Assembly (NCBI GenBank): GCA_026874595.1
Contig: CM049320.1
Coordinates: 28,694,714 to 28,758,713 of the forward strand
Length of the DNA: 64,000 nucleotides
Direction of reading: 5' to 3'
From: Sipunculus nudus
Taxonomy: Eukaryota > Annelida > Sipuncula > Golfingiida > Sipunculidae
Under the pieces are notes generated by a model. The model searched no databases and had not been told where the DNA came from. It worked only from the letters and a program-made list of their open reading frames with translations. Made by a program: the position numbers and the translations under genes. The stretch's first letter is position 1. Every line of letters begins with the position of its first letter. Shown here piece by piece: positions 1-64,000 of the stretch.

Positions 1-124
1 GCCTGGTTCGTTTGTCGACCGTCAAATATTGTTCCAAATTGCCCTGAGACTTTTCAGACATGTCCCTACTTTTATTCTTTTAACGCCAGGTCGTGGCGGG
101 CATGTTACATGTGTCATGTGTCAA

Positions 125-236
125 AGCTGGCCTTTGAACATATCTTTCCTTCCTTGGACCCTTATTAAAGCGTGAACTATAGCTGGCCTTTGAACATGTC
201 TTTCCTTCCTTGGACCCTCATTAAAGCGTGAACTAT
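125..236. repeat. 56-bp direct tandem duplication (2 units)
   Basis: 125-180 and 181-236 are the same 56 bases with two differences (tatct/tgtct and ccctt/cccct). Copies 2 and 3 have a single unit here, so the duplication is specific to copy 1. Confidence 0.9.
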
Positions 237-542
237 ACCTGCGCCATGCGGAACCGGAAGTCTTCAACAAAAGTCTTATTCAGCTTTTTTTTTGTAGCAC
301 CAATAGTTATGTATAGTAACCATTGCGGTACACCGTAATGAGTACCGACCTATCAATCACCTGATATTTTTAAATGCCTACTGGCTTTTATTGATCACAC
401 CATAAAATCTATGAAATATGCGATCGAGTTTTATAGTCTTCTACATTTCAAGTTCAATCATATTTAATAAGAAAGTGACGTGGCAGATTTTGTTGCTTTT
501 GGAAACGTGTCAAACGTTCTTCCAGCTTATAGTGATGTTATA

Positions 543-586
543 AATAAATAAGATTTCCTGGATTAATAAATAAGATTTCCTGGATT
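543..586. repeat. 22-bp direct tandem duplication
   Basis: aataaataagatttcctgga plus tt occurs twice back to back. Copy 2 has one unit, so this is a copy-1-specific slippage or duplication. Confidence 0.85.
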
Positions 587-873
587 AATTTCACTCATTT
601 CTATTTACTATTCTCGGATATTTCGTTAATTGTAAATCTGGGATATTTTCCGGAATGTTTTAATTTGGTTATCCTTTATATACTATACTCAGAAAGATAA
701 ATATTAATGGAATTTGGGAGGCGGGTCAATGTTCGTTCAATAAAATGACTTAAAACTGTATTTTTGTGAAATTCCCCTTTTTTTATCCGGAGATCTTTAA
801 TCTTTTTGACTTAAGTATATGGCTAATTTTATTTTGTATAATTTTAACCGATTCAATGAATAACATCTTGCAG

Positions 874-1083
874 CAACGCCTTCCTGTCCAGAGAACTGGA
901 AAAAATATAATGGCAGTTGTTATAACCTGAGTGATTCTGTAGCTTATTCAGAGGCACAGACTGCATGTTATCGTCTTTCAAGTGATTTGGTCATGATAAA
1001 TACAGTGGCAGAAAGGCAGTGGATGAAAAATGTACTGCTAGCACAGGTGCCTGCATGGATAGGCGGAGCTACCGACGGATTTT
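874..1083 (+). CDS. Exon: CTLD-A N-terminal half (copy 1)
   Basis: 210 nt, acceptor cag at 871-873, donor gtaagt from 1084, phase 1 at both ends. Encodes ...TPSCPENWKKYNGSCYNLS..., then EAQTACYRLSS, LVMINTVAERQW and AWIGGATDGF. These are the first two CTLD cysteines, the helix region and the WIG motif. Fully open. Confidence 0.88.
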
Positions 1084-1861
1084 GTAAGTTAATGAATCTG
1101 TAAAATTGCATATATTGCAATGTCATTCAATTTTTTGAGTGAATATATGTTATAGGTAAAATACGTTTAATACAGAAGATCTGGTATAGTGTGAAAATCG
1201 AGAAGCATCAACAATGACTAGTATCAATTGACAAGTGATTAACTGAGGTCACAGGCGACACGAAAGATTCGCTTTCATATGAACACTTCGAAAACGTATA
1301 AATATGACATATGATGTGTTCGTATTTTGTCTGCTTGAAAGATTATAAGTTTATTTAAAAAAAATACACTCTTTTTTTAATTTCATGTGATAACTCGTAA
1401 ATACCTTGAAGGGGATGGATTATGCACCCTCATGAATACTGCAAAACAAAATGTTTGGTACAGCATGGATCGATGCAGTGATCCTTATCCAGCAGTCTGC
1501 AGAAAAGAACTTGTCAGTACAGGTGAAGACACTTTCTCTTGTGATCAACTTAATATTCACGATAAATCAAACTGTACTGATTCCTTTTGTTAAAACATAA
1601 GAGCAATGTGTAGAGCAATTCTTTTATTGTGAATACTTTTTGTATTATATGTTAATTTCCTTACCTTGGTCATTCTCTAATTATATTGAAAATTAATCTC
1701 GTTTGCAACAAAAGAAATGTTATAAATACACTGTTATATTGTGACATTGATTTGATTGGATAAAATTATTTAATTCCTATTTATATTTAATTTATATTAT
1801 ATATATAGTTTTAATAAATAACAATGTTTTTTGTCTGTAAGAAGGTAATGATACATATATG

Positions 1862-1921
<60 letters not shown>

Positions 1922-3014
1922 TAAGATTCTATGAAGCTGTTTCACACCAGATGAACAGAGGTTAATCAGACGGTCAATCAGAAATAACTATATTCCGCTT
2001 CCAATGCTATTCCCATGGCCCGTGATACCAAGCAACTCCTCATACCCGTTCTAATTCACCAGGCTACCACTGGTCCTACCTAGGGTTGTAATGTCCCGAT
2101 ATTTAATAATTTATCGCTGCTCTCATCTATCTATATCATTTAGATTGACTGCACTCTTGAGAATTGATGGACACCCGCCTATCTGCAAATAACTGAAAAA
2201 AAACACTACCGCTCCCCGTTTGGCTAGTTATTATATTGTCATATTACACACGTGGCTATCATGTGTATCATAAAAACGCCCACGACCATACCAGGTTCGC
2301 ACCTTTATAAGAGAGTTCTCCGACAGCTACACCTCTAGTAAGACTGAAGGTGACTGTCCACATGCCTTATTCATACTTTATTTCATTTAAATTGAAGTCG
2401 CATTAGATTTCACTCCCTACATTTTGTCTACCGATAACTAAAACTAGCTTAGTATTTCGCAACAAAATGACTTTAATTACAGCTGACGTACTCAATGAAA
2501 AACATGTTTGGATTCAATATATATGTTTATTTTTATATTTGCACCTTGTTTATAATATATAGGTTTTGAAATGTCTGTTGTTATTTATGAAACTAATTGT
2601 TGCATTCAAAAATCGTGCAATGGTTTCTCTGGAAATGTATATGAATCTCAATGTTTGGTTGGTGTAAACATATGGGACAGTAAACCCCCCTCCTCCCCCA
2701 CTCGCACACGTACTTATACTTATACATTCACATATTATGGTACGAGACATCTACAATAAATCAAACTTTCTTTACAACCGCTGAACAATGTAGATTGTCT
2801 AAATTAGGTCCACTTGGGAAGCATCAAAACACATGACCCAGGGTTCATAATTCACCTACGATCACTTTTGTGGCGTTTAGAAAGATTACAGGATTAAACA
2901 CCAAAATAACATGCAGGGGCCGAAGACAGAGGGACCATATATTTATATGTTATGTTACTAATGTATCATTACATTCATACAGACACTGTTATTTATTGTT
3001 CATTAATATCTATT

Positions 3015-3053
<39 letters not shown>

Positions 3054-4468
3054 AGAGAGAATAGCCATTCTGGTTCATTGTTTATAGAAAAGGAACATGA
3101 ATACACAGAAAAGTCGCTTCAATGCCGATAAGAAACTAACCCTTGACCTTGCGATTGCTGGTCGCTTGCTCTATCCACTGAGCTATAGCAGTTCCCCGAC
3201 CGTCTGTGTATCTGCATATTTTTAAAGGGGACAGCGAAGTGACTCACGGTAGTGACGTCACAGAAGCAGTATGGCAATTTTGAAAGAAAAACGTGACACA
3301 TTTCCCACACTGAGGGAGAGGAACCTCCGCCCACACCCGCTCCTAAAAGGAAAAGGGAATTGTATCCCTGAGAGAGTATACTAAAGATATCTCATATGAT
3401 TACACAGTTATTTCTACAAGAACCAGAATTAAGCCAATCAGACTTTTTTGGTAATATAAACCATAAAACTATACAATAATATTTTGTGAAATATATTGAT
3501 ATATAAGAGTGAGGTATATGAAATAAATCAAGTCTTATCTACATCTTTTTATTGCAATACTATTTGTTTCAAATTTCAGTCAATGTGTCAAATAAACTGA
3601 CTCATTTTTCAGTCAATTAAAAAAACGCTGACATTATCAGCAATTTTAAAAATTGTTAAATAATTGCAAATTACGACAATTTATAAATTGAGACTGATTT
3701 TACATATTTTTTTCTGGGTCAGGCAAAGGGAGTAGATTTCCATGAAATTGTATGTGAGTATGTGGGTGTGTGTGTGAATTGCGCTGTGAGTCCGACCATC
3801 GGAGAATTTTGGCGCTATATGCATAAATTATTTTTATTATATATGTTACATTCAATGTGTAAAATCAGTCAATTGGTAAATTGCCTGAAATTTTCAGTCA
3901 ATTTTCAAATTGCCTGTTTCACTCATATATTCTATTAACATTTCTTTTTTTATATATCTAACTTTTACAAAAAAGCTAATATATTTTACATCATATTGCA
4001 CTTTTCCATGATCCACTTACTAATTAAAGGTATCACACACAGTAAATGTGATAAACAACTACCCTTTTTAACTCATCCAAGCATATCTGGATCAGTTGTT
4101 TTATATTTACATCTGTTTCACTGTGATTAACCTCATAATTCTTTATAAAAAAATTCCACATCATGTTATTTCACGAGTAGCTTAAGTAGAACAAGCCAAA
4201 TATAAAATATGCTATAAAGAAGTAAGTTATATAATATAAGAATACATATATGTAACAGTTATAATATATTTGACATCAAAAACTTGCAATACACCAATTC
4301 TAAATTTCAGTCAATCTGACAAAAAAATTGGACTTATTTTTCAGGCAATTTGTAAATTGCCTAAAAATTTCAGTCATTTTGTAAAATGCCTTAGTTAATC
4401 AGGCAATTTGTAAATTGACTTAAATTTTACGGAATTTACAAATTGACTGATTTTACACATTGACTTTA

Positions 4469-4522
<54 letters not shown>

Positions 4523-6661
4523 GGATTGTATTGTTATTTATTATATCATACAGAAAAAATAATGATTTAATCGTGTATAGATCCTGTAAATCTTTAAATG
4601 ACATTTGTAATGCTTCAATATCCTATTGGACCCTAAAAACTGTTGACCAACAACCAAATTAAGGAAAGGTTGGCAAAGGAAAGAATTATTATTCATTATT
4701 GTGTTGATATTAATTTTATATTAACTGTATGATAGCTTTAGAAAGTAGTTACATATAAAGTTCATATTCTATTACTTAGAAGGATGTACAATTGATATAT
4801 AACAGATTCAATAAATACTATTTTGCAGTATCACTTCCCTGTTCTAACAACGGCAAAGAATACAATGGCAGTTGTTATTACTTGAGTGATATAGTCACTG
4901 GTTCAGAAGCACCAACTAAATGTAGTCTTTATTCAAGTGAGTTGGTCATGATAGCCACAGCGGCAGAAAGGCAGTGGCTTGAAAATGATCTGTTACCACA
5001 GGAGTCCGCATGGATAGGCGGAGCTAAAGACGGATTTTGTAAGTTAATACATCTGTTAAATTGTATACATCGCAATGTCATCCAATATTTCGGAAGAATA
5101 TATTATACAGGTAAACCTTTATTGTTTAATATGCAAAACACTTGCAAAGATTTGATAGATTGGAAAAATCGAGTAGCATCAACAATGACCATCGCTCATT
5201 TTTCCAGTATTGGCAAGTGAACAACCAAGGACATAGGTGACATAAAACGCCCTTTCCTCATGCCATTTTCATATGAATATTTTTGAAAACGTATGATTAT
5301 GATGTATCATGTGTTATTGCTGTGTCTGCAAAAAAATAGACAATTTAGGCCAAAATTAAAAAGGTATATTTTCTCAGGCACTTTTTTTTCAGAAATCAAT
5401 GCGGGCGGGCGCTTTTTTTATTTTAAAGTTTTTGGTATGTTTCGCTAAAAGATGTCATATGATAAGGGAAAAGCATGCAAATAACAGTTTTATTTTGCTA
5501 AATAAGTAAAAGCACTACAAAACAAAGGAAAGTGTATGGTTTTATCTTCTTGAAAGAAATGTCGGAGCGGCAGCAGCTCAAAATTAAAGTTTTTATTGAA
5601 AATCAAAATAATTTTTTTTTTGTGGGGGGTTTGAAATTGATGCGGGCGGTGCCTGAGAACCATACCTTTAATTTTTTAGGGCCTTACAAAAATACACTCG
5701 TTTTTAATTTCATGTCATTAATCTTGAAGGGGATGGATTGTGTATTTTCATGGAGGCTGAAAAAGACATATTATGGTACAACAGGTACGGTCACAAACTG
5801 TGCAGTGATCGTTGGCCGGCCGTCTGCAGAAAAGGAGAAGACAGTAAAAGTAACGATACTTCCTCTGCTGATTAACCTAATACACGCGAAATATTTAAAT
5901 ATTACTGATTCTTTATGATATAATATATAGGAGCAGTGTGAGGAGCACAAGGACTAATTTGTTCCATGGCCTGTTTTTCTATTACTTGTGTCATTCTTGT
6001 ATAATTAAATTTAAAAAACCTCGGCATTCCTCTGCAAAAAGGGTTATATAGAAACGAAGTGATATTTCTTGCTTAATATATTATTTGGAAAAAAGCTGTT
6101 TTGGCATCGGCCGTTGCACAAGCTTCTGTACACTTTGCTGTTATCCTTGTGTAGTTTTTAGCTGCATCCTTTCTCAACTGTAGTACACGTTATCTCTTGA
6201 GGCGTTTTTGATATCAACTTTGAATTCACCTTTATGCAATGATACCTGAAATGGGTACTGCTAATCTTCTTTCACTTTGTTACCGTCTGGCTGTGAGGAT
6301 CTGTGAGTTCATTTAAGATTTCATTTTCTAAATTTTATAGCCTTCTCAATGAACCTAGACATATTGAATGTATTCATTCAAAGGTTAGAACATATTATTG
6401 CAAGGCTAATCTGATACGATACACAACATAGAATTAATCCTGATTTTATTTGTAACATTCAAATAAATCAGATAAATATGGCATATTTGCATTTTCATTT
6501 AAATGCATATGATTTAAACATGTTTTTATTCATAAATATGCTAAAAAGTTTTCTGTCATACTTTACTTTAACATACCATGTACAAATGATATCAGTGATA
6601 AATACAGATATATATTTTTTATATTAGCAAATACCTAATGACGACATTTGAAGGTAACTGT

Positions 6662-6724
<63 letters not shown>

Positions 6725-7947
6725 TCAGGTGCCAGATGGCACATTATGACATTTATTTAAGTTTTCGAGAGTAAAATGCTCCATCTGCTTATCTGCCTCC
6801 CCAAAGACAGTTTGTTAGTTTTAACTTATTGGAAGCTGAAAGCTGCAAATTTTAATAAACATCTATGGGTTGTTGAACACATATAATGAAAGTAAATAAA
6901 ATCGTAAAGATATTGAGTCAAGATATTTAATATCTTTACACGATCCTCATTTTAGCCCAGAAAAAAGGACACACTGAAAGTGCCCCTGATAGAAATACAG
7001 AAACAACTATCAAAACTACTGAACTGGATGCTGAAGAAAAAACTCCCCTAACTCACACTACTGACCCAGATGCAGGAGAAACAACTCCTTCCATCCAGAC
7101 TAAAGGCCGAGATGCTGGAGAAACAACACTTCTCATCCAGACTACTGACCAAGATGCTGGAGAAACATCTCCTCCCACTCGGACTACTGGCCAAGATGCT
7201 GGAGAAACAACTCGTCCGACCCAAACTAGTGACCGAGACGCTGGAGAAACAATCCCTCCTATGCAGACTACTGATCGAGATGCTGAAGAAACAACCCTTC
7301 CCATCCAGACTACTGACCGAGATGCTGGAGAAACAACACCTCTCATCCAGACTACTGACCGAGATGCTGGAGAAACAACACTTCCCATCCAGACTACTGA
7401 CCAGGATGATAGAGAAACCACTCTTCCCATCCAGACTACTGACCGAGATGCTGGAGAAACAACACCTCTCATCCAGACTACTGACCGAGATGCTGGAGAA
7501 ACAACACTTCCCATCCAGACTACTGACCAGGATGATAGAGAAACCACTCTTCCCATCAAGACAACTGACCAAGATGCTGGAGAAACATCTCCTCCCACTC
7601 GGACTACTGACCAAGATGCTGGTGAAACAACTCTTCCCACAAAGACAACTGACCAAGATGCTGATGAATCAGCATTTACCAAAACTACTGGCCAAAATAG
7701 TGATGAATTCACTTCAGCCACAAAACGCATTCCGGTGGCAAGAACCCAAAATATCGAGATAACTGACAAAAAGCATGAAGCAACTACAAAACTGTCCAAG
7801 ACAACTAAACAAGATGCTGAAGTGACTAGGGTGCCTTATGGTCCTCAGAACAAACCGGGGTATGACAACAATCATCTAAAGGCAATGCCAGGAAGTTTGT
7901 GCTATATAGTGATAACAAGAGAGGGGTACTCTCTCATTTGTGATTAA
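874..7947 (+). CDS. Secreted double C-type-lectin-domain protein with Thr-rich repeat stalk (copy 1; 5' exon outside window)
   Basis: Model: exons 874-1083, 1412-1522, 4829-5038, 5730-5849 and 6956-7947. Exon pairs 1-2 and 3-4 each encode one CTLD: CP..W/NGK, YNGSCY with an N-glycosylation sequon, EA..C, LVMI.T.AE, WIGGA, then GLC..M, W, C and VCRK. The last exon encodes about 330 residues of repeat stalk. All junctions are phase 1 with standard GT/AG sites and all exons are open, so the frames join without a stop. By family knowledge, CTLDs of this type are extracellular recognition domains; a ligand cannot be read from the sequence. The Ca-binding long loop (EPN/QPD, WND) is not visible, so calcium/sugar binding is doubtful. 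No transmembrane segment is seen. The signal exon is expected upstream of the window, as at 34,612. An alternative is that A and B are separate genes, but A has no stop or stalk of its own and its donor matches B's acceptor phase. Confidence 0.75.
1412..1522 (+). CDS. Exon: CTLD-A C-terminal half (copy 1)
   Basis: 111 nt. The acceptor AG at 1410-1411 is the first AG after a T-rich tract; a branch-like tgataac lies about 20 nt upstream. Donor gtgaag at 1523. In phase 1 it reads [18 protein letters not shown], then CSDPYPAVCRKELVST, giving the last CTLD cysteines. The A-rich stretch (aaaacaaaa) is in frame here, unlike in copies 2 and 3. Confidence 0.82.
1853..1921. repeat. (TA)n / (CA)n microsatellite
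   Basis: Nearly uninterrupted ta repeat running into acacacacac. Copies 2 and 3 also have TA arrays at the same position (19,497 and 37,183), so the microsatellite predates the triplication. Confidence 0.95.
3010..3202 (-). mobile_element. tRNA-derived SINE, decayed (copy 1)
   Basis: On the minus strand an intact box A (tagctcagtgg, 3175-3185) is followed by a tRNA-like anticodon arm with loop CCAGCAA, then a degraded box B. The body is short and the tail is (TC)n, seen as gagaga at 3,017-3,059 on the + strand. The same insertion exists at 38,707-38,873 in copy 3 with better boxes, so it predates the triplication; copy 2 has lost the interval. Confidence 0.65.
3575..4470. mobile_element. Palindrome-rich fold-back element (copy 1)
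   Basis: The left end (tcagtcaatgtgtcaaat) and the reverse complement of the right end (aagtcaatgtgtaaaatc) match, giving inverted termini. Inside are at least five variants of an inverted motif, for example AGGCAATTT-GT-AAATTGCCT at ~4,343, and others at ~3,870, ~3,896, ~4,372 and ~4,402. Copy 3 retains an internally deleted version at 39,225-39,360. No coding capacity. Consistent with a non-autonomous DNA transposon with subterminal repeats; the superfamily is not determined. Confidence 0.55.
4470..4519. repeat. (CA)n(TA)n microsatellite
   Basis: acacacacacac followed by about 20 TA units, directly abutting the right end of the palindromic element. Confidence 0.95.
4829..5038 (+). CDS. Exon: CTLD-B N-terminal half (copy 1)
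   Basis: 210 nt, acceptor ttttgcag to 4828, donor gtaagt from 5039, phase 1/1. Encodes SLPCSNNGKEYNGSCYYLSD, then [23 protein letters not shown] and AWIGGAKDGF. Intact. Compared with copy 2 (20,976-21,185) it shows about two dozen substitutions, most changing an amino acid. Confidence 0.88.
5348..5683. mobile_element. 336-bp MITE, PIF/Harbinger-like (TTA target duplication)
   Basis: Inverted ends: the left end begins GGCC(A)AAATTAAAAAGGTAT..TCTCAGGCAC, and the right end read in reverse begins GGCCCTAAAAAATTAAAGGTAT..TCTCAGGCAC. Both are flanked by TTA (5345-5347 and 5684-5686), a 3-bp duplication typical of Harbinger elements. Copies 2 and 3 lack the element at this intron position. No coding capacity. 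Confidence 0.75.
5730..5849 (+). CDS. Exon: CTLD-B C-terminal half (copy 1)
   Basis: 120 nt, acceptor ttgaag to 5729, donor gtaacg at 5850, phase 1/1. Reads W-DGLCIFMEAEKDILWYN, then [18 protein letters not shown] and EDSK. In copy 3 the exon ends agtacag before gtgacg; here the same site is agtaaaa before gtaacg and keeps the phase. Nearly identical to 21,563-21,682. Confidence 0.82.
6661..6725. repeat. (TA)n microsatellite
   Basis: Continuous TA repeat; paralogous arrays at 22,482-22,560 and 40,650-40,705. Confidence 0.95.
6904..6939 (+). promoter_or_regulatory. Hairpin upstream of stalk-exon acceptor (copy 1)
   Basis: gtaaagatatt ... aatatctttac forms an 11-bp perfect stem with a 14-nt loop, ending 16 nt before the acceptor AG. 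It could mask or present the 3' splice site in the pre-mRNA; this is inference. Preserved in copy 2 (22,739-22,774), degraded in copy 3. Confidence 0.4.
6956..7947 (+). CDS. Terminal exon: DAGETT repeat stalk and Cys-containing tail (copy 1)
   Basis: Acceptor tttag to 6955, phase 1. Starts A/T-QKKGHTESAPDRNTETT, followed by 17 units of a 14-residue repeat (consensus TTDxDAGETTxPIQ; 7,015-7,725), then a non-repetitive Thr/Lys-rich linker ([21 protein letters not shown]) and the tail [17 protein letters not shown]-stop. High Thr and Pro predict an O-glycosylated, extended mucin-like stalk with regularly spaced acidic residues. Stop TAA at 7945-7947. Because the repeat is 42 bp, several other frames are also open here; this frame is chosen because it continues the upstream exons in phase and ends in the conserved tail. 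Confidence 0.82.
7015..7725 (+). repeat. 42-bp coding minisatellite, 17 units (copy 1)
   Basis: Each unit encodes about 14 residues. A three-unit block of 126 bp is duplicated without visible change (7,309-7,434 and 7,435-7,560), showing recent expansion. Copies 2 and 3 have 14 and 6 units. Confidence 0.92.
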
Positions 7948-10900
7948 ATGTATGTAATTTGTAGACTGAATGGATCGGCTTAGACTGCCAATTCACGTTA
8001 CACAATACGAAGATACGTTTGCGGTTTTGATAGTTTGGGTACTATGTCACCTAAACTGAATATGGTATATATGTATTAAATGTTGAGATGCCATGCACTT
8101 ATTTCGTCAAAAAAAAAAAAACCTTAAGCTCACTGTCTTTTAATGATAATTTTACCATGAAGATGTTTTTAAATGAAAAGCGTAAGATAGCAAGATTCTC
8201 AAGTGGTGTACATATTAAACGTTATCAATGTAACCAATTGTCCTTACTTTATATGCACTAACCGCATCCTATCGGTTCTTTTTCGGAGATAAACGAATCA
8301 TCTTTATGATAAACACGTAACATATGTGTATTATAATTCATTGATTAATTTTGAAATTTGACATTTTCTCTCGCACATATTATAATAAAATAAATGTATT
8401 GTGACATTATATTGATTTAGAACTTCGTGTTTTTTCACATTGTCCATGATTGTCGTTGTTTATGTGTAGATCGCTTGATTAAAGATATCAAAGGATTCTT
8501 TGAATCCATTCAATACAGAATCGGGTTCCAATTTTTATATAGATTATATTTGTAACTGAATTTCATTCCGGTCGCTACCTCTATTGAATTGAGTACACAG
8601 GGGTCGCAAAAGAGTAGTTTTATTGGATAGAGAAGATTTCCATTAAAGTCAGTTTAGCTGGCTCACACCAGTTTAATCGTTTCTGTGTAACCTCATTATT
8701 TAATGTCTCTATGACTTTGCATATAAGATATGACCAGAGGTTATCAGCAGTTGTTATAAAAATGCTGACACCAGGTGCTGTCCTTAACGTCACTGTTCCG
8801 ATTTCCTCCAAGAAACCTCTGATATGTCAAATGATCTAATTAAAAAAAGATACTATGCTAATTTTTATGATTTATAAATTAAAAAAAAAAATTCACAAAC
8901 GCGCATGGTAAACCTCTGTCAACTGCCCCTATCTGAGTTATTTTTCCATGACTATATGCAAAGACACACCAAGCACATCTCATACAAGAAGTAAGGGAAT
9001 CAAAATGAAGTATCAGAAAAGTATCGTGTAGTTGATCCTTTATGCGTCCCCCATACACCATTTTTTTACACGTGACAAACACTACTCGTTCCCGGTTAGA
9101 CTCTTTCTCTCCGACATCATAGTGTTTCGTTGGCCTACATTAAGTGCGTAATATGCTTTTGTAAGTTCTGGTTCTCAAGCGTCTCTGTGTGAGAGGAAGA
9201 CTTCTCTTTTCATGATCCAGTACAATGTCTGTAAAATGCAGATAAAATCCGTTTCATTCGTGAATTCTCTAGATTTATACCGGACTGATAGGTTTTTTTT
9301 TCAGTCATGGCTAAACAAGCGGGAGATTCCAAAGGCCAGCCAAAGACCAGAAGAAAGTCGATAATTTAACCATTAGATAACGACCGAAAAACGTAAACAA
9401 ATGAATACAGGTGAACGTATAAATCAAATATCTGAAAAAAACGCAAAACGTAATAGACCTTTAGGAGACATCAGACGCAAACACATTAATGTTTACCAAT
9501 ATATTGGAATATAACGGAATTTTTTTTCAAACTTTGTGGGTGTTGTTGTAAAATGCACAATAACATCTTACTGGTAGTTGAGTAAAATTTTCCTGAAGGC
9601 CGTAAAGCGTGCCAAAACTGTCGGTTTGCGTAATTATCGAGATTCACAGTGTGGTGTTCAGTGTGGAAGTGTGCAATTAAAGCCACTGATGGGGTTTTGA
9701 TAATATTACAAGCAGAAGGATGCATTTCTTGTACCCAGACAATCCAGAAAATGTTTTATCAAATAATTTAAATTTTATTGTTACATATATTTTCACATTT
9801 CTTAAAATATGTATACAATAACTGACATATAATTCCGCTCTAAAGAACTATAAGCATTACACCTGATTTGGTAATGTAGACCTACTACCGACAATCAACC
9901 GCAGAAGCTTAAAATAAAAAGCAGTACACTGCGATACCACATGTATCTTGTTAATTAATTGCAGTAATAGTCTTCATTACGAATGACTGACATCTAACAT
10001 TGAAACACCTGCTTAAAAAACAGTATGGTTTTAGAGCAGGCCCTGGAAACCAATAACATAGCGTTAGTATGGAGACATTCCTAGAGAAATAAAAGAATGT
10101 GTACGCCACATTTGTGAACTTGATCATAGGATGTACAAGGTGAGTTGAAAAAGACAATGGAAACTCTTTGATGAGTAAAGCTGCCTACTGATGTCACTTA
10201 TTATGATCAGGTCTTTCTCGATGCCAGGCTCAGTAAAGTCAGTCTCCATAACGACTTGTCCAAGTCCTCTTAAATCACCAATAGCCAGAAGCCAGCTGCG
10301 TCTTTGTTTGACCTTAAAGTTTCAGAGCATATTTTTATGCTTCGCAGAGGCTTCTGGTGTATTTTGTATAGAAGTCAGCTTGCAAAAACTGTCCTAGAGA
10401 AGCCTACCAAAGATAATGTCTCTAGACAAGTATCTCCATCCACTAAATTAAGATCTGAAGGCTCTTATTCCTGACCATTCACATACCGCTCTGAATCAAA
10501 GGTCACTTTTGCTCTAACATGTGCATCTTTGGAAGATTCCACTAATGCTATCTGCGCTCCAGCTGGAAACCAGCGGGGCACTATGTAAGAAAGATATCAT
10601 AATGAGAAAACGCCGAGGCCCCCAGCATCAAACTCATTTTTAATTCTGCGGACACATCGCTACATCGCCTACCACAGTCAGGATTATACGGAGAAATGGA
10701 TTCTAATCATTGCAACACAGGCGACTCAAAATGTGGTGTAGAAATACGTAATGGAACCGTCTGCCTAGGTCGACCGCCTGCGCAGTTGCCCGAAATCCTT
10801 AGCGACTTTCCATCTACCAGCTTTTACTATTTTCGAAGCGAAAATGGGACGTCAGTTTAGCCACGTACAGATCAAATCCCCCCCCCCCCCCGGCAGCTGC

Positions 10901-11499
10901 TTTTCGCGACTTGTCGGTCTGGAATCTCTTCATCAGCAACCATCGGGCATCTGCTAGAAAGGACGAGCCCACCTGACACTAAAACTACATGTTCGAATCA
11001 AAGCCATCATCCTACAAAAAATATGTCGGTAAATTTCAATACCGTTCCTGTCATTTCCTAACAAAAGCTGAAAGGTCATTCCCCGATTCCTATTATAATA
11101 CAAATTAAAGGTATGACATTCTAGACTAGAAAAGGTCAATTCTGACTAAATTTCCCGGCTTTTATGTAAATATCGCCAATCTTTCAGTGGAAAATTTGGA
11201 CCTCAGGAAAAGATCAATGATTTTTTTTATGATTTGATCTTTAGATGAAATTCCACATGTAAATGTCATCACAAATCGATACAGCCTGGCAGATATAATC
11301 TACAGGGAATATTCTCATTTAAACATTGCAACCAAATTGAACTTACCTTAACAGCAGGATGCTACCTTTTTTTCCAGCTAATCGTAGTATTTTTTTTCAG
11401 GAAACGGTAAGTGATTATGATAAGTCTTTTATCAGTTTTTCAGTCAAATACAAATAAATATTAATCAAAGTATTCACCAAAACAATTGAGTTTATAGAG
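7948..11499 (+). other. 3' UTR and intergenic DNA between stalk exon and CTLD-C (copy 1)
   Basis: After the stop codon the paralogy with copies 2 and 3 continues; the conserved AATAAA at 8,384 is the likely polyadenylation signal. Beyond it no gene is recognised. A 14-base C run lies at about 10,879-10,892. Paralogous to 41,478-44,701; most of it is deleted in copy 2. Confidence 0.55.
8384..8389 (+). terminator. Candidate polyadenylation signal AATAAA (copy 1)
   Basis: AATAAA about 440 nt after the stalk stop codon, preserved at the equivalent site in copy 2 (24,099) and copy 3 (41,916) inside a conserved context (acattttctctcgca upstream, tattgtg downstream). Confidence 0.5.
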
Positions 11500-12248
11500 T
11501 GAACGTTTTGTGCGGATCGCTAATGGAATATTCTGGAAGTTGCTACTTCTTGGGCCAAGAATCGTCTTCTAGATGCGCTGCAAAAATGCTATCGTTATAA
11601 CAGTCAACTTGTACTGGTCACAACGGAGGCTGAAAACACCTTATTAATCAGTGTTTAATGTCAATTGGATTTGGTAAGGTTACTTTCCCATTACTAACCA
11701 TTTGTGTTTATGTCCCTTATATGATATAACGGCAAAGTGGGAACTCTCCTTGTGAATCTGAATTAAATTGACCAAAGTGACTACTATATACATGCATTAT
11801 GAATTGTTAAATTAAATTTTCAAAACTATCCAATATTAATTAACCAGATCCACGTTTCTTTATGGGTATATGAAAAATGTTCTTGGAATCTACATAATTG
11901 GCTGATACTGAATATGCAAAACTAATTTTCATCAAAATATTATCCATATACATATTTTTTTCCGAAAATCTACTATTATTTTCATATTCATTTAATTAAA
12001 TAATCACACTCATATTTCGTTATAGGTTTTGTTACGCGACATTGGTTGATTAAGTTTACGTTGATATTACACCAGTAATTTTGAAGTTGGCTTTGAATCA
12101 GTCTTATTTAAATAATCACGATAAATTTTGACAGACAAGCAGATTGGAAGGGGTTGGGAATTGCATATCTATGAGAGGAATGACTGGAGACTGGTTCTAT
12201 CTATCTTGTACACAGACCAAGCAGTACGTCAGTTAAAAACTGTCGAGA
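11500..12248 (+). pseudogene. CTLD-C pseudogene, copy 1 (two exons)
   Basis: Exon 11,500-11,673 retains the CTLD core (MEYSGSCYFLGQESSSRCAA, then CYRYNSQLVLVTTEAEN), but the two halves lie in different frames, with the shift at aaaaatg, and the WIGG segment is deleted. Exon 12,151-12,248 (acceptor ttggaag) reads NCISMRGMTGDWFYLSC, then TQTKQYV, and hits a stop where copy 3 reads LCQK. Same exon boundaries and phase as CTLD-A/B. The first frameshift is shared by the copies, so the locus was broken before triplication. Confidence 0.75.
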
Positions 12249-13920
12249 GTATAGTTAATTATGTTTTATTTCATTTTTTTCCTATCTATGCCTGCTAAAT
12301 TACATTATCATTGACATGAAGATGGAAACACCAATTAGAAATGATACTATCACATAAACAAAGACACGCATATACAAACCAGGGACGGTATTCTTTCGGG
12401 AAGATAGGTATTTCTTCACTTTCCAGGGAAGTTAGGATGTATCCGAGAAGTTTCAGGGAAGAAAAGAAAGTTAGGGAAGAACCTATTGACATTTCCCCAC
12501 AAACTTTAATTAAAAATATATACATTTTAACAGAAAATCATTTACCAATGTATTATACAACTATTCATCTTTTACACAAATTTATTTATTATTTATACAT
12601 TGCATAGACTGACATTTTATCGGATTTAATAAATGCATTAAATAGAACTGACAAACTGAGCACAATAACACTGTTACTATGCCTAACTCATTAAGACCGA
12701 GACATCAGTTTCATCAGAGTTTTTGTTTAATGCCCAAAATATTACTCCTTAAATGTCTCTTGCACATTTTTGGCTAATTAAGTAGCTGTGTCCACAATTA
12801 TCTACTCGCTGATTTCGGAGCTGTCATATAATGTCTGCTGGATACAGTCTACTAGAGATATGATGATGATCAGTTGTTTATTCATATGTCTAGACAATAC
12901 CTTAACATATGACATAAAGGTATATATGATAAACATAATTATTAATTAACCGGTTAGTGCAACTAATAAATAAAAAAAGGTGATAGATATAAAGATGCCT
13001 GTACACATTTTCGGATTACAGTCACTTTGTCTGATAAACATTTTGAGAAAATGACATTTCAGGAGTAGAAAATTAAGAAAAACATCGTGTTCTGCATTGA
13101 CACATGCTCAGGACTGTACAAATAAATAACCAATCTGCTCAAACATTTCAATAAATTCCCAAACAGAGAATGCATTTTCTTAACCCAACCATTTTAATTT
13201 GTGGTAATCAATTAAATTTAAAGTATATTTACTCAGTTAAGGCTAACCCTACTGTACAAAACGCCCGTGGATTGTGTATACTCTAATTCAGATGTCCTTT
13301 AATATACTCAGCTAAAGACTGTATACACTGTACAAACTACATTCCAACATTTGAAATCTGTGGCCTCTCGAGTAGTTCATAATATTTGATCAATTCAATA
13401 CTACCCGAGTTAGCCCTTCACTCACACCCCAGGTGGTTTCTTATACACCAAGATGGTTTGTTTACACATCCTTAATGATCCTTCACATAATAAAGGTAAT
13501 AAGAACAATCCCTCTGATTTGTACTGATATGACAGACCAACATATCATTTGAAAAAAAAAGGATTTGTATATTGTGACTGCATTTTCCCTGTAAGGAACT
13601 GGTGGGCAAAAAGTTTTTCTTCCCTTTCCTTCCTTCTGGTAAGACTGTGCGATTCCTTGTACAAACTAATGTTGAGTATTTCATAGTAAGATATCACACC
13701 CTTAAAATTAATTTACCGTAAGTATTTATTGTCAAGGATATTATCACTAAATGTCATATTTCATATAAACATCGATTAATTCTTAATTCTAGTGTACTGT
13801 ATTTTAACATTTACGCATTGTTGGTTGACGGTAGCCTCATCATAGTTTTATGTAGGTTTTACTAATCAGTGGAAGCCTACTTAATAGATATTACTCTTAA
13901 ACGTGAACAGGAATGTTTAG
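12249..13920 (+). other. AT-rich interval between CTLD-C and its stalk-like exon (copy 1)
   Basis: No coding signature found. Paralogous to copy 3 up to about 13,080 / 46,385 and largely deleted in copy 2. Confidence 0.5.
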
Positions 13921-14099
13921 TTCCGTCAATGGTGGTACGTCCCCCACCCGCCCTTTTGTCCAATGCTGAACTCGAGAAGACCATGACTGCAGCCGATTCC
14001 TTTGCTGCCACGGAGTCTCAAAGACCAAACATTGAAAGCCCTACACCCGGAGAAACAACTACGTTGCCAGTAACATCGCTCATGGAGCAGTTCGAATAA
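13921..14099 (+). pseudogene. Thr/Pro-rich stalk exon attributed to CTLD-C (copy 1)
   Basis: Acceptor tgtttag to 13,920, phase 1. Reads VPSMVVRPPPALLSNAELEK, then TMTAADSFAATESQRPN and IESPTPGETTTLPVTS, ending at TAA 14,097-14,099. Composition and the PGETTTLP motif resemble the DAGETTLP stalk repeats. Shortly beyond the stop another frame reads ITTQKAKTTEKG, suggesting a frameshift in a longer original stalk. The Cys tail is absent. No counterpart in copies 2 or 3. Confidence 0.5.
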
Positions 14100-16872
14100 C
14101 AACCCAAAAAGCAAAGACCACTGAAAAAGGAGACGTATGATCCACAAACCACAAGAAGGAAACAAAAGAATCACCTACATTTTGTTAAAATAAAATAGAA
14201 AGATGACGAATATTCTCTGATATGTGGACGATATTTTATTTTATTTAAGGGATTATTTGTCTAATATATTCACCATTACAATTCTTTCAATAAATGGAGA
14301 GAACAGTTTTTAGCGATAGTTAATCGCAATAGTTTCGCTCGCATTATGTTTCATATCCTCACATAATTGTCGGCGATTGATTATGCGACAAGAGTTTTGA
14401 TTTTTTAGTCCGACAAAATTATTTTACTTTTAGGCATTTGTTACTACCTAGACACTCCAAGCACAAAATTTAATTTCCAAAAAAATGCAAGGATATTTTA
14501 AATATTCAAATGTACATATTAAAACATTTTCTAAAAAGGATGCATGTGTGGGTTCTTTAGAGTAAGTACCGAGTTACTGTTTCATTTATAGAAGGCGGTT
14601 CATAGGTTGTTGGCTTAATTTGATTATAGATATAAAAGTTAATTGAAACTTTTTTTAATATATACACCAATGTTATATTAATCTTGCGTATTCTTTAGAC
14701 TAAACTAATGAAAAATGCAGGAACTATGAAGAAACATAAACGAGTTAAAGCAAACGTTATTGGTTTCAAATAATAGAAATTAAAGCTTAATATTTGCCTA
14801 GAAATATTTAACCATCATTAAATTGTAAATTCCATTTTGAAAACAATTCCAAACATGTCGTTGTCAGTATATACATATTAATGTATTACTCCCGCAAAGA
14901 GTCTCCGTTACCATAAGCAGACATAGTTACAACTGGATCATACCTGAAAGTGTCTATATTCATGGCCTGGTTAAGAAAATATCAATAAGCTAATTAAAAG
15001 ATGAATGCATTAAGACCTTTTTGGATTGCAATCAGAAATCACATTACTGTTAAGAGAAAATGATTACTATTAAATATTATATTTTTTATATTTCATTGTC
15101 AAAAATAATGAACAAAGGTTCATTTTTATGGACAATTGTTGTAGCATTGTAGTGATGCGAATACCTACAGGCTATGCAGATGGCTTTCAGTATCATTTGT
15201 ATTATTTTTTTCCCGAGTCATTACCTTTTATAAGATAGCTGTAATTTCTTTGCCGTCGTTCAGTGGTATCCTTGCTTCATTACTATCATAGTGATAACAA
15301 TAGTTCTACTGAATACGGAATTATAAATTTTACACAGGAAAGTGATTGGTCTGTTTTTGTTTGTACAACAGGACTTGAGTTCGTCCCTTTGAAACTCGGG
15401 GCATTATATTATTTTAAAGGGAGAACAAGGGAAGGGGTACCAACGAAAGACATAAAGAATTTCATTGCGGTTTAAGCCACTTCAGTATTTTCTGACTGAC
15501 TCAGGAATTTCTGTCAGAACAAACTAAGAATCCATGGATTGCGCTAAAACAAGTAAATCGGGAAGAGGACTATATCTGGCAATTAGCGGCATTAATACCG
15601 CTTAATTATGTGTCCATACATTTATCGGTGTGCCAGTTCATTTTTACTATCTTAGAAATATTTAGGGAAGGATAATTTTTAAACAGATACTTAACTTGAA
15701 GGGATGTCCTTAAAGCGGCTCCCACAAAGTATTTTGTTAAGTATTTCTTGTCTCCTGAGTTTGTCTAACCAAAAACCGTAAAGCTTTATTAATTTTGCTG
15801 ACAGTATTATTCGGTGTAATAAGACAAGGTTAACATCTGTTGTCATTGGGGAGATTTTCATTTAGTTAGAAATGTCAGAAAAACCTGGGAGAGTTTTCAT
15901 AAGTTACGTTAACATTTACCAATCACAATCATCGGTCATTTTTTGCTAGGTCCATAATAACAAAGCGGGTGTTAGGGTCTATTATATGGTCGGTTATCTC
16001 CACACTCAAGTTTTTTTTTAACTAAAATACAGCAATCCCTAGTATTATTAGTGCCGTGGCTAAACGTTCATTACACCCTCCAACAAGACTCTAACGCTGG
16101 CGTACTGTGTGTTGTGTTTCTTGCAGTAAAATTATAGAAAGCTCGTTATCTACTGAAATTTATAAAAGAATTCACTTCTCTTTAAGAGGTCTCTCAGACC
16201 TACTACATTATCGGATATTATTTGAGGTTCAGAAACATTAAATCCAGCCATTATAACATTAATAGACAGTTTTATATTTGAAGTAAACTTCAACAGAGAT
16301 AATTTTTTGGGCAATTTATTGAAACAAACAATAAAAATGTATCTCTTCCATAAATCTGTAAGGATAATCCGATCTGACGATTAAATTCCTTGAGTATTTA
16401 TAACAAAAAAATATAGATAGTAACAACGGTATTGGAGGCTGCATATAAAGGACAAAATATCAAGGTTATTGATCATCAAGCTGAGATCCAATTGTATAGC
16501 CGTTATAATAAGATAGAACCATCGAAATATTAAAATTTTTTTGAGGTGTGCTCAAAGCCTAAATTGCAGTTAAAATCATCCTTTTTCTGCAGAGTTGAAA
16601 TCGATAAAAACATATATATCAATATAAGTATGATATAAGAATCTGAAGATGCATGTGCTGACAAAAAACACAACAAAAATTAATGTAGTTCCCGCATTCC
16701 ACTTTCTGCATTGTAACACAGTGTAACCCCATAAAAAACTGGAATCGGCTGAGGGATCGGTAAATACATTATTATATCCTATCCTGAAGTTATATTAAGA
16801 TCATTAACATAACTTTCGGGTCAATATAAATTAAATTAGATTAACAGTCAATTCGGTAAGTCATTGATATAT
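14100..16872. other. Intergenic DNA, copy 1
   Basis: Nothing recognisable as a gene. Paralogous to copy 2 26,660-28,190 up to about 15,860; beyond that it is unique to copy 1. An open frame at 15,263-15,475 is not preserved in copy 2 and is discounted. Confidence 0.45.
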
Positions 16873-17876
16873 TTAGGCTTCAAACACCTCCTCATAGACA
16901 TCATGTTCGTTATAAACACACATTAACGTCTGGGCCCCAAAGTTCTGTAGTTCTACGCTTTTTGTGTCTGTGTAACTCCCGGACGCTACTAGTTGCACAA
17001 ATTTTAATTCACCTTCATGGGCGTCTTTCCTTTGAAGAAATCTATCTTGCCAATGTATACACTTTTGAAACCTCCCGTCTGTCAATGTACAGCTTATCTC
17101 GCCAAAAGCCGTCTGTGCATGTCTGTTGCATTTGCCTTTGAACCTAACAATTGTCGTGAAAATCCCCTTTTGTTAGATCTTGAAAAACCGAAATTCTACT
17201 TTTATTTGAATTATTAAAATTCTTGTTAGCATTTTCTATCAGGGCATTTCTCTTTCGGCGTCTTTGCAGTCTTACATTAATTTGCCTATATTTACTTGAT
17301 CCCTTTTGTCCTGTACTGTGCGCTTTCTTTATAAATGTCATAGCTTCATGTTTATTTTTAGCCCGCAGCAGTTTTGGGCAATTATGTTACCAACAATATC
17401 TATGCAACTTTCTCCTTCCTCCGCACGGCATTCAACCCTCTGCTATGCCTCTCCATGTTTACTTTTGCATAAGCGAAGCCTCTTAGTTTGTTATTTGTTT
17501 TTTATAGACCTTTTCTCTCTAAAAAAGCCTTATCCGTTTTAAAATTCTTATTTTCTTGGAGCACCTGCTTAAGAAAATCCTGTGAACTATTATGTTTGCT
17601 GCATGAAAACCTCGCATCGTTCTCAACTTCATTTTTGCTAGTTCATAAATGTTTGTTAACTGTTGGTTTAAGGGAGACGACCGCTGTTTTAATGTGGCTG
17701 ACTTTAATCTGGAGAATCTCTAAAAATGATACAAAAGCCGCATTGATACTGTCATGTAAAGTTTTTAATTCAGCTTCGATGACAGATTCAACACTTGCCT
17801 GTACGTCCATGACCGCTTGGTCCGCTTGGCCATCTTCTGCCTGGTTCGTTTGTCGACCGTCCAATATTGGTCCCAA
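16873..17876 (-). pseudogene. Decayed coding region of unknown function with N-terminal coiled-coil-like segment
   Basis: Successive minus-strand stretches read like one protein broken by frameshifts. At 17,643-17,876 a hydrophilic helical segment contains QADQAVMDVQASVESVIEAE and FVSFLEILQIKVSHIKTAV. At 17,144-17,341 a basic segment contains SKYRQINVRLQRRRKRNALI and ENANKNF. At 16,873-17,100 a segment contains CTLTDGRFQKCIHWQDRF, GELKFVQLVASGSY and VELQNFGAQTLMCVYNEHDV before a stop. I do not recognise the family; a retroelement ORF1 or a host gene fragment are both possible. The first segment crosses the copy 1/copy 2 junction, with remnants at 35,360-35,580 and at the window start, so it lay beside the unit before duplication. 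Confidence 0.45.
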
Positions 17877-18620
17877 TTGCCCTGAGACTTTTCAGTCATG
17901 TCCTTACTTTTATTCTTTTAACGCCTGGTTATGGCGGGCATGTTATATGTGTCCTGTGTCAAAGCTGGCCTTAGGACATGTCTTTCCTCCATTGGACCCT
18001 TATTAAAGCGTGAACTATGCCTGCGCCATGCGGGACCGGAAGTCTTCAACAGAAGTCTTAATCAGCTTTTTTTTGTAGCACCAATAGTTATGTATAGTAA
18101 CCAGTGCAGTGCACCGTAATGAGTAATGACCTATTAACCACCTGATGTTTTTAAGTGGCTCCTGGTCTTTATTGATCACATCATAAAGTCTATGAACTAT
18201 GCGATCGAGTTTTATAGTCTTCTACATTTCAAGTTCAATCATATTTGATAAGAAAGTTACATGGCATATTTTGTTGTTTTCGGAAACGTGTCAAACGTTC
18301 TTCCAGCTAATAGTGATGTTATAAATAAATAAGATTTCCTGGATTAATTTCGCTCTTTTCCATTGACCATTCTCGGATATTTCGTTAATTGTAAATCTGG
18401 GATATTTTCCGGAATGTGTTAAATTGGTTATCCTTTATATACTATATTCAGAAAGACAAATATATATGGAATTTGGGATTCGGGTCCATGTTCTTTCAAT
18501 AATTTGACTTAAAACTGTATTTCTGTGAAATTCCGGAGATCTTTTAGCTTTTTGACGAAAGTATATAGCTAATTTTATTCGGATATAATTTTAATCGATT
18601 CAATAAATAATATTTTGCAG
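17877..18620 (+). other. Unit copy 2 start, upstream of CTLD-A2
   Basis: Paralogous to 38-873. No signal-peptide exon or promoter of the type at 34,570-34,675 is present here or in the preceding 3 kb, so the copy-2 lectin locus lacks a recognisable start. Confidence 0.55.
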
Positions 18621-18830
18621 CAACGTCTTCCTGTCCAGAGAATTGGAAAGAATATAATGGCAGTTGTTATTACTAAAGTGATATACTCACTCGTTCAGAG
18701 GCACAGACTGCATGTAATCGTCTTTCGAGTGATTTGGTCATGATATGTACAGTGGCAGAAAAGCAGTGGATGAAAAATGTACTGCTAGCTAAGGTGTCTC
18801 CATGGATAGGCGGAGCTACCGACGGATCTT
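18621..18830 (+). pseudogene. CTLD-A exon with nonsense codon (copy 2)
   Basis: Same 210-nt exon as copy 1. Codon 18 is TAA (tgt tat tac taa). The remainder reads on as [20 protein letters not shown], then EKQW and PWIGGATDGS. The final F codon is also changed (ttt to tct). Confidence 0.85.
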
Positions 18831-19151
18831 GTAAGTTAATGAATCTGTAAAAATGTATATGCAATGTCATTCAATTTTCCGAATGAAAATATGTGATAGA
18901 TAAAACACGTTTAATATAGAAGATTTGATATAGTGGGAAAATCGAGAAGCATCAACAATGACTCGTATCAATTGACAAGTGATTAACCGAGGTCACAGGC
19001 GACATAAAACATTCGCTATCATATGAACACTTTGAAAACGTATAAATATGACAAATGATGTGTTCTTATTAATTTCTGCCTGAATGATTATAAGGTAATT
19101 AAAAAATACACTCTTTTTGATTTCATGTGATTTATTGTAAATACCTTGAAG

Positions 19152-19264
19152 GGGATGGATTATGCACTGTCATGATTGCTGCAAAAAAAAATGCTTGTGG
19201 TACAGCAGCGTTCGAAGCAGTTATACTTATCCAGCAGTCTGCAGAAAAATATTAGACAGTACAG
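19152..19264 (+). pseudogene. CTLD-A second exon, frameshifted (copy 2)
   Basis: GLCTVMIAAKK... enters a run of nine A and leaves it in the wrong frame for WYSS...YPAVCRKILDST. One additional A would restore the frame, as is also true in copy 3. Confidence 0.7.
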
Positions 19265-19498
19265 GTGAAAACACTTTCTCGTGTGATCAACTTAATATAC
19301 GCGATATATCAAATTGTACTGGTTGCTTATGTTGAAATATAAGAGCAATGTATGGAGCAATCCTTTTTTGTGAATACTTTTTGTATTATATCCTGATTTC
19401 TTTACGTTTGCCATTCTCTAATTATATTGAAAATTAATCTCGGTTGCAACAAATGAAATGTGATAAATACACTGTTATATTGTGACATTGATTTGATA

Positions 19499-19545
<47 letters not shown>

Positions 19546-20975
19546 TATTTATATATAGCTTTAATTTTGAATATATATATATATACAGGCTACCACTAGT
19601 CGTTCCTACGGTTGTAATGTCGCGATATTGAATAATTCAACGTTGCCCTCATCTATCTATATCCTCTAGTTTGATTGCACTCTTGAGAATTGATGGACAC
19701 CCGCCTATCTGCAAAGAACGTAAATAAACACTTCCGCTCCCAGTCTGGCTAGATTTTCGTTGTCATGTTAGAAACGTGGCTACCGTGTGTGTTTAATAAA
19801 AACACCCCCGACCATACCAGGTACGCACCTTTGTAGGAGAGTTCTCCGACCGCTACACCTGTCGGAAGGCTGATAGAGACTGTCCACATGCGATATTTAT
19901 ACGACTGATATTTCCTTGTAATTTTCTTCTGTTTGCACCTTTGTCTTTAACGATAATATTTCTACCTTATGTGATATTTCCGTCTGCCATCGTGGTACTC
20001 CTATAAGCATACACATACTGAACATGAAAATATTTTTGATGCGAGCAGAATAGTGCCCGACCGTGTGTTGTATATATGAAATTGACAGAGGACGGTCGTG
20101 TTTACGTTCCCTTAAGGAGATCGCGATTGTCTCGCTTCCTTAATTCACATGTGTGCCTCTATGTAAGATAATTCTGTAACCGAGAAGGCCGATAAATGCC
20201 ATCCTTCAATTCTACCTATAATATTTCCAGACCAATATATTCTTAAAGGTTTGCTGAGCATCCAGCCGGATGGACTTTATTTCATTTAAATTTAAGTCGC
20301 ATAAGATTTCACTCGCTCCATTTTGTCTAGCGATAACTAAAACTAGCTAAGTATTTCGCAACTACAATGGCTATTATTACAGCTGAAGTACTCAATGAAA
20401 GACATGTTTGGATAAAATAAATATGTTTATTTGGATATTTGCATCTTGTGTATGATATTTAGGTTTTGAAATGTCTATTGTGATATATGAAACTGATTGT
20501 TGCACTCAAAAATCGTGCAATGGTTTCTCTGGAAATGTATCTGAATTTCAATGTTTTGGTCGGTGTAAGACATATAGAACACTAAGACCCCCCCCCCCCA
20601 CACACACACAAACTTATATATTATGGTACGAGGCATCTACAATTAATCAACCGCTGAACAATGTAGATTGTCTAAATTTGGTCCATTTGGGAAGCACCAA
20701 AACATATGACCCAGGGTTCATAATTAACCTACGATCACTTGTGTGGCGTTTAGAAAGATTAAAGAATTAAACTCCAAAAGAACATGCAGGGCCGACTGGA
20801 TACTAGAAAGAGTAATTTTTCCTTACTGTGTTGATATCAGTGTAACATTATTTTGTATGATAGTTTTAGTAACCAGTTTAGTTGTACCATTGCACTTAGA
20901 CGTAAAGCTCCTATATTATTTCTTAGAAGGATGTAATATAAAAAGATAACAGATTCAATAAATAATATCTTGCAG
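19265..20975 (+). other. Intron between CTLD-A and CTLD-B (copy 2)
   Basis: Contains TA arrays at 19,497-19,587. Lacks the SINE and palindromic element of copies 1 and 3; the break is near 20,795. No exon seen. Confidence 0.5.
19497..19587. repeat. (TA)n microsatellite, interrupted
   Basis: Two TA blocks with tg and tt interruptions, paralogous to 1,853 and 37,183. Confidence 0.9.
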
Positions 20976-21185
20976 TATCACTTTCCTGTTCTGACAACGG
21001 CAAAGAATACACTGGCAGTTGTTATCACTTGAGTGATCGTGTCCCTCATTCAGAGGCACCGACCAAATGTAGTCTTAATGCAAGTGAGTTGGTCATGATA
21101 GCCACAGCGGCAGAAAGGACGTGGATTGAAAATGATCTGCTATCACAGAAGTCCGCATGGATAGGCGGAGCTACCGACGGATTTT
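20976..21185 (+). CDS. Exon: CTLD-B N-terminal half (copy 2, open)
   Basis: 210 nt, phase 1/1, open. Reads SLSCSDNGKEYTGSCYHLSD, then [23 protein letters not shown] and AWIGGATDGF. The glycosylation sequon at YNGS is altered to YTGS. It sits in a disabled gene, so expression is doubtful. Confidence 0.75.
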
Positions 21186-21562
21186 GTAAGTTAATACATC
21201 TGTAAAAAAATTGTAAACATTGTAATGTCATCCAATATTTCGAAATAACATATTATACAGGTAATCCTTTATCCGTTTATTATGCAGAACATTCACAAAG
21301 ATTTGATATTTTGGAGAAATCGAGTAGCATCAGCAATGACCCTTACCCCGATCGCCCATTTTCACGTATCAGCAAGTGAACAACCAAAGTCATAGGTGAC
21401 ATAAGACGTTTACAAAACGCTCTTTCCTCATTCGCTTTCATTTTAATATACGGGAAACGTATGAATATGCTGTATCATGTTTTTGTGTTGTGTCCGCTTA
21501 AAAAATTAAAAGACATTTTTTAAAGTACACTCGTTTTTAATTTCATGTCATTAATCTTGAAG

Positions 21563-21682
21563 GGGATGGATTGTGTATTTTCATGGAGGCTGAAAAAGAC
21601 ATATTATGGTACAACAGGTACGGTCACAAAGTGTGCAGTGATCGTTGCCCGGCCGTCTGCAGAAAAGGAGAAGACAGTAAAA
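21563..21682 (+). CDS. Exon: CTLD-B C-terminal half (copy 2, open)
   Basis: 120 nt, open, two residue differences from copy 1 (L to V, and the Trp of DRWPAV to Cys, giving an extra cysteine). Acceptor ttgaag and donor gtaacg conserved. Confidence 0.72.
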
Positions 21683-22480
21683 GTAACGATACTTTCTCTG
21701 CTGATTAACCTAATATACGCGAAATATTTAAATATTACTGATTCTTTATGATATAATATATAGGAGCAGTGTGAGGAGCACAAGGACTAATTTGTTCCAT
21801 GGCCTGTTTTTCTATTACTTGTGTCATTCTTGTATAATTAAATTTAAAAAAAACCTCGGCATTCCTCTGCAAAAAGGGTTATATAGAAACGAAGTGATAT
21901 TTCTTGCTTAATATATTATTTGGAAAAAAGCTGTTTTGGCATCGGCCGTTGCACAAGCTTCTGTACACTTTGCTGTTATCCTTGTGTAGTTTTTAGCTGT
22001 ATCCTTTCTCAACTGTAGTACACGTTATCTCTTGAGGCGTGTTTGATATCAACTTTCAATTCACCTTTATGCAATGATACCTGAAATGGGTACTGCTTAT
22101 CTTCTTTCACTTTGTTACCGTCTGGCAGTGAGAATCTGTGAGTTCATTTAAGATTTCATTTTCTAAATTTTATAGCCTTCTCAATGAACCTAGACATATT
22201 GAATGTATTCATTCAAAGGTTAGAACATATTATTGCAAGGCTAATCTGATACGATACACAACATAGAATTAATCCTGATTTTATTTGTAACATTCAAATA
22301 AATCAGTTAAATTTGGCATATTTGCATTTTCATTTAAATGCATATGATTTAAACATGTTTTTATTCATAAATATGCTAAAAAGTTTTCTGTCATACTTTA
22401 CTTTAACATGCCATGTACAAATTATATCAGTGATAAATACAGATATATATTTTTTTATATTAGCATTTGAAGGTAACTGT

Positions 22481-22481
<1 letters not shown>

Positions 22482-22560
<79 letters not shown>
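22482..22560. repeat. (TA)n microsatellite
   Basis: Continuous TA repeat with one TTTA interruption in the intron before the stalk exon. Confidence 0.95.
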
Positions 22561-22563
<3 letters not shown>

Positions 22564-22790
22564 GTGCCAGATGGCACATTATGACATTTATTTAAGTTTT
22601 CGAGTGTAAAATGCTCCATCTGCTTATCTGCTTCCCCAAAGACAGTTTGTAAGTTTTAACTTATTGAAAGCTGAAAGCTGCAAATTTTAATAAACATCTT
22701 TGGGTTGTTGAACACATATAATGAAAGTAGATAAAATCGTAAAGATATTGAGTCAAGATATTTAATATCTTTACACGATCCTCATTTTAG

Positions 22791-23656
22791 CCCAGAAAAA
22801 AGGCCACACTGAAAGTGCCCATGATAGAAATACAGAAACAACTATCATAACTACTGAACAGGATGCTGAAGAAACAACTCCCCCAACTCAGACTACTGAC
22901 CGAGATGCAGGAGAAACAACTCCTTCCATCCAGACTAAAGCCCGAGATGCTGGAGAAACAACACTTCTCATCCAGACTACTGACCAAGATGCTGGAGAAA
23001 CATCTCCTCCCACTCGGACTACTGGCCAAGATGCTGGAGAAACAACTCGTCCGACCCAAACTAGTGATCGAGACGCTGGAGAAACAATCCCTCCTATGCA
23101 GACTACTGATCGAGATGCTGAAGAAACAACCCTTCCCATCCAGATTACTGGCCGAGATGCCGGAGAAACAACACCTCCCATCCAGACTACTGACCGAGAT
23201 GCTGGAGAAACAACACCTCCCATCCAGACTAATGACCAGGATGATAGAGAAACCACTCTTCCCATCAAGACAACTGACCAAGATGCTGGAGAAACAACTC
23301 CTCCCACCCAGACTACTGACCAAGATGCTGGTGAAACAACTCTTCCCACAAAGACGACTGACCAAGATGCTGATGAATCAGCATTTACCAAAACTACTGG
23401 CCAAAATAGTGATAAATTCACTCCAGCCACAAAACGCATTCCGGTGGCAACCACCCAAAATATCGAGACAACTGACAAAAAGCATGAAGCAACTACCAAA
23501 CTGTCCAAGACAACTAAACAAGATGCTGAAACGACTAGGGTGCCTTATGGTCCTCAGAACAAACCCGGGTATGCCAACAATCATCTGAAAGTAATGCCGG
23601 GAAGGTTGGTTGTGCTATATAGTGATAACAAAAGAGGGGTACTCTCTCATTTGTGA
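22791..23656 (+). pseudogene. Stalk exon, copy 2, with frameshifted tail
   Basis: Phase-1 acceptor cattttag. Fourteen 14-residue units (22,850-23,434), same linker as copy 1 up to [17 protein letters not shown] 4-base insertion relative to copies 1 and 3 then shifts the frame, so it ends in LVVLYSDNKRGVLSHL instead of the CYI..C tail. Confidence 0.75.
22850..23434 (+). repeat. 42-bp coding minisatellite, 14 units (copy 2)
   Basis: Shares the order of the outer units with copy 1 but lacks the duplicated 126-bp block, so copy 1 expanded (or copy 2 contracted) centrally. Confidence 0.9.
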
Positions 23657-25425
23657 TTAAATGTATGTAATTTGTAGACCTAATAGATTGGCTCAGACTG
23701 CCAATTCACGTTACACAATACGAAGATACGTGTGCCTTTTTGATAGTTTGGGTACTATGTCACCCAAACTGAATATGGTATATATGTATTAAATGTTGAG
23801 ATGCCATGCACTGATTTCGTCCAGAGAAAAAACATTAAGCTCACTGTCTTTTAATGATAATTTTACCATGAAGATGTTTTTAAATGAAAAGCGTAAGATA
23901 GCAAGATTCTCAAGTGGTGTACATATTAAACGTTATCAATGTAGTCATTTGTCCTTACTTTATCTGCACTAACCGCATCTCATCGTTTTTTTTCGGAGAT
24001 AAACAAATCATCTTTATGATAAATACGTAACATATCTGTCTTGTAATTAATTGATTAATTTTAAAATTTGACATTTTCTCTCGCAAAAATTATAATTAAA
24101 TAAATATATTGTGTCAGTATATTGATTTAGAATTTCGTATTGTTCACATTATTCATGATTGTCTCTGTTTGTTTAGAGATCATTTATTGAAGAATATCAA
24201 AGGATTCTTTGAATCCACTCAATACAGAATCGGGTTCCAATTTTTATATAGATTATATTTGTAATTGAATCTCAATTTCGGCCGCTGCCTCTATTGAATA
24301 AAGTACATAGCGGTAGCAAAGGAGTAGTTTTATTGGTTAGAGACGATTCCCATAAAGTCAGTTTAGCTGGCTAACACCACGGTTTAATCTTTTCTACGTA
24401 ACCTCAATAATATTTATTGTCTCTATGACTTCGCATATAAGATATTACCAGAGTTATCAACAGTTGTCACTATTCCGATTTCCTCCGAAAAACCTCTGAT
24501 ATGTCCAATGATCTAATTTTAAAAAATACTATGTTCATTTTTATGATTTATAAATGTTAAAGCAAAAAAAAAAAGATTCACAAACGCGCATGGTAAACCT
24601 CTGTCAACTGCCTCTAGTTGAGTGTTTTTCCATGACTATATGCAAAGACACACCACGCACATCTCATAAAAGAGGTAACCGCATCAAATTGATTTTTTCG
24701 GTGATAAACAAATCATCTGTTGATGAAAACGTTACATGTGTATATTATAATTAATTGATTAATTTTGACATTTTCTCTAGCACATATCAAAAATGAATAA
24801 ATATATTATGATATCATTTTATTTTAGAATTTCTATCTTTTCGCATTGTCCATGATTGTCGTTGCGTATGTGGAGATAGTTTGATGAAGGATATAAAAGG
24901 ATTCCTTGAATCTATTCAATACAGAATCGGGTTCCAATTAACAAATTGATTAAGTTTGTCAACAAATCTCAATTCCGGTTGCTGCCTCTATTTATTTAAT
25001 TAAATAGGGACCGCAAAGGGGTAGTTTTTTTTGTATAGAGGATCCGCATTAAAAATCAACTGGCTCACACCACGGTGTAATCGATTCTACGTAATCTGAA
25101 TATTTATTGTCGCTACGAATTCGCATGTAAGACATGACCAGAGGTTATCATCAGTTGTTATAAAATGCTGACACTAGGTGTCGTCTTTAACGTCACTTTC
25201 CGATTTCCGCTAAAAAACCTTTGATATGTTCAATGATCTGAATAAAAAATATTATGTTAATGTTTATAATTTATGAATATTTTAAAGCAAAAAAATATAG
25301 TTCCGCAAACGCAAATGGTAAACGTCTGTCAAATGCCTCAAGTTGAGTGTTTTATCCATGACCATAAGCAAAGACACATAAAGCATATCTCGGACAAGAA
25401 GTAAAGGAAACAAAATATGGTATAT
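23657..25425 (+). other. 3' flank of copy-2 stalk, with a ~0.7-kb local duplication
   Basis: AATAAA at 24,099-24,104 corresponds to the copy-1 polyadenylation signal. From ~23,950 the sequence is repeated once at a spacing of about 696 bp: aatacagaatcgggttccaa at 24,221 and 24,917; ccatgattgtc and acgcgcatggtaaac-type blocks likewise. Copies 1 and 3 carry it once. No gene seen. Confidence 0.6.
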
Positions 25426-26418
25426 CTCTGGCTGGATAGTATATTCTGGAAGTTGCTACTTCCAGGCCAAGAAGCGTATGTAGATGCGTTGCAAATATGC
25501 TTTCGTTATGATAGTCAACTTGTACTGGTTACTACAGGGGTAGAAGACACCTAATTAATCAGCGTTTTAGGTGAAGGATGGGAAGTTGATTGATAGATTG
25601 AGCTGCCATTGGATTTGGTAGGGTTACTTTTCCCATAATTCACCATGTGTTTGATTTATCCCATGTATGATATAACGGCGAAGTAGGTACCCTCGATTGT
25701 GAATCTGAATTAAATTGACCAAAGTGACTATTACTTATTGTGAATGTAAATTAAATCTTCATAACTATACGATACTGATTGGCTAGATCCACGTGTTTTT
25801 GTTCATGGGTTTATGGAAAAACGTACTTGAAATCTGCATCACTGGCCGATACTGAATATACAAAACTAATATTCAGCGGAATATTATTCATACTCATATT
25901 TTGCTAAAAATCTGCTTTTATTTTATATTCACAAAAATGAATATGCGCATCCCACTTTCCGTTATAGGTCATGCTGACGCGACCTTGGTTGATTAAGTTA
26001 TATAATGTCTTATACCGGTATTCTTGAAATGGGCATTGAATATAAGACCTGGACAGCTCCGCTGGAGACCCGGGTTCTATTCCCGGTGAGGCTATGAGAG
26101 TTGTTCGTAATTGACCGTCCAAGGTGGGTAGTTTGTCCCGGGTCTTTATGTTTCCTCCACTTTTACCGACTACTGAGCGCCAACATCAGAGCCCTGGAGA
26201 ACCCTCGTATTAGTTATTATAACTAGTTGTACAATCCATGTAAAATAAATAAAGTTAAAGAGTTATGAATCAGTTTTTAATAATCACTATTTATTTTGAC
26301 AGACAAGCTGATTGGAAGGGTTGAAAATTGCTTTTTAAGTGAGAGGAATGACCGGAGACTGTTACTATCGATCTTGTGCACAGATCAAGCAATACGTGTG
26401 TGAAAAAACTGTCCGAGA
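25426..26418 (+). pseudogene. CTLD-C pseudogene, copy 2
   Basis: The first exon begins inside a deletion junction (about 25,426) and extends to 25,617: GWIVYSGSCYFQAKK-like start, then CFRYDSQLVLVTTGVEDT in another frame, stop codons inside, WIGG lost. The second exon (about 26,318-26,418) has GDCYYRSCAQIKQYVCEK-like sequence in broken frames. Interrupted by a SINE at 26,041-26,267. No stalk exon remains. Confidence 0.7.
26041..26267 (+). mobile_element. 5'-truncated tRNA-derived SINE (copy 2 only)
   Basis: Starts in a tRNA T-arm-like segment with a box-B-like sequence (gggttctattcccggtg at 26,072). It continues through a core containing gtttcctccac and ends in an A-rich tail (aaataaataaagttaaag). 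Copies 1 and 3 have the uninterrupted site (ttgaatcagtctt), and gaat flanks both ends here. Confidence 0.65.
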
Positions 26419-28829
26419 GTATAGGCAATTACATGTATGTTTTATTTTATTTTTTTTTTTCATTACCCATGACAGCTAAATCACATTATCCAACATCAAC
26501 ATAGGAACACCAATTAGAAATGATACTTTCACACAAACAAACACATGCTAATACAAACCAGGCTTGCTATTCTTCCGGGAAGATAGGTATTTCTTTCTTT
26601 TCAGAAAAACAAAGGACAATTTCGGGAAGTTTCAGAGAAAAAAGAAAGTTAGGGAAGAAATTACGTTTCGTGTAATGATTAATATCCTCCCATAATTGCT
26701 GCAGATTGATTTAGCGACAGGAGTTTTGATTTATTAGTCCGACAAAATTATTTTACTTGTACGCATTTTTAACTTAGACATTCCAATCCATATTTTTTTA
26801 AAGAAATTGAATTTTCCTTAAAAGCCAGGATATTTTTATTATTAAAATGTAAATATTAAAAACATTTTCCAAAAAGGATGCATGTGTGCTTTCAAATAAT
26901 AGAAATAATAGCTTAATATTTTGCCCAGAAATATGTAACCATCATGAACTTGTAAATTCCGTTTGGAAAACATTTCTTAATATGTCATTGTCAGTATATA
27001 CATATTAGTGTATGACTCCCGCAAAGATTCTCCTTTACCATAAGCAGACGTCGTTACAACCCGATCATACCCGAATGTGTCCATATCCATGGTTTGTCAG
27101 GAAAATACCAGTAAGTTAATTAAAAGTTGAATGCATTAAGATCTTTGTGGATATCAGTCAGAAATTAAATTACATGTACTGTTAAGAGAAAATAATTACA
27201 ATTAAATATTATGTTATTAAATTTCATTGATGAAATATAAAGAATTAAGGTAGATTTTTTATGGAGAATCGAAGGCCTAATGAAGGGCATACTTTTAGGC
27301 TATACAGATGGCTTTCAGTATCATTTGTATTTTTTAATTCCCGATTCATTACCCTTTATAAATTAGCTGTAATTTCTTGGCCATCGTTCAGTGTTATCCT
27401 TGCTTCTTTATATTTATAATCATAGTTCTACCGAATACAGAATTATAAAATTAACAAAGGTAGGTCTCCCCCGACGTATTTGAGGTTCGAATATGTGATT
27501 TACATTTCACTCATAATGTAAAACCTATATCAAAACTTATCTCATTCTATGTTTTTAATAAAAGACATTTAAAAAATGCTCGTGTGCAGATAGGAAGCCA
27601 TTTGAAATCTGCATTATCTAGTACTTACCCTGTAATTTAACATCATGATGTTGATCGGAACACTTTAATAATAAGTAAAGGCGTGATTCTACCATAATCA
27701 TCACAAGCAAGAGGTATTGCTCTGTTTTTTTTTTCAACGGGATTTTGTTCGTCCCTTTAAAATCGGAGCATTGTATTATTTTAAAATATTACTATTAAAA
27801 GAAATAGTGAACGGGTGCCCGAGAAAATAAAAAATATTATCATTGCGGTTGACGGCATTTCACACATTTCAAAATGGACTCAGAAGTTCCCGGCAGAACA
27901 AACTAGGAATCCATGAATTGCATTGAAACTAGTAAATCCGGAAGGGTGCATTATATGGCGATAGGCGGCATCGATACCGTTTACCGAGATCACCTATTGA
28001 TCGGTTTTGTCTGTTGTTTCTTCACTATCTTAGATATTTTTACAGAAGGATAATTCATAAACATACAGCATAACTTAACTTGAAGGGATGTCCTAAAAGT
28101 AGTTTTGCAAAGCATTTCCTGTCCCCTTTGTTCGTCTGAACAAAAGCCGTAACTTCTTTACTGACAATTTTATTTTGTTTAACCATTACGACAATGTTAA
28201 AAGATGTTGAGGATGGATGTATTCAGTCCGGAAGCAATTTTGGTAACAAGGACTCTCATGATAACGGAGAAAGAAGACAGACGGTACTTTGATGGAAAAT
28301 AATTAATGAGTGAGGAACTTTTCTTACCACCATACCATACAATATAGAATATGCAATACACAGTCATACAATGTAGAATCAATCTAGAAGGGCGTTATAT
28401 CAAAATTGCTCCATTCAGTTGATTTCATATGCTGGAAAAGTTAGAAAAATCTCTCGGTTTATTATAAATGTTTTGTTACCTTTATGTAAGCTTGATTTAT
28501 ATTTTGTAAAATGAACTAGTTAAAAATATTTGAAATAAGTTACATGGTTTTTCTGTGATAAAAAAAAATAACCTTATCCCGCTCTAGGTCTTACAGTTAC
28601 TCTGGCGCAATGTTATACAAAATGCATTGATAACATGTAGATAAGAGCAAGTTTATATTTACATAATTAACAAACCTATTCCTCCTCACTAAATATTAGG
28701 TTAATACCCATAATGTCAATAAAACAGTCAGATGTGATTATCCTAGAAAAACATGAGACTTATTATGTGTTTAGAGATCGGCAATAGAATTAATAACCAG
28801 CTCTGTAGCGACACCTCTCAGCACAATGT
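26419..28829. other. Intergenic DNA, copy 2
   Basis: Paralogous to copy 1 ~14,330-15,860 up to about 28,190, then unique. No gene recognised. Confidence 0.45.
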
Positions 28830-28950
28830 CACGGTTTCTACATTTCCAGAAGCTCATTACACCAGTTGGATATCGCTTCTTCAAACATTGTCTGTACACT
28901 AGCCGTCGTTTGGCTATTCACCTGCTGGTTAGTTTTATTCTTTTACAGAG
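28830..28950 (-). pseudogene. Fragment resembling the 17.8-kb coiled-coil segment
   Basis: Minus strand reads NQQVNSQTTASVQTMFEEAI, then SNWCNELLE. This resembles the QADQAVMDVQASVESVIEAE portion of the unknown coding region at 17,643-17,876. Too short and diverged for a firm assignment. Confidence 0.3.
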
Positions 28951-29655
28951 AACTTAACTTTACAGGATTGTGATAGATTTGTGTAGTCTGTTGATTTTAA
29001 CACAGGAATGTTCCTCTACGTTCTCTTCTGCTTCAGTGAAGCTGACCTGCAAATGAGTAATAACAATCAAAGAAGTAACATTATGATAATTATTTCTTTA
29101 AATGTATTTATATAAATAGTTATATTGATCCTAAGCAGAATATGGAACAGTTAAATTATCGTCAGGATTGTGTAAAGTGCGTGATACTCTTTTCGTCTTT
29201 TACAATCTTGAAAAAAAAATCAGTTGAATGGAATGGAACTGCTAAATATTTCAGCATCCAGATTTTTCATTATATCTTTTTTATTAAAAGTCTTATGCAA
29301 ATATGAATTTATGTGCAGTTTCATCTTTCCATCTAATGAATATTATGCAAACAAGACAGACCTAAATATTTGTGAAATAATTTAACACGAGATCTGCCAG
29401 GATGTCTGCAAACTGTAGTTTATCGACATGCTTTAATATAGATAAGTCTTGAAACCATTACTGATCAGCCATTTAAATCCGAGCATCAATCCTGACCTAG
29501 ATATTTTAATTCAAGAAGTATTATTTTATCGGTTTCACATATACCTTGTTCCAGGAAATTATATGACCAATGACTGATTTCCATGCTTTGGTAATAAGCC
29601 ATCACTAATTTTCTTCAATTCTAGCAGAGTACCTAACATTATTTTGCATTATTAG

Positions 29656-29845
29656 CTTCTTGTTCCTAAAGCTGGGTTGAATATAACGGGAGTTGTTATT
29701 ACTTTGGACCATCTGGAAATAGCCCTGTCGTCTTGCTAAGGCGTCAACAAAGAAAGAAAATGAATTGGTTATGAAACATTAGTATGGATTCTACAGACCT
29801 GGGTTGGTGGCCCGGCCAAGATACTGGATATGATGCTGGTACTGT
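29656..29845 (+). pseudogene. CTLD-D relic exon (copy 2 insertion region)
   Basis: Acceptor attag, phase 1. Reads SCS-stop-SWVEYNGSCYYFGPSGN, then in another frame ENELVMKH and YRPG-like residues. This is the hallmark start of the CTLD exon (CYY, NGS sequon, LVM). It has a nonsense codon and frameshift and no partner exon found. It represents a fourth CTLD type in the locus. Confidence 0.6.
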
Positions 29846-31415
29846 TTTATTTGTATACAAATGTATGGGAACTAAATATATAAAGAAATATGCATGACCA
29901 GTGTGCCACGTTGTTCACTATTAAATGATCTTAAATTAATCTCATACAGAAATCTTGAGAAAATTTTTTAATCACCTAAATATGGAGTCTTGGAGAGAAA
30001 TGTCTAGTTTCCTTCATCAGATATCTTTCTCAGGTCCTCAGCTTCTCCTGGGCTCTAGTTTTTACCCTTGAAGTAACAAAACTCCGCACCTTTCTTTACC
30101 TTTTGCACTTAAATACATTTTATGCAAAAAAAATGTAATACCTAGGCTACAATCGAACATTATTTCCAACTCTACAGTCATCACACGCTTCCCTTTGCAG
30201 TCTGCATATATCTGACGTAATTATTATTATTTACAATAATGGTGAAGCTTTGCCAGTTTAACATCATAAATTATATCATTACTATTTTTTATTAATTTTC
30301 TATACACCTTAACCGACTTGAAGGTGAAGATGACTGATTATCCACATATTCCCCGACTGATGGTTGGATTTTGCTGCCTTGCACAGGGAAAACATTGCCT
30401 GTGTGCCAAAAAAGTTCTAAAAGTTTAGGTACCGTAATATTTGTATTGCATAAAATAAAAACGTCATTCAGTATTTGATCACAGTTAAGCAGTGTATCAG
30501 TAAGTTTCAAACTTTCCGGTTATTACGCTCAGAGTAAATGGTCTTCTATGTAATGAATACCTAAACGGTTAAGGCTTTTTTTTTCATGTGTAACAACTTG
30601 TAAACACCAATACATCTAAACTATTCAAAATCGCATTGTAAACACAAAATGTTCATTTTTCTGTCACTGCCGTCAGTATCATCTTGTTTGCGACTGCTTT
30701 ATTTATTATTTAGACAAAAAACAACATGCCCTTGATCACGTTTTTTTCGGTGTCTCCCAGTGCACTATGACCGATTAAACCAAAGACATGTTTGTTGTAT
30801 TGTGGTACTTGAAAGTGGAAGTTGGAATAATATGTTACATAAAGCAACTTCTTTTCATGCAGCGGTGTTTATAAATGTTTATCAAGTACAGTTGCACAAA
30901 AAGGTTTTAGGGATGCGGCCATAGGTTCGAATCACTTCAGCAAAGTCTCTGCCATATGGGTGGTTGTGTGCACTGAACAGTACAATTGGCCCTTGGGTTT
31001 ACTTTGATCCGCTTATGTGATATAAAACCATGTGTGTTCTTTTATAGCATCCATGAGAGCCACCACTGGGAAGTAAATCGTGTATTCTTCCAGGTCAGTA
31101 GAAGGGAAGGGGACTAAGAACCTACAACACAACGATATTTTCAAAGCCATCTTTAATCATAGTTTAGCGTCTTGTCTGGCCGCATGGAAGCAATATCCTG
31201 GTTAAGTCCGTATTACGGAAGGGTGCACATTAAAAAATCGCAATATTTTATGATTAAATGGCTGATTGAAGAAAATCATCCTTTTTATGGTGAAATGTAT
31301 GGAAAGCCTTATTAGCAATATACAAAACAATGTCCTACCTTTCGTATTTTATTCTAAATGAATTTAAAATCAAATATGAGCCGACCAGCCAAAATAGTTT
31401 CTGGCATGTTCAGTG
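29846..31415. other. Intergenic DNA, copy 2
   Basis: AT-rich; no gene or clear repeat seen by eye. Confidence 0.4.
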
Positions 31416-31423
31416 ATATCTAC

Positions 31424-32925
31424 AAGGGCCCTGCGCGGGGCGGGTCACCGCGGGCCCCTGCATAGGAATCTTCGCTGGGCGAGGCGGGGCGGGTTTAATC
31501 TAAGAAAGTGCTGGACGGGGCGGGCCGAAATGAAGTCTGTGCTGGGCGGGGCGGGCTGCGGGTTTATGATCTGGCAGTTCAGTAAATCATGAATATAAAA
31601 TTATACTTAAATAAAACTATCATATGAAGAAATTGGTATTTTTGTATGAAATGTTTCAGGTGTCGTAAAAATAGTAATATGAAAAGATAATTTTGAAAAA
31701 AAAATAATTTATTCCTGTTAACCTCTTACACTCACTAACATTTTTAACAAAACTATGCAAATGTAACTTTTATAGGTATAACATCAATTTGTTATACAAA
31801 ATAGATGATGCATCCTTAACCTGAAATCTAGACTTAAAACAATTGTCCTAACATTGGCAGCGGTTCATAACTTTGTATAAAGTAACCTGGCCTGATGTTG
31901 TATATGGACTGTAACCCTGTACTTATGTTATGTCTCACATATTATATAATATAGCTGGGAGTGAAGCAAGGGCTTGATTACCTTCGATCTCCTTTAATAG
32001 ACAGTGTGTGGCTACAGCTTGTTCTGTAGGTGACTCAACTGACCTGGAACTGCACAAAGCTTAAATTGGACTCCTTATCTAATTGTAACACCATGTGCTG
32101 TCTAATTGTAACTGACATTGGCCATTGGTTGGTCAAATACCTGTTTGGTCACAGCATAATGTGTTGATGATTTGCTATAAGAATCAAGGCCCTGGCCATG
32201 TCTAGATCTCAATGAACATCCTGAACCTAAAGCCACATCTGTTAGATTACCTCTTTACTCCCTTTACCTGATTGCTCTCAGTTTCAGCTAATTAGCAGAT
32301 TATGACCAAAAAAAAAAAAAAATAACCAGCAACACATCTCAGGAGTTTGATGGCTTCTGATTAGCAAATACTATTCTAAAGGGTAACTTCGGGTACATAT
32401 ACTTTGAAGAAGTCTAATTTTTCTTTACTTTTTTTTATAAAACTAAGTAGAAAAAGACACAATAAACCAAAGCTTTGTTTATTTCCTCTGTAAAATGTGA
32501 AAACATGTTTAAGGTTTGTTAAATTATTATGAATACATTAAATCCATTTAACCAATCAAACAATTCTTAAAAAATATTTCATGAATTATGGTTTGAATTA
32601 TTGCAAAAAACGTATTCAAGTTAATTTTTCATTCCAATCATCAAACAGTTCATATATATTAATAATAGGCGTGTCTTATATATTTGCCGTAAAAGATCTT
32701 GATATGTAAACCTTTGGATCCGAAAACAATTTTAATTATTTTGTGGGCTAGACTGCGGGCTTGAAACTTGAAAAATGCGAGGCGGGGCGGGTGCGGGCTG
32801 AAAGAAAATTTTGCGGGGCGTGTCCGGGCAGAAAGAATCATAGTAACTGCGGGGCGGGCTGCGGGCTGACAGGGCATGATGCGGGGCGGGTGCGGGTTCA
32901 ATCTTTCAGCCCGCGCAGGGCTCTA
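31424..32925. mobile_element. 1.5-kb non-autonomous hAT element with GC-rich subterminal repeats
   Basis: Flanked by the perfect 8-bp direct repeat ATATCTAC (31,416-31,423 and 32,926-32,933), which fits the hAT target pattern nTnnnnAn. Termini are inverted: left AAGGGCCCTGCGCGGG, right in reverse TAGAGCCCTGCGCGGG. Within ~150 bp of each end lie repeats of gcggggcgggctgcgggct type, starkly GC-rich against an AT-rich interior. No transposase is recognised. Present only in copy 2, so inserted after duplication or lost from copy 1. Confidence 0.85.
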
Positions 32926-32933
32926 ATATCTAC

Positions 32934-34569
32934 AAAAGTTGCAAGTCAGGATGAAGGTCAACGACAATGTTTCCCAAGGTGTGGAAGGACCAGGGCTGAC
33001 GTCCAGTTAACATTTTTGTGAATTAAGACCATACAGATTGTCCTGGTAGTTGCTGATTATACATTTTTTTAATAATAAAGTTGTTACTCGTATCAATGTA
33101 AAAAATGTATTTTATTCTGAAGAATTTATGTAAAGTTTTAGAAGAACCGATGACCATTATGAACTTCAAACCATTATTGTGTCAGATGACATGAACTCAA
33201 CATAACCGGGACACTCATAACCTACCATTACGGGTAAAATAACAATGCCATACTCGATATCTGGGACAACATGGTACAAATTCAAAGGAGCAAATCACAG
33301 GTCCATTACACTATACCACTCCCGGAAAGTGGACTGGGTGCAAAATAAAATTTAGCTGCAGGAGAAAGGAGAAAGGTTTCCTTAAATAGTGCATGCCTTG
33401 GGCGTTCTTTGAGGTGAACTAGTTAAGGATTTTCAAAGCACTGCTGCATGTCTAGCAGCTGACAATAACGACGATACCTTATTATTGAATACAAAATAAC
33501 TTAAATATTATATATAAATAAAAATATTAATATAGGTTTCAGATTTGCACCTAATAGTTTTTGTTTATCTTTCCTGTTTTCGAGGTCGCATCCGGTTACT
33601 TATGTACCCTCTCCTTGTCAAATCTAGATCTGCAGATGCATGATGTTAAAAAAAACTGGCCTATGGACTTATTATTACTGATAGCAGCCGGATTTGCAAA
33701 AAATAAAATATATTAGTGACGTTGCTGTTATTTTCAAGTCATCTCAATAGCCGACCTTCACTTGTCGCTCGCTCCTATTACGCTAGCACACAAAACACCT
33801 GTTTTTTCGAAACCGCTCAAATCCCAGAATAATTAGACACAGGTGATGGATCTTCACCTCATATATATTTAGGAACTTAAACCTACACAGCGTATCCGAG
33901 CTTTCTCTTTAATTGCTTAACTGCTGGTTGTGGTGATGTACGGGGGCAGGGGTTTCATGGGAATGTGGGTTTTAAGGTTAAGGGCCAGGGATATTGCTCA
34001 TCTTGAGTATAACCAGCAAATGCGAACATGTAATTAATAACATTATTATTATTTTATATGAAGAGTTCTCTTTGTATCTCAGCATATTTGACGAACAAAG
34101 CTTGTAAACTTTTCTTTCAGGTCAGCCATTAAATATAAATACAAATGAGCGTGACTTTCCCGATTACTATTCACAAATCAATGTGATTGAGCTTTGTTTT
34201 TGGTGCTGGGGAGGATTTAGAGAGGAAGTCTGTTAACAGAAACACCTTTAACACTATAGTGCAAATGGGCCTCTGTATAGGAATACACGCTTGATTTACA
34301 GCGCGTATTGATTTACAGTGGTGTTGTAGACGTTCACTGCTTCATGTTATTGTGCACCTTGATCGCACAGAATGGCAAAATATACATGATTTATACAGCT
34401 TTACATAATTTTGGTGACAACTTTAACCATCAATCATGTAACCTTTCAACTCACTGCAACAATTAAATAAATAATAAAATAAAGGTTTATATTTGAGCGG
34501 ATTTTTATGAAAAAATTAAGACGTATACAGAAAACTGAGTAAACCATACTCGACCGATATATGGTAAGC
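32934..34569. other. Intergenic DNA upstream of the copy-3 lectin promoter
   Basis: From ~33,690 paralogous to copy 3 ~48,050-48,890. No gene recognised. Confidence 0.45.
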
Positions 34570-34600
34570 TATATACGGCAGACGTAATATGTTTCACTCA
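34570..34600 (+). promoter_or_regulatory. TATA/Inr-like core promoter of the copy-3 lectin gene
   Basis: TATATA at 34,570-34,575 and an initiator-like TTCACTC with A at 34,596, 26 bp apart, just upstream of ATG 34,612. The TATA is preserved at 48,896 in front of the orphan signal exon. Spacing is canonical for RNA polymerase II; the TSS is inferred. Confidence 0.45.
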
Positions 34601-34611
34601 ACCGGAAGAAG

Positions 34612-34675
34612 ATGATCACTAGAAATCTCATCATTACCACCTCGGTAGCGCTCTGGCTTTCGTATTACCTTGCGA
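34612..34675 (+). CDS. Exon: signal peptide (serves copy 3)
   Basis: 64 nt from ATG to the donor gtaag at 34,676; phase 1. Encodes [19 protein letters not shown] and LA: basic N-terminus, hydrophobic core and small residues at the end, a typical secretion signal. Joined to CTLD-A it gives [11 protein letters not shown], so cleavage would fall just before the lectin domain. The sequence is duplicated at 50,015-50,078. Confidence 0.8.
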
Positions 34676-37600
34676 GTAAGAACATTTACAAATGCGTTCA
34701 CGTCGAAACTAAATAGAGAAAGGACAATTATTTGTACATCTTTGCATGAACCCTGTGGAGGGGTTTTGACAAACATGTTCGTGATCTCAGATGAATGTTT
34801 TTAAGCCATATTATGTTTGTTAAGCAAGGTATATGTTTTGCTGTCATTCCTGCTCACTCTATAAATGTAGACTTAGAGATATGGTTTATATAAATTGGTA
34901 TGGGTGCAATAACTTGGGATCAACCTTGGGGAATGACGTCGCGCAAAACGTGAAAACATGTCTGATAACGCTGAGAAAGGACCAGTAAAAGCATTTATTT
35001 TCGTACATAGTTTTAACAAACAAATAAGATAAATTCATATTTACAGCACTTTATCCTACGAGTACCAGGTCTTGAACCCACTCATTTTTTGATAACGGTC
35101 CTGTATTGAAAAACGTTGGTTTAAAGTTGATCCCCAGTTAATGTACATATACCTACACATTAATGTTTATGTTTTTTTTAAGATACCATCTTACCCTTGA
35201 ATTTGAATTGAATATTTGCCAAATACAACCTTTTTTGACAAAATAAGGATGCCTATACTTATAGCTTTTACACACTAGTACGTACAAGTACATATTTGTG
35301 CTTGAAGAAACACAGTTTATTTGCAAATAAAACACAAACGATATACTCATTCAACGTTTATAGAGAGCACCGCTGCTTTAATGTTGCTTACTCTAGTCTG
35401 GAGAGTCTCTTAAAATGATCAAAAAGCCGCATTGATTTGATCACGTTAAGTTTTGAATTCAGCCTTTGATGACAGATTTAACACTTGCCTGTACGTCCAT
35501 GGCCCCTTGTTTCGCTTGATCAGCTCCTGGTTCGTCTTGTCGACCGTCAAATATTGCTTCAAATTGCCCTGAGACTTTTCATCCATATCCATTCTTTTAA
35601 CGGCTGGTAAAGACAGGCAAATTATATGTGTCCTGAGTCCATGCTGGCCTTTGAAAATGTTTTTCCTTTTTTGGACCCTTATTAAAGGGTGAACTATGCC
35701 TGCGCCATGCGGAACCGGAAGTCCACAACATAAGTCTTACTCAGCTATTTTGCAGCACCAATAACTATTTATAGTAACCCGTACGGTACACCGTAATGAG
35801 TGCTGACCTATAAACCACTTTATATATTTAAATACCTACTGGTATTTACTGATTACATCATAAAATCTATGAAATATCCAGTTTTATAGACACATATATT
35901 TTAGGTGCAATCATATTTGCTAAGAAATTAATATCATATGTTTTGTTGTTTTTGGAAATGTATCAAACTTTCTTCCAGATATTGGCGTTGTTCAAATAAA
36001 TAAGATTTCCTGGCATAATTTGACTTTTTTATCTACCATTCTCGGAAATTTCGTTGATTGTAAATATGGGATATTTTCCGGCATGTTTTGGTTATCCAAT
36101 ATATACAATACTCAGAATGATAAATAAAACAGAAATTTTAGAGTCGGGTCCATGTTTGTTAAAAAAATGACTGTATTTGTGTGAAATTTCGTTTCTCTTA
36201 ATCCAAAGATCTTTTAAATTAAAAAAAAGCATATAGCTTAATTTATTCTGACATATTAGTAACCGGTTCAATAAATAATATTTTGCAGCAGAGGCTTCCT
36301 GTCCTGAGAACTGGAAAGAATATAATGGCAATTGTTATAACTTGAGTGATCCTGTCCCTTGGTCAGACGCACAGACTACATGTAATCGTCTTTCAAGTGA
36401 TTTGGTCATGATAGGTACAGTCGCAGAAAGGCTGTGGATGAAAAATGTACTGCTTGCACAGGTGACTCCATGGATAGGCGGAGCTTTCGAAGGATTTTGT
36501 AAGTTAGTGTGTCTGTAAAATTGTATAGATTGTAATTTCATTAATCTTTTACGAATAAATATATGTTTTAGGTAATCCTTTATCCGTTTAGTACAGTACA
36601 TTTGCAATGATTTGGTACATATTTGGAAAATCGAGAAGCATCAACAATAACTCGTAGTCTATCCCTTTTTTCCCCTGGATTAACAATTATTTAACTGAGG
36701 GCACAGGCGACATGAAACATTAGCTCTCATGTGAACATTTGAATAACGTATAAATATGATATATGATGTGTTCGTATTTGTCTGCTTGAAGGATTATAAG
36801 GTTATTTAAAAAATACACTCTTTTTTAATTTCATGTGATGAATCGTAAATGCCTTGAAGGGGATGGATTATGCACGCTCATGAATGCAGCAAAAAAAAAT
36901 TGTGGTACAGCAGGGATCAATGCAATTCTTCTTTTCCAGCAGTCTGCAGCAAAAGACTAGACGGTACAGGTAAGCACACTTTCTCTTGTGATCAACTTAA
37001 TATACACAAACTGTACTGATTCCTTATGTTCAATATAAGAAGAATGTGTGGGGCAATTTTTTGTGTGACTTTTTTTGTACTATATTCTGATTTCCTTCAG
37101 ACTTTCTCTAATAACAATGAAACTTATTCTCGGTTGCAACAAAGAAAATGTTATAAATACAATGTTATATTGTGACATTGATTATATATGTATATATATA
37201 TATATTTTTTTTTATATTTATTTTTAATTTTGATTATATATAAATATATATATATCTATTAGATTCTATGAATCTGTTCCACTCGAGATTAACAGAGAAT
37301 AATCCGACGGTCAAACAGAGAGCTTTCAGTGCTATTCTCCATGCCCGTGTTACAAAGCAACTCCTCATACCCGCTCTAGTTCACCAGGCTACCACTGGTC
37401 CCGCCTACGGTTGTGATGTCCCGATATTAAATAATTTATCTGAAGAACTGACATAAACACTAGCGCTCCCAGTTCGGCTAGTTTTTATATTATAATATTA
37501 CACACGTGGCTATCGTGTGTATTATAACAACGCCCGTGACCATACCAGGCCATCACTTTGTAGTAGAGCCCTCTGACCGCTACACTTCTAGTAAGACTGA

Positions 37601-38592
37601 TAGGGACTGTCCAAATTGAAACGACTAATATTTCTTTGTTACTTTCTTCTGTTTACACCTTTGTCATTAACGATAATATTTATACCTAATGTGACATTTT
37701 CGTCTGCCATTGTAGTACTCCTATAATAATACACACACTGAACAGGAAAATAGTTATTGATGCAAGTAGAATAGTGCCCAACTGTGTTGTTTGTATGAAA
37801 TTGACAGCTGGACAAAAGAGGACAGTCATGTCTACGTTCCCATAAAAAATATCGCAATTGTCTCCCTTCCTTTATTCACATGTGCGCCTCTCCGTCAGAT
37901 AAATTTGTATGCTAGAAGGCCGATGAAAGCCGTCGTTCAATTCTACCTACACTATTCCTAGACTAATATATCCCTGACTGTCCAGCGGTGGACTATATTT
38001 TATTTAAATTGAAGACGCATCAGATTTCACTACCTAAATTTGTTTAGCGATAACTAGAACTAGCTAGTATTTCGACACTAAAATGGATATTATTACAGCT
38101 GAAATACTCAAAGAAAGACATGTTTGGCTACAGTTTATATGTTTATTTCGATATTTGCACCTTGGTTATGACATAAAGGTATGGAAATGGCTGTTATTAT
38201 TTACAAAACTGAGTGTTACACTCAAATAATCGTGTAATGGTTTCTCTCGAAATGTATCTGAATCTCAATGTTTTTGTCGGTGTTAAACATATGGGACGGT
38301 GAGACCCCCCCAACACACACATACACATACTTATATATTATGGTGCGAGGTATGTAAAATAAATCAAGCTTTTCTTACAGCCGTTTAACAATGTCGATTA
38401 CATAAATTAGAACCTCTGGCGGGGCACGCAAACACATTAACCTACGATCGCTTGTGTCATGTTTGAAAGATCAAAGTATTAAACAACAAAAGAACATGCA
38501 AAGGCCTAGAAAGAGGGATCAATTTATATGTCACTAATGTATTATTACATTTATACAGACATATTAATTTATTGTTTATTAATACCTATATA

Positions 38593-38650
<58 letters not shown>

Positions 38651-38669
38651 TACATATATATACACATGC

Positions 38670-38727
<58 letters not shown>

Positions 38728-40547
38728 GATTGCCATGCTGGTTTATTGTATATAGAAAAAGGAACATGAATACACAGAAAAGTCGGTTCACTGCCGATTG
38801 GATTCGAACCCGTAACCTGCGATTGCTAGTCGCTTGCTCTACCCACTGAGCTAAAGCAGATCCCCGACCCCTCTATGTATTGCAAAGTTATAGTAGGTAC
38901 CAGCGAAGTAACGTCACGGTATTGATGCCAGAGAACCAGCATGGCAATGAAAATCGTGACACCTTTCTTGCGCTGGGGCAGAGGGACCCCCGCTCATATC
39001 CACTCATATAATAAAAGGGAATTTGTGCCCCTGAGGGAGGGAAATAATGACATCACGTATGATTATCTAATTGTTTCTACAAGAAACAAAATTATATAAA
39101 ACATTAAACATTACAACAATATGATATCAAATATATTATATTTTATGAAAGTAAGGTATATGAATAAATAATATGTAATTTACATCTTAGTAACTTTTTG
39201 GAAATAGTATTTTTCTCTTTTCCATTTCAATCAATGTGTCAAATAAATTGACTGAATTTTTAGTCAGTTCATAAAATGACTGAACATTTCACTCAATTTA
39301 TAAATATGTAAAAAGACTGAAAATTTGCGCAATTTATAAATTTATATACGTCTTTCAGGATTGTATTTTTATTACTTATAAAATACACACAAAATAATAA
39401 TTCAATCGACCCTGCAAATCTTTGAATATCGAATTTGCGCCCTCAAAAGTATTGACAAACCAAATACAGAAAAGGTTGGCAAAGGAAAGAGTTGTTATTC
39501 ATTATTGTGTTGATATAAGTGTTACATTATTTGTATGATAGTTTAAGTAACACGTTTAGTTCTACCATTTCCATTGCCGTTCGAAATAAAGTTCTTATAT
39601 ATTTTTTAAAAGAATGTTAAAATGATAGATAGATAACATATATAAAAATATTTTGCAGGATCAGGTCCCTGTTCTAAAAACGGCAAAGAATACAATGACA
39701 GTTGTTATTACTTGATTGATAATGTCACTCGTTCAGAAGCACCGACTAAATGTAGTCTTTATTCAAGTGAGTTGGTCATGATAGCCACAGCGGCAGAAAG
39801 GCAGTGGATTGAAAATGATTTGCTATCACAGGGGTCCGCATGGATAGGCGGAGCTACCGGCGGATTTTGTAAGTTAATACATCTGTAAATTGCACACATT
39901 GTAATTTCATCCAATATTTGGAATGAATATATTATATAGGTAATCCTTTATTCGTTTAATATGCAGAACATTTGCAAAGATTTGATATATTGGGATAACC
40001 GAGTAGCATCAACAATGACCCTTACCCTGTTCTTTCATTTTCCAATATTGACAAGAGAACAAGCAAGGTCATAGGTGACATACGACATTTACAGAACACC
40101 CATTCCCCTTTCGCTTTCATATGAATAGTTGAAAAACGTATGAATATGATGTATCATGTGCTCATGTTGTGTCTCCTTGAAAATTAAAGCCAAATTTAAA
40201 GAATACCCTCGTTTCTAATTTCATGTAATTAATCTTTAAGGGGATGGATTGTGTATTTACATGAAAACTACGGAAGACAAAATATGGTACAACAGGTACA
40301 GTCACACTGGGTGCAGTAAAAGTTGGCCGGCCGTCTGCAGAAAAGGAGAAGACAGTACAGGTGACGATACTTTCTCTGTATTTTAAGAGGGTCCGGGAAT
40401 TTGTTAAAACACAGTCCAACTCCAGTTCTGGGGAAATTTTAATGAATTTAGCTTTGATTTCATCATGTTTTTATTCATAAAATGCGTCTGGTTTCTGTGT
40501 TGCTTTACATTAATATGCTTTGTACAAATGATACCAGTGATATATAC

Positions 40548-40605
<58 letters not shown>

Positions 40606-40647
40606 TATATTAGCAAATATCTTATAACGAAATGGGAAGATAAATCT

Positions 40648-40704
<57 letters not shown>

Positions 40705-41477
40705 GCAGGTGCCAGATGGCATATTTTGACATTTATTCAAGTTTTAATAAACAAGTATAAATTCCTCGTTCTGCTTATCTGCTTCCTCAAAGAGAGTATG
40801 TTTATGCTGCAACATTTTGAATATTTAACTTGAAAGCAACACATTTAAATTACATAAATGGTTATTGAGCACATATAACGAAGGCCAACAAAATCGTTAA
40901 GATAATGAGTCAAGATATTTAATTTCTTGACATAATTCTCATTTAAGCCCAGAAAAAAATATACAGTGAAAGTGCCCTTGATAGAAATGCTGAAACAACT
41001 ATCACAACTACTGACCCAGATGCTGGAGAAACAACTGTCCCCGCAACGACTAGTGACCAAGATGCTGGAGAAACAACTCCTGCCACCACGACTACTGACC
41101 AAGATGCTCGAAAAACAACTCCTTCTATCCAGACTACCGATCAAGATGATCGAGAAACATCTCATCCCATCCAGAATACTAACCAAGATGCTGATGAATC
41201 AACTCAGACCAAGACTACTGACCGAAATGCTGATGACTTCACTACAGCCAACAAACGCATTCCGGTGGCAACCATCCAAAATACCGAGAAAACTGAAAAT
41301 AAGCATGAAGCAACTACCAAACTGTCCAAGACAACTAAACAAGATGCTAAAACGACTAGGGTGCCTTATGGTCCTCAGAACAAACCTGGGTATGGCAACA
41401 AACATCTAAAGACAATGCCGGGAAGGTTGTGCTACATAGTGATAACAAAAGAGGGATACTCTCTCATTTGTGATTAA
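34612..41477 (+). CDS. Secreted double-CTLD/stalk protein, complete gene (copy 3; one A-run frameshift)
   Basis: Exons 34,612-34,675 (signal peptide), 36,289-36,498 and 36,860-36,969 (CTLD-A), 39,659-39,868 and 40,241-40,360 (CTLD-B), and 40,948-41,477 (stalk and tail). Every junction is phase 1. Promoter, signal peptide, two CTLDs, six-unit stalk and the conserved CYI..C tail are present, about 415 residues in all. The only lesion is exon 3, 110 nt instead of 111, one base short within an A9 run (36,892-36,900). It is either a true recent frameshift or a base-calling error in a homopolymer. It is predicted to be secreted and perhaps linked through tail cysteines. No membrane anchor is seen. 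Ligand unknown. Confidence 0.72.
34676..36288 (+). other. Intron 1 of the copy-3 gene, containing the unit junction
   Basis: The copy 2/copy 3 boundary (~35,527) falls inside this intron. 35,360-35,580 carries, on the minus strand, a decayed remnant of the coiled-coil coding segment seen at 17,643-17,876. Acceptor ttttgcag at 36,288. Confidence 0.55.
36289..36498 (+). CDS. Exon: CTLD-A N-terminal half (copy 3)
   Basis: 210 nt, open, phase 1/1. Reads [20 protein letters not shown], then [23 protein letters not shown] and [10 protein letters not shown]. Acceptor ttttgcag and donor gtaagt conserved. The sequon is changed from NGS to NGN here. Confidence 0.87.
36860..36969 (+). CDS. Exon: CTLD-A C-terminal half (copy 3), apparent -1 in A9 run
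   Basis: Acceptor ttgaag, excellent donor gtaagc at 36,970. [12 protein letters not shown] leads into nine A; downstream the lectin frame ([22 protein letters not shown]) is reached only with one more base. Donor and residues are otherwise well kept, which argues for a very recent or artefactual lesion. Confidence 0.7.
37183..37258. repeat. (TA)n microsatellite, interrupted
   Basis: TA blocks separated by T-rich sequence, paralogous to 1,853 and 19,497. Confidence 0.85.
38588..38727. repeat. Compound (TA)n(CA)n(TA)n(GA)n microsatellite
   Basis: About 140 bp of dinucleotide repeats; the GA part is the tail of the adjacent minus-strand SINE. Confidence 0.95.
38707..38873 (-). mobile_element. 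tRNA-derived SINE (copy 3)
   Basis: Minus strand: perfect polymerase III box A tagctcagtgg (38,843-38,853) and box B ggttcgaatcc (38,800-38,810). Between them lies an anticodon arm with stem gcga/tcgc and loop CTAGCAA (anticodon AGC, Ala-like). The T-stem and acceptor stem do not pair well, so it is a SINE head rather than a working tRNA gene. Short body and (TC)n tail follow. Confidence 0.75.
39225..39360. mobile_element. Deleted palindrome-rich element (copy 3)
   Basis: Starts caatcaatgtgtcaaataaa like copy 1 at 3,575 and retains cagttcataaaatgactg-type inverted units, but is only about 135 bp long. Confidence 0.45.
39659..39868 (+). CDS. Exon: CTLD-B N-terminal half (copy 3)
   Basis: 210 nt, open, phase 1/1. 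Reads [20 protein letters not shown], then [23 protein letters not shown] and [14 protein letters not shown] is changed to YNDS, which keeps the glycosylation sequon. Confidence 0.88.
40241..40360 (+). CDS. Exon: CTLD-B C-terminal half (copy 3)
   Basis: 120 nt, acceptor tttaag, donor gtgacg at 40,361. Reads [18 protein letters not shown], then [18 protein letters not shown] and EDST. Open. Confidence 0.82.
40543..40705. repeat. Two (TA)n arrays in the intron before the stalk (copy 3)
   Basis: 40,543-40,606 and 40,650-40,705, separated by about 45 bp of ordinary sequence. The rest of the intron (40,361-40,947) shows nothing else. Confidence 0.92.
40948..41477 (+). CDS. Terminal exon: short stalk and Cys-containing tail (copy 3)
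   Basis: Acceptor atttaag to 40,947, phase 1, stop TAA 41,475-41,477. Only six 14-residue units (41,007-41,255), then the linker ([20 protein letters not shown] and [19 protein letters not shown]) and tail [17 protein letters not shown]. Open and in phase with the preceding exons. Confidence 0.82.
41007..41255 (+). repeat. 42-bp coding minisatellite, 6 units (copy 3)
   Basis: Shortest of the three arrays; units are more diverged from one another than in copy 1. Confidence 0.88.
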
Positions 41478-44400
41478 ATGTCTGTAATTTGCAGACTGAA
41501 TAGAATAGTTCAGACTGCAAATTCACATTACACAATACGAAGAGACAGGTGCGAGTTTGACAGTTCGGGTATCAAGTCACCCAGAATAAATACGTTATAT
41601 ATGTATTGAATGTTGAGTTGTAATGCACTTATTTCGTCCAGTAAAAAAAAAAATTAAGCTCACTCTCTTTTATGATATTTTACCATGCAGATGTTTTTCA
41701 ATGAAAAGCGTAAGATAGCAAGATTCTCAAGTGGTGTACATATGTAACGTTATCGACGTGATCAATTGTCCTTACCTTATCTGCACTAACCGAATCTTAT
41801 CGGTTCGTTTTCTGAGATAAACGGTCATCTTAATGATAAATACTTAACATGTGTATATCATTATTCATTGATTAATTTTGAAATGTGACATTTTCTCTCG
41901 CACATATTTTGATCAAATAAATATATTGTGACATCATATTGATTTAGAATTTCGTGTTTAACGCAGTGTCCATGATTGTCGTTGCTTATGTGGAGTTTAA
42001 TGCAGGTTATCAATGGAATCCTTGAATCCATTCAATGAAGATACCGGCTCCAATTTTTATGTAGATTATATTCGTAATCAAATATCAACTCCGGTCCTTT
42101 ATTAAATTAAGTACATAGTGCCCGCAAAGGGCATTTTATTGGTTAGAGACGATTCCCATAAAAAAAATCAGATTAGCTGGCTCACACCAAGGTTTAATCG
42201 TTTGTATGTATCCTCAATATTTATTGTCGCTATGATTTCGCATTACGATATGACCAGATGTTATCAGCAGTTGTTATAAAAATGCGTGGTATCAGAAAAG
42301 TATTGTGTAGTTGATCCATATACGTCCCCCTTACACCAAAATGTTTTACACGTGACGAACACTACTCGTCCCCGTTAAACTTTTTCTGTTCGATATCATA
42401 ATGTTTCGTTGGCCTACATTCAGTGCGTAATATGCGTTTGTTAGTTTTGTTTCCTAAGCGTCTCTGTGTGGGAAGAAGACTTCTCTTAATTCAGTACAAT
42501 CTCTGTAAAGTGCAGATGACACCAGTTATATGTCGTGAATACTCGTGATATATTTCGGACTGATAGGCTTTTATCAAGCATGACTATACAAACGGGAGAC
42601 TGCAAAGATCAGCCATCCTCTGTCTTTGAAATCTTTGAAAACAGTCGATAATTTAACCATTGGATAACGACTGAAAAGCCGAAACAAATGAGTACAAGTG
42701 AATGTATAAATTCAATATCTAAAAAAACGCAGGAATCAGGAGACCTTTAGATATATCCCGTGGGAGACGGTCAAGGAGCATACATTATTTTTTTACCAAT
42801 ATATTGGGTTATAACGAAACTTTTTTTTCAAATTCAGTTGGAGTTATTATAAAATGCACAATATCTGACGGGTTTATTTGAGTAGAATTGTTCTGAAAGG
42901 CCATTAGGCTTGTCAAAATTATCGGTTTGCGTATTTGTCGAGATTCACGGTGTGGTGTTAAGTGTTGAAGTGTGGAATTAAATCAACTGCTCGGGTTTTG
43001 ATAATATTACAAGCAGAAGGATATGTTTTTTACTCAAATAATCCAGAAAATATATATTTCTAAAATTAAAATTTTATAGTAATAATGGATAATTTTCACA
43101 TTCATTTACATATTTAAAAAAATACTTCTAATTCAATTCAGAAAAACTATAAGCATGAAACATGATTTGGTAATGTGGAACTTACTACCGACAATTAACC
43201 GTAGGAACTTAAAAAGCAATAAACTGGCCATACCACATGTTGGTGTTCATTATTTTCAGTTATAGCCTTCATTTCTCATGATTGACATCTAACATAAGGC
43301 CACCTTTTTTAGAACCAGTGTGGCTTTAGAGCAAGTCCAGGAAACCAATGACATTACGTTCGCATGGAGACATTGAGTAGAGCAATAAAAGAAAGAGGTC
43401 TGTACACCACATTTATTAACTTGATTATAGCATATGCAAGGTTAGTTGAAAAAGACAATGAAAAATCCTTGATGAGTTGAGCTGCCTTCCGATGTCCTCA
43501 TAATAATCATCTAGTTCTTGATGCCAGGCTCAGTAAAGTCAGACTCCATAACCACCTGTCCACGTCCTTATGAATCACCAATGGCCTGAAACAAGTCTGC
43601 GTCTTTGTTTCAGCGTTATTTGACCTTAAGGTCGTTCCAGTGCATATTTGTATGCTTCGCAGAGGCTCTGATTTATTTTGTTTGGAAGTCAGCTTGAAAA
43701 ATACTTTTCTAGAAAAGCCCCCTAAAATGAGTGTCTCCTCGCAAGTATCTCCATTTACTAAATCAAGACCTTAAGGCTCATAAGTGCCGCGGTCTTGACC
43801 ACTCACATGCGGCCCTGAATCATGGGTCACTTGTTGCTCTAACATGTGCATCTTTAGGGGATCCGACTAATGCTAGCTGCGCTCCATACGGAGTATTGGC
43901 TTCCAATCATTGCAGCTTAGGCGACCAAAAAAATTGGTGTAATAATACATAATGGGACCCCTTCGTAGGTCGACCCCCTGCCCGTAATCCTTTGCGCCTC
44001 TCCTTCCACCAGGGATTACTATTTTTGAAGCAATCCACCTGAGAAGAAACATGAAAAAAGGACTTCAGCTGAGCCACGTACAGACCAAACATTCCCCCCG
44101 CAGCTGCTTTTCCCGACTTGTCAGTCTAGAATTGGTTCATCGACCACCAGCGGGCATCGCACGGTAAAAAACAAACCCACACGGCACCAATACTACCTCT
44201 TCATATCAAAGCTATGATCCTACAAATAATATGTCGGTAAATTTCAGTACCGTGGGTTGTTTCCTAACAAAAGCTGAAAGGTCATTCGCCTATCCCTTTG
44301 ATGTTAGAAATTAAATGTATGACATTCCAGAGTAGAAAATGTCAAGTCTGCCTAAAGTGGCCGGCTTTTTTAATATAAATATGGCCAACCTTTTGGTGGA

Positions 44401-44701
44401 AATTTTGGACCTCAGTAAAAGATCAATGACATTTATATGATATGATCTTTAGATGAAATTTCACACATAAATGTTATCACAAATCGATACTGCCTGGCAG
44501 ATATTAACAACAGAGAATATTCCCATTTAGCAATACAAGCAAATTGAACGCACCTGTACAGCAGGAAGCAACCTATTTTCCAGCTTATCTTAGGATTTTT
44601 TTTCTCAAGCTAATGGTATGGATTATGATAAGTCTCTATTAGGTTTTCAATTAAATACAAATGAATATTCACCAAAATATTCATCAAAACTGCTTTTGTA
44701 G
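41478..44701 (+). other. 3' UTR and intergenic DNA, copy 3
   Basis: Conserved AATAAA at 41,916-41,921 (likely polyadenylation). Thereafter paralogous to copy 1 ~9,040-11,500, with no gene recognised. Confidence 0.5.
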
Positions 44702-45407
44702 TGTCAACGTTTTGTCCGGATGGCTGGATGGAATATTCTGAAAGTTGTAACTTCTTGGGTCAAGAATCGTCTTTTAGATGCGCTGCAAATATGCTATCGT
44801 TATGATAGTCAACTTGTACTGGTTACTACAGAGGCAGAGAACACCTTATTAATCAGCCTGGAAGTGGATGGATAGGTGGCGCTGCCATTGGATTTAGTAA
44901 GGTTACTTTTCCCATAATTCACCATGTGTTTAATATAGTCATGTAAGATATAACGCAGAGTTGGTACTCTCGATTGTGAATCTCAATTAAATTTTCAAAA
45001 CTCAACGATTGATTAGCTAGATCCATGTGTTCCTTAAGGATTATTTAGAAACGTACTTGGAATCTGCATCATTGACCGATACTGAATATACAAAACTTAT
45101 TTTCAGCAAAATATTATCCATACTCATCATTTTTTGTAAATCTGCTATTTTTACATTTTCATATAGATAAATATGCGGACCCTTTTTTTCTTAATAGGTC
45201 ATGTTCACGCGACATTGGTTAACTAAGTTTACGTTAATCAAATACCAGTGGTTTTAAAGCCTTATTTTAATAATCACGATTAATTTGGACAGACAAGCTG
45301 ATTGAAATGGATTGGGAGTAGCATTTCTATGAGAGGATCGACTGGAGACTGGTACTATCGACCTTGTGCGCAGACGAAGCAGTACTTGTGTCAAAAACTG
45401 CCCGAGA
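44702..45407 (+). pseudogene. CTLD-C pseudogene, copy 3 (best preserved)
   Basis: Exon 44,702-44,896 (acceptor tttgtag, donor gtaagg) reads STFCPDGWMEYSESCNFLGQ and ESSFRCAA. It then shifts frame before CYRYDSQLVLVTTEAENTLL and again before GWIGGAAIGF. Exon ~45,310-45,407 reads SISMRGSTGDWYYRPCAQTK, then QYLCQKLPE, open, but its acceptor AG is mutated (ttgaaatgg instead of ttggaag). No stalk exon is found downstream. Confidence 0.75.
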
Positions 45408-48400
45408 GTATAGGAAGTTATATTTTCTTACATTTTTTTAAATTCCCATGACCGCTTAATTACATTATCAATGACATCACGTTGGAAACACCAATAAGAA
45501 ATTATACTATCAAACAAACAGGCACACACATTTACAAAGCAGGGTTGGGATTTTTCTGGGAAGATAGGCATTTATTCTCTTCCGCAAGTTTCAGGGAGGA
45601 AAAGGAAGTTAGAGAATAAACTATTGACATATTCCCACAATCTTTAATTAAATATTTATACACATTTAACTGAGAATCATTTATCAATGTATTATACAAG
45701 ATTTCATCATTTACACTTTGTTATTTATTTTTTTTAAACATTGAATTAAACTGAAATTTATCGGATTTTAATGAATGAAATAAATAGAACTCACAATCTG
45801 AGCACAGAAACACTGTCAGTATGGCTCACGTGTTAAGACCGATACAGATCAGGTCCATCAGTGTTTTGGTTTAATGCAAAAATGTTTACTCTTAAATTGT
45901 CTACTGCATATTTTTGGCAAAATAAGTAAATGTGTCCACAAATATCTACTCGCTGATGTCGGAGCTGTCATATAATGGCTGCTTGATAAAGTCTACCAGT
46001 GATATGTTGATAATCAGTTGTTAAACAATGTCTAGACAATACTTTCACATGTGAAATATAGGTATATATGATAAACATAATTATTAATTAACCAGTTAGT
46101 ACCAGTAATAAAATGAACTACTCACTACCTTTCGTTTTGATATTTCATAGCTGATTGGACTCCTCACATGTTCTCAATGCTAAATTATATGTCAAATCTT
46201 CGTTTAAGGAGGTTGAGGTGATTTTTTAATCTTTTATCCTCAACTTTTAACTTCAAAAATAAAAATAATAGCTAAGGTGATAGATGTAGAAATTTTGATT
46301 TTTTAGACACTTTGTCTAATAGACATTCTGGGAATATGAAGTTTAGACATTTCAGGAGTAGACAATTTAGGAAGATAATCATGTTTAGGAAGATAATTAT
46401 GCAAATTCAAAATACTGGTGGGTAAGTTCAGGAACTAAAACATAAAAAAAAATTATAAAAGTTACATAAAAAGTTATATTATTAAAAGAAATCTTACTGA
46501 CATTATATAAAGCATAAAACCATATGTTAACCGTATGTTATCATATAATAATAACAAAGATAACAATAATAATAACAATAATATTAAAAACCATATTTTT
46601 ATATAATATTAACTTATGAATAATATCTGGCTGTAGCCTATTGAAGATATTAAATGACAAACGGTTTATGTGAAAATACCATAACTAACATATCTAAAAG
46701 ACTGACCGTTGCATTCATCATGTGTAATAATTTATGAGTGTTAATGGCAGTTATATCAGTGGCATATTACAACAAGGAATGAGGCAATAGTGATACGTGA
46801 AATAAATAGAATATTACAGGATTTCAAAGTTAGTAAGAGAAATATTACTATTGATAGAAAAGAAATGTGAACTACTTATAGTAATAGTACCCCAAGTATA
46901 ATAGAATAATAGCTTTAAATATTCTATTACAACCCTAGCCAACACATCTGATGAAAAGAGTGTTTGTTTGATTATATTGATAGAGCACAGTAAAGGCCCA
47001 GTGAAGTGTGATAAGTTATTGCTGTGTGAATTCATGGTCCAGTGGGCACTGGACAGAAGGCTTTGCTTGAGGTTAACCCCTGGATCTCTTAATAGATTTA
47101 TTAAGTAGGATTGGTCATTAAACATTGGAGAAGTCCTTTGTGAGCGTACACAGTATGTTGGGCAAGTTATTGTCAGCTGATAGTAGAATGTGATGCTGCA
47201 GCATATGCTGTAGTAGCTACGGGGTGTCTGGTCTAATAGTCACTTTTCATGGGTTAATCAGTTTCGCAACAGAGTGTGAATAGAGCTTATCACAGACTGC
47301 AATTACCACTGGAAATCTGCTAAACCTACAATCACATTTAATTACATATATAAATGAATTCAAATGATTAGATCAGGCCCGGGAGCACTGCTGATTTCAT
47401 GTTATGTTGAACAGGTTCTGAGTATATTTAATTGAATTGAATTGTGGCAGACGTTAACATTTTTATTTTGGGATCTTTCTATCATTAGAATTTTTCTCTT
47501 ACAATATTACTTTGTATGAATTTGCTTGAATTCAATGTTTTATTGGATACTAATATGTACTAATCTTGCTGGAAATATATAATGCTGTACACATGTACGC
47601 ATGAATTGCATGACTGTATGAATAATAAAAGACCAGTTTATATTTTATGTTAAACAAAAGTAATAACATAAGTAAAAGAAGCATAGTACTAGTAGAAGTA
47701 ATCGATGGGAAAATGCTGTAATAGTTTCAGTTATAGTAACAGATGGATTACTTAAAGTACTATTATATATGATATTATATATATTACATATTATATAATA
47801 TCTTACTATAATATACTTAAATAAATTGTTACTAATATTATAATTTTAGATTAATGTTTATCTAGAAATTTTAATGAATTATGTAACATCAAAAAGTACT
47901 TTGAAAGTATTCGAGTACAAGTACTTGTACTTTTGTGGTTTTTTAAAAAATAATTGTGTACGAGCACTATGTACTCAAAAATGTCCTCATTAGTACGAGT
48001 ACTATGAGTTAGAATACGTTTGGACCCAACTCTGTCAATGATAGCTCGCGGTTTGCCAAAAAATATATTATTGACGTTGCTCTCATTTTCGAGGTCGTAA
48101 TCGCCATAGCTTACCCTCACCTTATACTATCCCTGTTCCCGCTATCACTCGAATCACCTGGTTTTCCAAAATTGCCTTCATCCCAGAGTAATAGTTACAT
48201 GTGATGGATGTGCACCTCATATATATATATTTAGGAACTTAAACTAATTTTACAGCATACACAGCTTATCCGAGCTATCTCTTTTATTGCTTAATTGCTG
48301 GTAGTGGTGGGGGGGGGGGTTTGGGGGTGGAGGGGTTGTCTCGGAATGTGGGGTTTAAAGTCATGGGGCAGGTGATATTGCTAATCTTGAGTTAAACCAC

Positions 48401-48932
48401 CAAGTGCGGACATGAAGTTAATAATAATATTATTATTTAATATTAAGTATTCTCTTTGTATCCCAGCATTGTTGACGAACAAAGCTTGCACACTCTTTCT
48501 TTCAGGTCAGCAATGAAATATAAATACAAATGTGCGTGTCCTTTCCAATTTTTATTCACAAATCAATGTGATTGAGCTTTGTTAAAGCTGATGTGGAGGA
48601 TTTTGACAGGAAGTCTGTTAAAAGAAACACCTTTAACACTATCGTGCCAATAGGACTCTGTGAAGGAATACGCACAGAATGGTAACATATACATGATTTA
48701 TCCAGCTTCACATAATATGGGGACAATGCTAACCATCCATCATGTATTGTTCTCAGTCACTGAACCATCCCAACTCCCTGCAACTATTGAATAAATATAA
48801 AAATGAAGGTTCAGATCTCAGGGGATTTTTTTATAATGAAATTCAGATGTATACCGTAAACAGAGTAAACCATATTAGACTGATATATGGTAAACTATAT
48901 ACGGCAGACGCAATATCTTCCACTTATCTGGA
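45408..48932. other. Intergenic DNA, copy 3, with probable insertion
   Basis: Paralogous to copy 1 to ~46,385 and to copy 2 from ~48,050. The intervening 1.65 kb matches neither and includes ATAACA-rich low complexity (46,545-46,600). It ends in cagagttgggtcc read on the minus strand (48,024-48,036), which looks like a hAT-type terminus, preceded by tacgagtac/gtactcgta-like palindromes. I could not find the other terminus. No coding capacity seen. Confidence 0.4.
48896..48901 (+). promoter_or_regulatory. TATA-like box of the displaced promoter (copy 3 end)
   Basis: TATATA in the same context (ggtaa.ctatatacggcagacg) as the promoter at 34,570, but now 1.1 kb from its signal exon because of the LTR insertion. 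Confidence 0.4.
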
Positions 48933-50004
48933 TGTCACACGGTAATCCGCGTGGTTCCAGGTTGTTAATAGATAATAGGGTAATGTAAATTTAAACTGTA
49001 AATTTAGGCAAGGGAACCCCGGAAAGAAACCCTGGTTCATGCACACTCACGTCTAAGAAGCGAAACAACGCCTTTTAACAGAAACAATATAATTAACAGA
49101 AAAATAAACACCAAACGTAATAGTCGCATTATTAGAGCCGCATAAATACCAACACTGCTCTAAAGTAGTTCCACATCACAAGAACAAAACAGGGCACTTA
49201 TAGCAAAGTCACATTACACACATTTCCACAAAGTTCTCCCTTAAGGAATCCGCTCGCGCAGAATGAAATTACCGACACAACACAAAACTTGGAAAGTCCC
49301 TTTTATACGGCACCCGTGAATACCCCTATATATACTGAGAGTCCGTGGATTTTGTCGGGGCTACAGCACATGCACAGGCTTAAGGCTCCAATCTACCAAA
49401 CGTTCAGTAGTCAGGCATCCGCCACGCGTGGTCGGTCCCGTAAATCAGATCTCTCACTTTCAGGGCTTTGAGGTCCTGATGCTTACATGCAGTCCTACAC
49501 AACCTTTAGTTTTCAGGTCCTAAAAAAAGCGTGAGGTTTTCAACGTCAAATCTCACTGACCTGTTGCCGGTCCGGTACTTATGGTCCGGCCCTCTCCTGA
49601 AATATCTGAACACGTGGAAAATAATCTCATATTTTCCCCACGAATTAATAGCAGTTATCGGGCAACTTATACCTGCAACGAAGTCTTTACCCAAGCTTTC
49701 TGTCGGCCGACTCTTTTTGACAGCCATTCTCGTCAAGACACGTACAGCCAGTACCTCTCTTGAACGCAAGTCGTTTTTTAACAGATATCCCCCCATCCCG
49801 CCCCTTTTGGGGTATTATATTGTGGCGTTCCTTGCCCAGCCAATCAACGCCAAGCTTCCTTGACCAGGAGCACATACGCGCCCACAACCAACAAAAGAAC
49901 CTGAATAAAACTTGTTCCCGTTAAACCAGCATGTCACCGCTTTCTGGTGACATCACTCCCCATTAATAAGAAATACAAAGCATTGTCACCTCTCTCTGGT
50001 GACA
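48933..50004 (+). mobile_element. Solo LTR, 1,072 bp, 5-bp target duplication CTGGA
   Basis: Begins TGTCACACGG and ends GGTGACA (TG..CA termini), flanked by CTGGA at 48,928-48,932 and 50,005-50,009. Copy 2 shows the uninterrupted site. In + orientation there is a TATATA near 49,330 and AATAAA near 49,904, as expected of an LTR. Open frames inside it (49,506-49,863, both strands) resemble nothing known. No internal retroelement genes remain, so it is a recombination-derived solo LTR. Confidence 0.75.
49932..50004 (+). repeat. Twin hairpins at the 3' end of the LTR
   Basis: TGTCACC-gctttct-GGTGACA (49,932-49,952) and TGTCACC-tctctct-GGTGACA (49,984-50,004): identical 7-bp stems and different 7-base loops, 52 bp apart. 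Confidence 0.8.
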
Positions 50005-50014
50005 CTGGAAGAAG

Positions 50015-50078
50015 ATGATCACTAGAAATCTCATCATTACCACCTCAGTGTCACTCTGGCTTTCGTATAACCTTGCGA
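50015..50078 (+). pseudogene. Orphan signal-peptide exon at the end of the array
   Basis: 64 nt, ATG to donor gtaag at 50,079. Encodes the same signal peptide as 34,612 with A-to-S and Y-to-N changes. Its promoter has been displaced by the LTR, and no CTLD exon on the + strand follows within the remaining 14 kb, so it has nothing obvious to splice to. Confidence 0.7.
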
Positions 50079-53000
50079 GTAAGTACATTCACAAATGCCT
50101 TCACGTCATACTAAATTAAGCAAGGACAGTTATTTGTGGTTCTTTGCATGAACCCCGTGGAGTGGTTTGACAAACATGTTCATGATCTCAGATAAATGGC
50201 TTTAAGGTTATTAAAGGTTATTATTAGTTTGTTATGCAAGGTATATGTTTTGGTGTCATGTCTGATCACTCTATAAATGTAAACTTACAGATATATATGT
50301 ATAATTTATACATATCGGTATAGGTGCAATAACTGGGGATCAACCTAGGGGATGACGTCGCGTAAAACGTTAAAACATGTCTGATAACGCTGAGAAGCGA
50401 CCAGTAAAAACACTTATTTTCATACATAGTGTACATCAATAAGGTAAATTCATAAAACTTTATAGAATTTTATCATAACAGTAACATGTCTTGAACCGAC
50501 TCCTTTTTTTAGGGTCCAGTATTGAAAAAAATGTCGGTTCAAAGTTTTTCCCTAGTTAATGTACCTATACCTGCACATTCATGTTCTTGGGCTTTTTAAG
50601 ATATTATCGTTCCCTCGAATTTGAATTGAATATTGGCCAAATATTGCCTTTTTGAAAAATAGGGATTCCTATATTTATAGCCTACATACATTATTTAAAA
50701 ATACAAGTTATTTGAAAATAAAACACAAACGATATACATATTCTACATACAAAAGAAAAGAAGACTGCTAATGATTATATAATTTAAATGTATACGTTAC
50801 ATGTGTATCAGAAGCTAAAATCGATTTCCTTTTTTAATATATAATGTGATATATGCTAGGATTCATAACACGCCGTGGAAACATGTACAGTGTTATGGTG
50901 TTTTCAGATAAGTCACGCTAATATAATTGTAAGAATGAGAGTGCTTATTGTATAAAAAATATAGAAAACACAAGTTTACACACTGGAGAGCCAGACCAGC
51001 ATCGGCACAGCCGATACGGCAAAGCAGGTGCTTGTGCAGCGTGCACCACTCCAACAGACCAACGCTTGGATACTGCCAAACCCCTCGGCTCTTCTGACAA
51101 AGGCACATCTTGACTGAAACGCCGTGTTGTTCATCACACATCTATCTGGTGTACTACATGGTTATATAATTAGATATGCCAGGCAGCTGCTGGCAGTATC
51201 TGGCGGTATTTCCGGCATAGGGTCGACCACGTTGCCATTTGATCGAACATAAACAGGTTCGAAGAATTGGCCAGTGATGACCAAAGGCCATCCTTGGTCT
51301 AATTAGGAACCACCAAAACACCCTGTAAAAGGTTTAAATGTGTTCAACAATATTTCTATTGCACATGTAAACATTAACGGCTTAAACTTGAATTATTAAA
51401 TTATCAAGATAAAAATAATACTGAAATTGCTTAATAACTTAAACTAAACTAACGCCAGATATACAATTCACGAAATTCAAATATGACCTGATTCGCTTAG
51501 ATATAGAGAAAGGTCAAGGAGGGAGTGTGGGTATCGCTGTTCACAGGAAATTTATTTACTCTGCCAATAGGTAGTTCAGTAAATTTAAATGCCGACATTT
51601 TCTTAATCAGAATAAACGGAGCAGGATGGGCAGCTCAGAATAAGATTTAATAGTTTATTAAATCCCCAAGCATAACGTTATTCACAAACAGGAAGGTAGG
51701 TGGCGCCACCTGTCTGGTTTACTAGAAAACTTTCAAGGATGGATGGAGGCGCCAAATTTTAGACCAATACATTGAACCACTCTTGAGATTCGAGCAATTT
51801 TCACCAAAAGTAAATGTTTGGATGGACGCCACGGGAAAAGGATTGCAGATGGCGCCATCAGTCTTAAGTACAAGCTGGAGGAGTAGTCCTTGTCCTCTCT
51901 CTTATTGGAATATATCTAATGACATCACCCCATTCATTACATTGGTCAGACGGAGAAGATGAACTCAACCCCCTATACTAGTATATGAAATGAAGGGAGA
52001 ATTTGTGAATTATACCCCGACATACTAGTATACAAGATCTACCTAGAGTTTAATTATACGTTATCGTGATATCATCTATCTGTGTGTGCTCCTGCCTAGC
52101 TGACTAAACATCACGGATCCCATATTAGTGGTCCCCTGATGCGATCAACACGATTACCCTGATGAGATTAACAAATTAGGATCTGGATTCTACAAATAAG
52201 GGGCCAATTAAGTGACCATGGCTAGGAGATTATATGCAAACCGTTTTCAGGCATCATGGAACAAAGGCTTCTTAAGTGTGAAATGTCACAAGGTAATGCA
52301 GAGTTTTTAATTTATACGAAAGATCAAATTCACAAAATCAGTAAAGTTATAATAATAATCTAAACATTATTATTACTGAGAACACCAGATCTGCAAATCA
52401 GAGAGAAATTTCCATTGTAAAATATGTAAATACAGAAATGAATGTTTATTTAGTTAGTGCAGAAGAAAAATAGGGAATAGTTTTATAAAGATGAATGACA
52501 ACATTTCATTTAATGCTACCGTTGCTTCAAGTTAGTAGATCGAAATAAGTATTGATGGCACCAAGTAAGAAAATAAATCATGCAAACTGGTACCAGTCCT
52601 ATATTGCACATGACTCGAGTAAAATCATCACATATTAAAAAAATGTAAATTCCTGCTTAAATCGGTAGTCTTCAAGTGGAAATGTCAATCTATCGATTGC
52701 ATTGGCCTACAAAATAGCTTCTTTTCAAAAAGCGCTGCATGTCTTTTAGTCTTTACATTTTCTTCTTTAGACGTATTGCACACATGACGTTGAAGTAATA
52801 AAAATGACACATAGGGTCATAATAAATAAGGTAAACAATATGTTGCTTGTTATTACAAAAGAGCTATTTGCAACGTGTATTCTTACCGGATCATTACCTC
52901 CAGATTTATTCATTTTCAGACATAATTTTAACATAATCTCTCCGCCATATGTTGGTATTGTACAGATGAAATGTTCATATGAACAATGAAAAAATATATT

Positions 53001-53400
53001 GTTGATGTCATTCCAAGCATAAATTATATTAAGTTCCATTAATAAAATTACAAACACAAAATCAATTCTTCTGGCCAGATCGACGTTGTGGCCGCAAAAT
53101 CTGGCCGCACGCTATAAATTTGTGCACTCGTTAAGGTAGGAAAAACGGCTTAAACGCAGGCGTGCACGCACGTACTCACGCGTTTTAGGCAGTCCCTGAT
53201 TGGACGTGTGACAGTGGAAAAGTGAAGGTTGACAACTAATCCTAAGGAAATATTTATGGTATGTAAACATTGTTCGAAATGTTTGACTTTTAAAAAGAAC
53301 AGGACCTTATGTTGTATCGCCTGGCCATTGAAAAAAAAGTAATGTAAAAGACAATCGTGTTTGTGTTAACTGAGCAATAATTGAGGACAGGATAGAACAC
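50079..53400. other. End of array (to ~50,740) and unique flank
   Basis: Up to ~50,740 paralogous to 34,676-35,350; then unique. An exact 14-bp palindrome AGGTGGCGCCACCT lies at 51,698-51,711. Open frames here, including a Cys-rich one on the minus strand at 50,893-51,141, match nothing I know. Confidence 0.4.
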
Positions 53401-53409
53401 AGTTGTAGA

Positions 53410-53765
53410 TAGTTCATGCATGGACCTCTATGTCCTATGATAATCCTGCTGGACGGACATTACGTAATGAAAACGTTGTAAACGCTGTAACTCGGCGAAT
53501 ATCATAGGACATAGAGTTCCATGTATGGACTTGGTCGTAGGAAGTAATGCCTGTATTCCCAGTCCCAGTTACCGTTCACGCAGTTTTTCTGGAATAATTT
53601 TTCATGCAAGTGAAGCAGTGTAAACCTTTCTGGTCCAACGGTTGCAAGAGCTATTTCGCCGACTGCCTGCGTGAAAAAAAAATGCCTTACCTTGCTTTGA
53701 TTTTGTATGAAAAATAATCCACAATTAACAAAACAGTTTACAGCGTTTACAACGTTTTCATCGAA
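53410..53765. repeat. Nested inverted repeats (fold-back structure)
   Basis: Pair 1: catggacctctatgtcctat (from ~53,418) and its near-perfect inverse ataggacatagagttccatg (to ~53,524). Pair 2: atgaaaacgttgtaaacgct (from ~53,467) and its inverse agcgtttacaacgttttcat (to ~53,761). The pairs interlock (arm order 1, 2, 1', 2') rather than nest simply. Possibly two overlapping MITE-like elements; no function assignable. Confidence 0.65.
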
Positions 53766-55830
53766 AGGGAACTGATAATAAACACACCATGCATTCTGAT
53801 GACGTCAGTCAATTTAAGGTGACGCGCGACCGATTACTGTGACCTCTCTGTGACGTCACTGTTGTCTCACAAACACCACATGCAACCACAGACCTGAAAG
53901 GTGTACCATAGAGGAATATACCGTTCAGCAGTACTGGGAAGACTCCATCCACGGTCCCTACCTGCTTATGATATTAATATTAATTATTCACTTTACAGCC
54001 TAGTTGACATTTCTCATAAATATCCGTGGTTCATGGTGTCCCTAGCAAGTGACCATTATTTATCCTTCAGGGATACTGGTATGTAAAATGTGTGATGTAA
54101 CATTGAAGTGAGTGCACGAGGAGAATGCAAGTCTCTCTGTAAACAGAAGTCTGCAGGTCTTGATTTTTGTTCCCGTAAATATGGGTGCCTCTTTTACTTG
54201 TCATGTGTATTATGAAATCATCACTGTTCCCTGCCACGCCTGTTTCATAGATTGATTGCAAGATGTCGTTAGAGAATAGACTAGATACATATTAAATGGT
54301 TTTACTTTTTTTAGGAAAATTACAGAAGGAAGGCTCTACTTCAATAAAAGTTAATCACGCATTTTCCTCCTTTGTCCTAGGGGCAAAACGTTTTGGTGTT
54401 ATTTTATTTGCCAAAAAAAAAAAAAAAAAAAAAAAAATAGGAACGGAGTATAATGAGTAATGTCAATAGCGCAAGCCAAGATATATATATTTTTAGACTG
54501 TGACCTTTCTCAGCACTGGCCACAAGCATTGGGTGTAGTAAGTTAAAATAAGGGTTATTTTTGATGTGTATGCGATGTATATGTGCTTTTGTTTGTAGTC
54601 CATTCCACCAAGTGAGACACCCTTTTTTCACGATTTATTCTATACCTGGATATCTAATGTGTGTTCTTAGTGAATGGGAATGCAGAGAAATCGACCTAAT
54701 TTTATATGAAGTCAGCGAAAATGCATTAAAACAACTTACATCACAACGCTGAGGTGTTGTTTCCTTTATGTGAGAAGGACTATCACAGCCTAACTGAGCG
54801 GTGCTGTATGAGAAAGCTTTGCCGTCATATTGGAATGACGTAACTATGACGTCACAGTCGTTCCATGAAATATCCTGAATACACTTGAAGAGGCCAGCAG
54901 GTGTCAACCTGTTCAGTAGACCTAGTTGGGCTCCTCTGTTTTATACGTGTTATGGCCTGGTCTTTTAACCTAGTCCATAGAGCCCCAGTCATGTCTCGTA
55001 TCCAGGCAGGAAGCTTTAATCAACCAAGCCTGTGTTCCAACTTGACAATATATATACACCCTAAATTAAAAGCTGAATTATAATGCTCATTTTTCTCCAC
55101 AATTGTTTTTTAATAACATTATTCATCAATGCTGTCAGAGGTAAATCCACTAAAAACCAAAGCATGGAACAATCATGACTTTCTGCACTACAAAATGGTC
55201 TTTTACACGTTCCTTCAGATTAGTTAGTAAATAAGAACACTTTATCCTTCAAATCATATGCAAAGATTCCTTGGTGCTAGGGGAATCCAGTAAATACTAT
55301 ATTGAATAGAATTATTTTCAAACTGATGTTTTCACGAGAGTTCAAATTTTGCTAGTCGCAAAATTTTCTGATTTCCCTTCTGTCTGTTCGTCCCCACCCA
55401 TTCTTTTACCACATATCTCTAAGAACCTAGCTACTTTCTTCACCAAATTTTCAGATTTACTCAGCACATGAATGACGTGTGATTATAATCTGGAGGTGGC
55501 GCCACCTCTGTTCCTTGACTCTCTGCACTCCAAAATGGTCTTTTTTTTTACTTTCCTCAGGTAGAGGGTTGTTTCCTTGTGCACGTACATGCACTTATGT
55601 GTGAAGAATGGCTCATATGATTTTTGTAACCGTGGTGTTTCCATATGGCTGTCAACGAATGTGCATATATATGCATGAACTGAGGGATTCGGGGTAAAAA
55701 GACGTCACTTCACCATCTTTTTGTTTAAGGCCTGCTTGATCCACTGTACAAATATATATTAATCTGCCAGTTCATGCATACACGCACACACACGCACATG
55801 GAAACACCTATTTTCAGTGGGATTATGCCA
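53766..55830. other. Unique flank, CRE-like motifs and poly(A) tract
   Basis: TGACGTCA occurs near 53,800, 53,850 and 54,852, twice beside other TGACG half sites. A run of about 25 A (54,412-54,436) and a second copy of AGGTGGCGCCACCT (55,494-55,507) are present. A minus-strand open stretch ending in a donor-like gtaagt (54,725-54,907) contains CIQDISWNDCDV and FQYDGKAFSYS, but I cannot assign it. Confidence 0.35.
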
Positions 55831-55839
55831 TGGTGTTGC

Positions 55840-56870
55840 GTCGTCCGTCGTCTGTACGTTAACCAATTCTTTCTAAATATCAGCAGGAGCAATCATCACC
55901 AAACTTTGTGCAATGATTGGTCATGTATAAACTCTATCGTATTTTGCTGATTTTTTCGCTATCTGCATTTACTTATATTTTGAAAAAGCAAAAAAAATCT
56001 TTTTCTCCGAAATTGTCCAGCAAAATTGTTCAATGTTTCAGAGGACTAATCTCTGAAACAATCTTTCTCAAGTGTGACCGAATGGTTCCAATGTGATTCA
56101 TTTTTGATCAGTTACAGGAAGCTGAACTTTGACATTCGGCCAAAAAAGGATACTAAAATTATAATATCAGAAATGGTTGGATCTATATTCAACAAATTTT
56201 ATGCAAATGTTGGTCACATGACTAATATATGAATTTGAGGTATAGTTGGTGCCACCTGCATTATATTTTGTGTACCAGGGTCATCGGTCTTTTTGTACAT
56301 GAACCCATAATTTCTCAAGTAAAACAGGAGCCAGCAAATCTGTCGCATATCATATGTTTGGGGATAGAGTATTTTGTGCAGCACCTGCATTAACTTGCAT
56401 TTCACGGAGAAAAAGCTAAAAAAACCTTTGAAAATCTTCTCTGAAATCATTCAGACAAGCGGTTTAATATATCATAGAAATGATTTCAGAGGTAAGCTCT
56501 CTCAAGTTTGTTCAGATGGTTTGGGTTTGATGAATTTTAGCGGTGTTACAGGAATTTGAACTTAGTCATTTGGCCAATTTTGATACTGACAACAATCTCA
56601 GAATCTACAGGAGCTAGCATCACCAAGTTTTGTGCAAATTTGTGCAAATGTTTGTCATATTAGTCATATTTGATATTGCATTTTTTGTGGCACCACCTAC
56701 ATCAACCTGTCTTATACGGACAACAAAACCTCATAATTTAAGCCCCTTCCAGTCTAAAAATAGTTTATGATGAAACTGTCAAGATGAATCATTTAATTTT
56801 TCACAAGAATTATCTTAGGGTAGGTTCTTTCAATTGTATAAGAATTTGATTTTGTTAATTTCTTTTTTGG
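55840..56870. repeat. Degenerate tandem repeat, ~430-bp unit (about 2.5 copies)
   Basis: Anchors recur at ~430-bp spacing: ctccgaaattgtcc..tcagagg at ~56,003 and ctctgaaatcattc..tcagagg at ~56,432; and caccaa.ttttgtgcaa-type blocks at ~55,896, ~56,186 and ~56,618. No coding capacity. The style (aggagcaatcatcaccaaac) is that of dispersed non-coding repeats of marine invertebrate genomes. Confidence 0.5.
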
Positions 56871-57153
56871 TAGAGTCATAGAAATCTAATACAAGTCAGA
56901 TATTTAAACGGGAAGCTTATGGTAAAGATCGGGTAGAATTTTTACATTTGGCATTTGAAATATTACCATGTGTCAATAATACAGACCCGAACACTCTTTG
57001 TTTATTCACCGCTGGCAGGTAGCGAAAGTGAAATGGAAAGGGTCTATGATGGTGTTACATATGATACTTGTTAATTCGATATCATGTAATATATGTGTTA
57101 TATATCAGTTCTTATCAAGAACACTCAAGACATTATGATAACACTTCAAACAT

Positions 57154-57351
57154 TTATTCCAAGATGGCGGTTGGACCAGTCACAGTTAATCGGATGAAAC
57201 ACACTTGAGCACCGGGATGTAATCTCCTATCATAATCCCATATTTTGACTAACGTACGACCACGGGCATCATGGGATACATAAAAATATCGGTGTACATA
57301 TTTGCCCAATAGCAAATCCACAGGAGACTGAGAAATGATATGTATACACAA
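57154..57351 (-). other. Unassigned minus-strand open stretch
   Basis: Preceded by an acceptor-like tttctcag, it reads SPVDLLLGKYVHRYFYVSHD, then RGRTLVKIWDYDRRLHPG and a stop after TGPTAILE. It could be the last exon of an unknown gene, but no partner exon or family resemblance is seen. Confidence 0.2.
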
Positions 57352-57983
57352 ATGGCAAGATATAGATGTACGTTTTACGGGTACCTGTGTAATGTAGATA
57401 CAGTCGGAAACCTCTGCATGCTGTCATATAATAATTAAGAATATGGACTGTCGACAAGCGACTATGTATTTCAACGGACCACAGAAGCATGGATAAAGTG
57501 AAGCATGTTTACTGTCATGCCGTCCAAATTTCTGGTGTCAGAATCTAAGATGAGAGAGTATCAAAAGACACATGGACGCATTACGCATACAGTAAGAAAG
57601 TATCCCAAGATACACGGACACACTACACAAAATGTAGTGTAGGTGGCATAACTCGACTTGTGTCTGGGATAAAGCTATTCAAGATCTCTAAACATGCTCA
57701 TTTTCAGGTTCATACGTCAAACCAACCCTGAGATATGTGAATGGATATATTCTACGAAAACATGATTTAAGGTGGCACCCCCTTTCACTGATAGACAACA
57801 GTTCCCATGTAACACTATAAACATGCCAAAATTCCGTCCAGTGGTTTCTAGGGAGTTCTTTGCATGGAAATGGACAAGGCAAACCTGATAAAAAACATAG
57901 CAGATACAGTTCCATAGAAAGATGCATGCATGTACATAGTACACACAGTGCAATATTTATACCATATAGCATATGGATATGGT

Positions 57984-58238
57984 TTAATTACAACTGAGTT
58001 CATACTTTTGATTAATGGTCTTCTTAATGTAGCAAACGCTGGCTATTTCCTGTGGGAAAGCAGTTGACTGGCTTGTGCTTGGAAGTGAAGACATTGTGTC
58101 ATCTTCAGTTGTAATGCTTACATCAAGCAGTTTGGTTTTCATTTTTGCTAACGTCGAAGTAGATGGTGATGTGACAGCTGGGTCTTCTGGTGCGTCTGGA
58201 GTCGTGACGTCATTTGCAAGACGATATCTTAACTTCAG
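57984..58238 (-). CDS. Exon: stalk and Cys tail of the minus-strand CTLD gene
   Basis: Acceptor ttcaaacag, phase 0; begins LKLRYRLANDVTTPDAPED. Rich in Thr, Ser, Pro and Asp. Terminates TAA, seen as tta at 57,984-57,986 on the + strand. Confidence 0.65.
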   Translation of the reverse strand: MKLRYRLANDVTTPDAPEDPAVTSPSTSTLAKMKTKLLDVSITTEDDTMSSLPSTSQSTAFPQEIASVCYIKKTINQKYELSCN

Positions 58239-60941
58239 CTGTTTGAATAAAATATCCAAGTCTCCGCATTTAATAATAAACATGTATTGTTCATCAATCC
58301 TGGTTTGCATGTTTATTGTCTACTCGCTGGAAGATGTTGTATTGAGGAGGGATTAGAGTCGGGCCCGAACTATATCGTATTCTACCAAAACAAAATAGAA
58401 TAGAAAAATACGTGCTGCATACAGAAAAGCAGCGGCTGATATTGGTTCTGGTAGCGTTTTCTTCCCTATACTTCTGCACGCCAGTGGTATGTTAATATTT
58501 CAATTCCACCCACGAGAACAGTTAGTATCTAACAGATCAAAACGATAAAGAAAGGTTGGATAGCACAAGGTAGCAGATTTGGTAAAAAAACCTAATAACT
58601 AAGATCAATCCAAATGCTGTTTTAAATTATTTATAGACCAAACAAAATAAACATTATTTTGAACCTGGCTGAGTGTTCTTCTTCATGGTATACATATCTT
58701 GTAAATTTTCCTTTATTTTAACATAATTTCCTGACATTTAAACATTTATAAAGGGACCCAATCACCTATAAAGCATGATGAGTTAAAAAGAAAAATAATT
58801 TCTTCCGATTGAAATAAATCTGTACCTGCCAAATCATTTTCTTGAAGCCGTTGGCTTATTCCTGTAAACGATTGTTGAAAACAGTGGCCGGGCGCGAAGG
58901 CAGGTGTAAACATAAACACAGTGCTAGGGGTTGTGTGCAGCGCGGAGCCACAACACTTGTCAATCAGGAAATGCCCTGACAGACTTGGTAAAAAAATATA
59001 AAACATGTTCCCGCTCTCTGAAACACCACGTGTTGCCCCTATTAATCGGACCTCCAGTTACGCGGCCTTGTTATTGTAAACAGACACACCTGAACCCTGT
59101 TTACCAACACGCACGGTCATAACAAGATGTTAAACAGCCGTAAGCGAGGAAATTAGATTGTGTGCTGGGATGGTTCTGCTGGGAAGCCTTTGTTTAAACA
59201 AAACTGAACTGATAGTGTGAAAGCATAGCCATGATATTAATCCTGATTATGTCCCTTTAAGGGTACACTATTTGATATTTAATAAAAGTTAGTCGTTAAA
59301 GGTGGCTCGCTGTTTCAGGGTGCATTAAATAAAGTACCGTTTAAAAAAATATTCGATCATGGTTTTCTAATTTCCTTTCAGATCGATCGGATAATATTTA
59401 CATAAATATGTTTTAAATGTAACATTGCTAGTTCACACAATTTACAGTTGACAGTTGATCACATGTGCATACATGAAAAAATGAAGCAATTAGAAGTGTA
59501 TTGTTATAAGTCATGGTAGCAAAATACTACATTTGTTTAAAACTTGAATGGCCAGTCCGAGAATTCTTCATTTTTAGAGAATCATTATTTTCATCGAAAT
59601 CATGACTTTTATATCGCATTAAGTCTATATCTCTTAGATAAAATATGAAGCCCGGAACCTGATGCAATATTAATACATTTTTGCCATATTCTTTAATTAT
59701 TTTAAACCTAGAAACATAATTTCACATGTGGTTAGTTACTAGAAATTATATTCAGCTGAAGGTTTTATATTATTTGTACATAATGATGAAAAGAACTCTG
59801 AAAATGGTTATATGATGCAAAAAATCTCGGGATTACTGAACTTAATATCGTATATATCCATTCGACTTCTGTTCGACTTCTTTCTTGATGCAGTGATATT
59901 ATTAGTGATAATATTAAAGTGATCATATTTATTCAGTATTAAGCAGTCTCAACCGACGTTTTGCACAGTATCCTTCTTTTTCTGATCCCATCGCATTCTT
60001 CGGCCGTCCAGGTTTCATTTCCAGCGCTGATTCTGAGGCAAGAGCAAGTTCCTTTGATCGTGGCACCTTATTTGTGTCAAACACAAGATAAACTGATATT
60101 TATTCGATATAAACAGTAGTTACCTAATGATAATATCCCACCGTGAATTTTGCTGAAATATAAAGAATTAGCAAAATAGGCTTTTTTATGGTTTGGCTAT
60201 GGCTATCACTCATTCTTAGAACTTTTAAAACCATCATTTAATGCATATGTTGCAGAACTGAAGGCGAAGTAGAACTTAGTATGCTAAAAAATGATTGGTC
60301 GAGGGCAAATAATCTAGAACATAAATAATTGGTTATACTTCTTTTCATTTTGATAAGATGGAAGAACAATGCACGGTTTGATATCCGCTTCTTTCATATT
60401 GAGCCATTATTTCAATCAGATTATTTCGGTCAAGATGTTTTCACAAAATTGATTGCTTATGGTATGTTGGAGAAATGTAATTAACATCCACACATTTGAT
60501 TTTAATTAATCCTACTATAAATTTCGTTTTAGAAAATTTCACCATTTCAGTGCTGTCTGTATTCATTTAACCGAAATAATTACGCAACAAGTTGAATAAA
60601 AAGACTCATATATATAATTTTTATCATAACATATTAATACTCGTTTAAAAGAGCCTTTTCTATGACAACCTACGAAAAGAACAATTGTTTCACTTACTAA
60701 ATGCGTTTTTGCCTCTAGATATCCAAACACTCGGAACCTTACTACTGGGAAGCAGAAACATGGATATCCACTTGTTTTCTACTTCGGATTCAATTCGAAC
60801 AACCTGAGCCTCGTACGCTTCACAAACGACCTCTGTTTGTGTATAAGTGTAGAGGTGAGGTTTTAACCGATAACAAGTTGTTTGGAATTTGACACAGTTC
60901 TTTGGAAAGTTGCCCAATGCAGTGAAAAGATCGTTATACAT
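57984..60941 (-). CDS. Divergent single-CTLD protein with Thr/Ser-rich stalk, minus strand (5' end incomplete)
   Basis: Exons in transcript order: 60,941(or 60,899)-60,698, 60,066-59,954 and 58,238-57,984. The first encodes NCVKFQTTCYRLKPHLYTYT, then CEAYEAQVVRIESEVENKW and PSVWIS, ending in phase 1 at GTAAGT. The second, entered in phase 1, encodes GTCSCLRISAGNETWTAEEC and RKRRILCKTS, the C-terminal CTLD half, and leaves in phase 0. The third, in phase 0, is a stalk (VTTPDAPEDPAVTSPSTST, TTEDDTMSSLPSTSQ) ending SVCYIKKTINQKYELSCN-stop, a tail like that of the array genes. The stalk is not repetitive. Its signal exon was not found; the ATG at 60,941 does not begin a signal peptide. Probably a distant paralogue, transcribed toward the array. 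Confidence 0.68.
59954..60066 (-). CDS. Exon: C-terminal CTLD half, minus-strand gene
   Basis: 113 nt, acceptor aaataag, donor gttgag. Pattern C-x2-L..W....C....ILC matches GLCTLM..VWYS..C....AVC of the array CTLD exons in order and spacing. Confidence 0.7.
60698..60941 (-). CDS. Exon: N-terminal CTLD half, minus-strand gene
   Basis: Donor GTAAGTG (60,691-60,697). The acceptor is probably the AG before aactgtgtc (exon start 60,899, 202 nt), the first AG after a long AG-free tract. An alternative is initiation at the ATG 60,941. The end aligns with the array exons: W.....LLP...PSVWI..G..AF. Confidence 0.7.
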
Positions 60942-63900
60942 GAAACAGTTTTACATTTACATGAAACAGTTGCAAATTTATTTAAAGAGAAAAATACCAG
61001 AAACGGATTTGTAATTTAATGAGGCAATCATATAGATAAATGGCTCCATGTTGGTTCAATACTGGAAATATCTTGGGACAGTTAATGACAAAGACACTTT
61101 TACCAATCCAGCTTTTACTAAAACAGTTTTATACTTGAATACTGTTGGTTAGCAAAGAATAAACGGCAACAATAAGAAAAACAAACAAAAAAATCCTCAA
61201 ATTCTCTTTTTACGTATAAATTACGATAACGCTTACAAAGTATTAATGATTTGTAGAAAATGTGCACCCATCACACGTTTGTAGGAAGCCTAGGCTATAA
61301 TAATCCAGTTTGCCTTGGTGACGACTAAATAAAAGTATTAAATTTCAAATATGTATCATGGACATCTCTTTACTCAGTTATTGTTACAACTTTCATGGAA
61401 CACAAACCGTACCCCTCCCTGGGTAACGCTGTTGCTTAATTATATTGCTCTAATTATATAAATTATTGATGATGTGTAACAAAGGGGCTCTATTATCATG
61501 ATGGTCCAATCAGAACGATCACCTTGGAAGCGACTATTACAACCCACTGGCTTAAAATACAGGAAATGTCAATTTGATCTCAAGTATAGACAAAATGTTA
61601 AAGGGAATCGATTGGATTTGATTGGGACAGAATATCCTTATACTCGCTCTCCTGTGATAATGCGAATGAAAGTAAAATATTATTTTAATTCTTTCCAAGC
61701 TGATCCTCTGATTGGGTCATTTTACGTTGTTTCAACAGTTTGTCAATGATGTTTTTTTTATAATACATAAAACGTATAACACCATCACTATGGAAAGACT
61801 TCAACAAGGCCTAATCCTCTGAAACAATTTATTATAATTCTGATATTCGATTACACAAAATATATTGGAGTTATGTAAATCTTTAATAATAGTTTAACAT
61901 TCAGTATGCTTTTGTGTTATAAAGATGAATATATCAATTACACAAATATATCTCATTGAAATTTGTAAAACGTCTAAGCTCAATCAATATTTATCAATCG
62001 AGGCAGATAGATGTTGCACTAAAAAGAATCGATAGTCTGAAACATGAAAGAACAAAAAAAGAAGGTTAATGTGACAGTATAAATTACCAACCATCCAGGC
62101 ATGCTTGCCGACCATCTTTTCATAAGGTTTTCTTTCATATTTATCTTGGAAGCATCGAACATGCAAGGGTATTGATTAGTAGGCATTACAAAAAGTTGTC
62201 TTTGATAAAAGATAAATTCCCATGCAGTTTACTATTATGCTCATACATGTGTATCCCTGCCAATTAATATCACAATGATCTATTTTGTCATATTTCATTT
62301 AAGATTAAAAAGAGCACGTTGTATTTTGCTGCCAGTTATTTGACAAGCCTTTGCGGTGCATCTCGGAAATTTTACAAATATTCGCCAAAAATGAATACAT
62401 TGGATACAGGATTTCAATAAAGTGCATTTTATGCTATGCACCGGATCGTCATAGACACTGTGATTTGCGTTATAAGGGAGGGACATTCGTTTTCCATACA
62501 CGATTAACCATTACCAATTAAACATTTGACTAAATATAGACGGAAGCGAAAGGGTCACTGATTTGTTTACAGAATAATAACAAAATTACGGGTAGTCTAC
62601 AAGCGACTTCCTCCGTGTATGTTCCGAAATCATAGTGGTACGGGTAATTGAAAGAGAACTTTATCCGAGATGTATAAAAATTCAAAATTTCAGATGGGTA
62701 AGTGAAACCATTGCTGAGATATGAGTGATTTTAACTCAGGGCAGTCAAACAGTTTGACGCTGTGCAAAATTTGTTGTAGGTGGCGCTACAAGTTTTGTGT
62801 AAGATATAAAGCTAACCTAGAGTTAGACTCATGCGAAATTTTAGCACGATTGGTCGAACGAGTTTCAGGATATGTGGGTTAATGTATGGAAACGGACGCA
62901 CAGATGGAAGCTGTGCAGTGAGGAAAGTTGAGAGGTCAATCCAAAATGAGGGCGAAGCAGTTCACATGTGACCCGATCCTAATTCCGTTCATTGGTCACG
63001 GAGGAGTTTTTCGGGAACCTTTTGGGCGGCGGTGGCGGAAGCGATGAGCTGAAAACAAATTATCAGCAAAAACCTGTTTTGGCGGATACAGATACTGTTA
63101 GCAGAGCCATCATCAGCCATTCTGATAGAAACTAGTAATCTCCGTGTCATTTATCTAGTTGCATGCTCCCGCTTGGTGGACCCTTACAATAGCCGACCAC
63201 TGACCGTATTAGTACACAAAATTGCACATGTGTGACCTTTATCTACAGTTTTGGAAAACTCTTCGTTTTACAAAATTGATGTTTTCCATGCATGTGACGA
63301 TGGAACCTACCTTACATTCTATTGCCATTCTAAATGTTTTAACATGGCAACAGAGAGTTTGTTTTTGCAAATTTCTTTAATATCAAGGTTGAGAGTTTAT
63401 ATATGACTGAGAGAGCAAAGATGAGGCACAACCAGGATATACCTGGTCAAGCAGACGTGCGACAACGCTAATCACGTATGTCACTTGACAAACTATGTAC
63501 AGGTGTATAACATAACACTGACATTACTTTGCCTATTTGTTTATAAAATGTTTAAGAAGGAAAGCGAATTACATCTTACGGACTAAGTATATTCTTAATC
63601 AATGCAGTTTTTTAAGGAATTCAAAGAAATCAAATCAAGATAGCTTCTGAACATAAGAAACTTTCAGAGAATTGTTGGTCTTATTTTGATACCGTCAAAA
63701 TTACCGTTGACATATGCCCTTTTCTGAATACATAAGGTATGTTATATTTACTCTTCACGTTTGATCTTTCATTTTAAACTTTTCATGGCTTCAAGGCCCT
63801 GATCGGTTTGGCTCTAAATAAATAAGTACGCAGATTAGTATAGGTAACCATTCATGAATGCAATACATTAACACAAAACCATATAATTTACGGCATCACG

Positions 63901-64000
63901 CTGATACTCAAGCCGTTAAAAGTTTAAACAGTTCTCTGAAAAACATTATAGTTCCTATGCAGTAATTATTTATACGTGTAATTCATATAGTACAATATAA
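60942..64000. other. Unique right flank
   Basis: AT-rich with no recognised gene. Short open frames (61,498-61,749; 62,295-62,501) lack splice context or family resemblance. Near 62,760-62,900 the text (taggtggcgctac, cgaacgagtttcagg) resembles non-coding dispersed repeats seen at ~57,730. Confidence 0.4.

Follow-up and report, generated by a model that had tools for sequence, protein, structure and literature searches.

The stretch of DNA analysed here, referred to as the window throughout (64,000 nt; C15:28,694,714-28,758,713), contains CTLD exons, threonine-rich repeat exons, and short cysteine-containing tails, and the question it raises is whether these belong to one multidomain gene or to two lectin genes and an orphan mucin exon. 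For the flanks, the window coordinates were extended below 1 and above 64,000. The flank survey took in the window, 100 kb to either side of it, and a further 10 kb on the left, 274 kb in total; genome-wide searches covered the 1.43-Gb genome, which is represented by 153 contigs. Within the 274 kb, seven copies of an A-B-stalk arrangement are present (a, b, 1, 2, 3, 5, and 6), A and B being the two CTLDs, and the exon order is identical in all of them; as the copies are homologous, shared exon order and lengths do not represent independent draws. A lone damaged stalk with a stop and a frame break is located at about -83 kb. The units of the window recur every ~17.7 kb, and the homology partner switches at 35355/35363. 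The single Rfam match in the window scan is one tRNA.

Exon architecture of the array

The gene would comprise six exons, namely, the signal exon, A1, A2, B1, B2, and an exon for stalk and tail; the first and the second exon of either CTLD are designated E1 and E2. The two copies on which the original prediction was based are made up as follows.

874..1083, + strand: copy 1, A1, first half of CTLD-A (210 nt, phase 1-1)
1412..1522, + strand: copy 1, A2, second half of CTLD-A (111 nt, phase 1-1)
4829..5038, + strand: copy 1, B1 (210 nt, phase 1-1)
5730..5849, + strand: copy 1, B2 (120 nt, phase 1-1)
6956..7947, + strand: copy 1, terminal exon encoding a Thr-rich stalk of 42-nt repeats and the Cys tail (ends in the stop TAA)
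34612..34675, + strand: copy 3, signal exon, 21 residues (64 nt, phase-1 donor)
36289..36498, + strand: copy 3, A1 (phase-1 junctions)
36860..36969, + strand: copy 3, A2 (110 nt, frame-shifted at a nine-A run)
39659..39868, + strand: copy 3, B1 (open)
40241..40360, + strand: copy 3, B2 (open)
40948..41477, + strand: copy 3, exon for stalk and Cys tail (open)

The five exons of copy 1 that lie in the window are open throughout, and a candidate signal exon is found 9.2 kb upstream of A1, outside the window. All five junctions of copy 3 (34,675/36,289; 36,498/36,860; 36,969/39,659; 39,868/40,241; and 40,360/40,948) and their in-window equivalents in copy 1 are of the GT-AG type and in phase 1, which bears out the matching exon ends that had been predicted for these copies. 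The prediction of a frame that is open save for one A-run in copy 3 holds as well, with copy 1 open from A1 to the stop of the stalk exon and copy 3 breaking at A2.

Across the array, A1 and B1 each measure 210 nt and B2 120 nt in seven of seven copies, and A2 measures 111 nt in five of seven. Signal exons have been detected upstream of five copies (b, 1, 3, 5, and 6); together with one that stands alone, all six signal exons found are 64 nt long and end in a phase-1 donor. Copies 1, b, and 6 possess complete, open six-exon frames of 568, 405, and 428 amino acids, respectively, with GT-AG at each intron and phase 1 at every junction, as is characteristic of a 1-1 symmetric modular gene. There are two kinds of exception to the phase rule: A2 has a length not divisible by three in copies 2 and 3, and in copy 5 the acceptor of the stalk exon has lost its AG and reads TG; an in-frame AG downstream offers an alternative exon start at 100659. 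The A2 donor of gene b is a weak-looking GTTAAC. For gene a, five exons are seen, all of them open, and no convincing signal exon is present in the flank sequence examined.

A tree was calculated from 15 CTLDs, i.e., five A domains, seven B domains, and three paralogues, without the A domains of copies 2 and 3. Support for the split between the A and B groups is 91/93, and each of the 200 bootstrap trees (100%) contains it; strong support is confined to one branch, and the paralogues occupy long branches. Since A and B form separate groups, the A-B pair predates the gene copies. It is quite improbable that A and B are separate genes, or alternative heads on one shared stalk that are not co-translated. 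Such arrangements would be compatible with the symmetry of the internal exons, all of which are 1-1, so that either head alone keeps the frame; they are countered by the joint presence of A and B in seven of seven copies, three of which are open across both, and by the A-to-B interval, in which no signal-, repeat-, or tail-like match is found in any of the seven copies at E values up to 0.01. That each copy constitutes one multidomain gene, as had been proposed, is well supported by these features of the genomic sequence.

Damaged copies and the A-run

The intact gene model does not fit copy 2, the exons of which are listed below together with the signal exon that stands alone.

18621..18830, + strand: copy 2, A1 (in-frame TAA)
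19152..19264, + strand: copy 2, A2 (113 nt, frame-shifted, nine A's)
20976..21185, + strand: copy 2, B1 (open)
21563..21682, + strand: copy 2, B2 (open)
22791..23660, + strand: copy 2, stalk exon (870 nt; frame-shifted ahead of the Cys tail by a 4-nt duplication)
50015..50078, + strand: lone signal exon (intact, 64 nt)

By eye, the 4-nt duplication of copy 2 reads GGTT. Within the window, copy 3 is the only copy to which a signal exon is attached. Nothing resembling the known signal exons is found for copy 2 within the window, and a candidate at 20857-20932, before its B1, appears to be due to chance. Downstream of the lone signal exon, no CTLD exon is detected on the + strand up to the end of the window.

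In copy 3, A2 is one base short in comparison with five other copies (110 versus 111 nt), and a TAG is reached after the run of nine A's. The corresponding run in A2 also has nine A's in copy 2; it has seven in copy 5 and four or five in copies 1, a, and b, and in gene 6 it reads AAAAAGAAAA. Programmed frameshifting at this run was considered and rejected, because the number of A's varies among the copies and separate homopolymer indels are the simpler explanation. The deficit in copy 3 may also be an assembly error.

The A part is damaged but still present in copy 2 as well as in copy 3, and B is open in both, which would also be in keeping with separate use of the heads. In copy 3, direct splicing of the signal exon to B1 leaves the frame open; this, too, would suit separate heads. 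Within the multidomain gene favoured here, the same open splice is the reason why damaged A parts might be skipped.

CTLDs lacking the long loop

The designation "lectin gene" used in the original prediction is appropriate as far as the fold is concerned. A WIGL-type motif is present in the form of WIGG, or of WIDG in the B domain of gene a, and is aligned together with the conserved Cys positions. In copy 1, the Pfam profile Lectin_C (PF00059) matches A over positions 3-46 of 107 with 24.5 bits, which is above the cut-off of 22.6; the B domains are matched over positions 4-46, with scores of 15.9, 14.4, and 15.5 bits in copies 1, 2, and 3, respectively, which are below it. The paralogues designated C, D, and E score above the cut-off, with matches spanning 4-45 at most. 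With the PF00059 superfamily the domains share the first domain half, the N-terminal Cys pair, WIGG in the place of WIGL, and the Trp/Cys pattern; in addition, CTLD introns are known to occur downstream of the WIGL motif (PMC514892).

They differ from that superfamily in the second half, in which the long loop is missing from both CTLDs together with its calcium- and sugar-binding motifs. Motifs of this kind are EPN or QPD and WND. Between WIGG and the next Cys there are nine residues in A as well as in B, as compared with 32-36 residues between WxGG and the next Cys in other CTLDs of the genome (four of eight measurable). A profile built from four CTLDs matched many CTLDs in the PDB, the best with an E value of 1.3e-11; with E values up to 1 admitted, the matches comprise 122 distinct solved sequences. 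Among the best 60 of these 122, the alignment stops at profile column 63-71 in 54 cases and before that in four, and in the two remaining cases, both CD69, it continues to column 94. In SRCL (2ox8), two matched pieces are separated by 47 residues versus 23 in the query, the second piece being a weak match. A hidden exon for the long loop between E1 and E2 was sought in 13 introns (six of A and seven of B, leaving out the A intron of gene a); no single candidate is shared by more than two of the six A introns and four of the seven B introns, and the idea of a hidden exon was therefore discarded.

Neither A nor B therefore displays a canonical long loop carrying the calcium/sugar motifs. In the available part of a published account of C-type lectins, calcium sites I-III and canonical sugar binding are located in the long loop, and EPN and WND are named as the motifs concerned (PMC7618208). 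As the calcium-sugar site sits in the very loop that is missing, the known mechanism of sugar binding is unlikely for A and B. The word "lectin" is accordingly used here as the name of a fold, and lectin activity remains putative.

Compact forms of the fold are known from other proteins. The Link domain serves as a comparison for a loop-poor CTLD, and both it and the herpesvirus protein UL45 (PF05473) share with the present domains the lack of a canonical long loop. The UL45 profile can be aligned with paralogues C and E along almost the full length of the domain; all of its matches stay below the 27-bit cut-off, reaching at most 23.1 bits. No match of a Link-domain profile was obtained with Pfam-A, either for four CTLDs (E up to 1) or for three paralogue CTLDs (E up to 0.01). 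A secreted protein with more than one CTLD is exemplified by CfLec-3 of the scallop, which, according to the part of the report available, has three carbohydrate-recognition domains (PMC4432315), as opposed to two loop-less CTLDs, a Thr-rich stalk, and a Cys tail here. Among titles and abstract beginnings of the open literature, no mucin with two loop-less CTLDs was encountered; most subscription journals lie outside this coverage, and novelty is thereby weakly tested.

Stalk, tail, and putative role

The predicted stalk is Thr-rich and acidic and consists of 14-amino acid repeats (T, 21-24%; D+E, 15-19%, in the four sequences read in frame). According to TRF, the 42-nt arrays of the window contain 15.5, 12.5, and 4.7 copies of the unit. 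The stalk exons of copies 1, 2, 3, 5, 6, a, and b are 992, 870, 530, 782, 572, 521, and 503 nt long, respectively. In comparison with copy 3, the exons of copies 1, 5, and 6 are longer by exactly 11, 6, and 1 units of 42 nt, that of copy 2 by 8 units plus the 4 nt of its duplication, and those of a and b are shorter by 9 and 27 nt. The family had been proposed to be able to change stalk length as well as lectin number without breaking the frame; the former is reflected by these whole units, but the latter is not seen, with both domains retained in all seven A-B copies. Thr-rich tandem repeats are shared with gel-forming mucins; the assembly domains of the latter, of the von Willebrand or cystine-knot type, yield no Pfam match in the stalk-tail exon of either copy 1 or copy 3 up to an E value of 1. 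An N-glycosylation sequon, NGS or NDS, immediately precedes a CTLD cysteine in the four spliced frames inspected.

The C-terminal module follows the pattern C-Y-I-[VIL]-x5-[YH]-x-[LM]-x-C across subfamilies. A tail query gave 16 genome-wide matches at E up to 1, which in addition to those of the array (C15:28.60-28.83 Mb) include three at C15:25.12-25.20 Mb and a weak one on C12 (E 0.73); a second tail query gave nine, exclusively on C15. At the three loci at C15:25.1-25.2 Mb, the tail is preceded by co-oriented matches to the second CTLD exon, though at one of them the match amounts to just 14 residues (E 0.001). Closer to the array, paralogue C (window +144 kb) and paralogues E and D (+156 to +158 kb) show, by eye, two-exon loop-less CTLDs followed by a stalk and a Cys tail; judged in the same way, the former may contain a single CTLD, and the latter locus contains two.

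Different parts of the gene evolve in different ways. Mean pairwise dN/dS, for which the A exons of gene a were left out, is 1.02 for A1 and likewise for B1, 1.52 (0.68-6.03) for A2 in four sequences, 2.02 (bootstrap 1.12-5.39) for B2, or 1.93 (0.95-5.94) upon removal of copy 2, and 0.54 (0.33-0.93) for the tail. With independent pairs, the values are 0.99 for E1, 1.79 for E2 (p = 0.13), and 0.53 for the tail (p = 0.017); the tail is significantly different from E2 (p = 0.003) but not from E1 (p = 0.09). The tail is under purifying selection. Amino acid change in the second CTLD exon is relatively faster, so that this exon is either freer or diversifying, positive selection not being proved, and the E1 value near 1 is compatible with relaxed constraint as well. 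At 0.09-0.14, synonymous divergence of the CTLD exons is lower than most of the intron divergence between copies 1 and 3 (0.16-0.26), by which dN/dS is inflated; that exon-centred conversion is the cause of the low values is a guess. Recent conversion or exchange is implied by the following tract.

5714..8250, strand not assigned: approximate tract of unusual likeness between copies 1 and 2 (divergence mostly 0-0.08)

Divergence beside this tract is 0.08-0.19 on the left and 0.08-0.22 on the right, and at the start of the B2-stalk intron copies 1 and 2 show 2 differences in 249 bases. Near-identity over ~5.7 to 8.2 kb indicates recent conversion or exchange between the two copies.

Damage among the seven copies affects A in copies 2 and 3, the tail in copy 2, and the stalk acceptor in copy 5. 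Together with the broken stalk at about -83 kb and the E1 ratio near 1, this could be taken to mean that the array is for the most part made up of duplicates in decay and contains hardly any working genes or none. Such a state of the array has a low probability, considering that copies 1, b, and 6 have complete frames without interruption, that gene a is open in the five exons seen, that selection maintains the tail, and that, when copies 1 and 3 are compared, divergence is lower in A1, B1, and the tail than in most of the adjoining introns. Working genes within a family that would turn over by birth and death are the preferred reading.

From the sequence features described, the mature protein would consist of two compact loop-less CTLDs, a Thr-rich acidic stalk, and a short Cys tail. 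It would be secreted and O-glycosylated; the tail would join chains via disulfides or anchor them in mucus, and the heads would bind ligands by surfaces other than the calcium-sugar site. We see an even chance that the product is a secreted, mucin-stalked, disulfide-linked binding protein of this kind, the likeliest role of which would be recognition or agglutination in mucus or haemolymph. Tentatively, and at clearly lower probability, it might instead be a structural protein of mucus, an adhesive, or a matrix, with the loop-less CTLDs acting as scaffold modules and not as recognition heads. The Thr-rich acidic repeats, the constrained Cys tail, and the missing long loop would all agree with a structural function, but the tail shows relatively less amino acid change than the second CTLD exon, which is better suited to a varying contact surface, without being decisive.

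Extending the binding protein considered above to a lineage-specific immune or gamete-recognition repertoire is a bolder and unlikely proposal. In such a repertoire, CTLDs that lost the loop would present a second-exon surface under positive selection, multimers would be assembled through the tail on a stalk of variable length, and the whole would arise from 1-1 exon modules and gene conversion, with the A part decaying or being skipped. Clustered genes, repeats, and rapid diversification are likewise features of Sp185/333 (SpTransformer) of the sea urchin, as far as the part of the report available goes (PMC5103432); the analogy concerns genome dynamics only.

Summarizing, seven tandem copies, three of them complete, and diverged paralogues with open loop-less CTLDs make binding by the bare fold testable. 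The locus also presents 1-1 exons in action, in that the stalks differ mostly by whole 42-nt units and that, where A fails, B and the stalk remain readable.

Further exons and relics within and beside the gene copies

Each tandem unit of the window holds, beyond its A and B exons, one relic of a type C CTLD first exon, and these relics carry stops or frame breaks. An open relative is found near +144 kb (flank positions continue the window's numbering, below 1 to the left and above 64,000 to the right).

11511-11661, type C CTLD first-exon relic
25433-25575, type C CTLD first-exon relic
44704-44895, type C CTLD first-exon relic
50015-50078, + strand, intact signal exon
60699-60905, - strand, diverged CTLD first exon, frame open across the matched part

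On the + strand up to the end of the window, no CTLD exon was found downstream of the signal exon, which is perhaps the remnant of a gene lost between copies 3 and 5.

A related subfamily in the flanks

-32.9 to -31.7 kb, KGEATTQTTKTTD-type repeats with a similar Cys tail
+138.8 to +140.4 kb, KGEATTQTTKTTD-type repeats with a similar Cys tail

Both stretches belong to a related subfamily, the tail region of which carries stops or breaks.

Repeats and a multi-copy lectin element

38789-38860, - strand, tRNA-like sequence within a repeat

The repeat containing this sequence is probably a SINE; about 3038-3689 of the window is related to it.

Elsewhere in this genome, a multi-copy element with long Lectin_C (PF00059) frames accounts for more than 50 of the 151 matches in the search and for L046 (C9:16,264,000-16,270,000). 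In the latter, the single copy looked at, two Lectin_C frames adjoin a CARD frame, and the element may be of mobile or viral nature.
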